From Metabacillus indicus LMG 22858 (lineage in GTDB: Bacteria; Bacillota; Bacilli; Bacillales; Bacillaceae): a stretch of DNA of 64,000 bases. The notes under the pieces are model-generated. The model saw only the letters and a program-made list of their open reading frames with translations. It had not been told where the DNA came from and made no database searches. Within the stretch, counting starts at the first letter, position 1. Each line of letters begins with the position of its first letter. This document shows, one piece after another, positions 1 through 64,000 of this stretch. The translations under genes were made by a program, and so were the position numbers. The stretch lies in the NCBI RefSeq assembly GCF_000708755.2, contig NZ_JGVU02000002.1:1612001-1676000 (forward strand), given 5' to 3'.

Positions 1-517
1 TTACTGCATTATTTATTGCCTGCTGCTGTCCATAATTAACTGTAATACGCTGTTCAAGATCTTTTTTAATCGTTGCAACATCTTGTTTAATTTCTTTAAG
101 GTCTTCATCATGATAGAAAGCTAGTTTCATAACAGAATGCAACTTGTCTCTTTCGGTAATTTTATTTGCTCCTTGCAACGACATTTTAACATTGTAGTAA
201 TCATCTACTAGTGACTCATATGCATTCCAAGCTTTAGGAGTGTTAAGCGATTTGGCATGCATCCATGCACCTTTCTCTGTCCATACATATAACATTGGAG
301 CCCTTTTAGACTGTTCTGCAATTTGCGGATAAGTGACCTTGAAATATCTGAGTTCTTCTCCTTGTAAAAGAAGAAAGTGCTTACCCAATATATATCGTTC
401 CTTATTACGAATGAAATTTTCTGAGATTCTTTTTTCATCTGTTCCATAAGCCTCTGCTAGATTGGCTGTAGTTAAAACACGCTGATTATTTGATTCTATT
501 AGATGTAAGTGTTCCAT
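1..517 (-). CDS. Phage ORF6N/ORF6C-domain antirepressor, truncated by window edge
   Basis: Reading leftward from the ATG at 517, the frame stays open to position 2, so 172 residues are visible and the C-terminus lies outside the window. Residues ~5-95 match the ORF6N domain of phage regulatory proteins: LTTANLAEAYGTDEKRI, then ENFIRNKERY and GKHFLLLQGEEL. The later part (SVMKLAFYHDEDLKEIKQDV) resembles the start of an ORF6C-type domain. Such proteins bind DNA and usually antagonise the prophage repressor. A GGAGG-like site precedes the start. It is the last visible gene of the leftward early operon cro, DUF771, antirepressor. Family assignment rests on motif recall, without a profile search. 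Confidence 0.8.
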   Translation of the reverse strand, partial: MEHLHLIESNNQRVLTTANLAEAYGTDEKRISENFIRNKERYILGKHFLLLQGEELRYFKVTYPQIAEQSKRAPMLYVWTEKGAWMHAKSLNTPKAWNAYESLVDDYYNVKMSLQGANKITERDKLHSVMKLAFYHDEDLKEIKQDVATIKKDLEQRITVNYGQQQAINNAV

Positions 518-564
518 TAACTATCCTCCAGTTTTACTTTAATAACGTCTGTCCACGCAGTAAC

Positions 565-837
565 TTACCATTCGTCCATGATAGATTTCATTGCTTGCTT
601 TGACTCTTCATAAAACCAAAACCTTTTGCCCTTTTCCTTCCTTCTTTCCAATAACTTCATTCGGGGATCATGAAGGAATTCATTCTCTAGAAATGATTTA
701 CTCATGCATGTTCTTTTTGCCATTTGATCAATGTCCCACATAAATAGGAATTCACGCAGGGCTTGCTCTAACTGCATATTAATAAAATCTTTAATTTCTT
801 TTTCATCTACATCCACATTTACTTTTGCTAGCGGCAA
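565..837 (-). CDS. DUF771-family small phage protein
   Basis: Ninety residues with the character of DUF771 proteins found beside the repressor in Firmicutes prophages: an acidic N-terminus, a central [22 protein letters not shown] helix-turn-helix-like stretch and a C-terminal [19 protein letters not shown] block resembling excisionase/MerR-like DNA binding. A GAGGTG ribosome site lies just upstream. It is 20 bp downstream of the Cro-like gene and probably co-transcribed with it. The function is not known. A role in DNA binding or in choosing excision is plausible from position only. Confidence 0.7.
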
Positions 838-857
838 ATGTATTCACCTCCTTAAAA

Positions 858-1070
858 TTAAGCTGACTGGTTTTTTGTTGTTGCAAAAAGATAGTCAAGA
901 TCCATTTCAGGACATATTTCTTGCCTTATTCGAAGAGCTTCTTCGAAATACAGACGATATTTTCCATTTAATTTGTCAATTAAAGTCGGATACCGCATAC
1001 CTAATCTCTTGGCAAGTGACAATTTAGTAATGCCTCTTCTAGCCATCTCAGCTTCTAGATTCCTAAACAT
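858..1070 (-). CDS. Cro-like HTH regulator
   Basis: Seventy residues, one helix-turn-helix: MARRGITKLSLAKRLGMRYPTLIDKLNGKYRLYF, where LSLAKRLG and YPTLIDKL form the two helices. It is divergent to the CI-like repressor at 1257 and shares with it an operator-rich intergenic region, the classic cro/cI lysogeny switch layout. The ribosome site GAGGTGG is well placed. It probably represses the repressor promoter or its own during induction. This is inferred from position and size. Confidence 0.75.
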   Translation of the reverse strand: MFRNLEAEMARRGITKLSLAKRLGMRYPTLIDKLNGKYRLYFEEALRIRQEICPEMDLDYLFATTKNQSA

Positions 1071-1256
1071 AGTTCCACCTCACTTTTTACGATACATCGT
1101 AACCTAAGATCAATAATATACTACATATCGTAACTAATCAACTAATACAATGGATAAATTACAACCTGTCGTAACAATATGTTTACTTATGGAAATAACG
1201 ATGGTATATTTGATACATAAATAACGAATAATCGTATATTAGTGAGGTGGAATGAG
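1071..1256. promoter_or_regulatory. Lysogeny switch intergenic region with repeated 16-bp operators
   Basis: A perfect inverted repeat TTACGATACATCGTAA lies at 1087-1102. Related 16-mers with the same arm spacing lie at 1118-1133 (ATACTACATATCGTAA), 1159-1174 (TTACAACCTGTCGTAA) and 1222-1237 (TAACGAATAATCGTAT). They flank and overlap the divergent promoters and start regions, as expected for operators bound by CI and Cro. Which site each protein prefers cannot be told from sequence. Confidence 0.7.
1182..1210 (+). promoter_or_regulatory. SigA-type promoter of the CI-like repressor gene
   Basis: A -35 box TTTACT (1182-1187) and a -10 box TATATT (1205-1210) are separated by 17 bp. Transcription would start near 1217, just upstream of the operator at 1222-1237, which could allow autoregulation. 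Confidence 0.55.
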
Positions 1257-1715
1257 ATGAAAAGAGGAGAATACTTAGATCGCATGATAAAAGAGAAAGG
1301 TTTCACTATCATGTCATTATCTAAGGCCAGCGGAGTAGCCTATACAACATTAAGATCAATGATCGAAAGGGATTTAAAAAACGCTTCAATTGATAATGTA
1401 TTAAAAGTATGTAAGGTACTGGGAATAAAAGCTGATGATTTAGCTAAAGAAGAATATGATGAGCTTGAAATTAGTTCAACGAATACTTCGCTTCCAGAAC
1501 TTAACTCAAAAGATGAAAAAGATATTCAAAAGGAACTAAGCCGGATGATAGAGGGATTAGAGTCTAAAAATGGGTATGCTGCTTTTGATGGTCACAACAT
1601 CGAAGACATGGATGATGAGGATAGAGAATTGCTTATATCGTCCCTTGAAAACTCGTTGCGATTAGCAAAGCGATTAGCTAAACAAAAATTCACACCTAAA
1701 AAATACCGCAACTAG
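1257..1715 (+). CDS. CI/ImmR-like prophage repressor (HTH XRE)
   Basis: 152 residues. The N-terminal 60 residues form a lambda-repressor-like fold: MIKEKGFTIMSLSKASG, then VAYTTLRSMI and ASIDNVLKVCKVLGI. The C-terminal half is acidic and helical with no serine-protease (LexA-like) core, so inactivation must come from elsewhere. The next gene encodes an ImmA-type protease, the known antirepressor of ImmR-type repressors. The ATG at 1257 is chosen over an upstream GTG (1242) because GAGGTGG sits 6 bp before it. Likely role: keeping the element silent by binding the 16-bp operators. Confidence 0.8.
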   Translation: MKRGEYLDRMIKEKGFTIMSLSKASGVAYTTLRSMIERDLKNASIDNVLKVCKVLGIKADDLAKEEYDELEISSTNTSLPELNSKDEKDIQKELSRMIEGLESKNGYAAFDGHNIEDMDDEDRELLISSLENSLRLAKRLAKQKFTPKKYRN

Positions 1716-1725
1716 GAGTGTAACC

Positions 1726-2154
1726 ATGGAGTCAATTACCAGAAAGGTCGAAAGGCTAGTAGAGAGAAATAAAACCAATTGCCCTTTTACGATTGCTCAA
1801 AGTCTGGGGATAGCGGTCGTCTTTGAAAACTTAGGCAATACATTAGGTTATTACAGTAAAAACTTTAGAATTAAAATCATACATATTAATGAAAACACTT
1901 CGGATAAACAAAGAGAATTTATCTGCTCCCACGAATTGGGTCATGCTATCCTTCATCCTAATGCCTATACTCCTTTTTTAAAAAAGAATACTCTTTTTTC
2001 TATAGATCAGATTGAAGTTGAGGCAAATTTTTTCGCAGTTAAGTTACTATTAGCTAATAAAGAAACAGAGATGATATATATAAATGAAGCAATAGAAGAA
2101 TACGGTGTTCCTCCTAGAGTGGTAAATATGTTTTTAGAGCGTAAATTTTTTTAA
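1726..2154 (+). CDS. ImmA/IrrE-family metallopeptidase (repressor-cleaving antirepressor)
   Basis: 142 residues with the zinc-protease signature HELGH at residues 69-73 inside ICSHELGHAILHP, and a downstream VEANFFAVKLL segment that supplies the third metal ligand (Glu near 99). This is the ImmA/M78 pattern. In ICEBs1 and phage phi105, ImmA cleaves its partner repressor after DNA damage or cell-cell signalling. The gene starts 10 bp after the repressor stop with an AGGAG site, so the two are co-expressed. The substrate is inferred from pairing, not shown. Confidence 0.85.
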   Translation: MESITRKVERLVERNKTNCPFTIAQSLGIAVVFENLGNTLGYYSKNFRIKIIHINENTSDKQREFICSHELGHAILHPNAYTPFLKKNTLFSIDQIEVEANFFAVKLLLANKETEMIYINEAIEEYGVPPRVVNMFLERKFF

Positions 2155-2163
2155 TCAATAATA

Positions 2164-2175
2164 GAACGTATGTTC
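2164..2175. promoter_or_regulatory. LexA (SOS) box upstream of the integrase
   Basis: GAACGTATGTTC is a perfect fit to the core of the Bacillus LexA/DinR box (GAAC-N4-GTTC, with RNRY in the centre). It lies 10 bp after the immA stop and about 70 bp before the integrase ATG. It suggests direct SOS control of integrase expression, in addition to ImmA-mediated derepression. Confidence 0.6.
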
Positions 2176-2246
2176 TTTAAAGGGGGTGGTTTTTAAATTT
2201 TTGTTCCCAAGCTAAGCGTCTGTCCACGTTCAGAAAGGGGAATAAA

Positions 2247-3392
2247 ATGAAACTTCACAAAACAAAAAAAGACTCAGAATTGTTTTTTTACCATAATGTA
2301 AAAGGAATTAAATTGTGGTGCTATCGCCATCGATACTATGATCACTTAGGAAAGAGAAAAGAAAAGTCTAAACAAGGATTCACTTCAGAGAATGAGGCAT
2401 ATAGAGCATTATTAGAAGTAAAAACCGGAATACTCAATGGTGATGTAAAAAGAGTAGAGAGTAATAATTTAACTATAGGTGAATGGCTAGATACTTGGTA
2501 TGAAACTCATAAAAACAGTTGGAAAGTAAGTTCTCAATTACAACGAAAAAATGCCATTAAATATCAGATGAAACCACTCCTGGGTAAGTACAAATTAGCG
2601 GAACTTGATAAGACAACCTATAAAAGAGTGTATATAAACACACTGCTAAAAAAATACAAACCAAGTACTGTTCAACTATTCCACAAATTATTTAAAGTAG
2701 CAGTAAATGCTGCTGTAGATGATGAAATCATTCCGAGAAACCGCTTCAATAAGATAACGATTGAAATGGAAGAAGCAGCAGATAATTTCCTTACTTCAAA
2801 TGAATTAAGAAAACTTCTTGCTGCCAGCAAAGAACTAGACAACATCACTAATTATACTCTGATCTTCCTGCTCGCATATACGGGATTAAGAAAGGGAGAA
2901 GCTCAAGGATTAAAATGGGAAGATGTTAACCTTGAGGCTAGGACAATTTCAGTTAAGCGTACCCGTGATAATAAAGGCGAACGAACGCCAAAAACTAAAC
3001 GCAGCTATCGTACAATCTTAATTGATGAAGCGTTAATCAAACAATTAACGTCATATCGTAAGTGGTGCAAAGAGATAAAATTATCCTATGGTTTAATTTT
3101 TTCAGAAGAGGATTTCATCTTTATCTCTTATCAGAATGGCACTCCAGTAACAGATAATACTATTAAGTATTCGATGGATCGAATACTTAATAAAATAAAT
3201 CTAAAACGGATAACTCCTCATGGCTTACGACACACTCATGCAACCATTTTAATAAGTAAAAGAATTCCTGTAAAAGTCATTGCGGATCGTCTTGGAAATA
3301 CTCCTCAAATGATATTGGATATCTATGGACATTCATTCAAAGACCTTGAAGAGGAATCTGTTCAGGCATTTGAACAGGCACTTCATTTGTAA
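2247..3392 (+). CDS. int: Tyrosine site-specific recombinase (integrase) of the element
   Basis: 381 residues, the usual length for ICEBs1/phi105-type integrases. An N-terminal arm-binding domain (residues ~10-65), a SAM-like core-binding domain (~75-170) and a catalytic domain follow in order. The catalytic residues are visible: Arg in AYTGLRKGEA (near 215), HGLRH at 325-329, a His two residues after the nucleophile, and nucleophile Tyr near 360 in DIYGHSF. A GAAAGGGG ribosome site precedes the ATG. It is the last gene of the element, abutting the attachment region. It should catalyse integration and, with an excisionase outside the window, excision. Confidence 0.95.
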   Translation: MKLHKTKKDSELFFYHNVKGIKLWCYRHRYYDHLGKRKEKSKQGFTSENEAYRALLEVKTGILNGDVKRVESNNLTIGEWLDTWYETHKNSWKVSSQLQRKNAIKYQMKPLLGKYKLAELDKTTYKRVYINTLLKKYKPSTVQLFHKLFKVAVNAAVDDEIIPRNRFNKITIEMEEAADNFLTSNELRKLLAASKELDNITNYTLIFLLAYTGLRKGEAQGLKWEDVNLEARTISVKRTRDNKGERTPKTKRSYRTILIDEALIKQLTSYRKWCKEIKLSYGLIFSEEDFIFISYQNGTPVTDNTIKYSMDRILNKINLKRITPHGLRHTHATILISKRIPVKVIADRLGNTPQMILDIYGHSFKDLEEESVQAFEQALHL

Positions 3393-3395
3393 ATT

Positions 3396-3431
3396 GGGGG
3401 AGGTTTTGGGGGAGGTTTTGGGGGAGGTTTT
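3396..3431 (+). repeat. Three perfect 12-bp direct repeats after int
   Basis: The unit GGGGGAGGTTTT occurs three times without a gap (3396-3407, 3408-3419, 3420-3431), starting 4 bp after the integrase stop. Direct repeats at this position often serve as integrase arm-binding sites in temperate phages and ICEs. That role is inferred from location. Confidence 0.8.
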
Positions 3432-3504
3432 CAAAAATTCCTCTGAAAACCTAAGAATACTAGGGTTTTAGAAGCTATTGAGTTCTACTCTCGTTAATAT
3501 CTTC
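3425..3504. other. Probable right attachment region (attR) of the element
   Basis: After the 12-bp repeats comes a perfect 9-bp inverted repeat (AGGTTTTCA 3425-3433 and TGAAAACCT 3444-3452). An overlapping imperfect palindrome follows, with CCTA and TAGG arms around 7 bp (CCTAAGAATACTAGG, 3450-3464). A 7-bp centre between short inverted arms is typical of tyrosine-recombinase core sites. The left end is outside the window, so the duplicated core cannot be confirmed. Confidence 0.45.
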
Positions 3505-3534
3505 AAAAACCCCGGCTTATGCCGGGGTTTTTTC
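3505..3534. terminator. Bidirectional intrinsic terminator
   Basis: AAAACCCCGGC, loop TTAT, then GCCGGGGTTTT, with A/T tracts on both sides. It separates the element from the leftward gene at 3540 and probably belongs to that host gene. Confidence 0.85.
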
Positions 3535-3539
3535 TATAG

Positions 3540-3758
3540 TTACGCATAATTCACCCGTTTCCCCTTCACACCGGCAGATAAAATGTTGTCCACCTTAAAG
3601 ATCCTCACCTGCTGCTTTGAAAAACAGTACGCCTTTACATAGCTGCCGCGTATTTCCCTCACAGCGATTGTTCTCTGGGACAAAGCTCCTTTTTCAGAAA
3701 GATAAATAATTTCAATCGGAAGCTTCTGATTAATCGACCTCTCAAATAGTATGTTCAT
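3540..3758 (-). CDS. Small WYL-like domain protein
   Basis: 72 residues. The pattern IEIIYLSEKGALSQRTI, then REIRGSYVKAYCFSKQQVRIFKVDNILSA, follows the core of a WYL domain (ligand-sensing beta-barrel seen in many bacterial regulators), but without an attached DNA-binding domain. An AAAGGAG site precedes the ATG at 3758. It is the first host gene beside the inserted element and has its own terminator. The function is unknown, and stand-alone small WYL-like proteins are common in Bacillaceae. Confidence 0.65.
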   Translation of the reverse strand: MNILFERSINQKLPIEIIYLSEKGALSQRTIAVREIRGSYVKAYCFSKQQVRIFKVDNILSAGVKGKRVNYA

Positions 3759-3851
3759 TTTTTCAGCTCCTTTGCTCTCCCTTTATTATATGCAAACACC
3801 TGTTCGCTTACAACTTTTTTGGGGAGGGTTTGGAGTGTAATTTTTGGCAAG

Positions 3852-3880
3852 AAAAAAAGCCCCTATAAATAGAGGCTTTC
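3852..3880 (-). terminator. tyrS terminator
   Basis: Leftward stem AAAGCCTCTA/TAGGGGCTTT with a short AT loop followed by a T-run, starting a few bases after the tyrS stop. Confidence 0.8.
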
Positions 3881-3885
3881 AAAAA

Positions 3886-5430
<1,545 letters not shown>

Positions 5431-5435
5431 AATCT

Positions 5436-5465
5436 TTTTTACCACAACTCAGCATGACTTGTCAA
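5436..5465 (-). promoter_or_regulatory. Promoter of the tyrS leader
   Basis: Leftward -35 TTGACA (5460-5465) with a weak -10 TAAAAA (5436-5441) at 18 bp. It lies just upstream of the T-box leader. Confidence 0.5.
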
Positions 5466-5513
5466 ACGATCCGCCCCGATTTGACAAGATCATACAAAAG
5501 AACTGTTTTTATA

Positions 5514-5522
5514 TGATATAAT
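5514..5522 (+). promoter_or_regulatory. Extended -10 promoter of the penicillin-binding protein gene
   Basis: TGATATAAT (5514-5522) is a consensus extended -10 element 30 bp before the ATG. No good -35 lies at 17-18 bp, as is common for extended -10 promoters. Confidence 0.55.
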
Positions 5523-5552
5523 GAAGTGATTGTATAGGGGGATGATACGCTC

Positions 5553-8477
5553 ATGGATAAACTTAGAACGTGGTACAGAAAATGGATGCCATACAAACAT
5601 AGAACAATTAAAGGGTTTAACATTACATATGGAGTCATCTGGAACCTGGTGCTTGTGTTTATTGTAATCGGTTTACTGACGGCTTCTTTTGGTGCGGGCG
5701 TAGGAGCAGGCTATTTTGCTTCTCTCGTAAAAGATGAACCTCTCCGCACATACAATTCAATGAAAAAAGACATCTACAACTATGAAGAAACCTCACAGGT
5801 TTATTTTTCGGATAATGTTTACCTCGGCAAGCTCCGGGCAGATATTGAACGGCAGGAAGTAAAGCTTGCAGATATATCTGATCATGTAAAAAATGCCGTA
5901 ATTGCGACTGAAGATGAATTTTTCTACGAGCATGACGGCGTGGTTCCTAAAGCGATTATGCGCGCTCTTTTTCAGGAAGCAACCAACTCGTCTAATCGTT
6001 CAGGAGGAAGCACGCTGACTCAGCAGCTCATCAAAAATCAGATCCTGACCGATGAAGTTTCTTTTGACCGAAAAGCAAAGGAAATTCTGCTTGCGCTCAG
6101 ACTAGAACGATTTTTTGAAAAAGAAGAGATTCTTGAAGCTTACCTGAATGTAGCGGATCTTGGAAGAAATGCATCAGGAAGAAATGTCGCGGGAGTACAG
6201 GCAGCTGCCCAAGGTATTTTCGGAGTCGATGCAAAAGACCTGTCCCTCCCTCAAGCAGCATTTATAGCGGGACTTCCGCAAAGCCCGTTTGGCTACACAC
6301 CTTTTACAAACCAGGGAGAAATTAAAGAAAATCTTGATGCGGGGACGTCCAGAATGAAAACCGTTCTGCGCCGCATGCACGACAAAGGCTTTATTACCCA
6401 GCAGGAATATCAGGAAGCAAGCAAATTCGACCTCAGAAAAAGCTTAACAGCCGCCAAACCTTCTTCCATTGATGAATATCCTTGGCTCACATACGAAATT
6501 GAAGAGCGCGCAAGAGATATCATTCTTGCCCAGCTTGCGGAAAAAGACGGCCGCAAACTGGATGAATTAAAGCAAAATAAAGAACTCTATGCCGAATACA
6601 AAGCTCTGGCAGACAGAAATCTAAGACAAAACGGCTACAAGATTCACACTACTGTCAATAAAAATATGTACGATAAAATGAATGCCATTGCCAAATCCTA
6701 TGAATATTACGGCAACAGCAAACCAGAATACAAGATTAATAAAGAAACAGGCAAAAAGGATCAAGTTCAGGAACCGGTTGAAGTAGGAGCTGTATTAATC
6801 GAAAACAAAACCGGAAAAATCCTCAGCTTTGTCGGGGGAAGAGATCACGATGTTTCAGAGACGAATCATGCGACAGATTCGTACCGTTCGAATGGTTCGA
6901 CGATGAAGCCGCTCCTTGCCTATGCCCCTGCCATGGAAGTCGGAAAACTGCAGCCTGGTTCCGTTCTTGCAGATGTGCCGATGGACGTTCGGGGATGGAA
7001 GCCTAAAAACTTTGACGGCAGGTTCCACGGCTTCACAAGTGCGCGATTTGCTCTTGAAAAATCCTATAACATACCTGCCATTAAATCATATATGAGGGTT
7101 ATGGATCAAAATCCTACTGAATACTTAAAGAAAATGGGCATGAGCAATATTTCTAAAAGAGATATCGGAATCCCTGCCGTTGCGATCGGGGGATTGACCA
7201 ACGGAGTGACAGTTGAAGAAAACGTAAATGCGTATGCTACCTTTGCAAACGGCGGAAAATTTGTTGATGCTTATCTGATTGAAAAAATTGAAACAAAATC
7301 AGGAGAAGTCATTTACCAGCATCAATCAAAAGCTGTTGACGTGTTCACGCCGCAAACTTCCTATCTGACGATTGATATGATGAGAGATGTCATTCAGTCC
7401 GGAACCGGGGCTTCGGCCAAAAATTACTTATCGTTCAGTGCAGACTGGGCAGGAAAGACAGGTACGAGTCAGGAGTATAAGGATATTTGGTTTGTAGCTT
7501 CTAATCCAAATGTGTCCTTTGGCACATGGCTCGGCTATGATACTCCAAAGTCTGTTGATAAAAACTATAAAGGCATGTCCTACAGCCAGCGGAACATCCT
7601 CCTCTGGTCCAAGATGATGAACGCTGCACATGAAGTAAACCCGGGAATGATTGCACCAAAAGCGACGTTTAAAATGCCGGGCGGAATAGTCCAGAGATCC
7701 TACTGCGCCCTTTCAGGCGATCTTCCGTCTGCGATGTGCCAGCAGGCAGGACTAGTCACAACAGATCTTTTCAACGCCAAATTCGTGCCGAAAAAAACGG
7801 ATGACAGTTTAACATCCGGAAAATATGTGTTTGTAAAAGACCGTGCGTATCAGGTACCTCCTTCTGCACCTGCTGAATTTGTCCTTCAGGGTCCGATGCT
7901 GAAGAAGGAAATCCTTGAATTGCATAATCTCAGCAGCTTCAGCGATTTAAAAGAACTGCTGCCAAACAAAACAAATTGGGGAAAAATTGTCGTCACTGAC
8001 GGAAATGAAATCAGGGACAACGGAGCGGTGCCAAGGCAAGTAACAGGTGTCGGAATAAGCGGCAGCTCTCTTGCATGGAACACAAGCGGAGATTCTGATG
8101 TCATCGGCTACCGCGTATATGCAGCCGGCAATTTCTCTAAAGACTTTAAAAAAGTTGCCAGCATTCCGGCTTCCAAGAGCCTTTCCGCTTCAATCGGCGG
8201 CTCTCCGGCAGCCTACTACGTCACAGCAGTTGATGTAGCCGGAAAAGAATCACCTGCTTCCTCCATTGTGAAAAGCGGCAGCTACCAGGCAGAAAAACCG
8301 GCCGCTGCAAAACCTGCAGAGCCAAAGCCTGCTGCACCTAAACCGGCAGAACCAAAACCTGCGGAGCCCAAGCCTGCTGAACCTAAGCCGCCGGCTCCGC
8401 CTGAAAAACCAAAAACGGGAGAGCCTGCGAAACCGCCGGGCGAACCCCAGACACCGCCTGAAAAACCGAATGGATGA
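5553..8477 (+). CDS. Class A (bifunctional) penicillin-binding protein, PBP1A family
   Basis: 974 residues. A short cytoplasmic tail precedes one transmembrane anchor (~31-58). The glycosyltransferase domain has catalytic Glu120 in ATEDEFF and GGSTLTQQ at 151-158. The transpeptidase domain has active-site STMK at 449-452, SYN at 504-506 and KTGT at 635-638. A fibronectin-III-like domain (~830-905) leads to a Pro/Ala/Glu/Lys-rich tail with repeated PAEPKP units. It polymerises and crosslinks peptidoglycan outside the membrane. It is divergent from tyrS and ends at a strong terminator. The subclass name (pbpA, pbpD or pbpF type) cannot be fixed from sequence alone. Confidence 0.93.
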   Translation: MDKLRTWYRKWMPYKHRTIKGFNITYGVIWNLVLVFIVIGLLTASFGAGVGAGYFASLVKDEPLRTYNSMKKDIYNYEETSQVYFSDNVYLGKLRADIERQEVKLADISDHVKNAVIATEDEFFYEHDGVVPKAIMRALFQEATNSSNRSGGSTLTQQLIKNQILTDEVSFDRKAKEILLALRLERFFEKEEILEAYLNVADLGRNASGRNVAGVQAAAQGIFGVDAKDLSLPQAAFIAGLPQSPFGYTPFTNQGEIKENLDAGTSRMKTVLRRMHDKGFITQQEYQEASKFDLRKSLTAAKPSSIDEYPWLTYEIEERARDIILAQLAEKDGRKLDELKQNKELYAEYKALADRNLRQNGYKIHTTVNKNMYDKMNAIAKSYEYYGNSKPEYKINKETGKKDQVQEPVEVGAVLIENKTGKILSFVGGRDHDVSETNHATDSYRSNGSTMKPLLAYAPAMEVGKLQPGSVLADVPMDVRGWKPKNFDGRFHGFTSARFALEKSYNIPAIKSYMRVMDQNPTEYLKKMGMSNISKRDIGIPAVAIGGLTNGVTVEENVNAYATFANGGKFVDAYLIEKIETKSGEVIYQHQSKAVDVFTPQTSYLTIDMMRDVIQSGTGASAKNYLSFSADWAGKTGTSQEYKDIWFVASNPNVSFGTWLGYDTPKSVDKNYKGMSYSQRNILLWSKMMNAAHEVNPGMIAPKATFKMPGGIVQRSYCALSGDLPSAMCQQAGLVTTDLFNAKFVPKKTDDSLTSGKYVFVKDRAYQVPPSAPAEFVLQGPMLKKEILELHNLSSFSDLKELLPNKTNWGKIVVTDGNEIRDNGAVPRQVTGVGISGSSLAWNTSGDSDVIGYRVYAAGNFSKDFKKVASIPASKSLSASIGGSPAAYYVTAVDVAGKESPASSIVKSGSYQAEKPAAAKPAEPKPAAPKPAEPKPAEPKPAEPKPPAPPEKPKTGEPAKPPGEPQTPPEKPNG

Positions 8478-8486
8478 TTGTGAAGA

Positions 8487-8515
8487 AGGATGCCCGCTGG
8501 GGGCATCCTTTTTTA
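8487..8515 (+). terminator. Terminator of the PBP gene
   Basis: AAGGATGCCC, loop GCTG, then GGGGCATCCTT followed by six T residues, 10 bp after the stop codon. Confidence 0.9.
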
Positions 8516-8565
8516 GGTTTTGGGAGTGGCGTCACTTTCCATCACTTAATAGGATGGCATCGCAT

Positions 8566-8877
8566 TTATGACCCTTCAAACAATCCCCTTCTTGATCAAG
8601 AGTCATTTCTTGTTTAGTTATAACCCTTCACACAATCTCCCTTCTGATGAAGGGTCATATCTTAACCACTTATGACCCTTCGCACGATCCTACTCTTGAT
8701 AAACGGTTATATCTTATCCACTTATAACCCTTCACACAATCTCCATCCTGATAAAGGGTCATTTCTTTTCCACTTATGACCCTTCACACGATCCCACTCT
8801 TGATAAACGGTCATATCCTGTTTACTTATAACCCTTCACACAATCTCCATCCTGATAAAGGGTCATATCTTATGCAC
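8566..8877. repeat. Tandem array 1: six 52-bp units
   Basis: Units begin with TTAT[GA]ACCCTTC at 8566, 8618, 8670, 8722, 8774 and 8826, exactly 52 bp apart. Two unit types alternate (TTATGACC... and TTATAACC...), giving a 104-bp higher-order period. Each unit contains inverted arms ATGACCCTT and AAGGGTCAT about 20 bp apart. The array fills the space between the convergent PBP and acsA genes and has no plausible reading frame. Confidence 0.95.
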
Positions 8878-8939
8878 TTCCTCCAGATAATGGGTCAGCA
8901 CAACTCTCAAAACCAACTACAAAAATCCTTCCCAACAGA

Positions 8940-8976
8940 AAAAATCCGAACTAATTACCTCAGTTCGGATTTTCTT
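8940..8976. terminator. acsA terminator (bidirectional)
   Basis: AAAATCCGAACT pairs with AGTTCGGATTTT around a 9-base loop, with T-runs on both strands. It lies 16 bp past the acsA stop. Confidence 0.85.
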
Positions 8977-8991
8977 TGCTCTATTCGTTCT

Positions 8992-10710
8992 TTAATCTTC
9001 CATCGTCGACAAATCACCTGTCGGCAGATCAAGTTCCCATGCTTTCAGGACGCGGCGCATGATTTTTCCGCTGCGTGTTTTAGGCAGCTTGTCGCGGAAT
9101 TCGATTTCGCGAGGTGCCGCGTGTGCAGCAAGGCCTTTTTTGACGAAGTTGCGGATTTCCTCTTTAAGTTCATCCGTCGCCTCGTAGCCGTCGCGAAGGG
9201 CGACAAACGCCTTGATGATTTCGCCGCGGACAGGATCAGGTTTGCCGATGACGCCTGCTTCTGCAATGGCAGGGTGTTCGACAAGCTTGCTTTCCACTTC
9301 AAACGGCCCAACTCTCTCCCCTGAAGTCATGATGACATCATCAATTCTTCCCTGGAACCAGTAGTAACCGTCCTCATCTTTATAGGCAGAGTCGCCTGAT
9401 ACATACCAGTCGCCCGGCATGAAATAGGATTCGTACTTTTCTTTGTTGTTCCAGATCGCATGCATCATGGAAGGCCAGCCCTTTTTAATGGCAAGGTTGC
9501 CCATGCGGTACGGCGGAACTTCATTTCCCTGATCATCCACTATGGCAGCCTGGACGCCTGGAATCGGCTTGCCCATAGAGCCCGGTTTGATTTCCATGGA
9601 CGGGTAGTTGCAAATTACCTGCGCGCCTGTTTCCGTCATCCACCACGTATCGTGGATCCTGTTATCAAACACTTTTACTCCCCATCTGACAACTTCAGGA
9701 TTAAGAGGCTCTCCGACACTCAAAACATGTCTTAATGAGCTTAAATCATATTGTTTAACGAGTTCGTCTCCTGCTCCCATCAGCATGCGGAAGGCAGTCG
9801 GCGCACTGTACCATACGGTAACGCCATAGTTTTGGATCGTTTCATACCAATGCTCCGGCTTAAATCTGCCTCCAACGATGACATTGGATGCACCGTGAAG
9901 CCATGGTCCGAAAATGCCGTATACTGTACCCGTTACCCAGCCTGGATCTGCTGTGCACCAGTAAACGTCATCTTCCTTCAGGTCAAGCACCCAGCTGCCT
10001 GTCTGGTAATGCTGGACCATCGCCTGATGGACATGAAGCACACCTTTAGGTTTTCCTGTTGAACCGGACGTATAATGAAGAAGAAGTCCGTCCGTCTTTT
10101 CTACCCATTCTATTTCGAGCTTCGTGCTAGCGGTTTTTATTCTTGTAAGGAAATCTATGTACGGACCATCTTCATTTACATTTTCTCCAACTAATACAAC
10201 ATGCTTTAAAGCAGGCAGATCGTTGAACGGAACACGCTCAAGAAGTTCAGGCGTTGTCACGATGACTTTAGCCTCGCTGTCTTTCAGGCGGTCGCTTACT
10301 GCCCCCTCCATGAATGCCTCAAATAATGGACCAACGATGGCGCCCAGTTTGATGGCTCCAAGGACAGTAAAATAAAGCTCGGGCGTTCTCGGCATGAAGA
10401 CAAACACTCTGTCGCCTTTTTCAACATCTGCACATTGGCGGAGAATATTCCCTGCTTTATTTGAGTGTTCTTTCATTTCTTTAAACGTATACTTCTCTTC
10501 TCTTTCAGGGTCCCGGTAGTACAAGGCAACCTTGTTCTTCCGGAAAGATTCTGCATGTTTGTCAATTGCTTCGTATGCAGCATTGATTCTTCCTGTTTCC
10601 GACCACGAGAGGTTTTTTTCTGCCTCAGACCAGTCAAAATGGTCATAGGTTTTTTGGTAGTCTTCAAGATTGTGGTTCCCCTTTGCTGCTGGCAGCGCTT
10701 CCAACTTCAT
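8992..10710 (-). CDS. acsA: Acetyl-CoA synthetase
   Basis: 572 residues, the length of B. subtilis AcsA. The adenylate-forming P-loop YTSGSTGKPKGV and the C-terminal core SGDSAYKDEDGYYWFQGRIDD are clear. The lysine acetylated by AcuA lies in PKTRSGKIMRR near the C-terminus. It converts acetate, ATP and CoA to acetyl-CoA. The ATG at 10710 follows AGGGGG; the longer frame (to 10773) would start inside the -35 box. It is divergent from acuABC, whose products switch its activity off and on. Confidence 0.97.
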   Translation of the reverse strand: MKLEALPAAKGNHNLEDYQKTYDHFDWSEAEKNLSWSETGRINAAYEAIDKHAESFRKNKVALYYRDPEREEKYTFKEMKEHSNKAGNILRQCADVEKGDRVFVFMPRTPELYFTVLGAIKLGAIVGPLFEAFMEGAVSDRLKDSEAKVIVTTPELLERVPFNDLPALKHVVLVGENVNEDGPYIDFLTRIKTASTKLEIEWVEKTDGLLLHYTSGSTGKPKGVLHVHQAMVQHYQTGSWVLDLKEDDVYWCTADPGWVTGTVYGIFGPWLHGASNVIVGGRFKPEHWYETIQNYGVTVWYSAPTAFRMLMGAGDELVKQYDLSSLRHVLSVGEPLNPEVVRWGVKVFDNRIHDTWWMTETGAQVICNYPSMEIKPGSMGKPIPGVQAAIVDDQGNEVPPYRMGNLAIKKGWPSMMHAIWNNKEKYESYFMPGDWYVSGDSAYKDEDGYYWFQGRIDDVIMTSGERVGPFEVESKLVEHPAIAEAGVIGKPDPVRGEIIKAFVALRDGYEATDELKEEIRNFVKKGLAAHAAPREIEFRDKLPKTRSGKIMRRVLKAWELDLPTGDLSTMED

Positions 10711-10744
10711 CTTAATTCCCCCTTGTTCAGTGTATACATCCTCT

Positions 10745-10773
10745 ATTATAGAACAGTTTCTATCTTTTCTCAA
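10745..10773 (-). promoter_or_regulatory. SigA promoter of acsA
   Basis: Leftward -35 TTGAGA (10768-10773), 17-bp spacer, -10 TATAAT (10745-10750). The start would be near 10738, giving a leader of about 28 nt. Confidence 0.75.
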
Positions 10774-10799
10774 TTTTTAAAAAAATCCTGGTTTTTTCG

Positions 10800-10813
10800 T
10801 GTAAACGCTTCAT
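10800..10813. promoter_or_regulatory. Candidate cre (CcpA) site between acsA and acuA
   Basis: TGTAAACGCTTCAT matches the cre pattern TGNAANCGNWNNCW except near its 3' end. It sits about 16 bp upstream of the likely acuA -10 box (TATAAT 10830-10835) and about 60 bp upstream of the acsA start. Glucose repression of acsA and acuABC through CcpA is known in B. subtilis. Confidence 0.55.
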
Positions 10814-10872
10814 TTTCTATTTTTTCTAGTATAATAGATGATAGTTCAGCAGATTAAAAAGGCGGTGAATGA

Positions 10873-11505
10873 ATGGAACACCCGAAAACGTACAACGCAA
10901 AAGAGATAAAAACTCCGTTTGGCCCCCTTATTATCGAAGGACCCATTAAGCCTGAAAAACTGGCAGGACTTGAATTTCACAAGGATCTGACCGCCTTCAG
11001 GCAGCCTGAGCAGCAGCATAAGGCACTGGTCGAAATAGCGGGACTTCCGGAAGGCCGGATTATTATTGCAAGAAATCGCCATACCATTGTCGGGTATGTT
11101 ACATATTTGTATCCTGATCCTCTTGAAAGATGGTCAGAAGGTAAGATGGAAAATTTGATTGAACTCGGTGCGATTGAAGTCATACCTGAATTCCGGGGCT
11201 TCTCTGTGGGGAAAAATCTTCTGAGAGTTTCGATGATGGATGATGCCATGGAGGATTATATCACCATTACAACCGAGTACTACTGGCACTGGGATTTAAA
11301 AGGAACCGGGCTGAATGTATGGGAATACAGGAAAGTCATGGAGAAGATGATGAATGCAGGCGGCCTTGAATGGTATGCGACAGATGAACCTGAAATCAGC
11401 TCTCATCCTGCAAACTGCCTAATGGCGAAAATAGGGAAAAGAGTCGATCAGGACTCCATTCAGCAGTTTGACCAATTGAGATTCAAAAACCGCTTTATGT
11501 ACTGA
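10873..11505 (+). CDS. acuA: AcuA, GNAT protein acetyltransferase acting on AcsA
   Basis: 210 residues, as in B. subtilis. The GNAT fold is recognisable from IIARNRHTIVGYVTYLYPD, then LIELGAIEVIPEFRGFSVGKNLLRVSM (the acetyl-CoA-binding motif around residues 100-120). In B. subtilis AcuA acetylates the catalytic lysine of acetyl-CoA synthetase and inactivates it. It is the first gene of acuABC with a GGCGGTGA ribosome site. A TATAAT at 10830-10835 is its probable -10. Confidence 0.95.
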   Translation: MEHPKTYNAKEIKTPFGPLIIEGPIKPEKLAGLEFHKDLTAFRQPEQQHKALVEIAGLPEGRIIIARNRHTIVGYVTYLYPDPLERWSEGKMENLIELGAIEVIPEFRGFSVGKNLLRVSMMDDAMEDYITITTEYYWHWDLKGTGLNVWEYRKVMEKMMNAGGLEWYATDEPEISSHPANCLMAKIGKRVDQDSIQQFDQLRFKNRFMY

Positions 11506-11544
11506 TATGTTTCGTTCATGCTTTAAAACAAAGGGGTAATAAGA

Positions 11545-12189
11545 ATGATCGTCGAACAAATCATGAATAAAAACGTCGTTACGCTTCAGCCGGATGCAAC
11601 CATTGCTGAAGCCATTGAAAGAATGGCTGAACACCGAATCCGCCATATTCTTATTGTGTCAGGAAACGACATGCTCGCAGGCATCGTTTCAGATAGGGAC
11701 ATAAAGGATGCGAGTCCTTCCATATTCGAACTGACCAATGACCGGGAAACGCTGAATAAACCGCTCAAATCCATCATGAAAACAGATGCGATTACCGGAC
11801 ATCCGCTTGATTTTGTCGAAGAAATCTCGTCTATATTCTATGAGCATAAAATTGGATGTCTGCCGATCATCAAGCACGGAAAGCTAGTGGGGATTGTGAC
11901 AGAAACGGATCTTCTCCATACATTCGTTCAGCTGACAGGCGCTGACCAGCCCGGCTCTCAGATTGAAGTAAAAGTTCCGAATGTATCAGGAGTTCTTTCA
12001 GAAGCAGCTGCTGTTTTCAGCAGGCACAATGTGAATATATCGAGCGTGCTGGTTTATCCTGATCAGGACGAACGGTTTAAGATCCTCGTCTTCAGAGTTC
12101 AGACAATGAATCCGATGCCTTTAATTGAGGAGCTTGATAAAGAAGGCTATACCGTTCTGTGGCCAAATGTACCGGGGATTTCGTCATGA
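11545..12189 (+). CDS. acuB: AcuB, tandem CBS-domain plus ACT-domain protein
   Basis: 214 residues. Two CBS domains (about 1-60 and 75-130, [26 protein letters not shown] and [11 protein letters not shown]) are followed by an ACT domain (~140-214, [29 protein letters not shown]). CBS pairs usually bind adenine nucleotides and ACT domains bind amino acids, so it may sense energy state. Its role in acetate/acetoin metabolism is unresolved. Its stop overlaps the acuC start (ATGA), implying translational coupling. Confidence 0.95.
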
Positions 12190-13358
12190 AAGAAAATATT
12201 TTCATCTACTCCCCTCTTTTTCAGCAGTACAAATTCAGCCAGGACCACCCATTCAACCAGCTTAGAGTAGAGCTGACCTATGATCTGCTGAAAAAGATGA
12301 ATGCATTGTCTGATGATGAGCTCGCAGCACCGAGGATGGCCACTGATGAAGAGCTTGCACTCGTTCACGACAAAAAGTACATAGAAGCTGTTAAAAAAGC
12401 GGGAGCGGGAGAACTGGATCAAAAAGAGGCAATGAATTACGGAATTGGAACGGAAGATACTCCTATTTTTCCAGGCATGCATGACGCCGCAGCTCTTCTT
12501 GTCGGAGGCACGCTTGCAGCAGTAGAGCATGTTATGGAAGGAAAATCCAAAAGAGCCTTGAATCTTGGAGGCGGGCTTCATCACGGCTTCCGCGGCAAGG
12601 CTTCCGGATTCTGCATATATAACGACAGCTCTGTTGCGATCAAGTATATTCAGAAAAAGTATCAGGCGAAAGTGCTCTATATAGATACAGATGCCCATCA
12701 CGGAGACGGCGTGCAGTGGACTTTTTACGATGATCCTTCTGTCTGCACCCTTTCCATTCATGAAACCGGACGCTACTTATTTCCTGGGACAGGCAATGTG
12801 ACAGAGCGCGGCGCAGGACAGGGCTACGGGTATTCGTTTAATATCCCGCTTGATGCCTTTACTGAAGATGAATCCTGGATGGATGCCTACAGGCAGTCTA
12901 TTCGGGAGGTTGCCGCTTTCTTTAAGCCAGATGTGATTCTTACCCAAAACGGCGCCGATGCTCACTTTTATGATCCTCTTACCCATTTCGCGACAACGAC
13001 CGCTATTTTCAAAGAAATTCCTAAGCTCGCTCAGGAAATCGCTGATGAGTACTGCGGAGGAAAATGGATTGCCGTCGGCGGAGGCGGGTATGACATTTGG
13101 AGAGTTGTCCCAAGGGCATGGGCGATGATCTGGCTTCAGATGAAGGATCTTCCTGCAGAAGGAAACCTTCCTCCCGAGTGGATTGAACACTGGCAGTCAA
13201 AAGCCCCTGTCACTCTTCCTTCCTTCTGGCACGATTCAAAGGATGACTATAAAGCCATCCCAAGAAAGCTTGAAATTGAAGAGAAAAATGCGCAGACGAC
13301 CGCTAAAGCTCTTTTTCCGATCCGTCAGAACAAGGCGAAAGACAGACACTCTCTTTAA
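12186..13358 (+). CDS. acuC: AcuC, class I HDAC-like protein deacetylase
   Basis: 390 residues of the arginase/histone-deacetylase fold. LGGGLHHGF holds the active-site His pair, and [11 protein letters not shown] (about residues 166-176) supplies zinc ligands and the second His-Asp dyad. In B. subtilis AcuC removes acetyl groups from AcsA and reactivates it. The start at 12186 overlaps the acuB stop (ATGA). An in-frame upstream extension inside acuB is rejected. It faces ccpA across a shared terminator. Confidence 0.95.
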
Positions 13359-13366
13359 ACCTGAAA

Positions 13367-13397
13367 AAAGGCATGAATCGCAGGGATTCATGCCTTT
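13367..13397. terminator. Shared terminator between acuC and ccpA
   Basis: AAGGCATGAATC, loop GCAG, then GATTCATGCCTT, flanked by A-run and T-run so that it can act for both convergent genes. Confidence 0.9.
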
Positions 13398-13400
13398 TAC

Positions 13401-14405
13401 TTATGATTTTGTCGATTGTCTTATTTCAATGCGGTGCGGAAGCTCAACGATATGATTTTCCACTTCTTCTTTGTTCATCAGCTTTGTCAATAAGCGCATA
13501 GCTACAGCTCCGATGTCATAAGTCGGCTGTACAACGGTCGTCAGCTTAGGACGGACCATTGATGCAAGCTTCGTGTTGTCAAATCCGATGATTTCAATGT
13601 CATTCGGAATCACATAGCCCATGTCCTGAGCGGCATGTACAACTCCAAGCGCCATTTCATCAGTTCCTGCAAAGATCGCAGTCGGTTTATCAGAGAGCTC
13701 ATTGATTTTCTCAAAAGCCTCAAGGCCTGAATCATACGTGTAGTCACCCTCTGTGATCAGCGCTTCATCAGCGTCAATGCCGGCTTCTGACAGGGCACGC
13801 AGATAGCCTTTCATTTTCATTTCTTTATTGATCGGCTCTTCCATTGGTCCTGTTACATAACCGATGCGCTTATGGCCTTTTTCAATCAGCATGGACACAG
13901 CATCAAAGGATGCCTGCTCATAGTTGATGTTTACTGAAGGCGTCACTTCATTTACATCTACAGAAGCAGCAAGAACGATCGGTACAGGGGAGCGTTTAAA
14001 CTCTTCCACATGCTCGTCTGTAATGTTTCCGCCCATGAAGACAATTCCGTCCACTTGCTTTCCAAGCATCGTGTTCAGCAGGTGAAGTTCCTTGTCTCGG
14101 TTTTGATCTGAATTACTCAAGATAATATTGTATTTGTACATAGTTGCAATATCTTCAATTCCGCGGGCAAGTTCTGCATAAAATGTACTTGAGATATCAG
14201 GGATAATGACCCCTACAGTTGTTGTTTTTTTGCTCGCAAGTCCTCTTGCAACAGCATTTGGGCGGTAGCCGAGACGATCAATGGCTTCAGACACCTTTTT
14301 GCGCGTTGTCGGTTTTACATTCGGGTTGCCGTTTACAACCCTTGATACTGTAGCCATGGAAACATTTGCTTCACGGGCTACATCGTAAATCGTAATATTG
14401 TTCAT
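13401..14405 (-). CDS. ccpA: Catabolite control protein A (LacI family)
   Basis: 334 residues, identical in length to B. subtilis CcpA. The LacI HTH is at the N-terminus ([20 protein letters not shown], hinge VKPTTRKKV), followed by a periplasmic-binding-protein-like core that binds HPr-Ser46-P. It is the master regulator of carbon catabolite repression. The ATG at 14405 follows GAAGGAG; the upstream extension is rejected. A perfect cre lies about 110 bp upstream, suggesting autoregulation. aroA lies upstream in the same direction, with a terminator between. Confidence 0.97.
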
Positions 14406-14512
14406 TTTCCTACACTCCTTCGAAATCCATCTATATGTATAGTTAGCATTTACAATTATTGAAAGTAACATGTCATCATTATGAATTTATATGTACATAA
14501 TGATACGATACT

Positions 14513-14527
14513 ATGAAAACGTAAGCA
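14513..14527. promoter_or_regulatory. cre site upstream of ccpA
   Basis: ATGAAAACGTAAGCA matches WTGNAANCGNWNNCW at all defined positions. It lies 108-122 bp upstream of the ccpA start codon, between the aroA terminator and ccpA. Confidence 0.6.
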
Positions 14528-14645
14528 ATCTATTTACAGCGTTTTTACGCAATATAACCGTATTTGTTCATAAATGAGCAAAGTTTTTCATAAACAGCAC
14601 TGTTTTCTATCATAAATAAAACCTCATCATGTTGCAAGCAAAACA

Positions 14646-14695
14646 AAATCAGGGTGCCGTGCGGATTCAAGAATTCTCTCCTCCGCGGCACCCTG
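14646..14695 (-). terminator. aroA terminator
   Basis: Ten-base arms CAGGGTGCCG and CGGCACCCTG surround a 26-base loop, with a T-rich tract on the leftward side. Some readthrough into ccpA may occur. Confidence 0.75.
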
Positions 14696-14705
14696 AAAAG
14701 GTTTT

Positions 14706-15782
14706 TTATGCTTTAACTTTAATTAAAGGTTTAATTTCATTCATGAAATCAGCAAACTGATCGAAGTCCATCTGCTGGGCAGAATCTGACAGTGCAACCG
14801 CCGGGTCCGGATGAACCTCTGCCATTACGCCGTCTGCTCCGATTGCAAGTGCAGCTTTAGCACATGGAATAAGCAAATCGCGGCGTCCTGTTGAATGCGT
14901 CACATCAACAAGTACCGGCAAGTGCGTTTCCTGTTTTAAAATAGGAACCGCTGAAATATCAAGCGTGTTGCGTGTTGCTGTTTCATACGTTCTGATGCCG
15001 CGTTCACACAGGATGATCTGATCATTTCCCTGTGAAATGATGTACTCGGCAGCATTCACAAATTCATCAAGAGTTGCCGCAAGACCGCGCTTCAGGAGCA
15101 CAGGCTTATTAACGGCACCGGCAGCTTTCAGCAGCTCAAAGTTCTGCATGTTGCGTGCACCGATCTGAATGACATCAATGTATTGAATTGCGATTTCGAT
15201 ATCTGCCGGGTTGACGATTTCACTGATGACAGCCATATCGTACTCATCGGCAACGCGTTTTAGTATTTTCAGGCCTTCTACACCAAGACCCTGGAAATCG
15301 TAAGGGCTTGTGCGCGGTTTGAACGCACCGCCGCGAAGCAGGCGCACTCCTTGTTTCTTGGCTTCTTCAGCAACAGCAGCAACCTGCTCATAGCTTTCAA
15401 CTGCGCATGGACCGGCAATCAGTACCTGGCTGCCGTCTCCGATTTTAACTCCTTTTACATCCACAATCGTATCTTCAGGTTTCTTTTTACGAGAAACTAA
15501 AAGCGCCTTGCGGTGGTCGTCTTCCTGAAGCTCAAGACTCGCTTTAAAGATTTCTTTGAATATATGCTGAATGGTGGAATCCTCGAAAGGTCCGTCATTG
15601 TTTTCTTTCAATTTATTAAGCATTCTTCGTTCACGGACAGGATCATATCGATTAACGCCCTGCGCTTCCTTGGCTTTACCAATATCCTGTACTAACTTTC
15701 CTCGCTCATTAATCAGCTGTAAAATCTGCAGATTAATCTCTTCTGCTCTCTCTCGCAATGCTTCTAACTCGGCGTTACTCAT
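14706..15782 (-). CDS. aroA: Chorismate mutase / DAHP synthase
   Basis: 358 residues, as in B. subtilis AroA(G). The N-terminal AroQ chorismate mutase (~1-85, [20 protein letters not shown] and [10 protein letters not shown]) regulates the C-terminal 3-deoxy-7-phosphoheptulonate synthase (~105-358; [39 protein letters not shown]). It performs the first step of the shikimate pathway, with chorismate or prephenate feedback through the mutase domain. The ATG at 15782 is preferred over 15791 because AAAGGATG is then 8 bp away. Confidence 0.96.
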
Positions 15783-16106
15783 CTGACTCATCCTTTCCCG
15801 TTTTTATAGAAACCGGCAAACCGGCTTGTACATGCATCTTATTCAAGCATCTGACCGTATTCCCGGCAGATGCATTATGCACTGAAAAGAAAATAGTAAT
15901 CATTTTCTTTTGTAATTAGTGATAATTATATACAAAAACAATCCTGTTGTCACGCATTTTTCTTTAACATTTAAACGCTTTTAAGCAATAAAGCGTTTGA
16001 GCGATTGTTTTTGCAGTCTTTTTCAGGAGTCTGCTTGAGGCACGGCTGATGTTTTTTCGAATTCAGCCGATAAACTAGATAAGAATAAATGAAAGAGGTG
16101 CTGTTC
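15783..16106. other. aroA promoter region and divergent upstream region of the FtsA-like gene
   Basis: The leftward promoter for aroA has -35 GTGACA (15948-15953) and -10 TATAAT (15925-15930) at 17 bp. Its leader contains a 7-bp hairpin (GCATCTG 15848-15854, CAGATGC 15867-15873). A perfect 8-bp inverted repeat (AAACGCTT 15973-15980, AAGCGTTT 15991-15998) lies upstream of aroA. It has no T-run and may be an operator. No gene is seen. Confidence 0.55.
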
Positions 16107-18227
16107 ATGAAAGCAGCTGACCATACATTCGCACTCGATATCGGCACGCGTTCAGTCGTGGGACTGCTTCTCTCTGAGCGCAGCGGCGTGTTTGAAGTCA
16201 TTGATGCCGTCATGGAAGAACATAATGAGCGCTCAATGCTCGACGGTCAGATACACGATATTCAAGCTGTGGCTAAAGTCATTGTATCCGTAAAAGAAAA
16301 GCTCGAAAAAAAATATGGACCTCTGACGAAAGTCAGCGTTGCCGCAGCAGGAAGAGCGCTTAAAACACTTCGTGCAGAAGCATCCATCGATATAACAGGA
16401 AAACCGATTCTCGAAGATGAGGCAGTCTCCCAGCTCGAATTAATGGCCGTTCAGCTCGCACAGCAGGAAATCGCCCAGAAAGAAACCGGCATGGCTGGCT
16501 ATGACTGCGTGGGCTACTCTGTTATTTCCTATAAGCTTGATCAGCAGGAGATCGGCAGCCTGCTCGACCAGCAGGGGCATAACGCATCTGCCGAAATAAT
16601 TGCTACCTTCCTGCCTAAAGTCGTAACAGAGTCTCTCCTGGCTGCTTTAAAAAGAGCAGACTTAGAAATGCTTGCCATGACACTTGAACCGATTGCAGCC
16701 ATCAATGTGCTGATACCGGCATCTATGCGAAGGCTCAATGTGGCTCTGGTTGATATTGGGGCAGGCACATCTGACATTGCCATTACAAGCGAAGGCACGG
16801 TTACTGCATACGGAATGGTGCCCGCAGCAGGAGATGCCATTACAGAAGCTGTTTCAGACGAGTTTTTGCTTGATTTTCATGAAGCAGAACGGGTGAAAAG
16901 AGAGCTGAATACATCACAGATCATCCGTTTTAAGGATATCCTTGGGTACGAAAAAAGTGTTTCAAAAGAAGCAGCCGCAGCTTCCATACAGCCTGCCGCT
17001 TCCCGTCTTTCGAAATTAATCAAAGAAGAAATCCTTTCCCTCAACAGCGGAAAGCCGCCAAAAGCTGTCATGCTGATTGGTGGAGGCAGCTTAACTCCCG
17101 GACTGCCTGCCCTGCTTGCAGAACAATTGTCGCTGCCTGAAGACCGCATTGCCATTAGAGGAATCGAAGCGATTCAGCAGCTTCATCTCTCAGATAGCTT
17201 AGGAAAAGGACCGGAGCTTGTAACACCGATCGGAATCGCGATTACTTCAAGCATCAATCCGATTCATTATGTCAGTGTCAGTGTCAACGGACAGAAAGTG
17301 AGACTTCTTCAGATGAAAAAGCGGACCGTCTCTGACAGCCTGCTGTCATCCGGCATTCAGCTGTCAGGCTATTACGGCAAACCCGGACTTGCCTATTTTG
17401 TTTCAATCAACGGCCGCTCTGTGACCGTTCCCGGCACCTACGGCGAAGCACCGGTCATCAGTAAAAACGGAAGGCGCTGTTCAGTAGATGAAGAACTTCA
17501 GAACGGAGATGAAATAACGATTCAAAAAGGGAAAGACGGCCACTCCCTCCCTGTCGTCATTTCAGATTTGATCGATGTTGTACCGGAAAAGAAAATCATT
17601 TTAAACGGCGAGCAGGTTGCAGTGCAGGCGAAGCTCTTAAAAAATGGAACACCGGCTGACCCCAATGACCCGGTCGCTGACAGAGATGTGATTACTTATA
17701 CATTCCCTGACAAAGTCATGGACCTTTTCCAGGACGCGTCAAGATGCACTCCCTTCTGCCTGTCTATTGACGGACGGTTAGTCCATCTGGACGCATTCTC
17801 AGGAAAAATCACGATTAACCATGAAAAAGCACATCCGGATTCCTCTTTCAAAGAACGGGATCAAATAACGGCTGTCCGCAAAAAAAGGCCTTCTCTCGGC
17901 CAGGTGCTTTCTGCTCTTGAAATGGATGCCTATGAATCCATCACCATTTTCTACAATCAAGAACCGACTGTCATCAAAAAAATGCTTCTTCACGTATACA
18001 GAGGAGGCATATTGCTCTCCTTATCTGATGAGATCCGAAGCGGCGATGACCTGAAGATTCAAAAACAGCAGGCAGGCTCCTTCATCTTCCAGGACGTGTT
18101 CAAAGCTGTTGACGTCACATTCCCCGCTCAGACGAACAAGCGCTTCCTCCTGCTGAAAAATGAACAGGAAACAAGCTTCCACGAAGAGCTCTCTCCGGGG
18201 GATAGGCTGAGTATAAAATGGATTTAA
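16107..18227 (+). CDS. FtsA/PilM-like actin ATPase with C-terminal beta-grasp-like repeats
   Basis: 706 residues. The N-terminal ~375 residues follow the FtsA/PilM actin fold: phosphate-1 LDIGTRSVVG (10-19), phosphate-2 VDIGAGTSDIAI (~215), adenosine motif MLIGGGSLTPGL (~322). It lacks the C-terminal amphipathic membrane helix of true FtsA. Instead, residues ~385-706 contain about five modules of 53-61 residues, each ending in a GD.I-type strand (NGDEITI ~466, DRDVITY ~525, ERDQITA ~584, SGDDLKI ~645, PGDRLSI ~698), reminiscent of ThiS/MoaD/TGS beta-grasp folds. The ATG at 16107 follows AAAGAGGTG. It stands alone on the plus strand. The role is unknown; it may be a scaffold for an envelope or secretion machine. 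Confidence 0.8.
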   Translation: MKAADHTFALDIGTRSVVGLLLSERSGVFEVIDAVMEEHNERSMLDGQIHDIQAVAKVIVSVKEKLEKKYGPLTKVSVAAAGRALKTLRAEASIDITGKPILEDEAVSQLELMAVQLAQQEIAQKETGMAGYDCVGYSVISYKLDQQEIGSLLDQQGHNASAEIIATFLPKVVTESLLAALKRADLEMLAMTLEPIAAINVLIPASMRRLNVALVDIGAGTSDIAITSEGTVTAYGMVPAAGDAITEAVSDEFLLDFHEAERVKRELNTSQIIRFKDILGYEKSVSKEAAAASIQPAASRLSKLIKEEILSLNSGKPPKAVMLIGGGSLTPGLPALLAEQLSLPEDRIAIRGIEAIQQLHLSDSLGKGPELVTPIGIAITSSINPIHYVSVSVNGQKVRLLQMKKRTVSDSLLSSGIQLSGYYGKPGLAYFVSINGRSVTVPGTYGEAPVISKNGRRCSVDEELQNGDEITIQKGKDGHSLPVVISDLIDVVPEKKIILNGEQVAVQAKLLKNGTPADPNDPVADRDVITYTFPDKVMDLFQDASRCTPFCLSIDGRLVHLDAFSGKITINHEKAHPDSSFKERDQITAVRKKRPSLGQVLSALEMDAYESITIFYNQEPTVIKKMLLHVYRGGILLSLSDEIRSGDDLKIQKQQAGSFIFQDVFKAVDVTFPAQTNKRFLLLKNEQETSFHEELSPGDRLSIKWI

Positions 18228-18228
18228 G

Positions 18229-18262
18229 AAAAGCGGAGCCGCTGTCGGCTCCGCTTTTCTTT
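18229..18262. terminator. Shared terminator of the FtsA-like gene and ytxJ
   Basis: AAAAGCGGAGCC, loop GCTGTC, then GGCTCCGCTTTT, with A/T tracts on both sides. It serves two convergent genes. Confidence 0.9.
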
Positions 18263-18594
18263 TATTCGTTTGATGCAGCCTGCTTCAAAGAGTCTGCTGT
18301 GATTTTCCAGTGTGATTCATTCCAGACAACCTGCTTGTCCTTAAACAGAAGGGCCTGAGGCGATTCGTGCCTGATGCCGTAAGTTTCGGCAATATGGTTA
18401 GATAGCGGTCTTGCTTCCTGCACGTTCAGGTAATAGGCGGGAATGGAATCATTCCCTTCTGTAAACGCGGAGAACTCAGAAAAAGCGGCCTGGGCAATCG
18501 GGCACGTTAAGCTGTTTTTAAAGAAAAGGAATGCAGCTTCTTGCTCGGCGATTTTCTGGAAGTCTTCTACAGTATCAATTTTTACTTTTGGCAT
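18262..18594 (-). CDS. ytxJ: YtxJ, monothiol bacilliredoxin-like protein (BrxC)
   Basis: 110 residues of the thioredoxin fold with a single active-site cysteine, Cys31 in SLTCPIAQ. This is the hallmark of YtxJ/BrxC, a bacillithiol-dependent redox protein that debacillithiolates proteins. The cis-Pro-like segment ESPQALLFKDKQVVW supports the fold. It lies downstream of ytxG-ytxH but behind a terminator (18645-18687), so it needs its own promoter or readthrough. Confidence 0.9.
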   Translation of the reverse strand: MPKVKIDTVEDFQKIAEQEAAFLFFKNSLTCPIAQAAFSEFSAFTEGNDSIPAYYLNVQEARPLSNHIAETYGIRHESPQALLFKDKQVVWNESHWKITADSLKQAASNE

Positions 18595-18644
18595 GATTTT
18601 TGGCCTCCACTGGTTTTACCTACATTTTATACGAATAAATGACA

Positions 18645-18687
18645 AAATAAAAACAATCGGCTTTAAGCTGCCGATTGTTTTTTCTAT
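18645..18687 (-). terminator. Terminator between ytxH and ytxJ
   Basis: AACAATCGGC pairs with GCCGATTGTT around an 8-base loop and is followed leftward by a T-run. It separates ytxJ transcriptionally from ytxG-ytxH. Confidence 0.8.
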
Positions 18688-18697
18688 TTCAGGAAGC

Positions 18698-19195
18698 TTA
18701 CTTATTGATTTCTTCTTTTTTCGCTTCCTCGATCTCTTTGTTCACTTGTTTTTTAAGCTCTTCTGAATGAGGCGTTGTACCGGCAGTTGGAGCCGCCGCT
18801 GGGCTTACCGGCGATTGTACATCCGCATTCAGCTGAGGCTCATCGGCTGCTTCAGGAGCAAGTCTGATTTCGTCCTCTGTCTGCTCGTCGTTTTGCTGTT
18901 TGGATGATTTAAGATCACGCACTTTGCTCATGATCTGTGAAGACTGGTCAGTCACAGCCTGTGAAAGAGTGGCTGATTTTTCTTTTGCAATCGCAGCAAA
19001 CTCATTGCCTTTTTCAAGGGCATCGTTTGTGATTTTACCTGTTTTTTCTTTTACAATGACAGCCTGTTCCCCAATATTATCACGAAGTTCTTTACCTGAT
19101 TTCGGCGCAAGGAAAAGGGCTGTTGTTGCACCCACAATCCCTCCAACAAGTGTTCCGATCATAAAATCTTTACTGTTGATTCCATCTTTGCTCAT
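18698..19195 (-). CDS. ytxH: YtxH-domain general stress protein
   Basis: 165 residues. The YtxH signature is a glycine-rich membrane segment near the N-terminus (FMIGTLVGGIVGATTALFLAPKSGKELR, ~11-38), then a helical amphipathic region (EKTGKITNDALEKGNEFAAIAKEKSATL) and a low-complexity Pro/Ala/Glu tail ending KKQVNKEIEEAKKEE. It is probably membrane-attached with a cytoplasmic coiled coil. In B. subtilis the ytxGHJ cluster is induced by SigB stress signalling. An AGGGAGGA site precedes the ATG. Confidence 0.9.
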   Translation of the reverse strand: MSKDGINSKDFMIGTLVGGIVGATTALFLAPKSGKELRDNIGEQAVIVKEKTGKITNDALEKGNEFAAIAKEKSATLSQAVTDQSSQIMSKVRDLKSSKQQNDEQTEDEIRLAPEAADEPQLNADVQSPVSPAAAPTAGTTPHSEELKKQVNKEIEEAKKEEINK

Positions 19196-19242
19196 GATAA
19201 ATTCCTCCCTATTGTAATTCTTCTATATTTTTTAAAACGAGT

Positions 19243-19686
19243 TCATATAGTCGGGTACTTCTGCTGTTCTCGAACTTCTTTTTTGATCTTCCATTTGTTC
19301 CAGACATCCATGGCCACGTTGCTCCACTGGACGACCTGATTGATTTTATCCTGGTTTTTCTCAAGGTTTGTACCGACAGAAGCGGCTACCTTTTGTACAG
19401 AATCATTGAAGTTCTGTAAAGATGAACCGACACCCTGAACAGCGGATACAACTGTGTTCAGTTTCTCGGATTTCTCCTGAATGTCTTCTGCCAAAGCATT
19501 GGTCTTATGCAGCAATTGAGTCGTTTCAAGGGTGATACCCTGCACCTGCTTCTCAAGGCCTTCCAGTGTGCCTGCTACATTGTTCAGCGTAGCCGACAGC
19601 GCCTTCAGCGTTTTCGACAGGAACACGACAAGAACTGTGAATGCAATTGCAATGAGTGCAACAGCTAAGTATAAAATAATTTCCAA
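19243..19686 (-). CDS. ytxG: YtxG, DUF948 membrane-anchored coiled-coil protein
   Basis: 147 residues. One N-terminal transmembrane segment ([23 protein letters not shown]) is followed by a long heptad-rich helix ([25 protein letters not shown]... [12 protein letters not shown]), as in DUF948. The start is TTG at 19686: GGAGGTG lies 6 bp upstream and length then fits the family. Upstream ATG codons would force a 20-residue extension. It is the first gene of ytxG-ytxH with a SigB-like promoter upstream. The function is unknown; stress-related by association. Confidence 0.88.
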
Positions 19687-19755
19687 CTTCAGCACCTCCA
19701 AATAAGCGATAGTAACTGTTTCCCGTAAGAAACAAATCATAAACATGAATTTTTC

Positions 19756-19778
19756 ATACCCCTAGTATTCTACAAAAC
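19756..19778 (-). promoter_or_regulatory. Candidate SigB promoter of ytxG-ytxH
   Basis: A perfect SigB -10 GGGTAT (19756-19761, leftward) has a -35-like GTTTTG (19773-19778) 11 bp upstream. The spacing is shorter than the usual 12-15 bp. B. subtilis ytxG is a known SigB target, which supports the call. Confidence 0.45.
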
Positions 19779-19902
19779 GCGCCGGATTCCTCTCCTATTA
19801 TGACCGAGTTTTTCAATTTTCACTAAAAATTTTAACTCTTTTTTAAAACATCGGTTACAATAAAGGCTGAGCCGGTTATATGTTTACATAGGAGGAAGAA
19901 AA

Positions 19903-21018
19903 ATGAAAGATCCCCGCATTCAATCACTCGCCAAAAACCTGATCAATTATTCAGTTAAATTAAAAAAAGGCGAGAAAGTACTTATTGAAAATTTCGGTCT
20001 GCAAAGAGAGCTCGTTACGGCTCTTGTTCAAGAAGCCTACGCTGCAGGAGGATATCCATTCGTATCCCTCAAGGATCAGCAGGTGGACCGTGCCCTTCTC
20101 ATGGGAGGACAGGAAGAGCAGTACAGCATGATGGCAGATTTTGAAGCAAATGTGATGAGCAAAATGGATGCTTATATCGGGCTTCGTTCAGGTGACAACA
20201 TAAATGAGCATGCAGATGTTCCAGATTCTCAGATGAAGCTGCAGAGCCGGACTGTCGGCAAAAAGGTTCACCGTGATATCCGCGTTCCTAAAACAAGATG
20301 GGTTGTCCTCCGCTATCCAAACGCTTCTATGGCCCAGCTTGCGAAAATGAGCACGGAAGCATTTGAAGACTTCTACTTTGATGTCTGCAATCTCGACTAC
20401 GGCAAAATGGATGAGGCGATGGATTCGCTCGTCAATCTGATGAACAAAACGGATGAAGTGAGAATTACAGGTCCTGGAACTGATCTCGTTTTCTCCATTA
20501 AAGACATACCTGCCGTTAAATGTGCAGGAGAAATGAATATTCCTGACGGAGAGGTTTATACGGCGCCGGTCCGCGATTCTGTCAATGGAACCATTACGTA
20601 TAACACGCCTTCACCATACAACGGCTTCACGTTTGAAAATGTAAAACTCACGTTTAAAGACGGCAAAATCATTGAAGCCGAATCAAACGACACAGACCGC
20701 ATCAACAGTATTTTTGACACAGATGAAGGAGCAAGATATATCGGCGAGTTCGCGATTGGCGTTAACCCGTACATCCAGCATCCGATGCAGGATATTCTGT
20801 TTGATGAAAAAATTGACGGCAGCTTCCACTTTACGCCGGGACAATGCTATGATGATGCATTTAACGGCAACCACTCCAATATCCACTGGGACATGGTTAA
20901 CATCCAGCGCCCTGAATACGGCGGCGGAGAAATGTATTTTGACGGTGTTTTAATCAGAAAAGACGGCGTCTTTGTGATTGATGAGCTAAAAGGGCTGAAT
21001 CCTGAAAGTCTTAAATAA
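19903..21018 (+). CDS. M29-family aminopeptidase (AmpS/thermophilic aminopeptidase type)
   Basis: 371 residues of the M29 metalloaminopeptidase family: N-terminal AKNLINYSVKLKKGEKVLIENFG, and metal-binding segments CAGEMNIPDGEVYTAPV, EIGE-like RYIGEFAIGVNP, then HSNIHWDMV with the late His/Asp ligands. It removes N-terminal residues from peptides in the cytoplasm. An AGGAGG site lies 7 bp before the ATG. It is a single gene, convergent to murC, with repeat copy A directly after its stop. Confidence 0.9.
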   Translation: MKDPRIQSLAKNLINYSVKLKKGEKVLIENFGLQRELVTALVQEAYAAGGYPFVSLKDQQVDRALLMGGQEEQYSMMADFEANVMSKMDAYIGLRSGDNINEHADVPDSQMKLQSRTVGKKVHRDIRVPKTRWVVLRYPNASMAQLAKMSTEAFEDFYFDVCNLDYGKMDEAMDSLVNLMNKTDEVRITGPGTDLVFSIKDIPAVKCAGEMNIPDGEVYTAPVRDSVNGTITYNTPSPYNGFTFENVKLTFKDGKIIEAESNDTDRINSIFDTDEGARYIGEFAIGVNPYIQHPMQDILFDEKIDGSFHFTPGQCYDDAFNGNHSNIHWDMVNIQRPEYGGGEMYFDGVLIRKDGVFVIDELKGLNPESLK

Positions 21019-21023
21019 GTAAC

Positions 21024-21140
21024 AAAAGCGGAAGTGCCTTGTTCAGATCCGATAGGCAGATAAGAATCCGTCGGAAAAGTCCGGTTTTGACTTTTTTGAC
21101 GGATTTGTTCTGACAGAGGATCTAGGCGCTTACGCTTGCC
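21024..21140 (+). repeat. Interspersed ~120-bp foldback element, copy A
   Basis: It starts AAAAGCGGAAGTGCC and ends GGATCTAGGCGCTT. The ends are imperfectly inverted (AGATCC and GGATCT; GTGCCTT and AGGCGCT), and an inner AATCCG...CGGATT pair surrounds a T-rich centre. Copies B (31149) and C (50300) share most of the sequence in the same order, including CAGATAAGAA and CGGAAAAGTCCGG. It lies between the convergent ampS-like and murC genes. No coding capacity. Confidence 0.85.
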
Positions 21141-21200
21141 GAGGATAACTTTGTTATTTCGTGCACAGCCTTTTATTCATTAAAATTTCATTGAAAACAC

Positions 21201-21232
21201 AAAAAAGCATGAGCCGCGGCTCATGCTTTTTT
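21201..21232. terminator. murC terminator (bidirectional)
   Basis: AAAAAGCATGAGCC, loop GC, then GGCTCATGCTTTTT. It overlaps the murC stop codon and can also stop rightward transcripts. Confidence 0.9.
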
Positions 21233-22529
21233 AACCTATTTCTTTTTCGTAGGCACGCTGGTATTTCTGAATGTCTCCTGCTCCCATGAACACAAGAACG
21301 CCGCCTTCGTGCTTTTTAAGGACGCCAGTTTCTTCTTCGTCAATCAGGGCTGCTGAATCAATTTTATTCAATAGATCCTGAATTGAGAGCTTTCCGATGT
21401 TTTCCCTGGCAGAGCCGAAAATATCGCAGAGGTAAACCATATCTGCTTTCTTCAGGCTGTCTGCGAATTCATCAAGAAACGACTGTGTGCGGGTAAACGT
21501 ATGCGGCTGGAACACTGCCACGATTTCACGGTCCGGATATTTTTGTCTGGCTGCATCAATCGTTGCCGTAATTTCAGTCGGATGATGCGCATAGTCATCA
21601 ATCAGAACCTGATTGCCGATTTTTTTCTCGTTGAATCGGCGCTTTACGCCTTCAAACGTTTGAAGCTGCGCCTGAATAACCTCTGCATCAATTTCTTCAT
21701 AGTGGCAAATGGCAATGACAGATAGAGCATTCAGCACACTGTGGTCTCCGAACGTAGGAATCTTAAATGAAGCATAGAATGTATTTCGGACAAACACGTC
21801 AAAGCTTGTTCCATCCGTTGATTTGACTACATTGCGTGCCTGAAAGTCGTTTTCTTCGCTGAATCCGTAGTACACGACAGGAACATTAGCCTGGATATGC
21901 TGAAGGTGCTCATCATCACCGCAGGCGATGATCCCTTTTTTCACTTGCATGGCCATTTCCTGGAACGCTTTAAAAACGTCATCGATGCTGCTGAAGTAAT
22001 CAGGATGATCAAAGTCGATATTCGTCATGATCGCGTAATCCGGGTAGTAGGAAAGGAAATGTCTGCGGTACTCGCACGCTTCAAAAACAAAGTATTCGCT
22101 TCCTTCCATCCCTCTGCCTGTTCCGTCTCCGATGAGGAAGGAAGTAGGCTTTGCACCCTGCATTACATGAGCGAGCAAACCGGTTGTAGACGTTTTACCG
22201 TGTGCTCCCGTTACACCCACACTTGTAAATTTCTCCATAAATTGACCCAGGAAAATGTGATAGCGGATGATCTCAAGACCAAGATTCTTTGCTTCTTCGA
22301 TTTCCGGGTGTGTGTCCGGAAACGCATTTCCGGCTATAATCGTCAGTCCTTGACGGATATTCTCTTTTGAAAATGGGAAAATGTTAATTCCGCGCTGTTC
22401 TAATGCTTTTTGTGTAAAAATCGGTTTTTCAATGTCAGATCCCTGAACCTCATAGTTCATGTCATGAAGAATCTGTGCCAGGGCGCTCATTCCAGTCCCT
22501 TTTATTCCAACAAAATGGTAAACAGTCAT
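21231..22529 (-). CDS. murC: UDP-N-acetylmuramate--L-alanine ligase
   Basis: 432 residues, the B. subtilis length. The N-terminal Rossmann motif [12 protein letters not shown] binds UDP-MurNAc. The Mur ligase P-loop GAHGKTST is at 108-115, and the metal/substrate segment [19 protein letters not shown] and the C-terminal [18 protein letters not shown] follow. It adds the first amino acid of the peptidoglycan stem peptide in the cytoplasm. The ATG at 22529 follows TTGGAGG; six upstream codons are excluded. Confidence 0.97.
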
Positions 22530-22939
22530 AAATAGAACCTCCAACAAACGTCTATCTGTTTGACATTATATGATTCTTAACCCAATGTGCAACCGGCGGC
22601 TGCATAAGATAGCGGTTATGTATTTTAATCGCAGGCCTGCAGCATTCTGCATTCTGCAGATTCTCTGCATGGCTTTTAAGAATGATGAAAACAAATCGTA
22701 TTTTTTCCTGCCCAATGCATCTTAAACGATATCCTTGAACTTGGCAAGTGCTTAATCAAAATGGCGCGCTCTCATTCAGCCGCCCTGCCCCATGATGGCT
22801 TTCTATGAAAGAATTTGCCCTGATTTCAGGATTTTGTTTTTCAAAGCAGAAAAAGAGGGAAACTGTATAGAAACAGTTTTCCCAATTGAGGAAGATAATA
22901 CCTTCTCACCCTGAAAATATTATCTTCTTTTCAAATGAA
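22530..22939. other. Intergenic region between murC and sftA
   Basis: No gene of any length with a ribosome site was seen. The right part holds two leftward hairpins: GAAGATAATA/TATTATCTTC (perfect 10-bp arms, 22890-22926) and the sftA terminator at 22850-22884. The middle has short CTGCA-rich direct repeats (about 22639-22672) of no clear meaning. A murC promoter should lie near 22560-22620, but no consensus pair stands out. Confidence 0.5.
22850..22884 (-). terminator. sftA terminator
   Basis: Leftward GGGAAAACTGT, loop TTCTAT, then ACAGTTTCCC followed by TCTTTTT. Confidence 0.75.
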
Positions 22940-25765
22940 TCAGTAAACACTTCTTTCCTGCATGCTTTCTAAATCCTGCTCTGTAATCAGCACTTCACGG
23001 GGCTTGCTTCCCCTTGCCTCCGAAATAATGCCCTGCTTTTCCATCATATCCATTAATCTGGCAGCGCGGTTATAGCCGATTCTGAATCTTCTCTGCAGGC
23101 TGGAGGTTGAAGCTCCTCCCTGATCAACGATGTATTCACACGCTTCTAAAAGCAGCTCATCCTCATCGTTCTCAATGCTTGATTTTCTCATTAATTCTTC
23201 CTGTTCGAACAAAAAGACAGGCTTCATTTGATTTCTGACATGGCCTACTACCCGCTCAATTTCTTCATCCGATACAAAGTTCCCCTGCAGTCTGACTGCC
23301 TTTGATGTTCCGTTTTCAAGGAACAGCATATCCCCTTTGCCAAGCAGCTTTTCTGCCCCGGCTGCATCAAGAATCGTGCGTGAGTCTACTTGAGAGGAAA
23401 CCGAGAACGCAATTCTTGTCGGAATATTTGATTTGATCAGACCCGTAATAACATCAACGGATGGTCTTTGAGTAGCCACAATTAGATGGATCCCGCAGGC
23501 TCTTGCTTTCTGGGCAATTCTGCAGATGGATTCTTCGACATCGGCAGGCGCAGCCATCATTAAATCCGCCAGCTCATCAATCACAATCACCAAGTAAGGC
23601 ATATGTTCACCTGAATTGTGCTTGGCTGCAAGCTCATTGTAGCGTGAAATATCCCTCGCTCCTGCATGGGCAAACAGCTCATATCTGCGTTCCATTTCTT
23701 CTACTGCCCATCTCAGCGCACCTGTGGCGGCTTTCACATCTGTGATGACCGGGCTGACTAAATGGGGAACATTCTGATACGGAGCAAGCTCCACCATTTT
23801 AGGGTCAATCAGCATCAGCTTCACTTCATGCGGCGAGGCTTTATACAGCAGGCTCACAAGGATCGTATTGATGCAGACGCTTTTTCCTGAGCCGGTTGCA
23901 CCCGCAATCAGTCCGTGGGGCATTTTTTTCAAATCGGTCACGACAGCCTGGCCGGATATATCCAGTCCAAGAGCTGCTGTAAGAGGCGACTGGCTGTTTA
24001 TGAAGTCGGGACTTCTCAGAATTTCTCTCAGGTACACCATTTTGCTGTGTCTGTTCGGCACCTCGATGCCTATCCGGTTCTTCCCTGGTATCGGCGCTTC
24101 GATGCGGATATCCTTGGCAGAAAGACTAAGCTTTATGTCATCTGTCAGATTTGTAATTTTGTTGACTTTAACACCCGGCTCCGGCTGCACCTCAAGACGT
24201 GTTACAGCAGGTCCCTGTGTCACGTGAACAACTTTTGCTTTGACATTGAAATTCTCAAGTGTCATATTCAGCAGCTGTGTCTGCTCTCTCAGCCATTCCG
24301 TGTCATCGACAATTTCCTTTGGGGGAATATTCAAAAGCTGGAGAGACGGAAATGCATAAGCAGAGCCCCCAGGCGCGCTCTGATTTCTTTGCGCTTTTTG
24401 CTTATCGCGCCCGAACATCATCACATTGAATGGAACCGTTGACCTCCTGCTCCCGCTGTTTCCTTGCTCCTGAACTTTTCCTGCTTCAGGCTTTGTTTCT
24501 TCGGAAAGCTCTAATCCAGCCTCCTGCTGCGGGTTCTGAGCAGATCTGTTTTCCTCATGGACGTTTAAATTCCGCACATCCTGGAAAAGAGAGGCAGGAC
24601 GCTCTCGGTTTCCTGCTTCCTGTTCAGATTTTACTTCTGGTTCAAATTCTAATTCTGATTCAGATTTCAATTGTGGTTCATCAATAACTTCTTGTTCAAA
24701 TTCCAATTCTGGCTGAGCTTTCACTTCTGGCACAGATTCTAATTCTGGTACAGCTGTTTCTTCTGCTTTAGATTCGCGTTCTGTTTCCAGCGCAGGAATT
24801 GATTCAAGTGACGCTGCAGTCTCGTGCACATCGGGCTCTTCAGGCTGCCCTGACTGGGATGGCTCATACAGTTCGGACACTTCATCCTCTTCCATTGATA
24901 GAGCAGGAGCTGCTTCTTTAAAGGCTGAAGATTGCTCTTTCGCTCGGTCTATAGGACGAATGACATCAGACCTTGTTTCATGTTCTTCCTCTTCCATTGA
25001 AGCTGCTGACTCTCTGAAGCTTCGGGGCTGTTCACTCACTTGATCAGAAGTGTGCAGATCCTGTTTTTTCTCTTCCTTGCGATATCCGAATGAGAACGTT
25101 TCAGGTTTATGATTTTGGTGTTTATGCAAAGCTGACACTTCAGGTCGGCCCGGCTTATCCTGTGATGTTGCTTCATCAGGGATAGACCCTGAACGTGCCT
25201 TTAGCCGGTCTGCTTCTTTTTTCAGCATTTCATGATTCTGCTGATGAAGCCTTGAAATGACAGATTCTGCAGCCTTTGCTTCCTGCTGATAGCTTTGAAA
25301 CAGCGTAGTTCCCGTTTCACGTCCGCCGTCCTGACTGACCCGGCTGTTAAACGGACCCTGGTTGTCTCTTGATCTGTATCCGTAAATCGGAGAAGGAATT
25401 TCTGTCGGACTGAATGTTTTTTTAACAGGCTTGCTGTCTGTTTTTTTCAAAGCTTGCCCTGCAGGCTTTTTTGGCGCGGCAGGAGCTTTCCTTTCCGTTT
25501 TTGCAGCAGGTCTTCTTGGTTCTGTCCGGCTGTTCTGCTGGTCTGGAATGACCGGAAATTTAAAATTCCCTTTCGGGTACTGATAGGCGATTTTTGCATC
25601 TGCATTTTTCGTATTGGCAGCCGGCTGCTTCATTTGAGCCGGTGCATTATGTACAGGCGGAAGCTGTTCAGGCAGCTGCCTGCTTTCGGCTGATCTTTTT
25701 TCCAATTGCTTATCTTCTTCTGTTTCACCAGTAAAATAATTGATCATTTTAGAAAACCAACTCAT
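22940..25765 (-). CDS. sftA: DNA translocase SftA (FtsK/SpoIIIE family)
   Basis: 941 residues. Unlike SpoIIIE it has no N-terminal transmembrane helices; a ~460-residue disordered linker rich in Glu, Pro and Gln precedes the motor. The motor has Walker A GATGSGKS (~620), Walker B-type LMLIDPKMVELAPY and VIVIDELADLMM, then a C-terminal gamma domain (GGASTSSLQRRFRIGYNRAARLMDMME) that reads chromosome orientation. It clears DNA from the division septum during growth. The ATG at 25765 follows AAAGAGTGG; a TTG six codons upstream is less likely. The linker contains repeats of Glu-rich ELE(S/F) units. Confidence 0.95.
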   Translation of the reverse strand: MSWFSKMINYFTGETEEDKQLEKRSAESRQLPEQLPPVHNAPAQMKQPAANTKNADAKIAYQYPKGNFKFPVIPDQQNSRTEPRRPAAKTERKAPAAPKKPAGQALKKTDSKPVKKTFSPTEIPSPIYGYRSRDNQGPFNSRVSQDGGRETGTTLFQSYQQEAKAAESVISRLHQQNHEMLKKEADRLKARSGSIPDEATSQDKPGRPEVSALHKHQNHKPETFSFGYRKEEKKQDLHTSDQVSEQPRSFRESAASMEEEEHETRSDVIRPIDRAKEQSSAFKEAAPALSMEEDEVSELYEPSQSGQPEEPDVHETAASLESIPALETERESKAEETAVPELESVPEVKAQPELEFEQEVIDEPQLKSESELEFEPEVKSEQEAGNRERPASLFQDVRNLNVHEENRSAQNPQQEAGLELSEETKPEAGKVQEQGNSGSRRSTVPFNVMMFGRDKQKAQRNQSAPGGSAYAFPSLQLLNIPPKEIVDDTEWLREQTQLLNMTLENFNVKAKVVHVTQGPAVTRLEVQPEPGVKVNKITNLTDDIKLSLSAKDIRIEAPIPGKNRIGIEVPNRHSKMVYLREILRSPDFINSQSPLTAALGLDISGQAVVTDLKKMPHGLIAGATGSGKSVCINTILVSLLYKASPHEVKLMLIDPKMVELAPYQNVPHLVSPVITDVKAATGALRWAVEEMERRYELFAHAGARDISRYNELAAKHNSGEHMPYLVIVIDELADLMMAAPADVEESICRIAQKARACGIHLIVATQRPSVDVITGLIKSNIPTRIAFSVSSQVDSRTILDAAGAEKLLGKGDMLFLENGTSKAVRLQGNFVSDEEIERVVGHVRNQMKPVFLFEQEELMRKSSIENDEDELLLEACEYIVDQGGASTSSLQRRFRIGYNRAARLMDMMEKQGIISEARGSKPREVLITEQDLESMQERSVY

Positions 25766-25892
25766 TGCATACCACTCTTTCAAATGTTTCTTCTTTCATA
25801 CCCCTCTATTGTATCAGGTAATCGCATCTTTTTCAGATAAATGACCATTTCATTTTCAAGAGAGAGAGGGAAATTTCGTTTCCCGCAAACGG

Positions 25893-25922
25893 AAAAAGCC
25901 ACTAGAAAAAATCTCCAGTGAC
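25893..25922 (-). terminator. Probable ytpQ terminator
   Basis: Leftward CACTGGAGA and TCTAGTG arms around a T-rich loop, then GGCTTTTTCC. The hairpin contains a bulge, so this is less certain than its neighbours. Confidence 0.5.
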
Positions 25923-26000
25923 GTTTCACATTTTTATAAATGGTACGATATTATCCGCTTTTTTATGGGAGTCAGCGGACAAATTTTCCAGTTTAGCTAT

Positions 26001-26816
26001 TTAGTCCTGTTCTTCTTTTTTTGCACGGTTCTTCGCAAGAATAAAAACAGGTTCAAGCTCGCGGTTTTCATATAAGAAGGACAAAGCCGTAATCGGCACT
26101 CTGCCGCTTGCGAAAAAGCTCATCGCCATTTGCCCGAGAATATCGTAGCCTGTATCGTTGCGTACATCTGCTATGATCAGAACATCCTGATGGGGAACCG
26201 CGATGGCCATTGTTCCCTCTGCTTTCTTCTGAAACGAATCAAGGATCGATTCATTCAGCAGGCGGCTCGCATCATAACCGTCGTTTGCATTAAGAAAATA
26301 AAACACATTTCCTGCGACATGATCTTCTTTTACACTCGTATCAAGCGACCTGAGATTAAATCTGGCCATCTCTTTCAGCTTGCTGAACGTCCAGTTCTCA
26401 CGCTCCATCATCTTTTCATCAATCAGACGATATGATTTTCCTAAATCAAGGGCATAATAGATTCTTGTTTCTGCCGTATGCTCTTCAAAAATCAGCTTGA
26501 CTCCGTCTGATGACTCTTCAGGAAAAGAGGTGGATCTGATAACCGGAAAGATCCCTTTTTCTTTGCCGGTCAATTCCTGTTCATGATTCATAACAGTCAG
26601 CGCTTCTTCGATATAGTACACAAGCTCATCAACAGCTGTATCTTTTTTCTCTTCCCATTTGGCAATAATCCCCGGAAGCGAAATAGTCAGACCTTTTTTC
26701 GTCTCATCATCTTCCACCCGGAGCTGATCTTTTTCCCTGTCAAACCGTGTGGACCATGCTTTATGGCTCAAGCGGTCTTTAATCGTTTCAGCCATTTTTC
26801 TTGAGGTCATTTTCAT
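26001..26816 (-). CDS. ytpQ: YtpQ, DUF1444 family protein
   Basis: 271 residues of the DUF1444 (UPF0354) family: [49 protein letters not shown] at the N-terminus, and [31 protein letters not shown] near the C-terminus. It is cytoplasmic with no signal peptide. It is encoded 22 bp downstream of the thioredoxin-like ytpP, so the two probably form an operon. No biochemical function is established. The start could also be the ATG two codons in. Confidence 0.88.
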
Positions 26817-26837
26817 CCCAGAATCTTCCCTTCTGTC

Positions 26838-27152
26838 TCAGGAAAGTCCATTAATGAATTCCTGAATCTGTTCTTTCGTTTTTCTGTCTTTATTCACATA
26901 ACGTCCAGTTTCCGCGCCTTTATGAAAAGCAACAAAGCTTGGAATACCAAAAACGCCAAGATCTGCACACAAATCAATGAATTCGTCGCGGTCTACATAG
27001 TAAAACGTATAGCTGCTGTTTTCTTCCTGAAGCTCGGGCAAAATCGGGTCCAGAAATCGGCAGTCCGGGCACCAGTCAGCTGAAAACATGAAAATGACCC
27101 GCTCCTGCTGAATAACTTCATTGTATTGCTGCATCGATTGCAGTTTTTCCAT
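26838..27152 (-). CDS. ytpP: YtpP, thioredoxin-like protein
   Basis: 104 residues of the thioredoxin fold with a WCPDC active site (Cys28, Cys31) and a cis-Pro loop GVFGIPSFVAF. The central Pro-Asp pair differs from the WCGPC of TrxA, which suggests a different redox potential or partner. It is the first gene of the ytpP-ytpQ pair, with GGAGG before the ATG. The redox partner is unknown. Confidence 0.92.
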   Translation of the reverse strand: MEKLQSMQQYNEVIQQERVIFMFSADWCPDCRFLDPILPELQEENSSYTFYYVDRDEFIDLCADLGVFGIPSFVAFHKGAETGRYVNKDRKTKEQIQEFINGLS

Positions 27153-27256
27153 AATAAAACCTCCAATATGAACTAAATCTATCCACCCGAATCATACCAA
27201 ACCCTGGTCCCTGTTGCCACTGTAGGGACTTATCAGAAAAAGCCCGGCTGAAAATA

Positions 27257-27293
27257 AGAAGACCTCTTCCTGTCTGAAAGAGGCCTGTTTTTC
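27257..27293 (-). terminator. Terminator of the lipoprotein gene
   Basis: Leftward AGGCCTCTTTC, loop AGACAG, then GAAGAGGTCTT with a T-rich tail, immediately after the stop at 27292. Confidence 0.8.
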
Positions 27294-27798
27294 ATTTAAA
27301 TGAAACAGAAGAAACGATTTTCATCATTTGTTCTGCCGTATCTGCGACTTCCCTGCTGTTAGTCTGCGTCGTCATTTTCACTCCGCCGATGCCTGCTGAC
27401 ACTTCATACTCGTCGTCCGCTTTCAGTTTATCCACGAGAATGTAGCCAAAACGGCCTTTGTCCTCAAAAGTTTCATTTACTAGCGGATCTTTATATTGCT
27501 CAAGAAGAGTATCATAGAAAAAAGAGCTCGTCTCTTTTTCATTCTCATTCACAAAGAGAACGTACTGCTGATCTCCCTTGGTAAAAATGACATTATTTGT
27601 TTTCCCTGCTTCTGCTTTATAGCCTTCAGGCAAGTAATAGCTGATAGAGCCGCTTTTATCATTGGCTGCAGGCGGTTTTGCTTCAAAAGATGTTTTCGTC
27701 TGATCTATCGTTGCAGTCTGAATTTCTTCATCATTTATCGTACAGCCAAAAAGGAATAATAAGAAAACAAATAGTAGTCCGGTATATAGTTTCTTCAT
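27292..27798 (-). CDS. Predicted lipoprotein of unknown function
   Basis: 168 residues. A signal peptide MKKLYTGLLFVFLLFLFGC has a lipobox LFGC with Cys19 as the lipidated residue. The mature protein is hydrophilic; the segment from SYYLPEGYKAEAGKTNNVIFTKGDQQYVLFVN suggests a beta-rich fold resembling small Bacillus lipoproteins. The ATG at 27798 follows GGAGGGG; a six-codon extension is excluded. It stands alone between ytpP and the divergent arsR-like gene. No function is assigned. Confidence 0.8.
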   Translation of the reverse strand: MKKLYTGLLFVFLLFLFGCTINDEEIQTATIDQTKTSFEAKPPAANDKSGSISYYLPEGYKAEAGKTNNVIFTKGDQQYVLFVNENEKETSSFFYDTLLEQYKDPLVNETFEDKGRFGYILVDKLKADDEYEVSAGIGGVKMTTQTNSREVADTAEQMMKIVSSVSFK

Positions 27799-27921
27799 AC
27801 TGAAAAACCCCTCCATCTTTACTAGGAAAATAGAATTCCCTCCCTATAATAACCCTTACATTTTATCGTTGACAAGACAGGTTTATTTTATGAATAGAAA
27901 TGATGTCCCCATTTCTCATTC

Positions 27922-27951
27922 TGGACACGGTCTTTTTATTTGAGTTATAAT
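27922..27951 (+). promoter_or_regulatory. Promoter of the ArsR-like gene
   Basis: A -35 TGGACA (27922-27927), 18-bp spacer and -10 TATAAT (27946-27951). The predicted start coincides with the ATG at 27959, so the mRNA would be leaderless. Confidence 0.6.
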
Positions 27952-27958
27952 TTTACTC

Positions 27959-28276
27959 ATGAGAAAACCTAACCATCCATCAATTGAAAGTATACGTCTA
28001 TCGAGAGTGCTGCATGCACTGAGTGACCCGAACCGGTTAAAAATTGTGAAAAGCATAGCAAGCAGGGGCGAGGAAGTATGCACGTACTACTCTTACGAAT
28101 TCAACATTTCTAAATCAACCGTTTCCCATCATATAAAAACGCTGAGAGAATCCGCCATTATCAGAGTGCGCGTTGAAGGATCCCAGCATTTTTATTCCAT
28201 CAGAACAGATGATTTAAACAATAAGTTTCCCGGCTTAATGGACGTGGTCCTAAGCGCAGACCCTGAAAGCTATTAA
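27959..28276 (+). CDS. ArsR-family winged-helix repressor
   Basis: 105 residues: LSRVLHALSDPNRLKIVKSIA, then NISKSTVSHHIKTLRESAIIRVRVEGSQHFYSIR, the winged HTH of ArsR/SmtB regulators. One cysteine (EEVCTYYSY) lies just before the recognition helix, where metal- or redox-sensing ArsR proteins often carry theirs, but the usual CxC is absent. No ribosome site precedes the ATG. An aldo/keto reductase lies downstream behind a terminator, with a 20-bp palindrome in its promoter that could be this regulator's operator. The effector is unknown. Confidence 0.88.
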   Translation: MRKPNHPSIESIRLSRVLHALSDPNRLKIVKSIASRGEEVCTYYSYEFNISKSTVSHHIKTLRESAIIRVRVEGSQHFYSIRTDDLNNKFPGLMDVVLSADPESY

Positions 28277-28307
28277 AAAGCTCTGATTTTATCAGAGCTT
28301 TTTTTAT
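28276..28307 (+). terminator. Terminator of the ArsR-like gene
   Basis: AAAGCTCTGA, loop TTTTA, then TCAGAGCTTTTTTT, directly after the stop codon. Confidence 0.9.
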
Positions 28308-28335
28308 TGTCATAAAAGATCAGACGTGTTATTAT
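28307..28335 (+). promoter_or_regulatory. Promoter of the aldo/keto reductase gene
   Basis: A -35 TTGTCA (28307-28312), 17-bp spacer, -10 TATTAT (28330-28335). The start would be near 28342. Confidence 0.65.
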
Positions 28336-28342
28336 GCCATTG

Positions 28343-28362
28343 TGTTCGATAATCATAGAACA
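28343..28362. promoter_or_regulatory. Candidate operator in the aldo/keto reductase promoter
   Basis: TGTTCGATAATCATAGAACA is an imperfect 20-bp palindrome with TGTTC and GAACA ends. It covers about +1 to +20 of the predicted transcript, a typical repressor position. Confidence 0.5.
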
Positions 28363-28393
28363 CTAGAACATTAAATTACTGGAGGATCATATA

Positions 28394-29326
28394 GTGAAAA
28401 AAGTACATCTGAAAAAAGCTGATTTGAACGTAACACAAATCGGATTGGGAACGAATGCGGTAGGAGGACATAATTTATTTGCACATTTAGATGAAAACCA
28501 GGGAAGAGAACTTGTGAAAGAAGCCTTGAATCTGGGTATAACTTTTATAGATACTGCAGATGTTTACGGATTCGGCCGTTCAGAAGAACTTATTGGAGAA
28601 ATCATTAGACCGGTTCGCTCCGGTCTCAAGCTCGCTACTAAAGGGGCAGTGGAACGATTGGACGACAGCACCACACGCATCAACAACAAACCGGAATATT
28701 TACGTGCTGCGGTTGAAAAAAGTCTAAAAAGACTGCAGACTGATTTTATCGATTTATACTACTTGCATTATCCTGACAACGAAACACCTTTAGCGGAGGC
28801 AATAGGTGAACTATCCCGCTTAAAAGAGGAAGGAAAAATTGGTTCTATTGGAATTTCAAATGTCAGTTTAAGCCAGCTTAAAGAAGCAAATCAGCATAAC
28901 GATATTGATGTCATTCAGTCTCCTTATAACATGCTTGACCGCTCAGCAGAAAAAGAACTCTTGCCGTACAGCCGGGAAAATAACATCTCGTTCATCCCAT
29001 ATGGGCCGCTTGCTTTTGGAATCCTTGGGGGCAAGTACAGCCGTGATTTGAAACTGAATGACGGTGACTGGAGAAAAGCAGAGCCTTTATTCCAGCCGGA
29101 AACATTTTCTGCTGCTTTAACCAAAGTAGAGAAATTAAAAGCAATCGCAGGCGAATACGGAACAAGCCTCTCTAATCTGGCCTTGGTGTGGCTGCTTGCG
29201 CAAGAGGGAGTTGATACTGTCATCCCCGGCGGCAAACGGGCTGATCAGATCAGGGAAAATGCGAAAGCAGATACAATTGAATTATCTCCGGAGCATTTAA
29301 TTCAAATTGAAAAAATAATCAAGTAA
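28394..29326 (+). CDS. Aldo/keto reductase
   Basis: 310 residues of the NADPH-dependent AKR family. The catalytic Asp and Tyr lie in FIDTADVYGFGRSEELIGE, the Lys in LKLATKGAV and the His in YLHYPD. The C-terminal cofactor segment is VIPGGKRADQIRENAKA. The substrate is not predictable; it may detoxify carbonyls. The start is GTG at 28394 with GGAGG 8 bp upstream. It is probably controlled by the ArsR-type repressor directly upstream. Confidence 0.9.
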   Translation: MKKVHLKKADLNVTQIGLGTNAVGGHNLFAHLDENQGRELVKEALNLGITFIDTADVYGFGRSEELIGEIIRPVRSGLKLATKGAVERLDDSTTRINNKPEYLRAAVEKSLKRLQTDFIDLYYLHYPDNETPLAEAIGELSRLKEEGKIGSIGISNVSLSQLKEANQHNDIDVIQSPYNMLDRSAEKELLPYSRENNISFIPYGPLAFGILGGKYSRDLKLNDGDWRKAEPLFQPETFSAALTKVEKLKAIAGEYGTSLSNLALVWLLAQEGVDTVIPGGKRADQIRENAKADTIELSPEHLIQIEKIIK

Positions 29327-29360
29327 TTGCTGCAGATTTAGAAAGCCTATGACCGCATTA

Positions 29361-29400
29361 AAAAAAGAGACCAGTCGATTAACGATTGGTCTCTTTTTTT
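29361..29400. terminator. Shared terminator of the aldo/keto reductase and the DUF84 gene
   Basis: AAAAAAGAGACCAGTCG and CGATTGGTCTCTTTTTT surround loop ATTAA. It works for both convergent genes. Confidence 0.9.
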
Positions 29401-29407
29401 GATCTGC

Positions 29408-29926
29408 TCATTTTTGTTTTATTTGGTAAAAATATTGTCCGAAAAGAAGCAGGCAAATATGCTTAAACATCTCTTTCCTTGTCACAAGTCCGCCTGTAAA
29501 AATACCGACGGCGCCTTCTTTTTGGCTGATATTCTCCTTGTTGGAATACTCGTCCATCACAAGCTTCAGCTCAATACCTGATTTTACTTTTCTGCCAATC
29601 TCCGCAGGCAGGGGAATCCTCGCGCCGCCTGCAATAATCGGTTCCACCCCCTGAACAGACAGCGCCCCCCAATTGCAAAGGAAAAAGCCCTCATCTGTCT
29701 CGATCATACCGCCTTCAAGACCTATTCCGATGTCGGCATTTTCTTCTTCTCTTGCACGCAGGGCCCTGTTTACAGCTCCCTGTATTGTCTCCTCATCAGA
29801 AAACGGCTGGTCAGCAACACCTGATGAAACACTCGTACTGCTTAATGTAAAAGAACTGAGCTGGTCAAGGCACTCTTGTACGGCATTCACTTTTGCCGGG
29901 TTCAGCGTCCCGATGGCAACCTTCAT
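29408..29926 (-). CDS. DUF84 / YjjX-type inosine-xanthosine triphosphatase
   Basis: 172 residues. The N-terminal GTLNPAKVNAVQECL and later QPFSDEETIQGAVNRALRA plus GIGLEGGM are the signature of DUF84 NTPases related to E. coli YjjX, which hydrolyse non-canonical purine nucleotides. The C-terminus GAVGIFTGGLVTRKEMF agrees. It follows ytoP, separated by a hairpin. An AAAGGAGA site precedes the ATG. Enzymatic specificity is inferred from the family. Confidence 0.85.
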   Translation of the reverse strand: MKVAIGTLNPAKVNAVQECLDQLSSFTLSSTSVSSGVADQPFSDEETIQGAVNRALRAREEENADIGIGLEGGMIETDEGFFLCNWGALSVQGVEPIIAGGARIPLPAEIGRKVKSGIELKLVMDEYSNKENISQKEGAVGIFTGGLVTRKEMFKHICLLLFGQYFYQIKQK

Positions 29927-29940
29927 AATTAATCTCCTTT

Positions 29941-29980
29941 AAAAAAGCGCATAGCTCCGGGAAACCGAAGCAAAATGCGC
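29941..29980 (-). terminator. Hairpin/terminator between ytoP and the DUF84 gene
   Basis: Leftward GCGCAT ... ATGCGC with inner pairing and a TTTTTT tail. It would reduce expression of the downstream DUF84 gene. Confidence 0.65.
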
Positions 29981-30006
29981 AAAGTAATCTGGCGGAAACG
30001 CCATTT

Positions 30007-31080
30007 TTATGAGTTTTGTTTAATAGTAGTTACAGTCGACTGGTCACAGGCTTTCACAAGCTTAACGATCAGTTCCTTTGCTGCAGCGTAATCATCAATG
30101 TGCACAATGGATGCTGCCGTGTGAATGTAGCGTGAGCAAATGCCCACAACGGCAGACGGGACACCATCGTTTGATGTATGCACTCGTCCTGCATCTGTAC
30201 CACCCTGGGAAACAAAGTACTGATACGGAATATTGTTTGATTCTGCCGTATCCAAAACAAATTCGCGCATTCCTCTGTGAGTGACCATCGTGCGGTCAAG
30301 GATGCGAAGAAGCGCACCTTTTCCGAGCTGGCCGAATTCATGCTTTGCTCCGCTCATGTCGTTTGCAGGACTTGCATCAAGTGCAAAGAATAGATCCGGA
30401 CGAATCATGTTCGCAGCTGTCTGTGCTCCCCTTAAACCAACTTCTTCCTGTACAGTCGCTCCGGAATAAAGCGTATTCGGAAGGGTAACATCTTTCAGCT
30501 CTTTCAAAAGTTCAATTGATAAACCGCAGCCGTAGCGGTTATCCCACGCCTTTGCCATAATTTTTTTCGGATTGGCCATCGGCGTAAATGGACAAACAGG
30601 AAGAATCTGCTGGCCAGGTCTAATGCCCAGAGCTTTCGCATCTTCATCAGAATCAGCACCAATATCAATCAGCATATTTTTGATTTGCATCGGTTTATTA
30701 CGCTGGTCTTCGCTGAGCAAGTGTGGCGGAATGGAACCAATCACTCCCGGAACAGGTCCCGCATCCGTGATAACCTCCACACGCTGCGCAAGCAGAACCT
30801 GGCTCCACCAGCCTCCAAGCGTCTGAAAACGCAGCATTCCGTTTTTCGTAACACCCGTCACCATGAAACCCACTTCATCCATGTGGCCGGCAACCATAAT
30901 CCTCGGACCTTCCTCACTGCCCCGCTTCACCCCGAAAATACTGCCGAGACGGTCCTGAATGATCTCATCTGAATACTTGGTGAGCTCAGAACGCATAAAC
31001 TTTCGTACAGCATGCTCATTCCCCGGCGCACCCGGAAGCTCCGTCAATGTCTTAAAAAGCTCTAACGTCTCTTGATTCAT
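30007..31080 (-). CDS. ytoP: M42-family aminopeptidase YtoP
   Basis: 357 residues, M42 glutamyl-aminopeptidase/cellulase-M family. Zinc-site segments are visible: [41 protein letters not shown] (catalytic Glu) and [10 protein letters not shown], with the late His in [11 protein letters not shown]. It forms tetrahedral dodecamers in relatives and degrades peptides in the cytoplasm. It leads a pair with the DUF84 gene. Upstream lie repeat copy B and tandem array 2, which separate it from divergent ytzB. Confidence 0.94.
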
Positions 31081-31148
31081 CCATCATATCCCCTTTACAT
31101 ATGTATATTTTCATTTTACAGAAGATTTATCGTTCGTGCTACTAAAGA

Positions 31149-31265
31149 AAAGCGGAATCGCCCGTTTAGCTCCGGGAGTCAGATAAGAAATCGGCGGAAA
31201 AGTCCGGTTTTGACTTTTTGGGGGATTTTGTTCTGACGGAAGGGCTGGGAGTCGGAGCTAGACAA
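31149..31265 (+). repeat. Interspersed ~120-bp foldback element, copy B
   Basis: The most diverged of the three copies. It keeps AAAAGCGGAATCGCCC, CAGATAAGAA, CGGCGGAAAAGTCCGG, TTTGTTCTGACGG and the end GAGCTAGAC. It lies in the divergent space between ytoP and array 2. Confidence 0.8.
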
Positions 31266-31286
31266 TGCGAAAAGCGGAATCTCCTG

Positions 31287-31834
31287 GTTAAAAACACTTT
31301 CCCTTGTGCATCAGCCAGAGTTTGCGCTGCTAAATCCAGTTATGAACACTTTCCCCCTCAAACTTCCCAGAGTTTCTGCTGCTAACCCCAGTTATGAACA
31401 CTTACACCCGCAAACCAACCAAAGTTTCTGCTGCTAAATCCAGTTAAGAACACTTTACCCTGCAAACCAACCAAAGTTTCTGCTGCTAAATCCCGTTAAG
31501 AACACTTTCCCCTGCAAACCAACCAAAGTTTCTGCTGCTAAATCCCGTTAAGAACACTTTCACCCGCAAACCAATCAGAGTTTCTGCTGCTATATCCAGT
31601 TATGAACACTTTCCCCCGCAAACTACCCAGAGTTTCTGCTGCTAACCCCAGTTATGAACACTTTCACCCGCAAACCAACCAGAGTTCCTGCTGCTAAATC
31701 CAGTTAAGAACACTTTCACCCGCAAACCAACCAGAGTTTCTGCTGCTACATCCAGTTAAGAACACTTTCACCCGCAAACCACCCAGAGTTTCTGTTGCTA
31801 ATTCCAGTTATGAACACTTCCCCCGCAACCATCC
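31287..31834. repeat. Tandem array 2: ten and a half 52-bp units
   Basis: Units start with GTTA[TA]GAACACTTTC-like sequence at 31287, 31339, 31391, 31443, 31495, 31547, 31599, 31651, 31703, 31755 and 31807 (partial), each exactly 52 bp apart. Conserved parts are GAACACTTT and AGTTTCTGCTGCTAA. GAACACTTT can pair with AAAGTTTC with one bulge. The array lies between divergent ytoP and ytzB. Confidence 0.95.
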
Positions 31835-31922
31835 TTAATCATTTCTCTCCACCCTCCTGCTTAACAACAGAAGGCATTTTCTGTATACTTAAAACATCGT
31901 GTACAGGATGGAGGAGATTGTG

Positions 31923-32234
31923 ATGAATGGCAGAAAAGTACTGATAGGAATCGGGATTGGCCTGGCCGCTGCATATCTTTTCAGAGATCAATTGAAGCCG
32001 GCTTATATTTCTTCTGAAAAAGCACTGACGGCTGTGAAGAACGCGTTTAAAGAGAAAGGCCCTATTAATGGTTCATGGATTTATACGGTTCGTGAATCCT
32101 TTATTAATCAGGGGGAATCCTACAGCATCTACAAGGCCGGCGTTACACGGATGGCAGGATCGGATCTTGAGCAGTACGAAGCATTTGTAGACGCAACAAA
32201 CGGAAATATCCTGCATGTTGAACAAATTGCATAA
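31923..32234 (+). CDS. ytzB: YtzB, small PepSY-domain protein
   Basis: 103 residues. A short hydrophobic N-terminus (VLIGIGIGLAAAYLF) is followed by one PepSY domain (SSEKALTAVKNAFKEKGPINGSWIYTVRE... YEAFVDATNGNILHVEQIA). PepSY domains are thought to inhibit peptidases or bind peptides at the cell surface. The ATG at 31923 is 8 bp after GGAGGAG; the frame upstream adds eight codons over the ribosome site. It is convergent with ytnP. Confidence 0.85.
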   Translation: MNGRKVLIGIGIGLAAAYLFRDQLKPAYISSEKALTAVKNAFKEKGPINGSWIYTVRESFINQGESYSIYKAGVTRMAGSDLEQYEAFVDATNGNILHVEQIA

Positions 32235-32237
32235 AAC

Positions 32238-32273
32238 ACAAAAGGCATGGGGTGCGTACCCCATGCCTTTTTA
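32238..32273. terminator. Shared terminator of ytzB and ytnP
   Basis: AAAAGGCATGGGG, loop TGCGTA, then CCCCATGCCTTTTT, symmetrical for both convergent genes. Confidence 0.9.
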
Positions 32274-32274
32274 T

Positions 32275-33123
32275 TTACAGCGGACGAACCCGCTCGACCT
32301 TTTCTGTGATCTCCCGCTGACTGTTCCACTTGATTGCGCGGTAAAACGCGTCATGATAAAAAGAGATCCACGTATTTTGATCAGCAGCAAGTCCGAGCCA
32401 TTTTTGCTTCTGTTCAATCGACGTCATCGGATAGTCATCATAAGCGAGCACCCAAAGCGGATTGCTGTGCGCATGTGTAGGCATCAGGTCTGCCATATGA
32501 AGGATCGTTTCCCCGCCGTCTTCGATCTTAATCACGCTATGGCCGTTGCTGTGGCCTCCTGTGTGGAACATCGTGATGCCGGGCACTACCTCGGATGACT
32601 CTTCAAAGGCTTCTACCTGCTGTTCAATGGCTGTCCAGTTATCTTTCCAGTATGTATTCGCAGACCGAATATTCGGCTCTTTCATTTCATTCCATTCCGT
32701 AAGAGAAGTGATGATTTTCGCCTTTGGAAAAACAGATGCCAGTTCCTCACCCTCACGTTTGGTGAGACCCGAAACATGATCAAAATGAAGATGCGTCATC
32801 AGAACAAAATCAATATCTTCTGGTTTTAGCCCAAGCTCATTGAGCGAATGCTCAACATTGGATTCAGCTGTTACACCAAAGTTGCGTTTCTGCTTATCTG
32901 TCAGCCTGCCGGACCCGATACCGCTGTCGATCAGAAGATTTACTCCGTTCTTCTGGACCAGAATGGGATCTGTCCGCAATTCGATTTGATTAAGTTCGTT
33001 GACAGGATATTTTTTAGACCAAAGCGGTTTTGGAACGACGCCAAACATCGCACCTCCGTCAAGGTAAGTCACTCCCCCGTCAAGCCAAGTTAAAGTTGTT
33101 TCCCCAATTGTTAACCTCTCCAT
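32275..33123 (-). CDS. ytnP: YtnP, metallo-beta-lactamase-fold lactonase
   Basis: 282 residues. The metal-binding HLHFDH is at 111-116 with later His in GHSNGH and HMADLMPTH. The N-terminus is typical of Ytn[31 protein letters not shown]. In B. subtilis YtnP has lactonase/quorum-quenching activity and degrades a Streptomyces signalling compound. The start at 33123 has a GGAGGAGGAGG site. The substrate is assumed from the ortholog. Confidence 0.93.
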
Positions 33124-33171
33124 TTTTATCCCCTCCTCCTCCATCATACCAAAAACAGGAGACAGCGGGCA

Positions 33172-33203
33172 TTAAAAAAGCCCAGGATTGATCTCCTGAG
33201 CTA
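33172..33203 (-). terminator. trmB terminator
   Basis: Leftward GCTCAGGA and TCCTGGGC arms with a TTTTTT tail; the stem overlaps the trmB stop codon. Confidence 0.8.
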
Positions 33204-33842
33204 CTTTCTGAATTTCACTTCCGAGCGGTAGATCCGCTGGCCTTTATTTGAAAATTTTTCTTCGTATTCAGTCATAATGTTGCCCTCAAACTCACTGCTG
33301 TGCAGGTCAAGGCTTACAAAAGTCAGAAGCAGGCCGTATTCTGAAAAGCTTCTAAGCGAATATTCAAACAGCCCCTGATTATCTGTTTTAAAGTGAATTT
33401 CTCCCTCTTCCACCAGAATATCCTGGTATCTTTTCAAAAAGGTTTTGTACGTCAGTCTCCGCTTTTCATGCCTTGTTTTTGGCCAAGGATCAGAAAAATT
33501 CAGGTAAACTCTGTCCACTTCACCTTCTGCAAAAAGGTCTGTCAGGTCTTCAGCGTTTTCATTAAGCAGGAAAAGGTTTTCACACTCTGATTCAACCGCT
33601 TTTTGAAGGGCTGCGACAATAACGCTTTGAGATAATTCAATCCCGATATAGTTAATATCAGGGTTTGCTTTTGCCATTCCTGTTACGAACTGGCCTTTGC
33701 CTGTTCCCACTTCAATATGGATAGGATTTTCGTTTCCAAAAAGCTTGCTCCACTTTCCTCTTTGTTCTTTAGGATTCTGTATTGCAATATGTGAATGCCC
33801 GGCAATGTAGTCATTTGCCCAAGGCTTGTTTCGCTGTCGCAT
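33201..33842 (-). CDS. trmB: tRNA (guanine-N7)-methyltransferase
   Basis: 213 residues, as in B. subtilis TrmB. The SAM-binding motif is [17 protein letters not shown]. The family signature is [26 protein letters not shown], and the C-terminus [15 protein letters not shown] is typical. It methylates G46 in the tRNA variable loop. The ATG at 33842 is preferred; 21 codons upstream are non-conserved. Array 3 lies upstream. Confidence 0.96.
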
Positions 33843-34024
33843 CAAGCACACCTCTGTCCATGTAATGTCGGATAAAAGGGTATCACGAAACGGTCCTGGG
33901 TGCAAGAAAATCTGGTGGACTGATTAACAGAATTTGTGAGAAAAGTCCGTGCAATTGTGCCGGCATATATTGTGCAGCAGCAGTGATCATAATGGCACCA
34001 CTTGTTTTATATTCATCAGGGTTT

Positions 34025-34341
34025 TGTGGCATCACTCCGCTTAATGCTGCCACTTTTCATATTCTCAACAGCCTCTTTGTGGCACCACTCCGCCAAGTGA
34101 CGCCACTTTTCACTTTCTCAACAGCCTCTTTGTGGCACCACTCCGCCTAATGACGCCACTTCTCTCATTCCCAACAGCCTCTTTATGGCATCACTCCGCC
34201 CAGTGACGCCACTTCTAACATTTTAACCAGCCTCTTGTGGCACCTCTCCGCCTAGTGACGCCAATTTTCACTTTCTCCACAGACTCTTTGTTGCACCTCT
34301 CCACCCAGTGACACCACTTCTCACATTCCCATCGGCCTTTC
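34025..34341. repeat. Tandem array 3: six units of 52-53 bp
   Basis: Units start with TGTGGCA[CT]CACTCCGCC at 34025, 34078, 34131, 34184, 34236 and 34289 (steps 53, 53, 53, 52, 53). Each contains a compact inverted repeat GTGGC-N3-ACT ... AGT-N3-GCCAC. A decayed unit may precede at about 33991. The array lies between divergent trmB and ytzH. Confidence 0.92.
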
Positions 34342-34369
34342 GCGGCGCAACCTTCGAATCCACAAAACC

Positions 34370-34402
34370 AAAAAACAGCCGGCTCCCCGCGGAACCGGCT
34401 GC
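34370..34402 (-). terminator. Leftward terminator upstream of ytzH
   Basis: Leftward CAGCCGGTTCC, loop GCGG, then GGAGCCGGCTG followed by TTTTTTGGTTTTG. No leftward gene ends here except ytmP, which ends 345 bp away on the other side of ytzH. Confidence 0.75.
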
Positions 34403-34469
34403 ATACGGGCGGAATGAAAACAGCGTCTCCTGCGCAAATTAAGAGAAGAATTTGCAAAGGAGGCTTTTT

Positions 34470-34748
34470 ATGCCGCTTAAATACGAGAATCAAGTTGAGT
34501 TGTTAAAGGATATTCTGTCAGAGCACCAGAGTGACTGCTGCGGAACGGTTGCTGAATGCGAGCAGCTTGAGCGCGTGGTGAAATCTTTAATGGTTCATGC
34601 TGATGTGCATCAGGATTTAAAGGGTGTCCTGCAATCGATTTATTCGTACAGCCAGGACGGAAAAAATTCCCCTGAACTGAATTCATATATTACGTCTCAG
34701 CAAAATGTGCTGTCACAATGGATCAGCGACATTGATTCGTTTTCTTAA
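34470..34748 (+). CDS. ytzH: YtzH-like small protein
   Basis: 92 residues, the length of B. subtilis YtzH: MPLKYENQVELLKDILSEHQ, then CCGTVAECEQLERVVKSL and a helical C-terminus. It is soluble, acidic and probably helical; the function is unknown. The ATG at 34470 follows AAAGGAGG. Its stop overlaps the ytmP stop by 4 bp in a tail-to-tail arrangement, so a ytmP transcript would be antisense to this gene up to the terminator at 34370. Confidence 0.88.
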   Translation: MPLKYENQVELLKDILSEHQSDCCGTVAECEQLERVVKSLMVHADVHQDLKGVLQSIYSYSQDGKNSPELNSYITSQQNVLSQWISDIDSFS

Positions 34749-35557
34749 TCTGCGCTGATTTTTGTGATCATTTGGCGCAGATAGCTGTGCCATTCGTTGG
34801 TTTCTTTTTCGTTGTGCTTGGCACGGTACCAAAGAGTGTAGGTAATCGTTTGCGCAAGCACATACCAGAACATTCTGGCCCTAAGCTGATCGTTAAGCTG
34901 AAGTCCGTAAGTAGAGAGCCAGCTGTCCCAGTCTTTTTCGTCAATGTACCAGTAAAGCAGCATGCCGATATCGATTGCCGGGTCTGCTATCAGCGCGCCG
35001 TCCCAGTCAATCAGATAGAGCTGGTTCTCGCTTGAGAGCAGCCAATTGTTATGATTGACATCGCAGTGGCAGACCACTTTTTCGGCACAATCCACATATG
35101 GCAGGTTTTCTTCAAGATAGTGAAGGGCCTGCAGCACTTCAGGGAGATAGAAATTTTCAAACTCAACCGTTTGCTTTAAGTCCTCTAATATCAAGGATGG
35201 AGTAAGAGGCTGCTTTCCAAGACGTTTCAGCATATCAAGCAGTTCTTTTGAATGATGGATCTTATGCAGCAGTTCCGCTACGTTTTCCCCGTTCATATCA
35301 TTCGGCTTCAGTTCACGGCCGCTGAGCCAGTGCTGTGCTGTAATCACATCGCCATTTTCCAGTCTCTTTGTCCATACAAGCTTAGGAACAATTCCTTCTG
35401 CAGACAGAACGGCCAAGAATGGAGAACTATTTCGTTTTAAGAACAATTTTTGTCCTTCTCGCTGTGCAAAATAGGCATCGCCTGTTGCTCCGCCAGCAGG
35501 AGATAGCTCCCACTCGCTGCCTAGTAGTTGTTCCAACCAGTTCACCTTCAATTTCAA
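34745..35557 (-). CDS. ytmP: YtmP, APH/choline-kinase-family phosphotransferase
   Basis: 270 residues of the aminoglycoside phosphotransferase/choline kinase fold. Nucleotide binding is in KLFLKRNSSPFLAVLSAEG, the catalytic loop is VCHCDVNHNNWLL (Asp and Asn) and the Mg site is LYLIDWDGALIADPAID. The substrate is unknown. It lies next to amyX as in B. subtilis. No ATG is available; TTG at 35557, TTG at 35551 or GTG at 35545 could start it, none with a strong ribosome site. Confidence 0.9.
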   Translation of the reverse strand: MKLKVNWLEQLLGSEWELSPAGGATGDAYFAQREGQKLFLKRNSSPFLAVLSAEGIVPKLVWTKRLENGDVITAQHWLSGRELKPNDMNGENVAELLHKIHHSKELLDMLKRLGKQPLTPSLILEDLKQTVEFENFYLPEVLQALHYLEENLPYVDCAEKVVCHCDVNHNNWLLSSENQLYLIDWDGALIADPAIDIGMLLYWYIDEKDWDSWLSTYGLQLNDQLRARMFWYVLAQTITYTLWYRAKHNEKETNEWHSYLRQMITKISAD

Positions 35558-35735
35558 CCCAACATTTCATTTATAAGTTTGGAATAGGAAAAGAAAGCAT
35601 GCGCTTTTCCTGTCATTCGTCATCATTTCAGTCAATTAAAAAAGACAGCTAGTTTGATGAATCAAACAGATACAAGTAGCCATCCTTTTAAATTTTATCG
35701 TTTCCAGGCGAATTTAGTCAAGAAAAACCGAAAAG

Positions 35736-37868
35736 CTACTTTTGAAACAAGACCAAAGTGCCGATTTCATTTGCTGTGATCTGTGAGTCTGCCTTCTGAT
35801 CATGGTGATTTTTATGCATCGATGGACTTGATGCGATTTCCCATTCTCCTCCTGCAGGGAGCGGAATGACCGCACCGTTTCGATGGCTGCAGTGGATGAC
35901 CGCAATGTGTCTCCATGGACCATAATCTTTTACGTCCATTAATGCATATGCGTATACTCCGCCATCATTTTTGAGTACCCGGTAATGTCTGCTGATTTCA
36001 TCAGAAGCTGCAAACCGGAAGGCGCCGTGGGATTTTCTTAAGGCAATAAGGTGCTTGACGTACTTGACATCTTCAGCGTATTTCTCCCGTTCATTCCAGT
36101 CGAGCTGATTGATGTCATCAGGTGATTTATAGCTGTTTTCAACGCCTTTTTTCGTCCGGTAAAATTCCTGGCCGCTGTGGAAAAACGGGATGCCCTGCGC
36201 AAGGATGACCATTCCGGCAGCAAGTTTTTGCCTCATCCGTCTGTCTTCATGCGCCTCATGAGGATTTGAAACCTCCATTTTATCCCAAAGCGTATGATTG
36301 TCATGGGATTCCACATAATTAATGGATTGTGCCGGCGACGTGAAATGGGCAATCGAACCTGTCATGACTCTTGCCAGCAAATCAGGGTTTGATGTATGCC
36401 CGAAAATAAATCCTTTGTCGTAAAGGTTAAATGTGCTCCCTTTGATGACATCCCTGAACTGGTCATTGAAAAAAGAGATGCCCGGCATTTTCCCTGCGTT
36501 TGCAATAATCGCTTTTTTTTCATAGGCAAGCGGGGTGTTTAAGTCCCATCCTTCTCCCAAAATAAGAAGATCCGGCTTAATCCTCATACATGATGCATGA
36601 ACTTCATTCATCGTTTCAACATCTAAAATACCCATCAAATCAAAACGGAAACCATCAACATCATATTCGCTCAGCCAATAGGAAACAGAATCCACAATAA
36701 ATTTGCGGGCCATTTTCCTTTCTGATGCGATATCATTTCCGACACCTGTTCCATCTGACGGAAGTCCGTTGTGATCGTGACGGAAATAATACCCCTGTAC
36801 AATTTTTTCAAAAGAAGAGGTCTCCCGGATATAGACGTGGTTGTACACGACATCCATAATCACTCTGATTCCGCTTTCATGAATAGACTGAATGGCGCTC
36901 TTTAATTCTCTTATTCGTTCGGCAGGGTCATCAGGTTTCGCGGAATAGCTTCCCTCCGGCGCATTAAAGTGCAGAGGATTGTATCCCCAGTTATACTCCG
37001 CGGATGTGTCCTGTTCGTCCACGCCTTCAAAATCGTTAAAAGGCAAAAGCTCCAGATGGGTCACACCAAGCTCCTGCAAATAAGAAAGACCAGACGATAA
37101 TCCGCCTGCTGTTTTCGTCTCTTTTTCATTGAAGGCTGCGTATTTTCCCTTTTGCTTTATGCCGCTGTCCGGATGGATGCTGAAATCGCGTATATGAGCC
37201 TCATATATAATGGCATCGGTCAATTTTTCAAAAGGTTGAGGTTTTTTCCTTAAGACGGCTGTTTTTTTCAGATCTGTTATGACACCGTACTCTCCGTTTA
37301 TGGAAACCGCTTTTGCATAAGGATCGACAGCTTCGTTCCAGATCAGGTTCACACAGACAAGATACGTATAGAAAACGCTGTCAAAATTACCTTGAAGCTC
37401 TATCATCCATATTCCTTTTTCTCCAAGGGTCATAGGCATCGTTTCGATTTTATTTACATCCGGAAAAAGAAGCTTTACTTTCACCTCTATCGCAGTAGGA
37501 GCCCAGACCTTTAATACTGTGGATTCCTCCCCGCATACTGCACCCAGGTCATTTTCTCCGTAGTAAAAATAGTCATCAAATAAATCCGTTCTGATGACAG
37601 CCCCCATCTGCAGATCGGTTTTACGGTTCAGGTCATCACAAATTTCGTACAGTTTTCCGAATGGCTTAACGGACGGGTCAAACCTGCATTGAATCTTTAC
37701 TCTGTTTTCAATCGTCTCGATCCGTTCACACTTGAGCTCTGTCCGGGTCTCCCCGTCAAGCAGATAGAACGTCCTCTTTCCGTCTCCCTGCATTTCTGCA
37801 GGAATTAAAATGGTGATTAAGTTCATTTCGTCAAGGTATGCATGATATGCACGTTGTACCGTTAGCAT
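35736..37868 (-). CDS. amyX: Type I pullulanase
   Basis: 710 residues. An N-terminal carbohydrate-binding-like region and a CBM48-type domain (YYGENDLGAV... VLKVWAPTA) precede the GH13 barrel. The pullulanase signature YNWGYNP, VIMDVVYNHV, DGFRFDLMG (nucleophile Asp), LILGEGWD (acid/base Glu) and NYVESHDNHTLWD are visible. There is no signal peptide, so it acts in the cytoplasm on alpha-1,6 bonds of glycogen or imported maltodextrins. An AGGTGA site precedes the ATG. ytmP lies downstream after a 178-bp gap. Confidence 0.95.
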   Translation of the reverse strand: MLTVQRAYHAYLDEMNLITILIPAEMQGDGKRTFYLLDGETRTELKCERIETIENRVKIQCRFDPSVKPFGKLYEICDDLNRKTDLQMGAVIRTDLFDDYFYYGENDLGAVCGEESTVLKVWAPTAIEVKVKLLFPDVNKIETMPMTLGEKGIWMIELQGNFDSVFYTYLVCVNLIWNEAVDPYAKAVSINGEYGVITDLKKTAVLRKKPQPFEKLTDAIIYEAHIRDFSIHPDSGIKQKGKYAAFNEKETKTAGGLSSGLSYLQELGVTHLELLPFNDFEGVDEQDTSAEYNWGYNPLHFNAPEGSYSAKPDDPAERIRELKSAIQSIHESGIRVIMDVVYNHVYIRETSSFEKIVQGYYFRHDHNGLPSDGTGVGNDIASERKMARKFIVDSVSYWLSEYDVDGFRFDLMGILDVETMNEVHASCMRIKPDLLILGEGWDLNTPLAYEKKAIIANAGKMPGISFFNDQFRDVIKGSTFNLYDKGFIFGHTSNPDLLARVMTGSIAHFTSPAQSINYVESHDNHTLWDKMEVSNPHEAHEDRRMRQKLAAGMVILAQGIPFFHSGQEFYRTKKGVENSYKSPDDINQLDWNEREKYAEDVKYVKHLIALRKSHGAFRFAASDEISRHYRVLKNDGGVYAYALMDVKDYGPWRHIAVIHCSHRNGAVIPLPAGGEWEIASSPSMHKNHHDQKADSQITANEIGTLVLFQK

Positions 37869-37942
37869 GTTGATTCACCTGCCTGCAATAGTTGTTTCTT
37901 CATCACACCAGTATACCCATGTGGACACGTCTTGATATTTAT

Positions 37943-38860
37943 TCAGATATAATACTTTATGCTTTTCGGCCTTAATGTGACTGTAACAGGTGTTTCGCCT
38001 AAATATTCTCCGTCTGCATGCACCATGACAGAAACGGGGCCTGATATCGTGATTTCATGGCCCTCCATCATGCAAACTTCTTTCAGCCCTTTATGTCTGC
38101 CTGCAAAAACAAGTCCAAACAGAAGCAGCAGTTTTCCCCTGGATAATCCGTGGACAACGGTGACATTCAGCAATCCGTCATCAGGCCTTGCATCAGGAGA
38201 GATTTTCATTCCTCCCCCGTAAAACGGATGGTTGCTGACTGCAGCAAGCCAGACCTTCTCAAAAACCTTTTCTTCGCCGTCAATCGTTACAGAGAGAGGA
38301 CCGGGCTGGTAAGTGAAAAGACCTTTCATAAGAGCAAGAGTGTACACAAAGGAGCCTGCACCCGCTCTATTCAGGACCTTTTTCCACTGCATCTCATTGG
38401 AAAGCTTCGCAACGTAGGCGTCGAAGCCGGCACCAATGCTGTTCACAAACAGCCGGTCTGCTTTCCCGGCCCTGCAGCAGCCCAAATCATAGCTTTTAGC
38501 CTGTCTATTCAGTCTTGTGAGAATAGAGCTTTTCCCTTTTGAGCCGCCGTATCCCTTCATAAAATCATTGCCCGACCCTGATGGCACATAACCGATCTGT
38601 ATATGGTCAAATCCGCTGAGCCCGTTTACAATTTCGTGAATCGTTCCGTCTCCGCCAATGCCTATCACCGTTTTCAGCCGGTAATCATGTATGGATGCAA
38701 TTTGCCTGGCAAGTACTTCTGCATGTCCGGCGTAATCCGTCATAAAAGACCGGTACTCCATGTTTTTCTTTTCCATTTCTTCTTTCATTTTCTTCCAGAC
38801 ACGCAAAGACCGTCCGTTTCCCGCAACGGGATTTATAATAAAGTATATGCTGTTTTCCAT
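37943..38860 (-). CDS. ytlR: Diacylglycerol/lipid kinase-family protein (YtlR)
   Basis: About 305 residues of the DagK/sphingosine-kinase family: IINPVAGNGRS (first glycine loop), GIGGDGTIHEIVNGL (catalytic GGDGT) and YVPSGSGNDFMKGYG. The C-terminal beta-sandwich ends MMEGHEITISGPVSVMVHADGEYLG. It presumably phosphorylates a lipid at the membrane. The start may be ATG 38860, ATG 38872 or TTG 38881; 38860 gives the family N-terminus MENSIYFIINP. Confidence 0.88.
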   Translation of the reverse strand: MENSIYFIINPVAGNGRSLRVWKKMKEEMEKKNMEYRSFMTDYAGHAEVLARQIASIHDYRLKTVIGIGGDGTIHEIVNGLSGFDHIQIGYVPSGSGNDFMKGYGGSKGKSSILTRLNRQAKSYDLGCCRAGKADRLFVNSIGAGFDAYVAKLSNEMQWKKVLNRAGAGSFVYTLALMKGLFTYQPGPLSVTIDGEEKVFEKVWLAAVSNHPFYGGGMKISPDARPDDGLLNVTVVHGLSRGKLLLLFGLVFAGRHKGLKEVCMMEGHEITISGPVSVMVHADGEYLGETPVTVTLRPKSIKYYI

Positions 38861-38963
38861 CGTCAGCCCCATTATCTTCAAGTGGAATAGGAATACCTTA
38901 AGAGATATTCCGAGTCTAGTAAAATTATAGCTTTTTTCTTAGATGAAGTGGGTGTAATTGGGT

Positions 38964-38988
38964 AAAAAAATACGCCAAAAGGCGCATT
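38964..38988 (-). terminator. Short terminator after the gene at 38987
   Basis: Leftward GCGCC, loop TTTT, GGCGT, then ATTTTTTT. The stem is only 4-5 bp, so confidence is moderate. Confidence 0.5.
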
Positions 38989-39907
38989 AGTCATTTCTTC
39001 TGAACGATTCGATCACACAATTAGCCAGGAGCACACCTGCTGCCTTCAGCTGATCATGCTTCATCGGCATTGAATGATGGACGTGAGGGTACATCCACTG
39101 ACTGTATGCCCTCTTATCCGCAACTGTGAGATCATAAGGAGCCTCTGGGTATTCTACAAAGCCCTCTTTGCATACAAGTGCTTTTTTCACTTTTAATCCA
39201 ATCTCTTTTTCTTTTAAAAGCTGCTTTACAAGGGCTGCTGTCCGGCTGAGGCTGATCATCGGCGAGAGTAGACTTGATTCATCTTTTTCTCCCGGGTTTT
39301 TACGCCAGAACCTTTCTGCGGATCCCATATATACGTCATGGCGGCCGCCTTCAAGAAAGTGAATGCACGTGATTTCCCCCGGACTTATTAAAATCGTGTC
39401 GAGGGCAATGGATGTATTTTTCACCCTGAGGACCGGAGCATACATGATCAGATGCTGATCCGGAAGCTTTTGCAGAAGTTCCTGCAGATTGTGGTCATCC
39501 GAGAGAGACGGATCTGCAAATGATCTGTCCCTAATGGTTGACGTTGCCCATTTCAGCTGGAAATGAAAGACACGCTTCATAAACATTTCCTTCAGCTCAT
39601 CAAGCGAGCCGGGGGTGGCATGGAAGCTCAGCTCAGGTGAATCCATATTTGCTTCAGGATAGGTGACAGATGGGCCGGACCTTTCCTTGTTAAGCCTGTA
39701 ACTCCGTATCCGTGTCAGCGAACCCTCCCCATTTTCCGTCCTTTCCATTTGCTCTTTTTTAACAAAATGGTGAAATTCATTCTTTTCAAAAGCTTCCTTC
39801 AGCATGAGCCACTGCTGTTTTTTCACACGCAGAAACCGGCTCTGATAGCGGTACAGATCCATTTCATATCTGGATATGCACGCATGAACTTTTATTAATT
39901 GAGCCAC
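38987..39907 (-). CDS. Uncharacterised protein, possibly NERD-like nuclease fold (YtlQ-like)
   Basis: 306 residues, cytoplasmic, charged. The stretch APVLRVKNTSIALDTILISPGEITCIHFLEGG, then GSAERFWRK, resembles the nuclease-related (NERD) core, in which an Asp and a following Glu/Lys would bind metal. No full endonuclease motif can be proved. The N-terminus is helical (YRYQSRFLRVKKQQWLMLKEAFEKNEFHHF). It lies upstream of ytlR in the same orientation, as ytlQ does in B. subtilis. The function is unknown. Confidence 0.65.
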   Translation of the reverse strand: MAQLIKVHACISRYEMDLYRYQSRFLRVKKQQWLMLKEAFEKNEFHHFVKKEQMERTENGEGSLTRIRSYRLNKERSGPSVTYPEANMDSPELSFHATPGSLDELKEMFMKRVFHFQLKWATSTIRDRSFADPSLSDDHNLQELLQKLPDQHLIMYAPVLRVKNTSIALDTILISPGEITCIHFLEGGRHDVYMGSAERFWRKNPGEKDESSLLSPMISLSRTAALVKQLLKEKEIGLKVKKALVCKEGFVEYPEAPYDLTVADKRAYSQWMYPHVHHSMPMKHDQLKAAGVLLANCVIESFRRND

Positions 39908-39938
39908 TTTATGTAAACTCCTTCCGAAACATTCAAAC

Positions 39939-40625
39939 TCACAGAACGTGTAAAAGAAACGGAACCAATAACGGACACAGAACAGCCGTAAAAATGGCGC
40001 ACAGCGTCATGGAAATGGAACTGACAGCTCCTTCAAGCTCTCCCATTTCAAGAGCCCTCGCTGTACCCGTTCCGTGTGATGCCGCACCAAGTCCGATTCC
40101 TTTTGCAACGGGATGGCTAATGCCAAAAGCTTTCAAAAGAGACGGACCGAAAACAGCCCCCGACATGCCTGCTATAACCACATATATGGCCGCAAGCGCA
40201 GGGATTCCTCCCAGTATTTCTGAAATATCCATTGCAACGGGATTTGTGACCGATTTAGGAGCGAGCGACAGGATCATCTCCCGGTCTACATGAAATAATG
40301 CTGCTAGGCCGGCCCCGCTTACTATTCCGATAATGCTTCCCGTAAGCACGCTTGTAAAGACGGTCCACGCATACCTCTTCATCACATGTCTGTTTTCATA
40401 CAGCGGATAAGCAAGTGCGACTACTGCAGGGCCTAAAAGAGCATCAATCCACTTTCCGCCAGTCATATACTCAGCATACTCGGTATCTGTGAGAAGGAAA
40501 AGCACAATTAAGAGAAAAGTGCTCGTTGAGATCGGCACTAATAGAGGAAAGGGGTATTTTTTATAAACCTCTCTCATAAGGGCGTATACGATTACCGTAA
40601 GGACAATATAGAAGATCACAGCCAT
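39939..40625 (-). CDS. LrgB/CidB-family membrane protein
   Basis: 228 residues with about seven hydrophobic helices. Family motifs are visible: LLGPAVVALAYPLYENR, LAPKSVTNPVAMDISEILGG and LGAASHGTGTARALEMG. LrgB proteins work with a small LrgA partner; in B. subtilis the PftAB pair transports pyruvate, while staphylococcal Lrg/Cid proteins affect lysis. The start codon overlaps the stop of the LrgA gene (TAATG), so the two are coupled. Confidence 0.92.
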   Translation of the reverse strand: MAVIFYIVLTVIVYALMREVYKKYPFPLLVPISTSTFLLIVLFLLTDTEYAEYMTGGKWIDALLGPAVVALAYPLYENRHVMKRYAWTVFTSVLTGSIIGIVSGAGLAALFHVDREMILSLAPKSVTNPVAMDISEILGGIPALAAIYVVIAGMSGAVFGPSLLKAFGISHPVAKGIGLGAASHGTGTARALEMGELEGAVSSISMTLCAIFTAVLCPLLVPFLLHVL

Positions 40626-41008
40626 TATAGGTTTTTCCCCTCTCCTTCATTTGCCGTTTTTCTGGTGCTCATCCACTGGCTTACAAAAGCGGCTGAAAGC
40701 ATGACGAGAGCTGTGCTGAAAAGAGCAATCAGCGCACTGATCAGGCCTCTTCCCGCAAACAGGTCAAAATGGTCCATCAGCCCGACCGTTGCAGGAACGA
40801 AAAGCAAGGCCAAATGTTTAAGCAAAAAGGAGCTTCCTTCCTTTAACAGCGGCAGTTTTATGAGTTTGAAGGACAAGCAGAAAAATAAAAGAAACATGCC
40901 GATAATGCTGCCCGGCATGGACAAGTTGAAAAATTGCTGAATGGCTGTTCCGGCAAAATAAAAAAGAAATAATCCGGCAAGCTGAATAACAATACGTATA
41001 AATTTCAT
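40625..41008 (-). CDS. LrgA/CidA-family membrane protein
   Basis: 127 residues with four predicted transmembrane helices: IVIQLAGLFLFYFAGTAIQ, FFNLSMPGSIIGMFLLFFCLSF (family motif PGSIIGM), HLALLFVPATVGLMDHF and LISALIALFSTALVML. It pairs with the LrgB gene directly downstream. A LytSR-type two-component system, the usual regulator, is not in the window. Pyruvate uptake or holin-like functions are both possible. Confidence 0.92.
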   Translation of the reverse strand: MKFIRIVIQLAGLFLFYFAGTAIQQFFNLSMPGSIIGMFLLFFCLSFKLIKLPLLKEGSSFLLKHLALLFVPATVGLMDHFDLFAGRGLISALIALFSTALVMLSAAFVSQWMSTRKTANEGEGKNL

Positions 41009-41054
41009 AGTTTCCCCGCTAAGCGTAAAAGAGTCTTATTTATCTTATTGGGCA

Positions 41055-41603
41055 TCAGCGCAATAAGACAGTGTCAATTGTATGGTACTTGGGGACCTCC
41101 CCAAGCTTGGTCTGAAACAGATTGATTTTTGAAACCTGAAAGGCTGACACCGGATGACCCGGAAGCATCCCTTCCTGAAAGTCTTCATCTGCCGCCCATT
41201 TCCGCGCAATCGTGATATGAGGGGCAAATGGACGTTCATCTAGTGCGAAACCGTGTTTCCGGCACACGGAGTATACCGTTTCCCTCACCTTTTCTAGCGG
41301 CTCTGATTTTTCCGTACCCGCCCAGAAAATCCGGGGAGCCTGTTTTCTCCCAAATGTGCCGAAGCCACTGATTGACAGGTGAAATGAAGGAAACTCGCCA
41401 AGAGCTGTGTGCAGTTCCTTCATGACGGCCTGCAGTTGATCAGCGGAATCAGGATGCCCCAAAAAAGCGAGCGTCAAATGATAATCCAGAGGATGAACCC
41501 AGGACTTAAACAGCTTCTTCATCCCTTCTGTTTTTGCAGTCAGCATTTCCGCTTCATTCTGAGGGACAGATATTCCAATAAAATAATGGGTTTGTGTTGT
41601 CAT
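41055..41603 (-). CDS. thpR: RNA 2',3'-cyclic phosphodiesterase (2H family)
   Basis: 182 residues with the two HxTx motifs that define the 2H superfamily: His42-Leu-Thr44 in YHLTLAFLG and His129-Ile-Thr131 in PFAPHITIARK. ThpR/LigT proteins open 2',3'-cyclic phosphates on RNA; the B. subtilis ortholog is YtlP. The start at 41603 has a weak AGGAAC-like site. It ends 46 bp before the LrgA gene and may be co-transcribed with it. Confidence 0.93.
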   Translation of the reverse strand: MTTQTHYFIGISVPQNEAEMLTAKTEGMKKLFKSWVHPLDYHLTLAFLGHPDSADQLQAVMKELHTALGEFPSFHLSISGFGTFGRKQAPRIFWAGTEKSEPLEKVRETVYSVCRKHGFALDERPFAPHITIARKWAADEDFQEGMLPGHPVSAFQVSKINLFQTKLGEVPKYHTIDTVLLR

Positions 41604-41802
41604 AACGGTTCCTTTCCCGTCTGTTTGCTAAGAGTATGGCTCTGCTCGTAAGCTTCCATGCAAAAACTGTGCAGACACTTTTTTCATTTTATCAAAGTCT
41701 GCGGGAAGAATAGAACCAAAGCGCCTCGCTTCATGAAAATCGATTGCTGGGAAGGCAAACAGAGGATATGCTATTATATCAACTAAAGGAGCTGAAATAA
41801 TC

Positions 41803-42735
41803 ATGCGTGTTGTAGAAAATGTGGCAGATTTAATTGGCCATACACCTCTTTTAAAATTAAACCGCCTGAATCCAAAAGACGGGGCTGCGGTTTACCTTAA
41901 GCTTGAGTTCTTCAATCCAAGCGGCAGTGTAAAAGACAGAGCTGCTTTTAATATGATTGTCGAGGCCGAAAAGCAAGGCCTGTTAAACGAACATTCAACG
42001 ATTATCGAGCCAACGTCAGGGAATACAGGCATTGGACTTGCCATGAATGCGGCAGCAAGAGGATACAAAGCCATTCTTGTTATGCCTGATACGATGACAC
42101 AGGAGCGCATCAATCTGCTTAAAGCTTACGGTGCAGAAGTTGTGCTTACACCCGGCGACGAAAAAATGCCCGGTGCTATAAAAAAGGCAAACGAGCTAGC
42201 AGAGGAAATCCCTGACAGCTTTGTTCCCATGCAGTTTGAAAACGAAGCAAATGCTGATGCCCACCGCAAAACAACGGCACCCGAGATTATTGCCGCAATG
42301 GATGAGATCGGGAAAAAGCTTACTGCATTCGTTGCAACGGCAGGCACCGGCGGGACCATTACAGGCACCGGCGAAACACTCAAAGAGCATTATCCGGATC
42401 TGACCGTGCATGTTGTAGAGCCGGCCGGGTCCCCGGTCCTTTCAGGAGGAAAGCCAGGCAAGCATAAGCTTGTCGGCACAAGCCCCGGATTTATTCCCGA
42501 CATTTTAAATCAGGATGTTTACGATGAAATTTTTAAAATACAGGACGCTGAAGCGTACGACATCACACGCAGACTTGCTGCGGAAGAAGGAATCCTTGTC
42601 GGTCCTTCCTCAGGGGCAGCCTGCTTTGCCGCCCTTGAAGTTGCCAAACGCCTGACACCGGATGATGTTGTTGTCTGCATCGCATGCGATACAGGTGAAC
42701 GGTATTTATCAAGCGATGTATTCAGAGAAGAATAG
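41803..42735 (+). CDS. ytkP: Cysteine synthase-family protein YtkP
   Basis: 310 residues of fold-type II PLP enzymes. PLP lysine Lys44 is in NPSGSVKDRAA, the substrate loop is EPTSGNTGIGLA, the phosphate cradle is GTGGTITGTG and VGPSSGAACFAA is near the end. It matches O-acetylserine sulfhydrylases, but B. subtilis has CysK as the main enzyme and YtkP as a paralog whose physiological substrate is less clear. An AAAGGAGC site precedes the ATG. Confidence 0.93.
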   Translation: MRVVENVADLIGHTPLLKLNRLNPKDGAAVYLKLEFFNPSGSVKDRAAFNMIVEAEKQGLLNEHSTIIEPTSGNTGIGLAMNAAARGYKAILVMPDTMTQERINLLKAYGAEVVLTPGDEKMPGAIKKANELAEEIPDSFVPMQFENEANADAHRKTTAPEIIAAMDEIGKKLTAFVATAGTGGTITGTGETLKEHYPDLTVHVVEPAGSPVLSGGKPGKHKLVGTSPGFIPDILNQDVYDEIFKIQDAEAYDITRRLAAEEGILVGPSSGAACFAALEVAKRLTPDDVVVCIACDTGERYLSSDVFREE

Positions 42736-42744
42736 GTCTTAAGA

Positions 42745-42786
42745 AAAAGAGCTGCTCCGGATTAAACCGGAACAGCTCTTTTTTGA
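42745..42786. terminator. Terminator shared by ytkP and the MFS gene
   Basis: AAAAGAGCTGCTCCGG and CCGGAACAGCTCTTTTTT with loop ATTAAA. Its right arm encodes the last residues of the leftward MFS protein. Confidence 0.88.
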
Positions 42787-43940
42787 TTCAGCTTCATCAC
42801 ACAAAGGATGACAAGCGCAATAAGGGACATCGTTCCAAAGAATAAATACACATGAAGAATCGAATACCCTTCAAGGATAAGGCCCCCAAAAAACGTGCAA
42901 AACCAGTTTCCCAGCCCGTTGCCGACAGATGAATACAGAGAAATCGCCGTTGCCCCTACAGAAACAGGAGCAAGCTCTCTCACATACTGGAGGGCAGCAG
43001 GAATGAACAATCCAACAGAAAACCCTTGTGCAATCGTTGTGGCATACACAACCCCAAGTGGCGGTTCAAAGAAATACAGGAACCATCTGAGACATGAAAT
43101 GCATGTTGCCATAACCAGGATGTTCATCATGCCGAGGCGCCTGATCCAGCTGCTTGCAAACTTCATAAACGGGGCTTCACTGCCCGCCGCAAGTAAAAAT
43201 GCAATGCCGATACCGGTCAGCCCGCCGCCAAGATCAGCGACAAAAATACCGAAATAAATATTATTGGCAAGAATAGGGCCGAGAACAAGAAATGCTATAA
43301 ATAGAAACAGAAAATACCTTGGAACATTCGCAAGTTCTTTTATGCCGTCACGGATGCTGATCTGCATCGTTCTGCTTTCATTCGGCAGCTGAGCTGCAAA
43401 GAAAATGGCCAGAAACAGCACGAGTGCAAAAGAATAAAAAATCACGTGAAGAGAATAGTGTTCAGACAGCTGGCCGACAGCCATGACAGCAACTGCAAAA
43501 CCAACAGCTCCCCACAGCCTGATGGAACCGTATTCCGTTTTGGTCTTGTGGACATAATTCATTGAAATGCTGTCGGATAAAGGAATCAGAGCACTCTGAA
43601 CAACCGCCAGCAGCAGAGCAATCACAATCAGCCAGAAATAGCCGTCAAGAAGTGAGAATACAATCCCAAACAGTCCGGCAAGCGTCAAAGCGACGGTCAG
43701 TAAAACAGTCGGTTTCTGCGTGATGTCACTTAATACCCCCCACAGCGGCTGAACTAAAATCATAACAACCGGGCTGATGCTCATAATGATTCCAATCTGG
43801 CTTCCTGAAAGTCCCACACTGTCCTTTAAATAAACTGGCAATAAAGGAAACAGAGAACCTATGGCAAAAAACATGAGAAAATAAAACGAACAGAACGAAA
43901 CCCGCGTCATGCGGTGTTCTCTTTGAAGAGAATAATCCAA
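42762..43940 (-). CDS. MFS transporter (phenylpropionate/nucleoside-permease-like)
   Basis: 392 residues with 12 predicted transmembrane helices. The N-terminal ISPVVMILVQPLWGVLSDITQKP is the MFS motif A region, and YGSIRLWGAVGFAVAV resembles the MFS_1_like/PPP (HcaT) family. The substrate is unknown. The start is probably TTG at 43940, 7 bp after AAGG; an ATG at 43910 is the alternative. The C-terminal codons form one arm of the terminator shared with ytkP. It lies downstream of pepV, separated by a terminator at 43978. Confidence 0.85.
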   Translation of the reverse strand: MDYSLQREHRMTRVSFCSFYFLMFFAIGSLFPLLPVYLKDSVGLSGSQIGIIMSISPVVMILVQPLWGVLSDITQKPTVLLTVALTLAGLFGIVFSLLDGYFWLIVIALLLAVVQSALIPLSDSISMNYVHKTKTEYGSIRLWGAVGFAVAVMAVGQLSEHYSLHVIFYSFALVLFLAIFFAAQLPNESRTMQISIRDGIKELANVPRYFLFLFIAFLVLGPILANNIYFGIFVADLGGGLTGIGIAFLLAAGSEAPFMKFASSWIRRLGMMNILVMATCISCLRWFLYFFEPPLGVVYATTIAQGFSVGLFIPAALQYVRELAPVSVGATAISLYSSVGNGLGNWFCTFFGGLILEGYSILHVYLFFGTMSLIALVILCVMKLNQKRAVPV

Positions 43941-43977
43941 ACCAGCAGCCTTCTTTCCCCACCTGTCATTTGATTGC

Positions 43978-44006
43978 TAAAAACCGCTCCCGGAAAAGGG
44001 AGCGGC
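43978..44006 (-). terminator. pepV terminator
   Basis: Leftward CCGCTCCC, loop TTTTCC, then GGGAGCGG followed by TTTTTAGC. Confidence 0.85.
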
Positions 44007-44054
44007 TAAAAGCTTCTTCAAACATCCTACCACATGAAAAGCGTTTCGTTAATC

Positions 44055-45449
44055 TTATTTTGCCAGTTCATAAATGGCCTGGGCATAAATGGCCGTTGCC
44101 TTCAGAAGATCATCGATGATGACATATTCATCCTTTTGATGGGCAACATCCGGTCTTCCAGGAAACATCGGGCCGAAAGCTACACCGGCTTTAAGTGACC
44201 TGGCATACGTTCCTCCCCCTATGGCAATCAGTTCAGGCTTCTCGCCAGTCTGCTCCTCATAAACCTTTTTAAGCATTTGAATGAGTTCATGCTCTGCTTC
44301 TACATAATGCGGCTTTGAGTCGCTGAAGGAGGTAAGGTGAAAATCAGTAATCGATTTGAGTCCTTCTTCAATCCTTTCCGAATCTGCTGTAACAGGGTAG
44401 CGGATATTTACCCCAAGCTCTCCGCCATCTTTGATGTCATATGACATGATGCCGAGATTGACTGTCAATTCTCCGCTTACTTCGTCTTCACATTGAATGC
44501 CGATTTTCTCGCCTCTCGTATCATTGCTGAAAAAGGCGGTCATCTGCCTCACAAAAACCTTTCCATTATGATCAAGCTCGGCTTCAGCAAGGAAAAGCCC
44601 AAGCAAAAGACCTGCGTTTTTGCCTGTATGCGGAAGACTTCCGTGAGCGGAAATTCCTTCAGCAGTTAATTTGAGGGTGCCATTCTCCTCTGAAACACTG
44701 CCTTTGATCTCATACTGGGACAGGTAGCTGCTGTATTTTTCGGAGAGGGGTTTTGCATCCTCTGTCTGAACGATCGCTTCGGCAAAATCCGGCACCATGT
44801 TAAAACGTCTTCCTGACTTGAAAGAAAGAAGCTTTGGTCCATTTTTGCTGATGCTCGCTTTATCAAAATGGAAAGAAAGCTTTGCATCAATAATTCCCTT
44901 TTCGGCATTTATGATTGGGAAATCTGCATCTGGAGCAAAACCGAGGGCAGGCATTTCTTCATGTTTGAAGTAGTGCTCCACACAGCCCCAGTCACTTTCT
45001 TCATCTGTTCCAAGAATCATCCGGACCCGCTTGTTCAGTGGAAGCCCAAGATCCTTCACAATCTTCATGGCATAATAAGCTGCCATAGTCGGGCCTTTAT
45101 CATCAATCGCCCCGCGCGCGTAAATTTTCCCGTCACGGATTTCTGCTCCGAAAGGATCGCTGCTCCAGCCGTCCCCTTCAGGTACAACATCGACATGACA
45201 GAGTATGCCTACAATTTCATCTCCCTGTCCCATTTCAAGGTGTCCGGCGTATCCGTCGAGGTTTTTGGCCGTAAACCCGTCTTTTTCTCCCTTTTGGAGC
45301 ATGTGAGTTAAAGCTTTATGTATGCCTTTTCCAAATGGAGCGCCTTCTGTTTTTGATTTCTCATCAAGCACACTCTTAATCCGCAAAAATTCCTGAGTAT
45401 CTTCAGTAAATTGATCTTTTCTCTTCAGTACTTCCTGCATCCATTCCAT
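44055..45449 (-). CDS. pepV: Dipeptidase PepV (M20 family)
   Basis: 464 residues, close to B. subtilis YtjP. M20 metal-site motifs: ILCHVDVVPEGDGWSSDPF (His and Asp), YARGAIDDKGP (bridging Asp), LGTDEESDWGC (Glu-Glu) and FAPDADFP. The late His is in DVAHQKDEYV. It splits dipeptides in the cytoplasm. The ATG at 45449 has AGAGGT 6 bp upstream; ten upstream codons in frame are excluded. Confidence 0.94.
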   Translation of the reverse strand: MEWMQEVLKRKDQFTEDTQEFLRIKSVLDEKSKTEGAPFGKGIHKALTHMLQKGEKDGFTAKNLDGYAGHLEMGQGDEIVGILCHVDVVPEGDGWSSDPFGAEIRDGKIYARGAIDDKGPTMAAYYAMKIVKDLGLPLNKRVRMILGTDEESDWGCVEHYFKHEEMPALGFAPDADFPIINAEKGIIDAKLSFHFDKASISKNGPKLLSFKSGRRFNMVPDFAEAIVQTEDAKPLSEKYSSYLSQYEIKGSVSEENGTLKLTAEGISAHGSLPHTGKNAGLLLGLFLAEAELDHNGKVFVRQMTAFFSNDTRGEKIGIQCEDEVSGELTVNLGIMSYDIKDGGELGVNIRYPVTADSERIEEGLKSITDFHLTSFSDSKPHYVEAEHELIQMLKKVYEEQTGEKPELIAIGGGTYARSLKAGVAFGPMFPGRPDVAHQKDEYVIIDDLLKATAIYAQAIYELAK

Positions 45450-45568
45450 TTGCATACCTCTTTTCATGATCATTTTCATCGTACCTCTACTTAGTTAAGA
45501 TACCAAAGGATGCAAACATAAGAAAGCGCTGCACGGAGAAACTAAGCTTAAACAAAAAACAAAAACTC

Positions 45569-45627
45569 TTGCAAATCAGCCTAAAAACGAATAATATAAT
45601 AAATGTTTTGTGAAAACGTTCGTTTAT
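45569..45627 (+). promoter_or_regulatory. pbuO promoter with a PurBox pair
   Basis: A -35 TTGCAA and -10 TAATAT (45593-45598), 17 bp apart, drive pbuO. Two inverted PurBox-like sites overlap: AAAAACGAATAAT (45583-45595, 11 of 13 matches to AWWWCCGAACWWT) and AACGTTCGTTTAT (45615-45627, 11 of 13 to the reverse form). B. subtilis pbuO belongs to the PurR regulon. A hairpin GGTCCC ... GGGACC (45706-45726) lies in the leader. Confidence 0.7.
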
Positions 45628-45786
45628 CAAGTGCACTTATCACTCATTCTGCTTCTGCTGCCGATAGACAGCGCATAAAAAGGCAGATGCCGATTATTCA
45701 ACAGCGGTCCCAGTATTCAAGGGACCTTTCTCATGACAGCAGCTGAAGCCAGGCTGCGCGACAGATTACAAATTGGAGGCTTACTT

Positions 45787-47088
45787 ATGTTTAAACTGAA
45801 AGAACATCAAACAACGGTGCGCACAGAGGCACTTGCAGGAATTACAACATTCCTGACGATGGTTTACATCGTGGTTGTCAACCCGATCATTCTTGCAGAT
45901 GCAGGCGTTCCATTCGACCAGGTGTTTACAGCCACCATCATTGCGGCCATTGTCGGAACGCTGTGGATGGCGCTTGCTGCAAATTACCCGATTGCCATTG
46001 CACCCGGAATGGGTCTCAACGCTTACTTCGCCTACTCGGTTGTCGGCGGCCATCAGGTCAGCTACCAAGTTGCCTTTGCCTCTGTTTTTGTGGCGGGCCT
46101 CATTTTCCTGATTTTATCGCTGACGCCTTTTCGCAAAAAACTGATTGAAGCCATACCGGCTAACCTGAAATACGGAATCACAGCGGGAATCGGGCTGTTT
46201 ATCGCCTTCATCGGCCTCAGACTGACAGGCATTGTAACAGACCATCCTGAAAATCTTGTGACGCTTGGTGATCTCTCTTCACCTCCTGTCATCCTTGCTC
46301 TGATCGGGCTTGCTGTTTCCCTGCTTCTTATGAGCCTGAATGTTCACGGTGCCCTGTTCTTTGGGATGATCATTACTGGAATTATCGCCTATTTCACCGG
46401 AGAACTTTCATTTGAAAATGGTTTTGTCTCTGTACCGAGCCTGCCTGAAGGATTTATGGTCCTGAACCCGGCCGATGCCATTGGACAGGTGATTTCAAAT
46501 GGCCTTTACGCCGTTGTTTTCTCATTCCTTTTGGTTACAATCTTTGATACAACAGGAACAATGATCGGCGTTGCCCAGCAGGCCGGTCTTATGAAGGGAA
46601 ATGAACTGCCGAATGCACGCAAAGCCCTTCTTGCCGACTCTGCTGCAACGACTGTAGGCGCTATGTTCGGCACAAGTCCGACGACTGCCTACATTGAATC
46701 CTCTGCAGGCGTTGCCGCCGGAGGACGAACAGGACTCACTACATTGACCGTTGCCGTCCTGTTCGGGCTTACCGCATTTTTCAGCCCGCTTGTAGGAGCT
46801 GTTTCAGGCATAGCAGCCATCACAGCTCCTGCCCTGATTATCGTAGGAAGCTTAATGATGGGCAACATTGCGAAAATTAACTGGAACGAACTCGACGAAG
46901 CTTTCCCGGCCTTCCTTGTCATTATTGCAATGCCGCTCACATCAAGCATTGCAACAGGCATAGCGCTCGGCTTCATCTCCTACCCGCTTATGAAAATAGC
47001 AAAAGGAAAATGGAGAGATGTTCACCTGTTCGTTTATATCTTTGCCGTTCTGTTCTTCATTCAGCTCGTGTTCCTCGGGGGACATTAA
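45787..47088 (+). CDS. pbuO: Guanine/hypoxanthine permease PbuO (AzgA family)
   Basis: 433 residues with 12-14 hydrophobic segments of the NCS2/AzgA family: TFLTMVYIVVVNPIIL, YPIAIAPGMGLNAYFAYSVV, then LLVTIFDTTGTMIGVAQQAG and GTSPTTAYIESSAGVAAGGRTG, which form the purine site. It is a proton-coupled purine importer. The ATG at 45787 follows GGAGG; an in-frame ATG at 45733 lies in the leader hairpin region and is rejected. Confidence 0.95.
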   Translation: MFKLKEHQTTVRTEALAGITTFLTMVYIVVVNPIILADAGVPFDQVFTATIIAAIVGTLWMALAANYPIAIAPGMGLNAYFAYSVVGGHQVSYQVAFASVFVAGLIFLILSLTPFRKKLIEAIPANLKYGITAGIGLFIAFIGLRLTGIVTDHPENLVTLGDLSSPPVILALIGLAVSLLLMSLNVHGALFFGMIITGIIAYFTGELSFENGFVSVPSLPEGFMVLNPADAIGQVISNGLYAVVFSFLLVTIFDTTGTMIGVAQQAGLMKGNELPNARKALLADSAATTVGAMFGTSPTTAYIESSAGVAAGGRTGLTTLTVAVLFGLTAFFSPLVGAVSGIAAITAPALIIVGSLMMGNIAKINWNELDEAFPAFLVIIAMPLTSSIATGIALGFISYPLMKIAKGKWRDVHLFVYIFAVLFFIQLVFLGGH

Positions 47089-47111
47089 AAGCCGCTCATA
47101 AAACACTTCAA

Positions 47112-47145
47112 AAGCATCCATACTAGATATGGGTGCTTTTTTATA
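47112..47145 (+). terminator. pbuO terminator
   Basis: AAAAGCATCCATA, loop CTAGA, TATGGGTGCTTTTTT. Confidence 0.85.
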
Positions 47146-47244
47146 CACATAAAAATGTCATACTATTCAGAATTAATCACATATAGTAAAATAAGAAATA
47201 TAGAACCAATCAGCTTGTAACAAGATTAAAACTATGTAAAAATT

Positions 47245-47274
47245 TTGTTAATTCTAGCTTTTCGCTGGTATGAT
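47245..47274 (+). promoter_or_regulatory. ytzE promoter
   Basis: A -35 TTGTTA (47245-47250), 18-bp spacer and extended -10 TGGTATGAT (TATGAT 47269-47274). The leader would be about 120 nt. Nothing else is seen in 47146-47402 apart from two copies of TGCAGTAGG (47337, 47358). Confidence 0.6.
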
Positions 47275-47402
47275 GATGTCGAAATCGTGTAAAATATTGT
47301 TGTAGCGTTCATAAATTAAATTAGTACAGTAACATCTGCAGTAGGGGACATCGTAGGTTGCAGTAGGCTATGCCATACGATCAAATGATAAGGAGTGGTT
47401 TT

Positions 47403-47627
47403 TTGAAACCTTCAACAAACCGTATGCTAACTCGTATCAAATCTGTCTACATGTTTATCCATGAAAGAGGTACTGTTACAACTCAGCAGCTTGTCGACGA
47501 ATTTGGTATTACACCGAGAACCATTCAAAGAGATTTAAATGTGTTAGCGTATAATGACCTCGTTCGGAGCCCAAGCAGAGGCAAATGGACAATTACACAG
47601 AAGAAGGTTAGAAAAATGTCTTCCTAG
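47403..47627 (+). CDS. ytzE: YtzE, small DeoR-type HTH protein
   Basis: 74 residues: TRIKSVYMFIHERGTVTTQQLVDEFGITPRTIQRDLNVLAYNDLVRSPSRGKW is a DeoR-family winged HTH with no sensor domain. It likely binds DNA, but the target is unknown. The start is TTG at 47403, 5 bp after AAGGAGTGG; the frame extends upstream to an ATG at 47370 that would read through the ribosome site. Its terminator is shared with the convergent pseudouridine synthase gene. Confidence 0.88.
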   Translation: MKPSTNRMLTRIKSVYMFIHERGTVTTQQLVDEFGITPRTIQRDLNVLAYNDLVRSPSRGKWTITQKKVRKMSS

Positions 47628-47671
47628 AAAGCCGCTGATTCCGGAAAAAATTTTAAAATTGCATACATAAG

Positions 47672-47707
47672 AAAACCAGTCTGCCCTTTTGGCGACTGGT
47701 TTTTTTC
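47672..47707. terminator. Shared terminator of ytzE and ytzG
   Basis: AAAACCAGTC and GACTGGTTTTTTT around a 12-base loop that can itself pair (GCCCTTTTGGC). Confidence 0.85.
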
Positions 47708-47714
47708 TTCGCAT

Positions 47715-48440
47715 TTACAGTTCTATGGCCTCAGCATTCCTCAGAGCTTCCACTTCTTCGTCCGTCAGCTCTCTGTATTCTCCGAGTTCAAGACTCTCAT
47801 CCAGATGAAGCGGGCCCATGCTGATGCGCTGCAGATAGGCTACTTTTTTGCCGACTGCCTCAAACATCCGTTTTACTTGGTGGAATTTTCCTTCAGTGAT
47901 TGTGATATGAATCTCTGACCGTTCTCCTGCTTCGATGATCTCAAGGCGGGCAGGCTTTGTGACATACCCGTCATCAAGCTCTACACCTTCTTTGAAAGCA
48001 GACGCATCTTCTTCTGTGACGTGTCCCTCAATTTTCGCATAGTACGTTTTTGGCACGTGCTTTTTAGGAGAAAGCAGCTGATGTGACAGCTGGCCGTCGT
48101 TTGTAAGGAGCGAAAGCCCCTCTGTGTCTTTATCAAGACGTCCTACAGGAAATGGCTTGTAGACGGCATCGTTCATTTCAAGCAGATCAATAACCGTTTT
48201 CTGGACAGAATCCTCTGTGGCCGACAGGAAGCCGGCCGGTTTGTTCAGCATCAGGTAAATGTGCTCTTTATATTCGACTGTTTCACCGTGTACTGTCACG
48301 GCCTGAACCGCTGGGTCAACATGTGTTTTGGCATCCTTGATGATCTTGCCGTCAGCCTTTACAGCACCTGTCTTCAGAAGCTGCTTTACTTCTTTTCTGC
48401 TTCCGTACCCTATGTTTGAAAGTAATTTATCGATTCTCAT
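47715..48440 (-). CDS. ytzG: RsuA-family 16S rRNA pseudouridine synthase
   Basis: 241 residues. An N-terminal S4 domain (MRIDKLLSNIGYGSRKEVKQLLKTGAV) is followed by the pseudouridine synthase core with catalytic Asp103 in GRLDKDTEGLSLLTNDG, and ITEGKFHQVKRMFEAVG near the end. By family it isomerises a uridine in 16S rRNA (U516 in E. coli). It lies downstream of murJ in the same orientation with a 151-bp gap holding no gene. Confidence 0.92.
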   Translation of the reverse strand: MRIDKLLSNIGYGSRKEVKQLLKTGAVKADGKIIKDAKTHVDPAVQAVTVHGETVEYKEHIYLMLNKPAGFLSATEDSVQKTVIDLLEMNDAVYKPFPVGRLDKDTEGLSLLTNDGQLSHQLLSPKKHVPKTYYAKIEGHVTEEDASAFKEGVELDDGYVTKPARLEIIEAGERSEIHITITEGKFHQVKRMFEAVGKKVAYLQRISMGPLHLDESLELGEYRELTDEEVEALRNAEAIEL

Positions 48441-48591
48441 GTTACGACCTGCCTTTTGCGGTAAAGTTTAAAATTGCGAATATTCGAATCCTGGAAGTAT
48501 GCCGTTCCTTCCGCTGCAATCCACTAGGTTTGCTTACATTACGCTGTAAGCAGTCCTCTTTTTTTCTTCTAGAGCTTTGAAAAAAGAAGGC

Positions 48592-50214
48592 TTATTCAGC
48601 AGCCTTCTTCTTGCGGTTTAAAAAGGAAAAACGGCTGCCGAGCAGCTTCTCGAGCAGGTGAGAGCGGTGCGCTGCGTACAGGTATGCAGCTGCTCCTAAA
48701 CCGATCGCAATCAGCAGTATGATGACTGACTGCATTTTCCCATCAGAGTATTCAATAAAAATAGATAGAACGGATTGGGTGACTGACACGACCAGACCCA
48801 TAAAAGCAGTCAGAATTCCGATAAAGACGGTGCGCTTGAACAGCAGCTTGAATGAATAGCCTGCGTGGCGGCGGATCATTGCAAAACTGTACAGAATAGA
48901 TGCACCGAACCCAAGCGCTGTTGCGAGAATGGATCCGACACCCTGGTACGCCTCAATGAGCGGAGCATTCACAGCAAGTTTAATGATCAGTCCAAGTGAA
49001 AGGGAAATAACAGCAAGCTTTTGCTTGTTGATTCCCTGCAGAACGGCTGCTGTTACGGTAAAGAAAGAAAACAGGATCGCTACAGGCGCGAACCATCTCA
49101 GCAAGAGTGCCCCGTCCGGATCGTTTTCATAAAACAGCATATAGGCAGGCTCTGACAGTATCACCAGCCCGACAATAGCAGGCAGTGTGAGGAATATGAT
49201 AATCTGAAAGGCCTGATCAATCTGCTTATTCACAAGCTTCATATTCTTATCGGTGAAGGATCTTGTAATCGTCGGTACAAGCGTCAGTCCAAATGCTGTC
49301 GCGAGTGATACGGGTATCATCACAAGCTTTGGCAAATATAAGACAACAATTGAAAATATACCTGTTGCCGTTTCTTTAAATCCTCCCTCAACCATCGATT
49401 TAATGAACGTATTTGTATCAATGTACGTATATAAAGGGATAGCAAGTCCAACAAAGACAAATGGCCCTGCGTATGAAAAAAGCTCTTTAAACATGCGTCC
49501 TGCGGGCATGTCTTCAGAAGGAACCACATTCTCCCTCATAGCTTCAAGACCGTGTTTGCGGCGCTGCCAGTAAGCAAACAGCACAAGCAGGCCTCCGATG
49601 GCTCCGACAAATGCAGCGAAGGTCGAATAGCCGACTGCCGTTACAAGCGAGCCGTCAAATACCTTCAAAACCAGGTAAGCTGACACGAGCAGGAAGGCAA
49701 TTCTTACAATCTGTTCAATAACCTGAGAAACAGCTGTCGGCCCCATTGACTGATGCCCCTGGAAAAATCCCCTGATAAGACTCATGATCGGCACGACAAT
49801 TAAGGCGAGACTGACCATGCGGATGACAAGCACGGCATCGTCAACCGTTGTATTGCCGATCTCTCTTTGCCCAAGCGAGCTTTCAGCCAAAACCGGCGCC
49901 AGAAAATAGAGAATGATAAACGCAAGCACTCCCGTTAAGAACATCACCGAGATGCCCACTCGGAACATTTTCCTGCTTGTTGCGTAATCTCCTATGGAAT
50001 TATACTTTGATACAAATTTTGAAACCGCCTGGGGAAATCCCATGGTCGCAATGCCGAGGAAAACGGCATACTGCGCATATCCTATCTGGTACAAGGCCCC
50101 GCCGTCTTTTCCGACAAGCGCATAGAACGGGATAATGTAGATCATTCCAAGAATTCTTGATATGTAGGTGCCAAGCGTTAATACGAGTGTTCCCCGCAAT
50201 AATTTATTCGACAT
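48592..50214 (-). CDS. murJ: MurJ-type lipid II flippase (YtgP)
   Basis: 540 residues with about 14 transmembrane helices of the MVF/MOP flippase superfamily. The N-terminus SNKLLRGTLVLTLGTYISRILGMIYIIPF and central SLIRGFFQGHQSMGPTAVSQVIEQIVR are typical of YtgP/SpoVB proteins. It flips lipid-linked peptidoglycan precursor to the outer face of the membrane. The ATG at 50214 (MSNKLL) fits the family better than the ATG at 50229. SpoVB is a close paralog, but gene context favours YtgP. Confidence 0.9.
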   Translation of the reverse strand: MSNKLLRGTLVLTLGTYISRILGMIYIIPFYALVGKDGGALYQIGYAQYAVFLGIATMGFPQAVSKFVSKYNSIGDYATSRKMFRVGISVMFLTGVLAFIILYFLAPVLAESSLGQREIGNTTVDDAVLVIRMVSLALIVVPIMSLIRGFFQGHQSMGPTAVSQVIEQIVRIAFLLVSAYLVLKVFDGSLVTAVGYSTFAAFVGAIGGLLVLFAYWQRRKHGLEAMRENVVPSEDMPAGRMFKELFSYAGPFVFVGLAIPLYTYIDTNTFIKSMVEGGFKETATGIFSIVVLYLPKLVMIPVSLATAFGLTLVPTITRSFTDKNMKLVNKQIDQAFQIIIFLTLPAIVGLVILSEPAYMLFYENDPDGALLLRWFAPVAILFSFFTVTAAVLQGINKQKLAVISLSLGLIIKLAVNAPLIEAYQGVGSILATALGFGASILYSFAMIRRHAGYSFKLLFKRTVFIGILTAFMGLVVSVTQSVLSIFIEYSDGKMQSVIILLIAIGLGAAAYLYAAHRSHLLEKLLGSRFSFLNRKKKAAE

Positions 50215-50299
50215 GAATGAAATCACCAATTTCTCTCTGAAGATTCAACTTTTCTATTTTAACACATTAGAGACCTATAACAAGAATGTTTGTGCATGA

Positions 50300-50420
50300 C
50301 AAAAGCGGAAGCGCCTTGGTAAGATCCGGCAGGCAGATAAGAATCCGACGGAAAAGTCCGGGTCCCGCCTTTTTTGGCGGATTTGTTCTGACAGAGGATC
50401 TAGGCGCTGAAGCTAGACGT
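50300..50420 (+). repeat. Interspersed ~120-bp foldback element, copy C
   Basis: Close to copy A: AAAAGCGGAAGCGCCTTGG, CAGGCAGATAAGAATCCG, CGGAAAAGTCCGG, GGCGGATTTGTTCTGAC and GAGGATCTAGGCGCT. Its ends AGCGCCT/AGATCC and GGATCTAGGCGCT are inverted. It lies between divergent murJ and ytfP, immediately before a 26-bp palindrome. Confidence 0.88.
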
Positions 50421-50444
50421 TGATAACCTTGTAAGGTTATCAAC
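50419..50444. repeat. Perfect 26-bp palindrome after copy C
   Basis: GTTGATAACCTT, centre GT, AAGGTTATCAAC. No T-run follows it. Copy A has a decayed relative (AGGATAACTTTGTTAT) at the same relative place. It may be part of the element or a regulatory site for ytfP. Confidence 0.75.
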
Positions 50445-50551
50445 ATCCTTATATTCTTTATAAAACAATAAAAGGCGGATTTGGCATTTCACGTGATTCC
50501 GCTATAATAGGGAGAGAAAAGGTTTTTTCAGAAAGAAAAGGTTGTGAAAGC

Positions 50552-51829
50552 ATGAAGGTTGATGTAGTGATTATCGGAGGCGGTCCATCCGGCCTGATGG
50601 CAGCGATTGCGGCAGGTGAAAAAGGAGCACGCGTCCTCCTGCTCGATAAAGGAAATAAACTCGGCAGAAAGCTTGCAATTTCAGGTGGCGGCAGATGCAA
50701 TGTCACAAACAGGCTCCCGGTTGATGAGATTGTTAAACATATTCCCGGAAACGGACGATTTTTATACAGCGCATTCTCAGAATTCAGCAATGAGGATATT
50801 ATCCGCTTTTTTGAAAAGCTTGGCATACAGCTGAAGGAAGAAGACCACGGCAGGATGTTTCCGGTCACAGACAAAGCTCAGTCTGTTGTTGATGCTCTTC
50901 TTAATGAACTCCAAAAGCTGCGTGTGACAATCCGTACAAACGATCCAGTGGAAACGATCGAGTACGAGAACGGCAAGACCGCCGGTGTGCGGTTAAAAAA
51001 CGGCGAATATATTCAAACACAGTCGGTTGTGGTTGCTGTCGGGGGCAAAAGCGTTCCCCATACCGGAAGCACAGGAGACGGATATGCCTGGGCTGAAAAA
51101 GCAGGACATACCATTACAGAGCTTTTTCCAACAGAAGTTCCAGTAACATCCAATGAACATTTCATTCAGGAAAAAACGCTACAGGGCCTCTCTCTCCGGA
51201 ATGTTGCCCTGAGCGTGCTGAATCCTAAAGGCAAGGTCATCAAAACGCACCAGATGGACATGATTTTTACCCACTTCGGGATTTCCGGACCGGCTGTTCT
51301 CCGCTGCAGCCAATACGTCGTCAAAGCGATGAAAAAGTTCAAAACCACGGCTATTCCCGTAAGCATCGACTCGTTTCCGGACCGGAACCAAGAAGAGCTT
51401 TTTCAGGAAACGGTCAAGCTCTTCAAATCAGAACCTAAGAAAGCCGTTAAAAACGTGCTGAAAGGATTCCTGACTGAAAGATACCTTCTGTTTCTCCTTG
51501 AGAAAAACGGAATAGACCCGAATCTGCCGGCTGCCAATCTTCAGATGGATAAATGGCGGTCATTCATACAGGACTGCAAAGGATTTCAGTTTAACGTCCA
51601 CGGGACGCTGTCTATCGACAAGGCGTTCGTAACCGGAGGCGGAGTATCGGTTAAGGAGATCCATCCAAAAGAAATGGCGTCAAAACTTATGAACGGCTTG
51701 TATTTTTGCGGAGAAATCCTTGATATCCACGGCTACACAGGAGGCTACAACATTACATCTGCTCTTGTAACCGGCAGGCTTGCCGGAAAAAATGCCGCAC
51801 AATATGCAAAGGAAGCAGCTAGTTTATAG
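50552..51829 (+). CDS. ytfP: YtfP, HI0933/YhiN-family FAD-dependent oxidoreductase
   Basis: 425 residues. The Rossmann FAD motif [21 protein letters not shown] is at the N-terminus, then [16 protein letters not shown] (family signature), [26 protein letters not shown] and the C-terminal [27 protein letters not shown]. The BaiN/YhiN family are flavoproteins, some acting on bile acid intermediates, but the substrate here is unknown. Its own hairpin terminator (51811-51842) overlaps the stop. Confidence 0.92.
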
Positions 51830-51845
51830 CGGCTTCCTTTTTAGG
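51811..51845 (+). terminator. ytfP terminator
   Basis: GGAAGC, inner CTA/TAG pairing, then GCTTCCTTTTTAGG. The stem includes the stop codon of ytfP. Confidence 0.75.
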
Positions 51846-52023
51846 TTCTGTATAAAATGAGGGCTGAAAAACAATAAAGCTGTTCCCCGTTCTGATCGCA
51901 GGCTGCCGACACATTGTATTTAATGTCAACAAGCTGCTCATCTGAAATCGACTTCAGGAATTGATTGATTGCCTTTTCCAGGTCTTTTTCATGCTCTTTA
52001 TCAAAAACGGCCACCTTGTACAT
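51841..52023 (-). CDS. cse60: Cse60 sporulation protein
   Basis: 60 residues: YKVAVFDKEHEKDLEKAINQFLKSISDEQLVDIKYNVSAACDQNGEQLYCFSALILYR matches the small SigE-controlled protein Cse60 (YteV) known beside ytfP. It probably acts in the mother cell during sporulation; the mechanism is unknown. It directly abuts the 79-residue gene upstream. The ATG lies right at the end of that gene, so the two are likely translated from one mRNA. Confidence 0.85.
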   Translation of the reverse strand: MYKVAVFDKEHEKDLEKAINQFLKSISDEQLVDIKYNVSAACDQNGEQLYCFSALILYRT

Positions 52024-52263
52024 TTAGCACCATCCCATATCATTGCCTTCCGCGTATTGCTGCTGGAGCTCGCAGTTCCGTTCATACACGCGGTAAAACC
52101 TGTCCTCTTCCATTATGAACCCACTTTCTAATTCATATTCCCGTCCATCAGAAGTTATGACAAGCTTCCCGATATACTCCTTTCCGATGTACAGCTCCAT
52201 AAATTCCCCGTGCAGCTTAGCGACAACGCGATCCGTTACATCAAGCTTGTGATAGTCAGACAT
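52024..52263 (-). CDS. Small conserved protein, DUF2553/YusG-like
   Basis: 79 residues: LDVTDRVVAKLHGEFMELYIGKEYIGKLVITSDGREYELESGFIMEEDRFYRVYE suggests a small beta-rich domain like DUF2553 (YusG). The C-terminus LQQQYAEGNDMGWC ends with a cysteine. A GGAGGGATG ribosome site precedes the ATG. It is the first gene of the pair with cse60. The function is unknown and the family call is tentative. Confidence 0.7.
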   Translation of the reverse strand: MSDYHKLDVTDRVVAKLHGEFMELYIGKEYIGKLVITSDGREYELESGFIMEEDRFYRVYERNCELQQQYAEGNDMGWC

Positions 52264-52342
52264 ATCACATCCCTCCTTAGTTGAAGTGTATTTTTAAGGG
52301 ATGTTGTTTATGATAGCGTTTTTATTTTAGCTGTTCATTCAA

Positions 52343-52370
52343 CAAAAAAACCCTGCCGAAGCAGGGAAAT
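52343..52370 (-). terminator. ytwF terminator
   Basis: Leftward CCCTGC, loop TTCG, GCAGGG, TTTTTTTG. Confidence 0.85.
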
Positions 52371-52374
52371 GGAA

Positions 52375-52689
52375 TTATGCCAATTCACTTTTGCGTTTTG
52401 TGTCGCCTTTCCAGTCAAGCATGCCGCCCGCCATGTTCGTCACTTTATAGCCTTTGTCCTCCATGAAGGAGCAGACGTTGCCGCTGCGTCCGCCTGACCG
52501 GCAGATGATGATGTATTCTTTGTCCTTATCAAACTGATCAAGCTTTTCAGGAATTTCTCCCATGCGGATATGTTTTGCTTCAGGAATCATCCCTTCTTCC
52601 ACTTCATCCTCCTCGCGCACATCTACAAGGTTCAGCGTTTCTCCGCTTTTCAGTTTTTTATGTAATTCGTCTGTTGTTATTTCTCTCAT
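52375..52689 (-). CDS. ytwF: YtwF, single-domain rhodanese
   Basis: 104 residues of the rhodanese fold. Active-site Cys63 is in IIICRSGGRSGNVCSF, and the family segments NLVDVREEDEVEEGMIPEAKHIRMGEI and MAGGMLDWKGD are present. It transfers sulfane sulfur to an unknown acceptor. The ATG at 52689 has AAAGGA upstream; the frame runs 25 codons further without support. It lies downstream of the cse60 operon and upstream of leuS's terminator on the same strand. Confidence 0.92.
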   Translation of the reverse strand: MREITTDELHKKLKSGETLNLVDVREEDEVEEGMIPEAKHIRMGEIPEKLDQFDKDKEYIIICRSGGRSGNVCSFMEDKGYKVTNMAGGMLDWKGDTKRKSELA

Positions 52690-52766
52690 TGAAATCATCC
52701 TTTCTGTTTCAGATGGGTTTATTATACCAAAGCATGTGTGTGACATACCACTTTGACAAAGCAATG

Positions 52767-52797
52767 AAAAAAGCAGGCTCCGTGGCCTGCTTTTTCT
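52767..52797 (-). terminator. leuS terminator
   Basis: Leftward GAAAAAGCAGGC, loop CACG, GAGCCTGCTTTTTTC, right after the leuS stop. Confidence 0.85.
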
Positions 52798-55211
52798 TAG
52801 TTCGCTACAATATTTACAAGTTTTCCAGGAACGGCAATGATTTTGCGTATTGTTTTTCCGTCAACCTGTTCTTTCACGTCAACATCTGAAAGAGCAAGCT
52901 CCTGCATTTCTTCGCGTGTTGCGTCTTTTGGAACGTGGAGTTTCGCTTTTACTTTCCCGTTTACCTGAACAACGATTTCCACTTCGTCCTCAACTAATTT
53001 GCCTTCGTCGTATGCAGGCCATGTTTCATAGGAGACTGTTCCTTCGTGGCCAAGCTTTTCCCATAATTCCTCAGCAAGGTGAGGAGCTACCGGTGAAAGC
53101 AATTTAACGAAGCCTTCCATATATGACTTTGGAAGAACTGTTGCTTTGTACGCCTCATTAATGAAAACCATCAGCTGGGAGATCGCTGTGTTGAAACGCA
53201 GTCCTTCGTAATCCTCTGTTACTTTTTTAACGGTTTGATGATACACACGCTCTAAGCTGTCAGATGGGCTGTCAGTCACTTTTGCATTAAGAGCTCCGTT
53301 ATCTTCTACGAACAGACGCCATACACGGTCAAGGAAACGGCGAGCTCCGTCAAGTCCTTTTTCAGACCAGGCGATAGAAGCCTCAAGAGGTCCCATGAAC
53401 ATTTCGTAAAGGCGAAGCGTATCTGCACCGTGGCTTGCAACGATATCATCCGGATTGACAACATTGCCTTTGGATTTACTCATTTTTTCGTTGTTTTCCC
53501 CAAGAATCATTCCCTGGTTAAACAATTTCTGGAACGGCTCTTTTGTAGGAACAATGCCAAGATCGTACAGCACTTTATGCCAGAAGCGCGCATACAGCAA
53601 ATGAAGAACCGCATGTTCCGCACCGCCGATGTATGTGTCAACAGGCAGCCACTGCTTGATTTTTTCAGGATCTGCAAGGTGCTCAGCGTTCTTTGGATCA
53701 ATATAGCGCAGGTAGTACCAGCAGCTTCCGGCCCATTGCGGCATTGTGTTTGTCTCGCGTCTGCCTTTTTTGCCTGTTGCAGGGTCTGTTACGTTTACCC
53801 ACTCTTCAATAACGGCAAGCGGAGATTCGCCTGTGCCTGAAGGACGGATTTCTGTCGTTTTCGGCAGTGTCAGAGGAAGCTCTTCCTCAGGTACTGCTGA
53901 CATTGTGCCGTCTTCCCAATGAATAATCGGAATCGGCTCACCCCAGTAGCGCTGGCGGGAGAACAGCCAGTCACGAAGACGGTAAGTCGTTTTCTTTTCG
54001 CCCTTTTTGTTTGTTTCAAGCCATGCAATCATGTTTTCAATGGCTTCTTCTTTATTTAAGCCGTTGAGGAAATCAGAGTTCACATGCTGTCCGTCGCCTG
54101 TATAAGCTTCATTTTCAACATTGCCGCCTTCAACAACCTCTTTGATCGGCAGGTCGAACATTTTTGCAAATTCATAGTCTCGCTCGTCGTGTGCAGGAAC
54201 AGCCATAATTGCGCCAGTTCCGTAGCTTACAAGAACGTAGTCTGCAATCCAGATCGGCATTTTTTCGCCGTTTGCAGGGTTAACAGCAAACGCACCTGTG
54301 AATACTCCTGTTTTTTCTTTCGCAAGATCTGTCCGTTCAAGATCACTCTTGCTTTTTACTTTATCAAGATAAGCTGCTACAGCATCCTTTTGGTCTTCTG
54401 TTGTAATTTTATCAACTAAAGCATGCTCGGGAGCAAGGACTGCATACGTCGCCCCAAAGAGCGTATCCGGACGTGTTGTGAAAACAGTAAAGGATTCTTC
54501 ATGTCCGTCAACGGTAAACTGAACGTGCGCTCCTTCAGAACGGCCGATCCAGTTGCGCTGCATTTCCTTGATGCTCTCAGGCCAGTCAACTTCTTCAAGG
54601 TCCTCAATTAAGCGGTCTGCATATGCCGTGATTTTCAGCATCCATTGTTTCATCGGGCGGCGTTCAACAGGATGGCCTCCGCGCTCGCTCTTTCCGTCGA
54701 TGATTTCTTCATTTGCAAGGACGGTTCCAAGTGCAGGACACCAGTTGACCGCTACCTCATCAACATAAGCAAGACCTTTTTTATATAACTGAAGGAAAAT
54801 CCATTGTGTCCACTTGTAGTATTCAGGATCTGTCGTATTAATTTCACGGTCCCAGTCATATGAAAATCCGAGGCTTTGAATCTGACGGCGGAACGTATCA
54901 ATGTTTTTGGCTGTAAACTCTGCAGGGTCATTCCCAGTATCAAGCGCGTATTGCTCAGCAGGAAGACCGAATGCATCCCATCCCATCGGATGAAGGACGT
55001 TATATCCCTGCATGCGTTTTACGCGGGAAAGAATGTCAGTTGCTGTAAAACCTTCCGGATGTCCGACATGAAGGCCCGCCCCTGATGGATACGGAAACAT
55101 GTCAAGTGCGTAAAATTTAGGCTTGCCGGCATCTTCCGTTGTTTTGAACGTCTTATTTTCAAGCCAGTAGTTCTGCCATTTCTTCTCGATTTTTTCGTGC
55201 TTGTAATTCAT
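52797..55211 (-). CDS. leuS: Leucyl-tRNA synthetase
   Basis: 804 residues, as in B. subtilis. The class I signature HVGH is at 48-51 ([16 protein letters not shown]). A CP1 editing domain includes [13 protein letters not shown], the KMSKS loop is [15 protein letters not shown], and the C-terminus is [21 protein letters not shown]. It charges tRNA-Leu. Two ATGs (55214, 55211) are adjacent; 55211 lies 6 bp after AGGAGG. A T-box leader with a CUC specifier precedes it. Confidence 0.97.
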
Positions 55212-55284
55212 CATTATCCTCCTCTGATTGGTGCGCTGTTTCTACTAATTCAGTTTGAACGGGTTTTGGATTGTTAAACGGAGA

Positions 55285-55530
55285 AAACAGAAAAAACCTC
55301 CCGTCCCCGAAAGGGACGAGAGGTTTATTTCCCGCGGTACCACCCAATTTAGCGCCATACGGCACTCACTTGATATCCGTAACGTGGATCACGACAGACA
55401 TTACCGTGCAGGCTGCCCTGCAGTTCGCATCCGTAACTCAAAGGCGAGTTCGCAGGCATTGGATGATTGACTCTCACCGTCCGTCAATTCTCTGAGCATC
55501 CGCAGTCTGTTACTAATCCTTATCACCGTT
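55285..55530 (-). promoter_or_regulatory. T-box riboswitch of leuS (specifier CUC)
   Basis: The T-box TGGGTGGTACCGCGG lies at 55333-55347 on the minus strand, followed by the terminator AACCTCTCGTCCC/GGGACGGGAGGTT (55293-55328). The specifier in Stem I is CTC (Leu) at 55446-55448 in GCGAACTCGCC. Uncharged tRNA-Leu would induce leuS. Confidence 0.9.
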
Positions 55531-55553
55531 CAAAATCATAAAGTTATACATGT

Positions 55554-55582
55554 ATTTTATAGAATTTAAACCACGGTTGCAA
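55554..55582 (-). promoter_or_regulatory. leuS promoter
   Basis: Leftward -35 TTGCAA (55577-55582), 17-bp spacer, -10 TAAAAT (55554-55559), just upstream of the T-box leader. Confidence 0.7.
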
Positions 55583-55686
55583 GCTGTTCGCTGTAAAAAC
55601 TTATGAAATGGGCAGGAATGCGGGAAAATCATGCTTTTAATAGAAGTGTAGGTTGTTGAGAGATAAGGTGTGAGATGGTTTGGAGA

Positions 55687-56010
55687 TTATTTCGCTTGGC
55701 GCTCATTGTCTTTTACAGGCTGTTCAATGCTGTCCTGCTGCTGTCTGACAAAGTCAAAACTCCGAAGTACGGCCTCCCCGCTGTAACCAGCGATAATAGA
55801 AAGCACGACAAGCTGAAATGAGGATGAAGGTTCTGTAGATAAAACGAGCAGGATCGATGCGGTCGTGCCCATTGCGATATCCTCCCAGAAACCGAGGTAG
55901 ATAAAACGCTTGGTCATTCTTGGCTTTTCCATCCTTCCCTTCTTTTTAACATGTCCAAGCAGTCCCATTAACCCCCCAATCAATGACGCTACAATTACAG
56001 TCTGCAGCAT
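55687..56010 (-). CDS. ytvB: YtvB, DUF4257 small membrane protein
   Basis: 107 residues. Two to three hydrophobic helices are visible (TVIVASLIGGLMGLLGHV, DIAMGTTASILLVLS and FQLVVLSIIAGYSGEAVLRSF), with a charged C-terminus QQQDSIEQPVKDNERQAK in the cytoplasm. It matches B. subtilis YtvB in size and location upstream of leuS. The function is unknown. An AAGGTGAT site precedes the ATG. Confidence 0.85.
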   Translation of the reverse strand: MLQTVIVASLIGGLMGLLGHVKKKGRMEKPRMTKRFIYLGFWEDIAMGTTASILLVLSTEPSSSFQLVVLSIIAGYSGEAVLRSFDFVRQQQDSIEQPVKDNERQAK

Positions 56011-56307
56011 AAGATCACCTTCCTAAAGCCGTAATAAATTCGGCACGCGACTTCAGGTACAAGATATATTGCTTCTCTTTGCTTGTACAAATCAATAAAA
56101 CCAGAAGCTTGTTTTACTTCCATTATATGTGAATATCAAGGGAACAATCTTGATTAAATAGAAGGAATTTTCAGTAAACTTTCATTCGTACTATTTCACT
56201 AGACCGAACACTTTTTCGGTCCGGCGCCTAAGTGATTAGTACCATGCATTTCTGGAGAGTACGCCTCTTTATTTTCCTCACTCTTCCAAATACTTGTCCA
56301 TTTGACC
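56011..56307. other. Intergenic region between ytvB and yttB
   Basis: No gene is seen. A 7-bp inverted repeat GACCGAA/TTCGGTC with a 6-base spacer lies at 56202-56221. No clear promoter for ytvB could be assigned. Confidence 0.5.
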
Positions 56308-56345
56308 GAAAAAAGCACACCTTTTCCATTTAAAAGGTGTGCCAT
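56308..56345 (-). terminator. yttB terminator
   Basis: Leftward GGCACACCTTTT, loop AAATGG, AAAAGGTGTGCTTTTTTC. Confidence 0.88.
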
Positions 56346-56351
56346 CTGTTA

Positions 56352-57539
56352 TCACGCACTCACTGCGGGCGCAGGATGCTTCTCTTTGATTTTCTTATCG
56401 TAAACGGATGTCGTGAACATGGCGATAAACAGCAATCCAATCAGAACAGCAAACAGCATGTTCATGCCATATAGATCAACCAGTACGCCTCCAAGCAGCG
56501 GACCGATCATCCTTCCGCCTGTAGCTGTGCTGTTGACAAAGCCCTGATAAAATCCTTCCCTTCCTTTTGGAGCGAGAGCATTGGCAATGGTAGGAACTGC
56601 CGGCCATACAAGCATTTCTCCGATTGTTAAAATGATCATCGCTGTCATAAATCCGCTGAAGTCACCTGCAAAGGAGACCATGACAAAGGAGAAAATAAAG
56701 ATGCAAAAGCCGATCATCATCTGCTTTTTAATGGATTTGGCAGCATATTTAACAAATGTATTCACAAGCGGCTGGCCGAAAACAATCAATGCCCCGTTTA
56801 CCGTCCAGATCAAACTGTACTGGGTAAGCGGGATGTTCAGCTCCTGTGTGTGGGCGGCAATCGTTGACTGCCACTGAACATACGCGACCCAGCACAGCAA
56901 ATAGCCGGAGCAAAGAATAATCAGTGCTGTAAATTTATCGCGGTTCTGCAGTTTGGATGATTCCTGCAAAATGGATGATTGAGCAGATGGAGCTGATGCA
57001 ATCTTTCGATAACCGAAACATGCAAGCAAGAAAAAAACAGCATACAGTGCTGCATTTGCAATAAAAATCAGCTGAAAGGAATACCCTGCGATCAGTCCGC
57101 CAAGCGCAGCCCCAATCGCAACTCCCGCATTTTGAGAAACATAAATTGCGTTAAACGCCTTTCGACCGCCTTCTGGCCAAACCGTTCCGGCAAGTGCATA
57201 CATCGATGGAAACACAATTCCGGAGCCAAACCCGACAAGCGTCAAAAAGACAATATACCAAGGCCAGTCATTAAAGAAAACAAGGCCCAGAATAGCCGTG
57301 AACGTAAGCACAATCCCGCTCAAAATAGAGCGGTAGCCCCCGTACCGGTCAAAAAGCACCCCGCCAATCAGGTTGCCCGCTACACTTGCAGCAGAATTCA
57401 GCATCAGGACAATCCCGGCAACTGTCAGTGATTTCCCCAGATGATCATGAATGTAAATCGTATTTAAAGGCCACAGAAACGAAGAACCTGTTACGTTAAT
57501 CAGCATTCCTATTACAAGCAGCCATAAAGAACGCGGCAT
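56352..57539 (-). CDS. yttB: YttB, MFS transporter
   Basis: 395 residues with 12 transmembrane helices: MPRSLWLLVIGMLINVTGSSFLWPL, GNLIGGVLFDRYGGYRSILSG (MFS motif A) and GFGSGIVFPSMYALAGTVWPEGGRKAFNAIYVSQNAGVAIG (motif C-like, drug-antiporter style). It is a putative drug or small-molecule efflux pump; the substrate is unknown. The ATG at 57539 follows AGGAGG; twelve upstream codons are excluded. Confidence 0.9.
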   Translation of the reverse strand: MPRSLWLLVIGMLINVTGSSFLWPLNTIYIHDHLGKSLTVAGIVLMLNSAASVAGNLIGGVLFDRYGGYRSILSGIVLTFTAILGLVFFNDWPWYIVFLTLVGFGSGIVFPSMYALAGTVWPEGGRKAFNAIYVSQNAGVAIGAALGGLIAGYSFQLIFIANAALYAVFFLLACFGYRKIASAPSAQSSILQESSKLQNRDKFTALIILCSGYLLCWVAYVQWQSTIAAHTQELNIPLTQYSLIWTVNGALIVFGQPLVNTFVKYAAKSIKKQMMIGFCIFIFSFVMVSFAGDFSGFMTAMIILTIGEMLVWPAVPTIANALAPKGREGFYQGFVNSTATGGRMIGPLLGGVLVDLYGMNMLFAVLIGLLFIAMFTTSVYDKKIKEKHPAPAVSA

Positions 57540-57571
57540 CGCGAAAACCTCCTTAAAAAACTCACAAAAAA

Positions 57572-57606
57572 GCACGAAGGCAAGAGCTGCCTTCGCGTTT
57601 TTTTAA
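57572..57606 (-). terminator. Terminator after yttA (end of the ytr operon)
   Basis: Leftward CGAAGGCA, loop GCTCT, TGCCTTCG, flanked by A- and T-runs. It separates the ytr-yttA operon from yttB. Confidence 0.8.
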
Positions 57607-57694
57607 ATCCATAGAAGATTGTAGTCCTTTTATCTGGAGATTGCAACCGGGAAATACCGGACTGATTTGCCGTGCCTGGATGCTTGCATCATTG

Positions 57695-58099
57695 TTAATA
57701 CAAAGACAGATCCTCTTCTGTTTCAAATATAATTTCACCACTGGATTGCATGCTCACTGCTGTCACATCTGCAGAACCCTGATATCCTTTTTCAAAATAG
57801 CCGACAATCGTTTCCTCAAGCTGTTTTCCGTTTTTGTCTCTGTATAAAAGGTTAATAGAACTTTCACTGAACTTTTCGCTCGGCGTGATTTTCAGCTGAT
57901 AGGTTTGTTTCGGTTCCAATGACGGAATCACAATTTTTTCCTCATTATAAAAATAACTGATCTCCATTTCATCCAGCTGATGTTCCGATTGATTTGTAAT
58001 CGTAATGGTGATTGCACTGCTGAACATACCTCTTACAGGCAGAACAAATAAAATCACCAAAAGCAATGCGATCATCAAATTGACAAGCCATCTTTTCAA
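57695..58099 (-). CDS. yttA: YttA, membrane-anchored exported protein
   Basis: 134 residues. One N-terminal transmembrane/signal segment (WLVNLMIALLLVILFVLPV) is followed by an extracytoplasmic beta-rich domain (AITITITNQSEHQLDEMEISYFYNEEKIVIPSLEPKQTYQLKI). It is the last gene of the ytr operon, 51 bp after ytrF. It may assist the YtrF permease outside the membrane; its function is not known. Confidence 0.82.
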   Translation of the reverse strand: MKRWLVNLMIALLLVILFVLPVRGMFSSAITITITNQSEHQLDEMEISYFYNEEKIVIPSLEPKQTYQLKITPSEKFSESSINLLYRDKNGKQLEETIVGYFEKGYQGSADVTAVSMQSSGEIIFETEEDLSLY

Positions 58100-58150
58100 A
58101 TGCCATCCCTCCGCAGGTCATAATTTGCAAACAGCAGGCATTGAATGCCT

Positions 58151-59485
58151 TTAAAGCTCTCGTCTGAGCGCGGAGAGAACATTGATATTCGTCGCCTTCA
58201 CGGCCGGACGCAATCCTGAAATCAAGGCCACTCCGAGACTGATGCCGCCCGCAATCAGGACAAGACTGAGGGGGATGTAGGAGAACGTAAAGTCCACACC
58301 TTCCATGCTTCCCTCAGAAACGGCTCCAAGCACAAGCGGAATGGCAAAGTTTGCTGCAAAGCTGACAGCATAAGCAATGATCACACCGAGCAATGCACCG
58401 AGCAGGCCGATAAACGCACTCTCAAGAAGAAAGATTCTGCGGATCACGCCAGGCTGAGCCCCGATTGCCTTCATAATCCCGATTTCCTGGGTACGTTCTG
58501 TTACAGCCATAGTCATCGTATTAAAAATACCGATCGATGCAATCAGAACGGCTACAGTTCCGACAAAAATCAGTCCTGCTTTAAAGGCATTAAAGAATAA
58601 GTTCATGTTTTCAAGCTCTTCTGTTATCGAATACACTAAGTATCCTTTATCCTTCAGGGAATCTGTCACGCCTTTAACATCTTCAATGCTTGCCGTATAA
58701 ACCTTTATTTCATTATATTCCTGCGGTTCAACTTCATCTGCAGCATCTGCTTTTGCGGCAAATTCCTGCATGTCTTTTTTCCACACATCACTGATGTAGA
58801 TATTGAAATCATCCATATAATCTCTTGAAGGTGCTGCTGTAATACCGGAGATCGTGAACGTCCAGCTTTTCGTTTCCGATTTGCCGTCAATCTGCTCGGT
58901 CTGTGTTAAGACAATCTCTTTTCCGATCAGTTCACCCTGATAGCCTTCCGGTTCTTCTGCAGCTGTCTTTGAATTCTGAGCCTGCTCATCAAGCTGTTTT
59001 CTTTCCGCATCCGTCAGAAGCGAACTTGCAAAGTGATGGCCGACAATGACTTCACGGTCATTTTTCGGGGCTTTTCCAGAGTCAAGCTTTAAATTTGCCT
59101 TAAATTCATTTTCCATATTCGTAATCAGCGGAGCTGAAAAATCGGCTGTTCTGTCACCGAGCTTTGCAGCCGTTTGTCCTGTCTGGGTAGCATAGGACCT
59201 TCTGACGACTGCTGCCACATTCTTTGTATCCTCGAGTTCTTTAATTTGTTCGTCATTTCCCTGTTCAAATCCCGCGTCCGTTTCCTTCCCGCTGATTTGG
59301 ATTTCGTTCAGCTTTTGAGCGCTCAAAAGCTCCTCCTGCATGCTTTTTTGCATGCCGAAACCGACTGATGCAAGAACAATCAGAAACGCACAGCCGATGG
59401 TAGTCGCAAGTACGGTCATGAAAACCCTCATCCTGTTTTTCTTCATATTTCTTCTGACGAGGCTGAGCTGATCTCTAAATTTCAA
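58151..59485 (-). CDS. ytrF: YtrF, MacB/FtsX-type ABC permease
   Basis: About 444 residues. An N-terminal transmembrane helix (FMTVLATTIGCAFLIVLASVGFGM), a large ~250-residue extracytoplasmic domain and three C-terminal helices follow the MacB/FtsX layout, with the family motif EIGIMKAIGAQPGVIRRIFLLES. It pairs with the ATPase YtrE. The TTG at 59485 is chosen because it aligns with the usual N-terminus KFRDQLSLVRRNMKKNR and follows AGAGGGTG; a GTG at 59494 is possible. It overlaps ytrE by 11 bp. Confidence 0.92.
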   Translation of the reverse strand: MKFRDQLSLVRRNMKKNRMRVFMTVLATTIGCAFLIVLASVGFGMQKSMQEELLSAQKLNEIQISGKETDAGFEQGNDEQIKELEDTKNVAAVVRRSYATQTGQTAAKLGDRTADFSAPLITNMENEFKANLKLDSGKAPKNDREVIVGHHFASSLLTDAERKQLDEQAQNSKTAAEEPEGYQGELIGKEIVLTQTEQIDGKSETKSWTFTISGITAAPSRDYMDDFNIYISDVWKKDMQEFAAKADAADEVEPQEYNEIKVYTASIEDVKGVTDSLKDKGYLVYSITEELENMNLFFNAFKAGLIFVGTVAVLIASIGIFNTMTMAVTERTQEIGIMKAIGAQPGVIRRIFLLESAFIGLLGALLGVIIAYAVSFAANFAIPLVLGAVSEGSMEGVDFTFSYIPLSLVLIAGGISLGVALISGLRPAVKATNINVLSALRREL

Positions 59486-60173
59486 CAGGAACACCCTCTT
59501 CCTTCAATACGCCGTCCTGCAGCACAAATTTTCTGTCGCTGAATGCCGCTACTTCTTCATCGTGGGTAATGATGAAGAACGTGATGCCTTTTTCTGTGTT
59601 CAGCTCTTTGATGAGGTCAAGAATTTCTTTTTCCGTCTCACTGTCCAGACTTCCTGTCGGTTCATCAGCCAGAATGATTTCAGGATTTGTAATCAGGGCA
59701 CGTCCAATTCCAACGCGCTGCTGCTGTCCCCCTGACAGCTCGTTTGGATAATGGCCCGAATGGTTATCAAGACCGATTCTGTAAAGCATTTCGGTTACCT
59801 TCGTTTTTCTTGCAGAAGAAGGAACTCCCTTCAACGTTAATGGCAGTTCAATGTTTTCAAACGTCGTCAGACTCGGGATGAGCTGAAAACTTTGAAAAAT
59901 GAAGCCAAACGTATCAAGCCTGAAGGCTGCCCATTCTTTTTCACTGAACCCGGTCACCTCTGTGCCGCCGACAGTAATTTTCCCCTCTGTCGGGGCGATA
60001 TAGCCTGAAACTAAATTGAGAAGCGTTGATTTCCCCGAACCGCTCCTGCCGACGATTGAAGCGATTTCCCCTTTTTGAATGGCAAGCGATACATTTTTCA
60101 AAACAGGTATTTCTTTTTCATTTCCTTTTTTTCCAACCTTAAACGAGTGACTTAATCCATCAACTTTTATCAT
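59475..60173 (-). CDS. ytrE: YtrE, ABC ATPase of the LolD/MacB class
   Basis: 232 residues. Walker A GRSGSGKST is at 42-50, the Q-loop FIFQSFQLIPSLTTFENI, signature LSGGQQQRVGIGRAL, Walker B IILADEPTGSLD and H-loop FFIITHDEEVA are all intact. It is the partner of YtrF. MacB-class pumps use ATP to drive mechanical movement rather than classical transport. It lies 11 bp after the permease gene upstream. Confidence 0.95.
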   Translation of the reverse strand: MIKVDGLSHSFKVGKKGNEKEIPVLKNVSLAIQKGEIASIVGRSGSGKSTLLNLVSGYIAPTEGKITVGGTEVTGFSEKEWAAFRLDTFGFIFQSFQLIPSLTTFENIELPLTLKGVPSSARKTKVTEMLYRIGLDNHSGHYPNELSGGQQQRVGIGRALITNPEIILADEPTGSLDSETEKEILDLIKELNTEKGITFFIITHDEEVAAFSDRKFVLQDGVLKEEGVPVEI

Positions 60174-60184
60174 GATTTCCTCTC

Positions 60185-61174
60185 CTAGGAATGCTTTGTT
60201 TTTTTATATATGAGGAAGTAGCCCAGCAGCAGACTTACGGCTGCCCCGGCAGCGCCTCCGGTTACAAATCCTGTTATGCCTTGATCATACATTCGGTATC
60301 CCATTGAACTGAATCCAAGCACCCCAAGCAGCAGCACCAAGATCAGAATAGGTAGATTAAGATGTTTCCATAAAAAGAAATTGCCGTTCCTTTCATTCGG
60401 ATGATGCAGGAATGAATACAGTCCAATCCCAAAGAATAATACACCCATCGCTGCCTGGATCAAAAAGTAAAGGGGCATTCCCTCCGTTAGTTCCTTGAAA
60501 AAAGGCAAGCTCATCATTGGAAGAAACGGTGTCAAAAGACATCCCGCATTAATGAAATTCTCGATTTCTGCATAGGAGTATAATCCAAGGCCTTCTACAT
60601 GGTTAAAGACAACAAATGTAAACAGAAACGGCAGCGAGCCGGTGCTCAGAGCCGTCAGCCCCTGCGCAAATGGCGTTCCCGTAAGCGAACCCGCTGCAAA
60701 GGTCAAGCTGTAAACCATCACCAGGCAGAAAAACAATTCCAAATAATAATCCATTAACGGTTCAGACAGGGCCACGCCTGCCGTCTCTGTGTAGATTCCT
60801 GACAGCACAAGCGAAATCAGTGACGAAAGCAGGATTGCAATAAGAACAGAAGCAGATTTCACAAGATAAATTTCTGAACGTTTAAATGGCAGACCAAGTG
60901 TATAATCCATTGTACCCCTGGCTCTCTCCGTTCCCATTTGCGCGATTGCGATGAAAAACAGGAAAGCAGCTGATAAAATCAGGAGCAAATCGTCTCCTAA
61001 GGGATAAGTAAATGGATCAGTCGACAACTCGGGATAATCCTTCAGCATGTTTAAAAAGCTCGAATGTTCGGACCAAATTCTATAAGGAAGAAAAAAGGCA
61101 TTAAGAAGAAAAAATAAAACAAGCAGGACTCTGATCTGTCTTAACTCTTTTAGAAATAAAGCACGCACTACCAT
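60185..61174 (-). CDS. YtrC/YtrD-like ABC permease
   Basis: 329 residues with about seven transmembrane helices (for example VLLVLFFLLNAFFL, LLLILSAAFLFFIAIAQMG and SASVLIAILLSSLISLVLSGIY) and the ABC-2 type motif MGTERARGTMDYTLGLPFKRSEIYLVK. B. subtilis has two paralogous permeases, ytrC and ytrD; this operon has only one, so YtrB probably works with a homodimer. The start overlaps the ytrB stop by 7 bp. Which paralog it represents cannot be decided. Confidence 0.9.
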   Translation of the reverse strand: MVVRALFLKELRQIRVLLVLFFLLNAFFLPYRIWSEHSSFLNMLKDYPELSTDPFTYPLGDDLLLILSAAFLFFIAIAQMGTERARGTMDYTLGLPFKRSEIYLVKSASVLIAILLSSLISLVLSGIYTETAGVALSEPLMDYYLELFFCLVMVYSLTFAAGSLTGTPFAQGLTALSTGSLPFLFTFVVFNHVEGLGLYSYAEIENFINAGCLLTPFLPMMSLPFFKELTEGMPLYFLIQAAMGVLFFGIGLYSFLHHPNERNGNFFLWKHLNLPILILVLLLGVLGFSSMGYRMYDQGITGFVTGGAAGAAVSLLLGYFLIYKKTKHS

Positions 61175-62046
61175 CTTCGGTCCCCTCCAAACTTTGCAAT
61201 AAATACTTCCTCTAAGTTAACCGGGAGCGTATTCCAGACTTTAGGACCGAGAGATTGAAGCCGCTTCATCTTATCTTCATCCTTTTTTTCCAGAAGCATC
61301 GTGTAAAAAATACCGGAGTGCTCAAGAATCGGAACACCCATTTCTCTAATCTTTAAGTGCAGGTCATTTTCAAAAACAGCCTGTATTTTCACAAAATCCT
61401 CCCGGAGCGATTCAAGGTCCATCACATTGGACAGAGTATGGCCATCCAGAAAACCGATCTTGCTGCAGATCCTTTCAATATCCTCAAGCCTGTGGGATGT
61501 AATCAGAATGGCGGTTTCTCTTTCACCCACTTCATCCACCATAAGCTGCAGGAGATCTCTTCTTGTGACAGCATCAATTCCGTCAGTCGGCTCATCAAGC
61601 AAAATGACTGCAGGTCTTGAAGCAAAGGCCATAATGAGAGCAAACTGTTTCTTCAGCCCCGTTGATAAATCCCTGTATTTTTTTGTTTCAGGTATACCGT
61701 AGCGGTTCATCAGCTCGTTTGCATAGGTGACATCAAAATCCGGATACAGGGATTTCAGCATTCCTGACAGTTCTTTATATGTATATCTATCATAAAAAGG
61801 GTTTTGGACAGGTACATAAATAACCTTTCTTTTAGCCAGGGGCTGCTTCTTTATGGAGGCATTTTCAAACAAAACTTCTCCCTCATCCGGCAGCACAATC
61901 TGCTGAATAATCCGCAGAAGCGTCGTTTTTCCCGAGCCGTTTCTGCCCAGAAGCCCAAAGATATCGCCTTTTTCAATCGTCAGCGATACGTCCTCCAGCA
62001 CCCTCACTCCATCGAGCGATTTTGAGAGATTTTTCAGTTCAAGCAT
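61168..62046 (-). CDS. ytrB: YtrB, ABC ATPase
   Basis: 292 residues. Walker A GRNGSGKT is at 34-41, signature DLSTGLKKQFALIMA (STGL variant instead of LSGG), Walker B PAVILLDEPTDGID, and H-loop LITSHRLEDIE. A ~70-residue C-terminal extension is typical of GntR-linked ABC-2 exporters. It pairs with the permease directly downstream. Its start overlaps ytrA by 8 bp. In B. subtilis the operon is strongly induced by cell-wall antibiotics that bind lipid II. Confidence 0.95.
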   Translation of the reverse strand: MLELKNLSKSLDGVRVLEDVSLTIEKGDIFGLLGRNGSGKTTLLRIIQQIVLPDEGEVLFENASIKKQPLAKRKVIYVPVQNPFYDRYTYKELSGMLKSLYPDFDVTYANELMNRYGIPETKKYRDLSTGLKKQFALIMAFASRPAVILLDEPTDGIDAVTRRDLLQLMVDEVGERETAILITSHRLEDIERICSKIGFLDGHTLSNVMDLESLREDFVKIQAVFENDLHLKIREMGVPILEHSGIFYTMLLEKKDEDKMKRLQSLGPKVWNTLPVNLEEVFIAKFGGDRRW

Positions 62047-62428
62047 GGTCTCCGCCTCTCATTTCTCTGCTGATTTCCTCAATCCATTTGTGAATGACTT
62101 CAATGTCAATTCCCGCATAAACGGCATCTACAATCAGCGGCTTCAATTGTTCTTTGATCATCTCCATCTTCCCTTCATCAAGCGTTACTCCGGCATTCTC
62201 GGAGACAAAAGTCCCCCTGCCCCTTAACGTTTCAATCATTCCTTCACGTTCAAGCTCTTTATATGCTTTGCTTACGGTATTAGGGTTTGCAATAATCATC
62301 GTTGAAAGCTCGCGCACAGACGGGAGCTTTTCACCGGGCTTAAGAATTCCTTTCAGACAGAGCTCTTTCATCTGCTGAATGATCTGTTCATAAATCGCTT
62401 TTGAGCTGCGCGGGTCAATTTGAATCAT
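62039..62428 (-). CDS. ytrA: YtrA, GntR-family repressor of the ytr operon
   Basis: 129 residues, the short YtrA subfamily of GntR: MIQIDPRSSKAIYEQIIQQMKELCLKGILKPGEKLPSVRELSTMIIANPNTVSKAYKELEREGMIETLRGRGTFV is the winged HTH, followed by a ~50-residue dimerisation region and no large effector domain. It represses its own operon through the operator at 62468-62492. An AAGGGAG site precedes the ATG. Confidence 0.95.
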   Translation of the reverse strand: MIQIDPRSSKAIYEQIIQQMKELCLKGILKPGEKLPSVRELSTMIIANPNTVSKAYKELEREGMIETLRGRGTFVSENAGVTLDEGKMEMIKEQLKPLIVDAVYAGIDIEVIHKWIEEISREMRGGDHA

Positions 62429-62467
62429 CGGTCTCCCTTCTTCCTATCGTGAAATGGTTCTGTACTA

Positions 62468-62492
62468 CGTGTATTAGTTTTGGTAGTACACT
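62468..62492. promoter_or_regulatory. YtrA operator
   Basis: On the minus strand AGTGTA, 13 bp, TACACG. This is one base from the AGTGTA-N13-TACACT operator described for B. subtilis YtrA. It covers the predicted transcription start (near 62490). Confidence 0.8.
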
Positions 62493-62496
62493 TAAT

Positions 62497-62525
62497 ACAA
62501 TAATTGTTTTTGTAATTATTGTCAA
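62497..62525 (-). promoter_or_regulatory. SigA promoter of ytrA
   Basis: Leftward -35 TTGACA (62520-62525), 17-bp spacer, -10 TATTGT (62497-62502). Confidence 0.75.
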
Positions 62526-62589
62526 TGGATTTTTGGGGAATTTTGGGAGTGTTTTTTGTGTTTGGGGTATCAAAACGCGGAATTTATTT

Positions 62590-63080
62590 TTGATGGAACT
62601 ATTACCGGGGTTCGGTGCCATCAACACGCAGACTTTCCAGGTTGATGGCACTTATCTCGGAGTTCAGTACCATCAACACGCACTATCCTTTTTTTGATGA
62701 CACTTATCTCGGAGTTCGGAACCACCAACACGCAGATTTCCTCTTTTGATGGAACTTATCTCGGAGTTTGGAACCATCAACACGCAGATTTCCTTTTTTG
62801 ATGGAACTTAACTCGGAGTTCAGAACCACCAACACGTAGATTTCCTCTTTTGATGGCACTTATCTCGGAGTTCAGATCCACCAACACGCAGATTTCCTTT
62901 TTTGATGGCACTTATCTCGGAGTTCAGTACCATCAACACGCACTATCCTTTTTTTGATGACACTTATCTCGGAGTTCGGAACCATCAACACGCACTATCC
63001 CTTTTTTAATGGCACTTATCTCAGAGATCAGAACCATCAAAATGCACAATTCCTTTTTTGATGGCACCAAACCTCCAGCA
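62590..63080. repeat. Tandem array 4: nine full and one partial 52-bp unit
   Basis: Units start TTGATGG or TTGATGA at 62590, 62642, 62694, 62746, 62798, 62850, 62902, 62954, 63006 and 63058, exactly 52 bp apart. Each has 7-bp inverted arms TTGATGG and CCATCAA with inner ACT/AGT. Unit 2 and unit 7 are nearly identical, as are units 3 and 8, pointing to a block duplication of five units. The array lies between the ytr promoter and the 53-residue gene. Confidence 0.95.
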
Positions 63081-63097
63081 GCTTTTAAAAAACACCT

Positions 63098-63128
63098 AAA
63101 AAACCGCTCCCAAACCCGGAAGCGGTCA
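63098..63128 (-). terminator. Terminator of ytzC and the 53-residue gene
   Basis: Leftward ACCGCTTCC, loop GGGTTT, GGGAGCGGT, TTTTTAGG. Confidence 0.85.
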
Positions 63129-63132
63129 TTCA

Positions 63133-63294
63133 TTATTCAGGACGCTGTTTCGATTTCACTTTCTGTCCCTGTTTTTCATATTTTTTCTTGGACTCTTTTA
63201 CCGGATCAAATTCCTGGCCGAATTCGGTGTCGGTATTGTTGATGCCGTTTCTTGTTTTCTGTTCGGGGTTTTGCTGTTTTGAGCGTTTTTTCAT
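63133..63294 (-). CDS. Small basic Gln/Lys-rich protein, possibly spore-related
   Basis: 53 residues: MKKRSKQQNPEQKTRNGINN, then TDTEFGQEFDPVKESKKKYE and a basic C-terminus KVKSKQRPE. The ATG at 63294 has an AGGAGG 11 bp upstream that overlaps the ytzC stop (TAGGAGG), so it is translated with ytzC. The EFGQEFD core recalls small acid-soluble spore proteins, but this is weak. Low complexity and high charge suggest a disordered nucleic-acid-binding peptide. No function is assigned. Confidence 0.7.
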   Translation of the reverse strand: MKKRSKQQNPEQKTRNGINNTDTEFGQEFDPVKESKKKYEKQGQKVKSKQRPE

Positions 63295-63309
63295 ACAGAC
63301 TTCATCCTC

Positions 63310-63573
63310 CTAGTGATCAAGCAGAATCATTTCATTTTGAAGCTGCTGAAGCTGGATGCGCATTCTGTACAGCTGTTCTTTTTGCTGATCGTTTGCGCTC
63401 AGAGACAATGCATTGCACTCATTTACTGCATCTTCAAGCATTTGCTGCGCTTTAGAGTATTCTGTATCGTTGTAATGCTCCTGCTTTCGGCCTTCTGTAT
63501 ACTGGCTTTGGGCGAAATCATACGTATTTGAGCAATTATCGAGACATTCAGTAACAGATTGTCTTGTTGCCAT
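63310..63573 (-). CDS. ytzC: YtzC, DUF2524 protein
   Basis: 87 residues: MATRQSVTECLDNCSNTYDFAQSQYTEGRKQEHYNDTEYSKAQQMLEDAVNECNAL is the DUF2524 pattern of a small helical protein with repeated cysteines. The ATG at 63573 follows GGAGG; fourteen upstream codons are rejected. It is first gene of a two-gene operon with the 53-residue gene, divergent from ytqA as in B. subtilis. The function is unknown. Confidence 0.88.
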   Translation of the reverse strand: MATRQSVTECLDNCSNTYDFAQSQYTEGRKQEHYNDTEYSKAQQMLEDAVNECNALSLSANDQQKEQLYRMRIQLQQLQNEMILLDH

Positions 63574-63762
63574 GGCTGCAGACCTCCTATTGTAAAATGA
63601 AGCATTGTGCTCCATTACTCATATTGTTTGCCTAGAGCCTGTTCCTTTTACTGAAAAACAATTGGTAAATCCGGCTGTGCATGTTTGTCATAAGAGTCTG
63701 CCCCGTGATAAAATGCTCTGATGGCTTGTTGAAAATTTTTTTACAAAAAGGAGGTTTTTCCG

Positions 63763-64000
63763 CTGAAAGAGAAAAACCCTTTTCTATATGCAGCAGACGA
63801 TAAAAGGTATCATACGTGGAATTACCACTTGCGGAATCATTTTGGACATAAGGTGTTTAAAGTGGCTCTGGACGGGGGTTTTGACTGTCCGAACAGAGAC
63901 GGGACAGCAGCTTTTGGAGGGTGTACGTTCTGCAGTGCAGCAGGTTCTGGCGATTTTGCCGGAAACCGCAAAGAGGATCTTGTTACGCAATTTCATGAAA
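63763..64000 (+). CDS. ytqA: YtqA, radical SAM protein (5' part only)
   Basis: 79 residues visible, truncated by the window edge. NPFLYAADDKRYHTWNYHLRNHFGHKVFKVALDGGFDCPNRDGTAAFGGCTFCSAAGSGDFAG matches YtqA-family radical SAM proteins; the cluster cysteines are in the DCPNRDGTAAFGGCTFC segment. The start appears to be CTG at 63763, 9 bp after AAAGGAGG: an in-frame stop lies at 63730 and no ATG, GTG or TTG occurs in frame before the conserved region. Confidence 0.88.
   Translation, partial: MKEKNPFLYAADDKRYHTWNYHLRNHFGHKVFKVALDGGFDCPNRDGTAAFGGCTFCSAAGSGDFAGNRKEDLVTQFHE

Follow-up and report, generated by a model that had tools for sequence, protein, structure and literature searches.

Intergenic tandem arrays of several sequence families share a 52- to 53-bp period in Metabacillus indicus

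Why should neighboring tandem arrays built from different sequences repeat at one and the same length? Bacterial intergenic tandem repeats are often regarded as typing markers or neutral debris. In a 64,000-nucleotide stretch of Metabacillus indicus LMG 22858 DNA (the window), the original prediction had picked out four intergenic arrays with a common period of 52 bp. TRF called all four, with a period of 52 bp for arrays 1, 2, and 4, and row alignment extended arrays 2 and 4 to the limits first proposed (Table 1). The slightly longer spacings claimed for array 3 were measured at the same values. The four units had been described as unrelated, and their consensus sequences indeed scored like shuffled sequence (six pairwise comparisons, p 0.10 to 0.73). 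An alternating 104-bp higher-order repeat was detected by TRF in array 1. Flanking genes were backed by Pfam at both divergent gaps in the window, and an Rfam search of the window returned two T-box leaders and no match inside any of the four arrays.

Table 1. Arrays and an array-like stretch in the window, with their units, families, and neighboring genes (annotated with Pfam)
Feature	Position	Strand	Units	Located by	TRF call	Family and site	Setting
Family B half-site-like short stretch	8522..8545	+					Adjoins array 1
Array 1	8566..8879	.	Six 52-bp units	TRF	Period 52, 6.0 copies	D; outer arms like TGAAGGGT..ACCCTTCA	Convergent gap: penicillin-binding protein gene 5553-8477 + / AMP-binding enzyme gene 8992-10773 -
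Array 2	31287..31834	.	About 10 units, 52 bp	Row alignment	31315-31828, period 52, 9.9 copies	C; arms like GAAAGTGTTCTAA and TTAGCAGCAC	Divergent gap: M42 peptidase gene 30007-31080 - / PepSY-domain gene 31899-32234 +
Array 3	34023..34341	.	Six units, 53/53/53/52/53 bp		34023-34328, period 53, 5.8 copies	B; 11-bp arms, 6-bp centre, GTGGCRYCACT n6 AGTGRYGCCAC	Divergent gap: Methyltransf_4 (trmB-like) gene 33201-33905 - / ytzH-like gene 34452-34748 +
Array 4	62590..63080	.	About 9 units, 52 bp	Row alignment	62618-63067, period 52, 8.7 copies	A; TTGATGGCACTTATC n5 GATnAGnACCATCAA	Tandem gap: GntR regulator gene 62039-62428 - / DUF2524 gene 63310-63615 -

We surveyed 1.264 Mb of the 4.13-Mb genome (31%) and part of the genome of a congener (G004), taking tandem arrays at a score of at least 150 and, for the comparison and mapping set against the congener, at least 100. 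Rather than the broad distribution that would have spoken against the original prediction, we found a sharp peak at 52/53 bp over different units in both genomes: 45 of the 51 non-coding arrays in our sample (score at least 150) and 33 of 37 in the congener had a period of 52 or 53. Array totals were 46/58 in our sample (score at least 150) and 35/43 in the congener (score at least 100). Across the 46 arrays, 255 of 265 unit-to-unit spacings were 52 or 53 bp. Sutcliffiella, Robertmurraya, and others carry 51- to 52-bp arrays built from other units, and sampled periods seldom fell outside 51, 52, or 53. This concentration is not due to chance. Spacings of 52 and 53 bp, about five helical turns, are consistent with selection for helical phase. 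However, the other whole-turn periods of 42 and 63 bp were missing or rare in non-coding arrays (one of 42 bp was seen in trmB loci), so helical phase alone cannot account for 52, and something further must come in, either a fixed distance or inheritance of the period. A coding repeat was rejected because all six frames contained a stop in 45 of the 46 arrays (counting 45 bp of flank at either end) and neither 52 nor 53 is a multiple of 3. CRISPR was rejected as well, since the full unit recurs (whole-unit TRF matches of 75 to 93% across the 46 arrays) in place of unrelated spacers between identical repeats.

Average linkage clustering, chosen because single linkage had chained families together, sorted the 52/53-bp arrays of our sample into six families (A, B, C, D, E, and G), all represented in the sampled part of the congener genome. 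The four arrays of the window are different in sequence, as originally described, but they are not isolated cases: each has sister arrays of its own family elsewhere in the genome. Descent of all arrays from a single recently diverged ancestor, named beforehand as an observation that would explain the period away, was not borne out for most of the 15 family pairs, which scored like shuffled sequence. Three pairs were nevertheless alike (A-B, z 6.4; E-G, z 5.2; and, more weakly, D-E, z 3.3), which makes a degree of common ancestry likely. Identity within arrays over the palindrome ranged from 0.70 to 0.87 by family, and in five of the six families units were more alike inside one array than between arrays.

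Units are arranged head-to-tail, each consisting of two inverted conserved arms (11 to 15 bp) around a variable centre (5 to 9 bp; 11-6-11 in family B), followed by a variable spacer. Families A, D, E, and G have a common layout of about 35 + 17 bp, family B one of 28 + 25 bp, and the Sutcliffiella family one of about 43 + 9 bp, with the period kept near 52. The palindrome accordingly spans 28 bp in B, 34 to 35 bp in the others, and about 43 bp in Sutcliffiella. The claim that every unit contains an inverted repeat held for arrays 1 and 4 (palindrome scores of 7.8 and 8.2), was borderline for array 3 (6.6, narrowly short of the 6.8 that marks the 95th percentile of pooled shuffles), and failed for array 2 (4.0, not significant; shuffle mean, 4.9), the dyad of family C being weak and imperfect. 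Over 66 consensus units, dyad symmetry exceeded shuffles on average, but 35 of the 66 scored at or below the 95th percentile of shuffles.

Conservation is concentrated in the arms. In the own arrays of families A to D, outer arms held 1.34 to 1.61 bits, versus 0.13 to 0.25 bits in the spacer (11 of 12 arrays for A, 10 of 11 for B, 8 of 8 for C, and 5 of 5 for D; E and G were too small, and ten named consensuses were excluded beforehand for poor or mixed alignment or because they came from other genomes). The same zones stood out among 17 of 18 orthologous same-family pairs (C2:1512466 was excluded): 13 of 238 positions differed in outer arms (5.5%) and 40 of 272 in inner arms, compared with 27 of 82 in the centre (33%) and 72 of 295 in the spacer (24%). 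Watson-Crick pairs across the dyad did not exceed expectation from column composition in A (1,083 observed, 1,139 expected), B (555, 580), or C (409, 421). Family D was at expectation overall (355, 352), with two central pairs higher (20 versus 16 and 12 versus 7 expected). Family E was slightly above (253 versus 242; for example, 29 versus 19 for pair 8-28), possibly because its alignment mixes subfamilies. G-U and A-C mismatches were both common (A, 100/149; B, 56/95; C, 89/39; D, 71/32); within each family one wobble type outnumbered the other 1.5- to 2.3-fold, the favored strand being opposite from one family to another, and this excess could be read as a strand preference. With no pairing above expectation, the two arm halves of families A to D do not change together, and the symmetry therefore looks like that of protein half-sites on duplex DNA rather than of a hairpin. 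Arm constraint and lack of covariation together give indirect support to a putative binding protein behind the arrays.

Arrays lie mostly in gaps other than divergent ones (2 of 46 divergent), at a median of 98 bp from stop codons and 160 bp from gene starts. Their orientation was without clear bias (26 run with the strand of most neighboring genes and 19 against it). A terminator-like hairpin precedes the array at 41 of 63 gene 3' ends, versus 6 of 29 gene 5' ends; the other 22 array-facing 3' ends have none before the array, so some arrays may be transcribed. A consensus scan, from which eight named consensuses were excluded on the grounds given above, showed family sites to be almost confined to arrays, with hardly any single sites. 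Array flanks contained common terminator hairpins, 122-bp repeats, and a few other repeats, and a search of them for a common element end found none. A plasmid or phage origin was rejected, as no similar DNA turned up for array 4 in plasmids, for array 2 in phages, or in viral contigs for the family A site.

The set of arrays turns over from one close species to another through gain, loss, and replacement, and copy number changes as well. At 2 of 23 loci mapped to the congener, another family occupies the site. For example, the gap orthologous to that of array 1 holds a whole family B array there, not D, and we infer that the family B half-site-like stretch beside array 1 is a remnant of such an array. 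Nine sites were compared between empty and filled states, eight with junctions; two of the eight retain leftover units and six are truly empty. Target-site duplication, as expected of a MITE or other transposable element, was not obvious by eye at the junctions, and insertion ends were blurred at several because the empty and filled sites differ in the neighboring terminator too. That two close species differ by array loss and replacement shows single arrays to be dispensable.

The nearest known kinds are the STAR elements of staphylococci and BIME-2. As described for Staphylococcus (PMC3532100), STAR elements are intergenic direct repeats, in tandem at about 50 nt, that combine a short motif with locus-specific spacers, vary in copy number, and have no known function. 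Our arrays share with them the intergenic location, the tandem unit length of about 50 nt, and the combination of a conserved motif with a locus-specific spacer. In contrast to our six families, STAR elements have one 14-bp GC-rich motif, and the available part of that account describes neither a dyad design nor a strict 52/53-bp period. Pairs of the STAR motif TNTGTTGNGGCCC with 36 to 60 bp between them numbered 0 in our genome and 150 other Bacilli, in a scan run without a positive control. BIME-2/REP elements of enterobacteria, in the portion of PMC2817692 that covers them, consist of imperfect palindromes clustered at regular spacing outside genes; they vary between strains and bind gyrase, IHF, and Pol I. 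GTAG and CGTC repeats are likewise small, palindromic, and extragenic, clusters being frequent in the GTAG kind (PMC3733652, in part); however, they are described mostly as head-to-head dimers with a terminal tag, whereas our units run head-to-tail, show no common tag, and occur almost only in arrays. A survey of prokaryotic satellites (PMC6749651) also concerns tandem arrays of constant repeat length; its main text contains neither "52 bp" nor "52-bp," and the Bacillus families listed in two of its passages have repeat lengths of 36 to 45.

Several processes might generate such arrays. One ancestral 52-bp array may have spread and diverged, so that the period is inherited with no ruler acting today, homogenization inside arrays resisting indels and preserving it. 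The likeness of A-B and E-G and the layout common to A, D, E, and G favor such descent, as does the 24 to 33% divergence of spacer and centre between genomes that are about 92 to 95% identical over long aligned stretches of the window, at which rate sequence beyond the arms would quickly lose any trace of descent. The shuffle-like scores of most family pairs, the period kept by B and Sutcliffiella despite other layouts, and the narrow range of sampled periods argue against it, and we consider common descent plausible but somewhat improbable. Alternatively, the arrays could be selfish or neutral satellites spread by slippage or recombination without host function, their arms conserved for their own spread only. 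The turnover seen between the two species compared, family replacement included, the scarcity of single sites, and the location of most arrays where harm may be least agree with this idea. Against it, neither of the two transposase/recombinase families searched follows the distribution of the arrays (Y1/RAYT, 1 match in our genome and 0 in G004; tyrosine recombinases, 7 and 3), and the junctions bear no obvious target-site duplication; we regard such satellites as unlikely.

More specific mechanisms fared worse. Movement of BIME/REP-like elements by a RAYT (IS200/IS605-like) transposase, with DNA hairpins as its substrate, would suit the clustered, regularly spaced, variable imperfect palindromes that BIMEs also form (PMC2817692, in part), but REPs have alternating orientation and a link to RAYT, while our units do not alternate, the arms of A to D do not covary as hairpins, and the congener has arrays with no Y1 match. 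RAYT mobilization is thus largely refuted, and this origin is very improbable. We give hardly any credence to a reading of the units as tyrosine-recombinase core sites, with site-specific recombination growing and shrinking the arrays, even though arms around a centre that varies between arrays (11-6-11 in family B) and the greater likeness of units within arrays would suit it. The congener has six families against only three tyrosine recombinase (PF00589) matches, and a dedicated recombinase per family was rejected on this count; two of the three are frames of 299 to 321 aa, which we take to be XerC/XerD-like. Equally improbable is a transcribed structured RNA, the unit being a hairpin of a 3' untranslated region or small RNA. 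Average dyad symmetry, proximity to gene 3' ends, and the one-sided wobble excess speak for it; the absence of Rfam matches in the arrays of the window and the terminator-like hairpins ahead of many arrays speak against it, and we rank it low for A to D because they show neither excess pairing across the dyad nor a clear orientation bias.

The explanation we favor, at a little under an even chance, is that these STAR/BIME-like intergenic tandem elements are cooperative arrays of putative protein-binding sites about five helical turns apart. Each unit of about 52 bp would be one dyad-symmetric site for a dimeric DNA-binding protein, made of two inverted half-sites that together cover about 28 to 35 bp in our genome, and each family may be read by a different, possibly paralogous, protein. 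The spacing would place neighboring dimers on one face of the DNA and permit cooperative binding; given the weak kinship of A-B and E-G, the period may instead be inherited. The resulting nucleoprotein cluster, mostly outside transcribed DNA, could serve in nucleoid organization or insulation. In favor of this explanation are the period peak, the conserved arms, arm halves that do not change together in A to D, the near confinement of sites to arrays, the lack of a clear orientation bias, the terminator-like hairpins ahead of many arrays, and a period that holds near 52 under different palindrome spans. The dispensability of single arrays, the shortage of 42- and 63-bp periods, the slight excess pairing in family E, the wobble excess, the array-facing gene ends without a terminator-like hairpin, and the consensus units with no significant palindrome count against it. 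Slippage or unequal exchange would let copies expand, contract, and homogenize within an array, in addition to the observed gain, loss, and replacement of whole arrays between genes.

Families that differ in sequence, both within this genome and across several genera, keep one repeat length with a tolerance of about one base, and of each unit only the arms are conserved. Extrapolation from 46 arrays in 1.264 Mb gives about 150 genome-wide, which could affect the whole chromosome. A bolder and rather doubtful extension of the protein-site explanation is a chromosome-organizing system common to several Bacillaceae lineages, in which proteins coat tandem sites fixed at five turns. If so, specificity would change fast enough for whole families, or even the array at a given locus, to be exchanged, while the 52-bp ruler stays constant because the protein lattice sets it; the arrays would then be a bacterial analogue of satellite repeats, constant in repeat length and fast-changing in sequence. 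Whether bacterial satellite arrays follow a physical ruler, be it a protein lattice or helical phase, and what protein recognizes them become testable questions with this finding.

TRF (Tandem Repeats Finder), together with inspection of the printed rows, confirmed all four reported arrays of the window at their coordinates (table), with periods of 52, 52, 53 and 52 bp; array 3 showed the same unit-to-unit spacings as first reported (53/53/53/52/53). Also as predicted, the unit sequences differ: the four consensus units have no measurable likeness to one another. The further claim that every unit contains an inverted repeat held in part. It was clear in arrays 1 and 4, fell just below the 95th percentile of shuffles for the array 3 consensus unit, and was not significant for the array 2 consensus. 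In array 1, two unit versions alternate, and a period of 104 bp gives the better fit (85% matches, versus 76% for 52 bp).

The pattern is real and strong, and it extends well beyond these four arrays. DNA searches with each array detected relatives elsewhere in the Metabacillus indicus genome. In a 1.264-Mb sample of that 4.13-Mb genome, window included, 46 of 58 arrays (TRF score of at least 150) had a period of 52 or 53 bp. Among arrays without an open frame the proportion was 45 of 51, the genome-wide peak that the original prediction called for; the remaining six had periods of 122 (four arrays), 184 and 226 bp. Within the 46 arrays, 177 of 265 unit spacings were 52 bp and 78 were 53 bp. 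Average-linkage clustering grouped these arrays into families A (12), B (11), C (8), D (5), E (6) and G (3), with one left over. The preferred period varied by family: 53 bp in most B arrays, 52 bp in most A, C and D arrays. The unit of the array at C6:178655 seems to combine half-sites of families A and C, possible evidence for recombination between families. A second tandem family, of period 121-125 bp (GAAAAGCGGA ... GTCTAGCTCC), recurs across the genus (also in congeners G001, G002, G004 and G006), and a 122-bp array at an Enterococcus termitis locus contains a stretch resembling it.

Features in the window and on M. indicus contigs C1, C2 and C6
Feature	Location	Strand	Remark
Array 1	window 8566-8879		family D
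Array 2	window 31287-31834		family C
Array 3	window 34023-34341		family B
Array 4	window 62590-63080		family A
Consecutive genes for helix-turn-helix regulator, IrrE-like peptidase and phage-type integrase	window 1242-3392		looks like edge of integrative element
T-box leader	window 5200-5422	minus	Rfam
Degenerate 18-bp repeat	window 24622-24753		within FtsK/SpoIIIE-family gene
T-box leader	window 55309-55535	minus	Rfam; upstream of leucyl-tRNA synthetase gene 52797-55214
121-125-bp family	C2:1242004-1242259
121-125-bp family	C2:1268192-1268702
121-125-bp family	C6:83115-83399
121-125-bp family	C6:296960-297294
Family B array beside CCGAACT..AGTTCGG terminator	C1:37546
Family B array beside similar terminator	C1:323862
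Family B array beside similar terminator	C1:355476
Family B array beside similar terminator	C2:1471812
Family B array beside similar terminator	C6:82732
Family B array beside similar terminator	C6:115670
Family B array beside similar terminator	C6:246477

The genes of the window resemble those of Bacillaceae, and the peak was also sought in relatives. G004, a congener collinear with most of the window (92-95% identity over long aligned stretches), had 33 of 37 non-coding arrays at 52 or 53 bp in 0.8 Mb. Non-coding arrays at 51-52 bp made up two of three in G002 and five of eight in G006 (280 kb each), and none of the single array in each of G003 and G005 (80 kb each) and G001 (47 kb); G001 has in addition one 52-bp array that happens to contain an open frame. 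Across 80 loci around trmB in named Bacillota (1.59 Mb), there were 16 non-coding arrays, of which 5 repeated at 51 or 52 bp: Sutcliffiella horikoshii had two, and Robertmurraya yapensis, Bacillus sp. OK048 and an Alkalihalobacillus macyae MAG had one each. The Sutcliffiella unit family recurs around its genome (26 matches), with a period of 52 bp in the examined loci (TRF score of at least 90); no array was found in a second S. horikoshii locus of 20 kb, recorded as Bacillus horikoshii.

Units aligned by family share one layout, a variable centre between two inverted arms, followed by a spacer. Family A measures about 15-5-15 plus a 17-bp spacer, with D, E and G similar (family E aligns poorly and does not accommodate all its members); family C about 34 + 18 bp; family B 11-6-11 + 25 bp. 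By our reading of the units in Sutcliffiella, the dyad there extends over about 43 bp and leaves a 9-bp spacer. Since these families keep the period with different spans, the palindrome span does not determine it. The palindrome score of 66 consensus units (46 from M. indicus, 20 from relatives) averaged 6.9 versus 4.9 for shuffles, and 31 exceeded the pooled 95th percentile of shuffles. Between M. indicus arrays of the same family (A to D), outer arms held 1.3-1.6 bits per position, compared with 0.13-0.25 in the spacer. In 17 orthologous pairs, the M. indicus and G004 consensus units differed least in the outer arms (5.5% of positions), more in the inner arms (14.7%) and spacer (24.4%), and most in the centre (32.9%). 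Thus, the arms are conserved between loci and between species, and the rest changes fast.

Paired positions would be expected to covary if the symmetry served a stem, whether in RNA or in single-stranded DNA. Across the dyad, Watson-Crick pairs (observed versus expected from column composition) numbered 1083 versus 1139 in family A (103 units, 12 arrays), 555 versus 580 in B (63 units, 11 arrays), 409 versus 421 in C (54 units, 8 arrays), 355 versus 352 in D (40 units, 5 arrays), 106 versus 109 in G (14 units) and, slightly above expectation, 253 versus 242 in E (38 units, 6 arrays). On the family strand, G-U and A-C mismatches numbered 100/149 (A), 56/95 (B), 89/39 (C) and 71/32 (D): each family has one type in excess, in opposite directions between families, and the excess is carried largely by a few positions at which the arms differ. 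Arrays lay with the local majority gene strand in 26 cases and against it in 19. Because of these pairing counts, the mismatch pattern and array orientation, together with the conservation of zones, we read the dyad as two copies of a predicted half-site, each read independently in duplex DNA; we give a strand-specific RNA a lower probability.

By a simple in-house gene caller, 19 of the 46 arrays are in convergent, 25 in tandem and 2 in divergent gaps. Of 170,573 intergenic bases, 25,342 belong to convergent gaps and 43,147 to divergent ones. Both divergent cases are window arrays 2 and 3, whose adjoining genes are Pfam-supported. A terminator-like hairpin precedes the array at 41 of 63 facing gene 3' ends (22 lack one) versus 6 of 29 gene 5' ends. 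Similar CCGAACT..AGTTCGG hairpins adjoin seven of the 11 arrays in family B, as well as one array each of D and C. Two arrays of family E and one of A have a different hairpin in common. Arrays may move together with their terminators. Dyad sites are nearly confined to arrays, with two matches elsewhere in 1.264 Mb: a weak one in a gene, and a short remnant of family B, to which 4.2 copies correspond in G004.

Turnover was assessed for 23 M. indicus arrays with flanks mapped to examined G004 stretches: 18 had a same-family counterpart, judged by reading of the consensus, two had another family and three had none by TRF, one of these retaining leftover B-like units. Of 36 G004 arrays (score of at least 100), 21 were paired, 9 unpaired and 6 without a mapped flank; for two of the nine, the M. 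indicus gap is of equal length or holds leftover units. Copy number differs between counterparts (e.g., 9.8 versus 21.1). The array 1 locus carries family D in M. indicus and B in G004, with a B-like half-site at window 8522-8545 that is probably a remnant. Comparison of filled with empty sites showed no obvious target-site duplication at the printed junctions; several sites differ in the neighbouring terminator too.

We propose that each array forms a cluster of sites bound by dimers, about five helical turns apart. Unit length would be kept near 52.5 bp (10.5 bp per turn), and bound dimers would then all face one way. Non-coding arrays of 42 or 63 bp are nearly absent, which weakens this helical-phase reason for the period. 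The leading alternative is that the period was inherited from a common ancestral array, favoured by A-B and E-G likeness in excess of shuffles and by the rapid change of all but the arms. Next comes a neutral or selfish satellite. Among mobility candidates, a Y1 (RAYT-type) transposase had one match in M. indicus and none in G004, and tyrosine recombinases had seven and three. No Rfam family was found in the four window arrays, nor was DNA similar to array 4 found in plasmids, to array 2 in phage records or to the family A site in viral contigs.

In the open-licence literature searched, we recognised no account of intergenic arrays with a 52-bp period from relatives of Bacillus. The nearest known kind is the STAR element of staphylococci, described as intergenic, with a motif and locus-specific spacer in ∼50-nt tandem repeats of variable copy number and unknown function (PMC3532100). 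BIME-2 clusters, which are regular palindromic protein-binding arrays, may work similarly (PMC2817692); the present arrays differ from them in two features of BIME membership, since their units run head-to-tail instead of alternating and G004 carries arrays without a Y1 (RAYT-type) match. For STAR- or BIME-like intergenic arrays such as these, the unusual feature is the constant period across several families.
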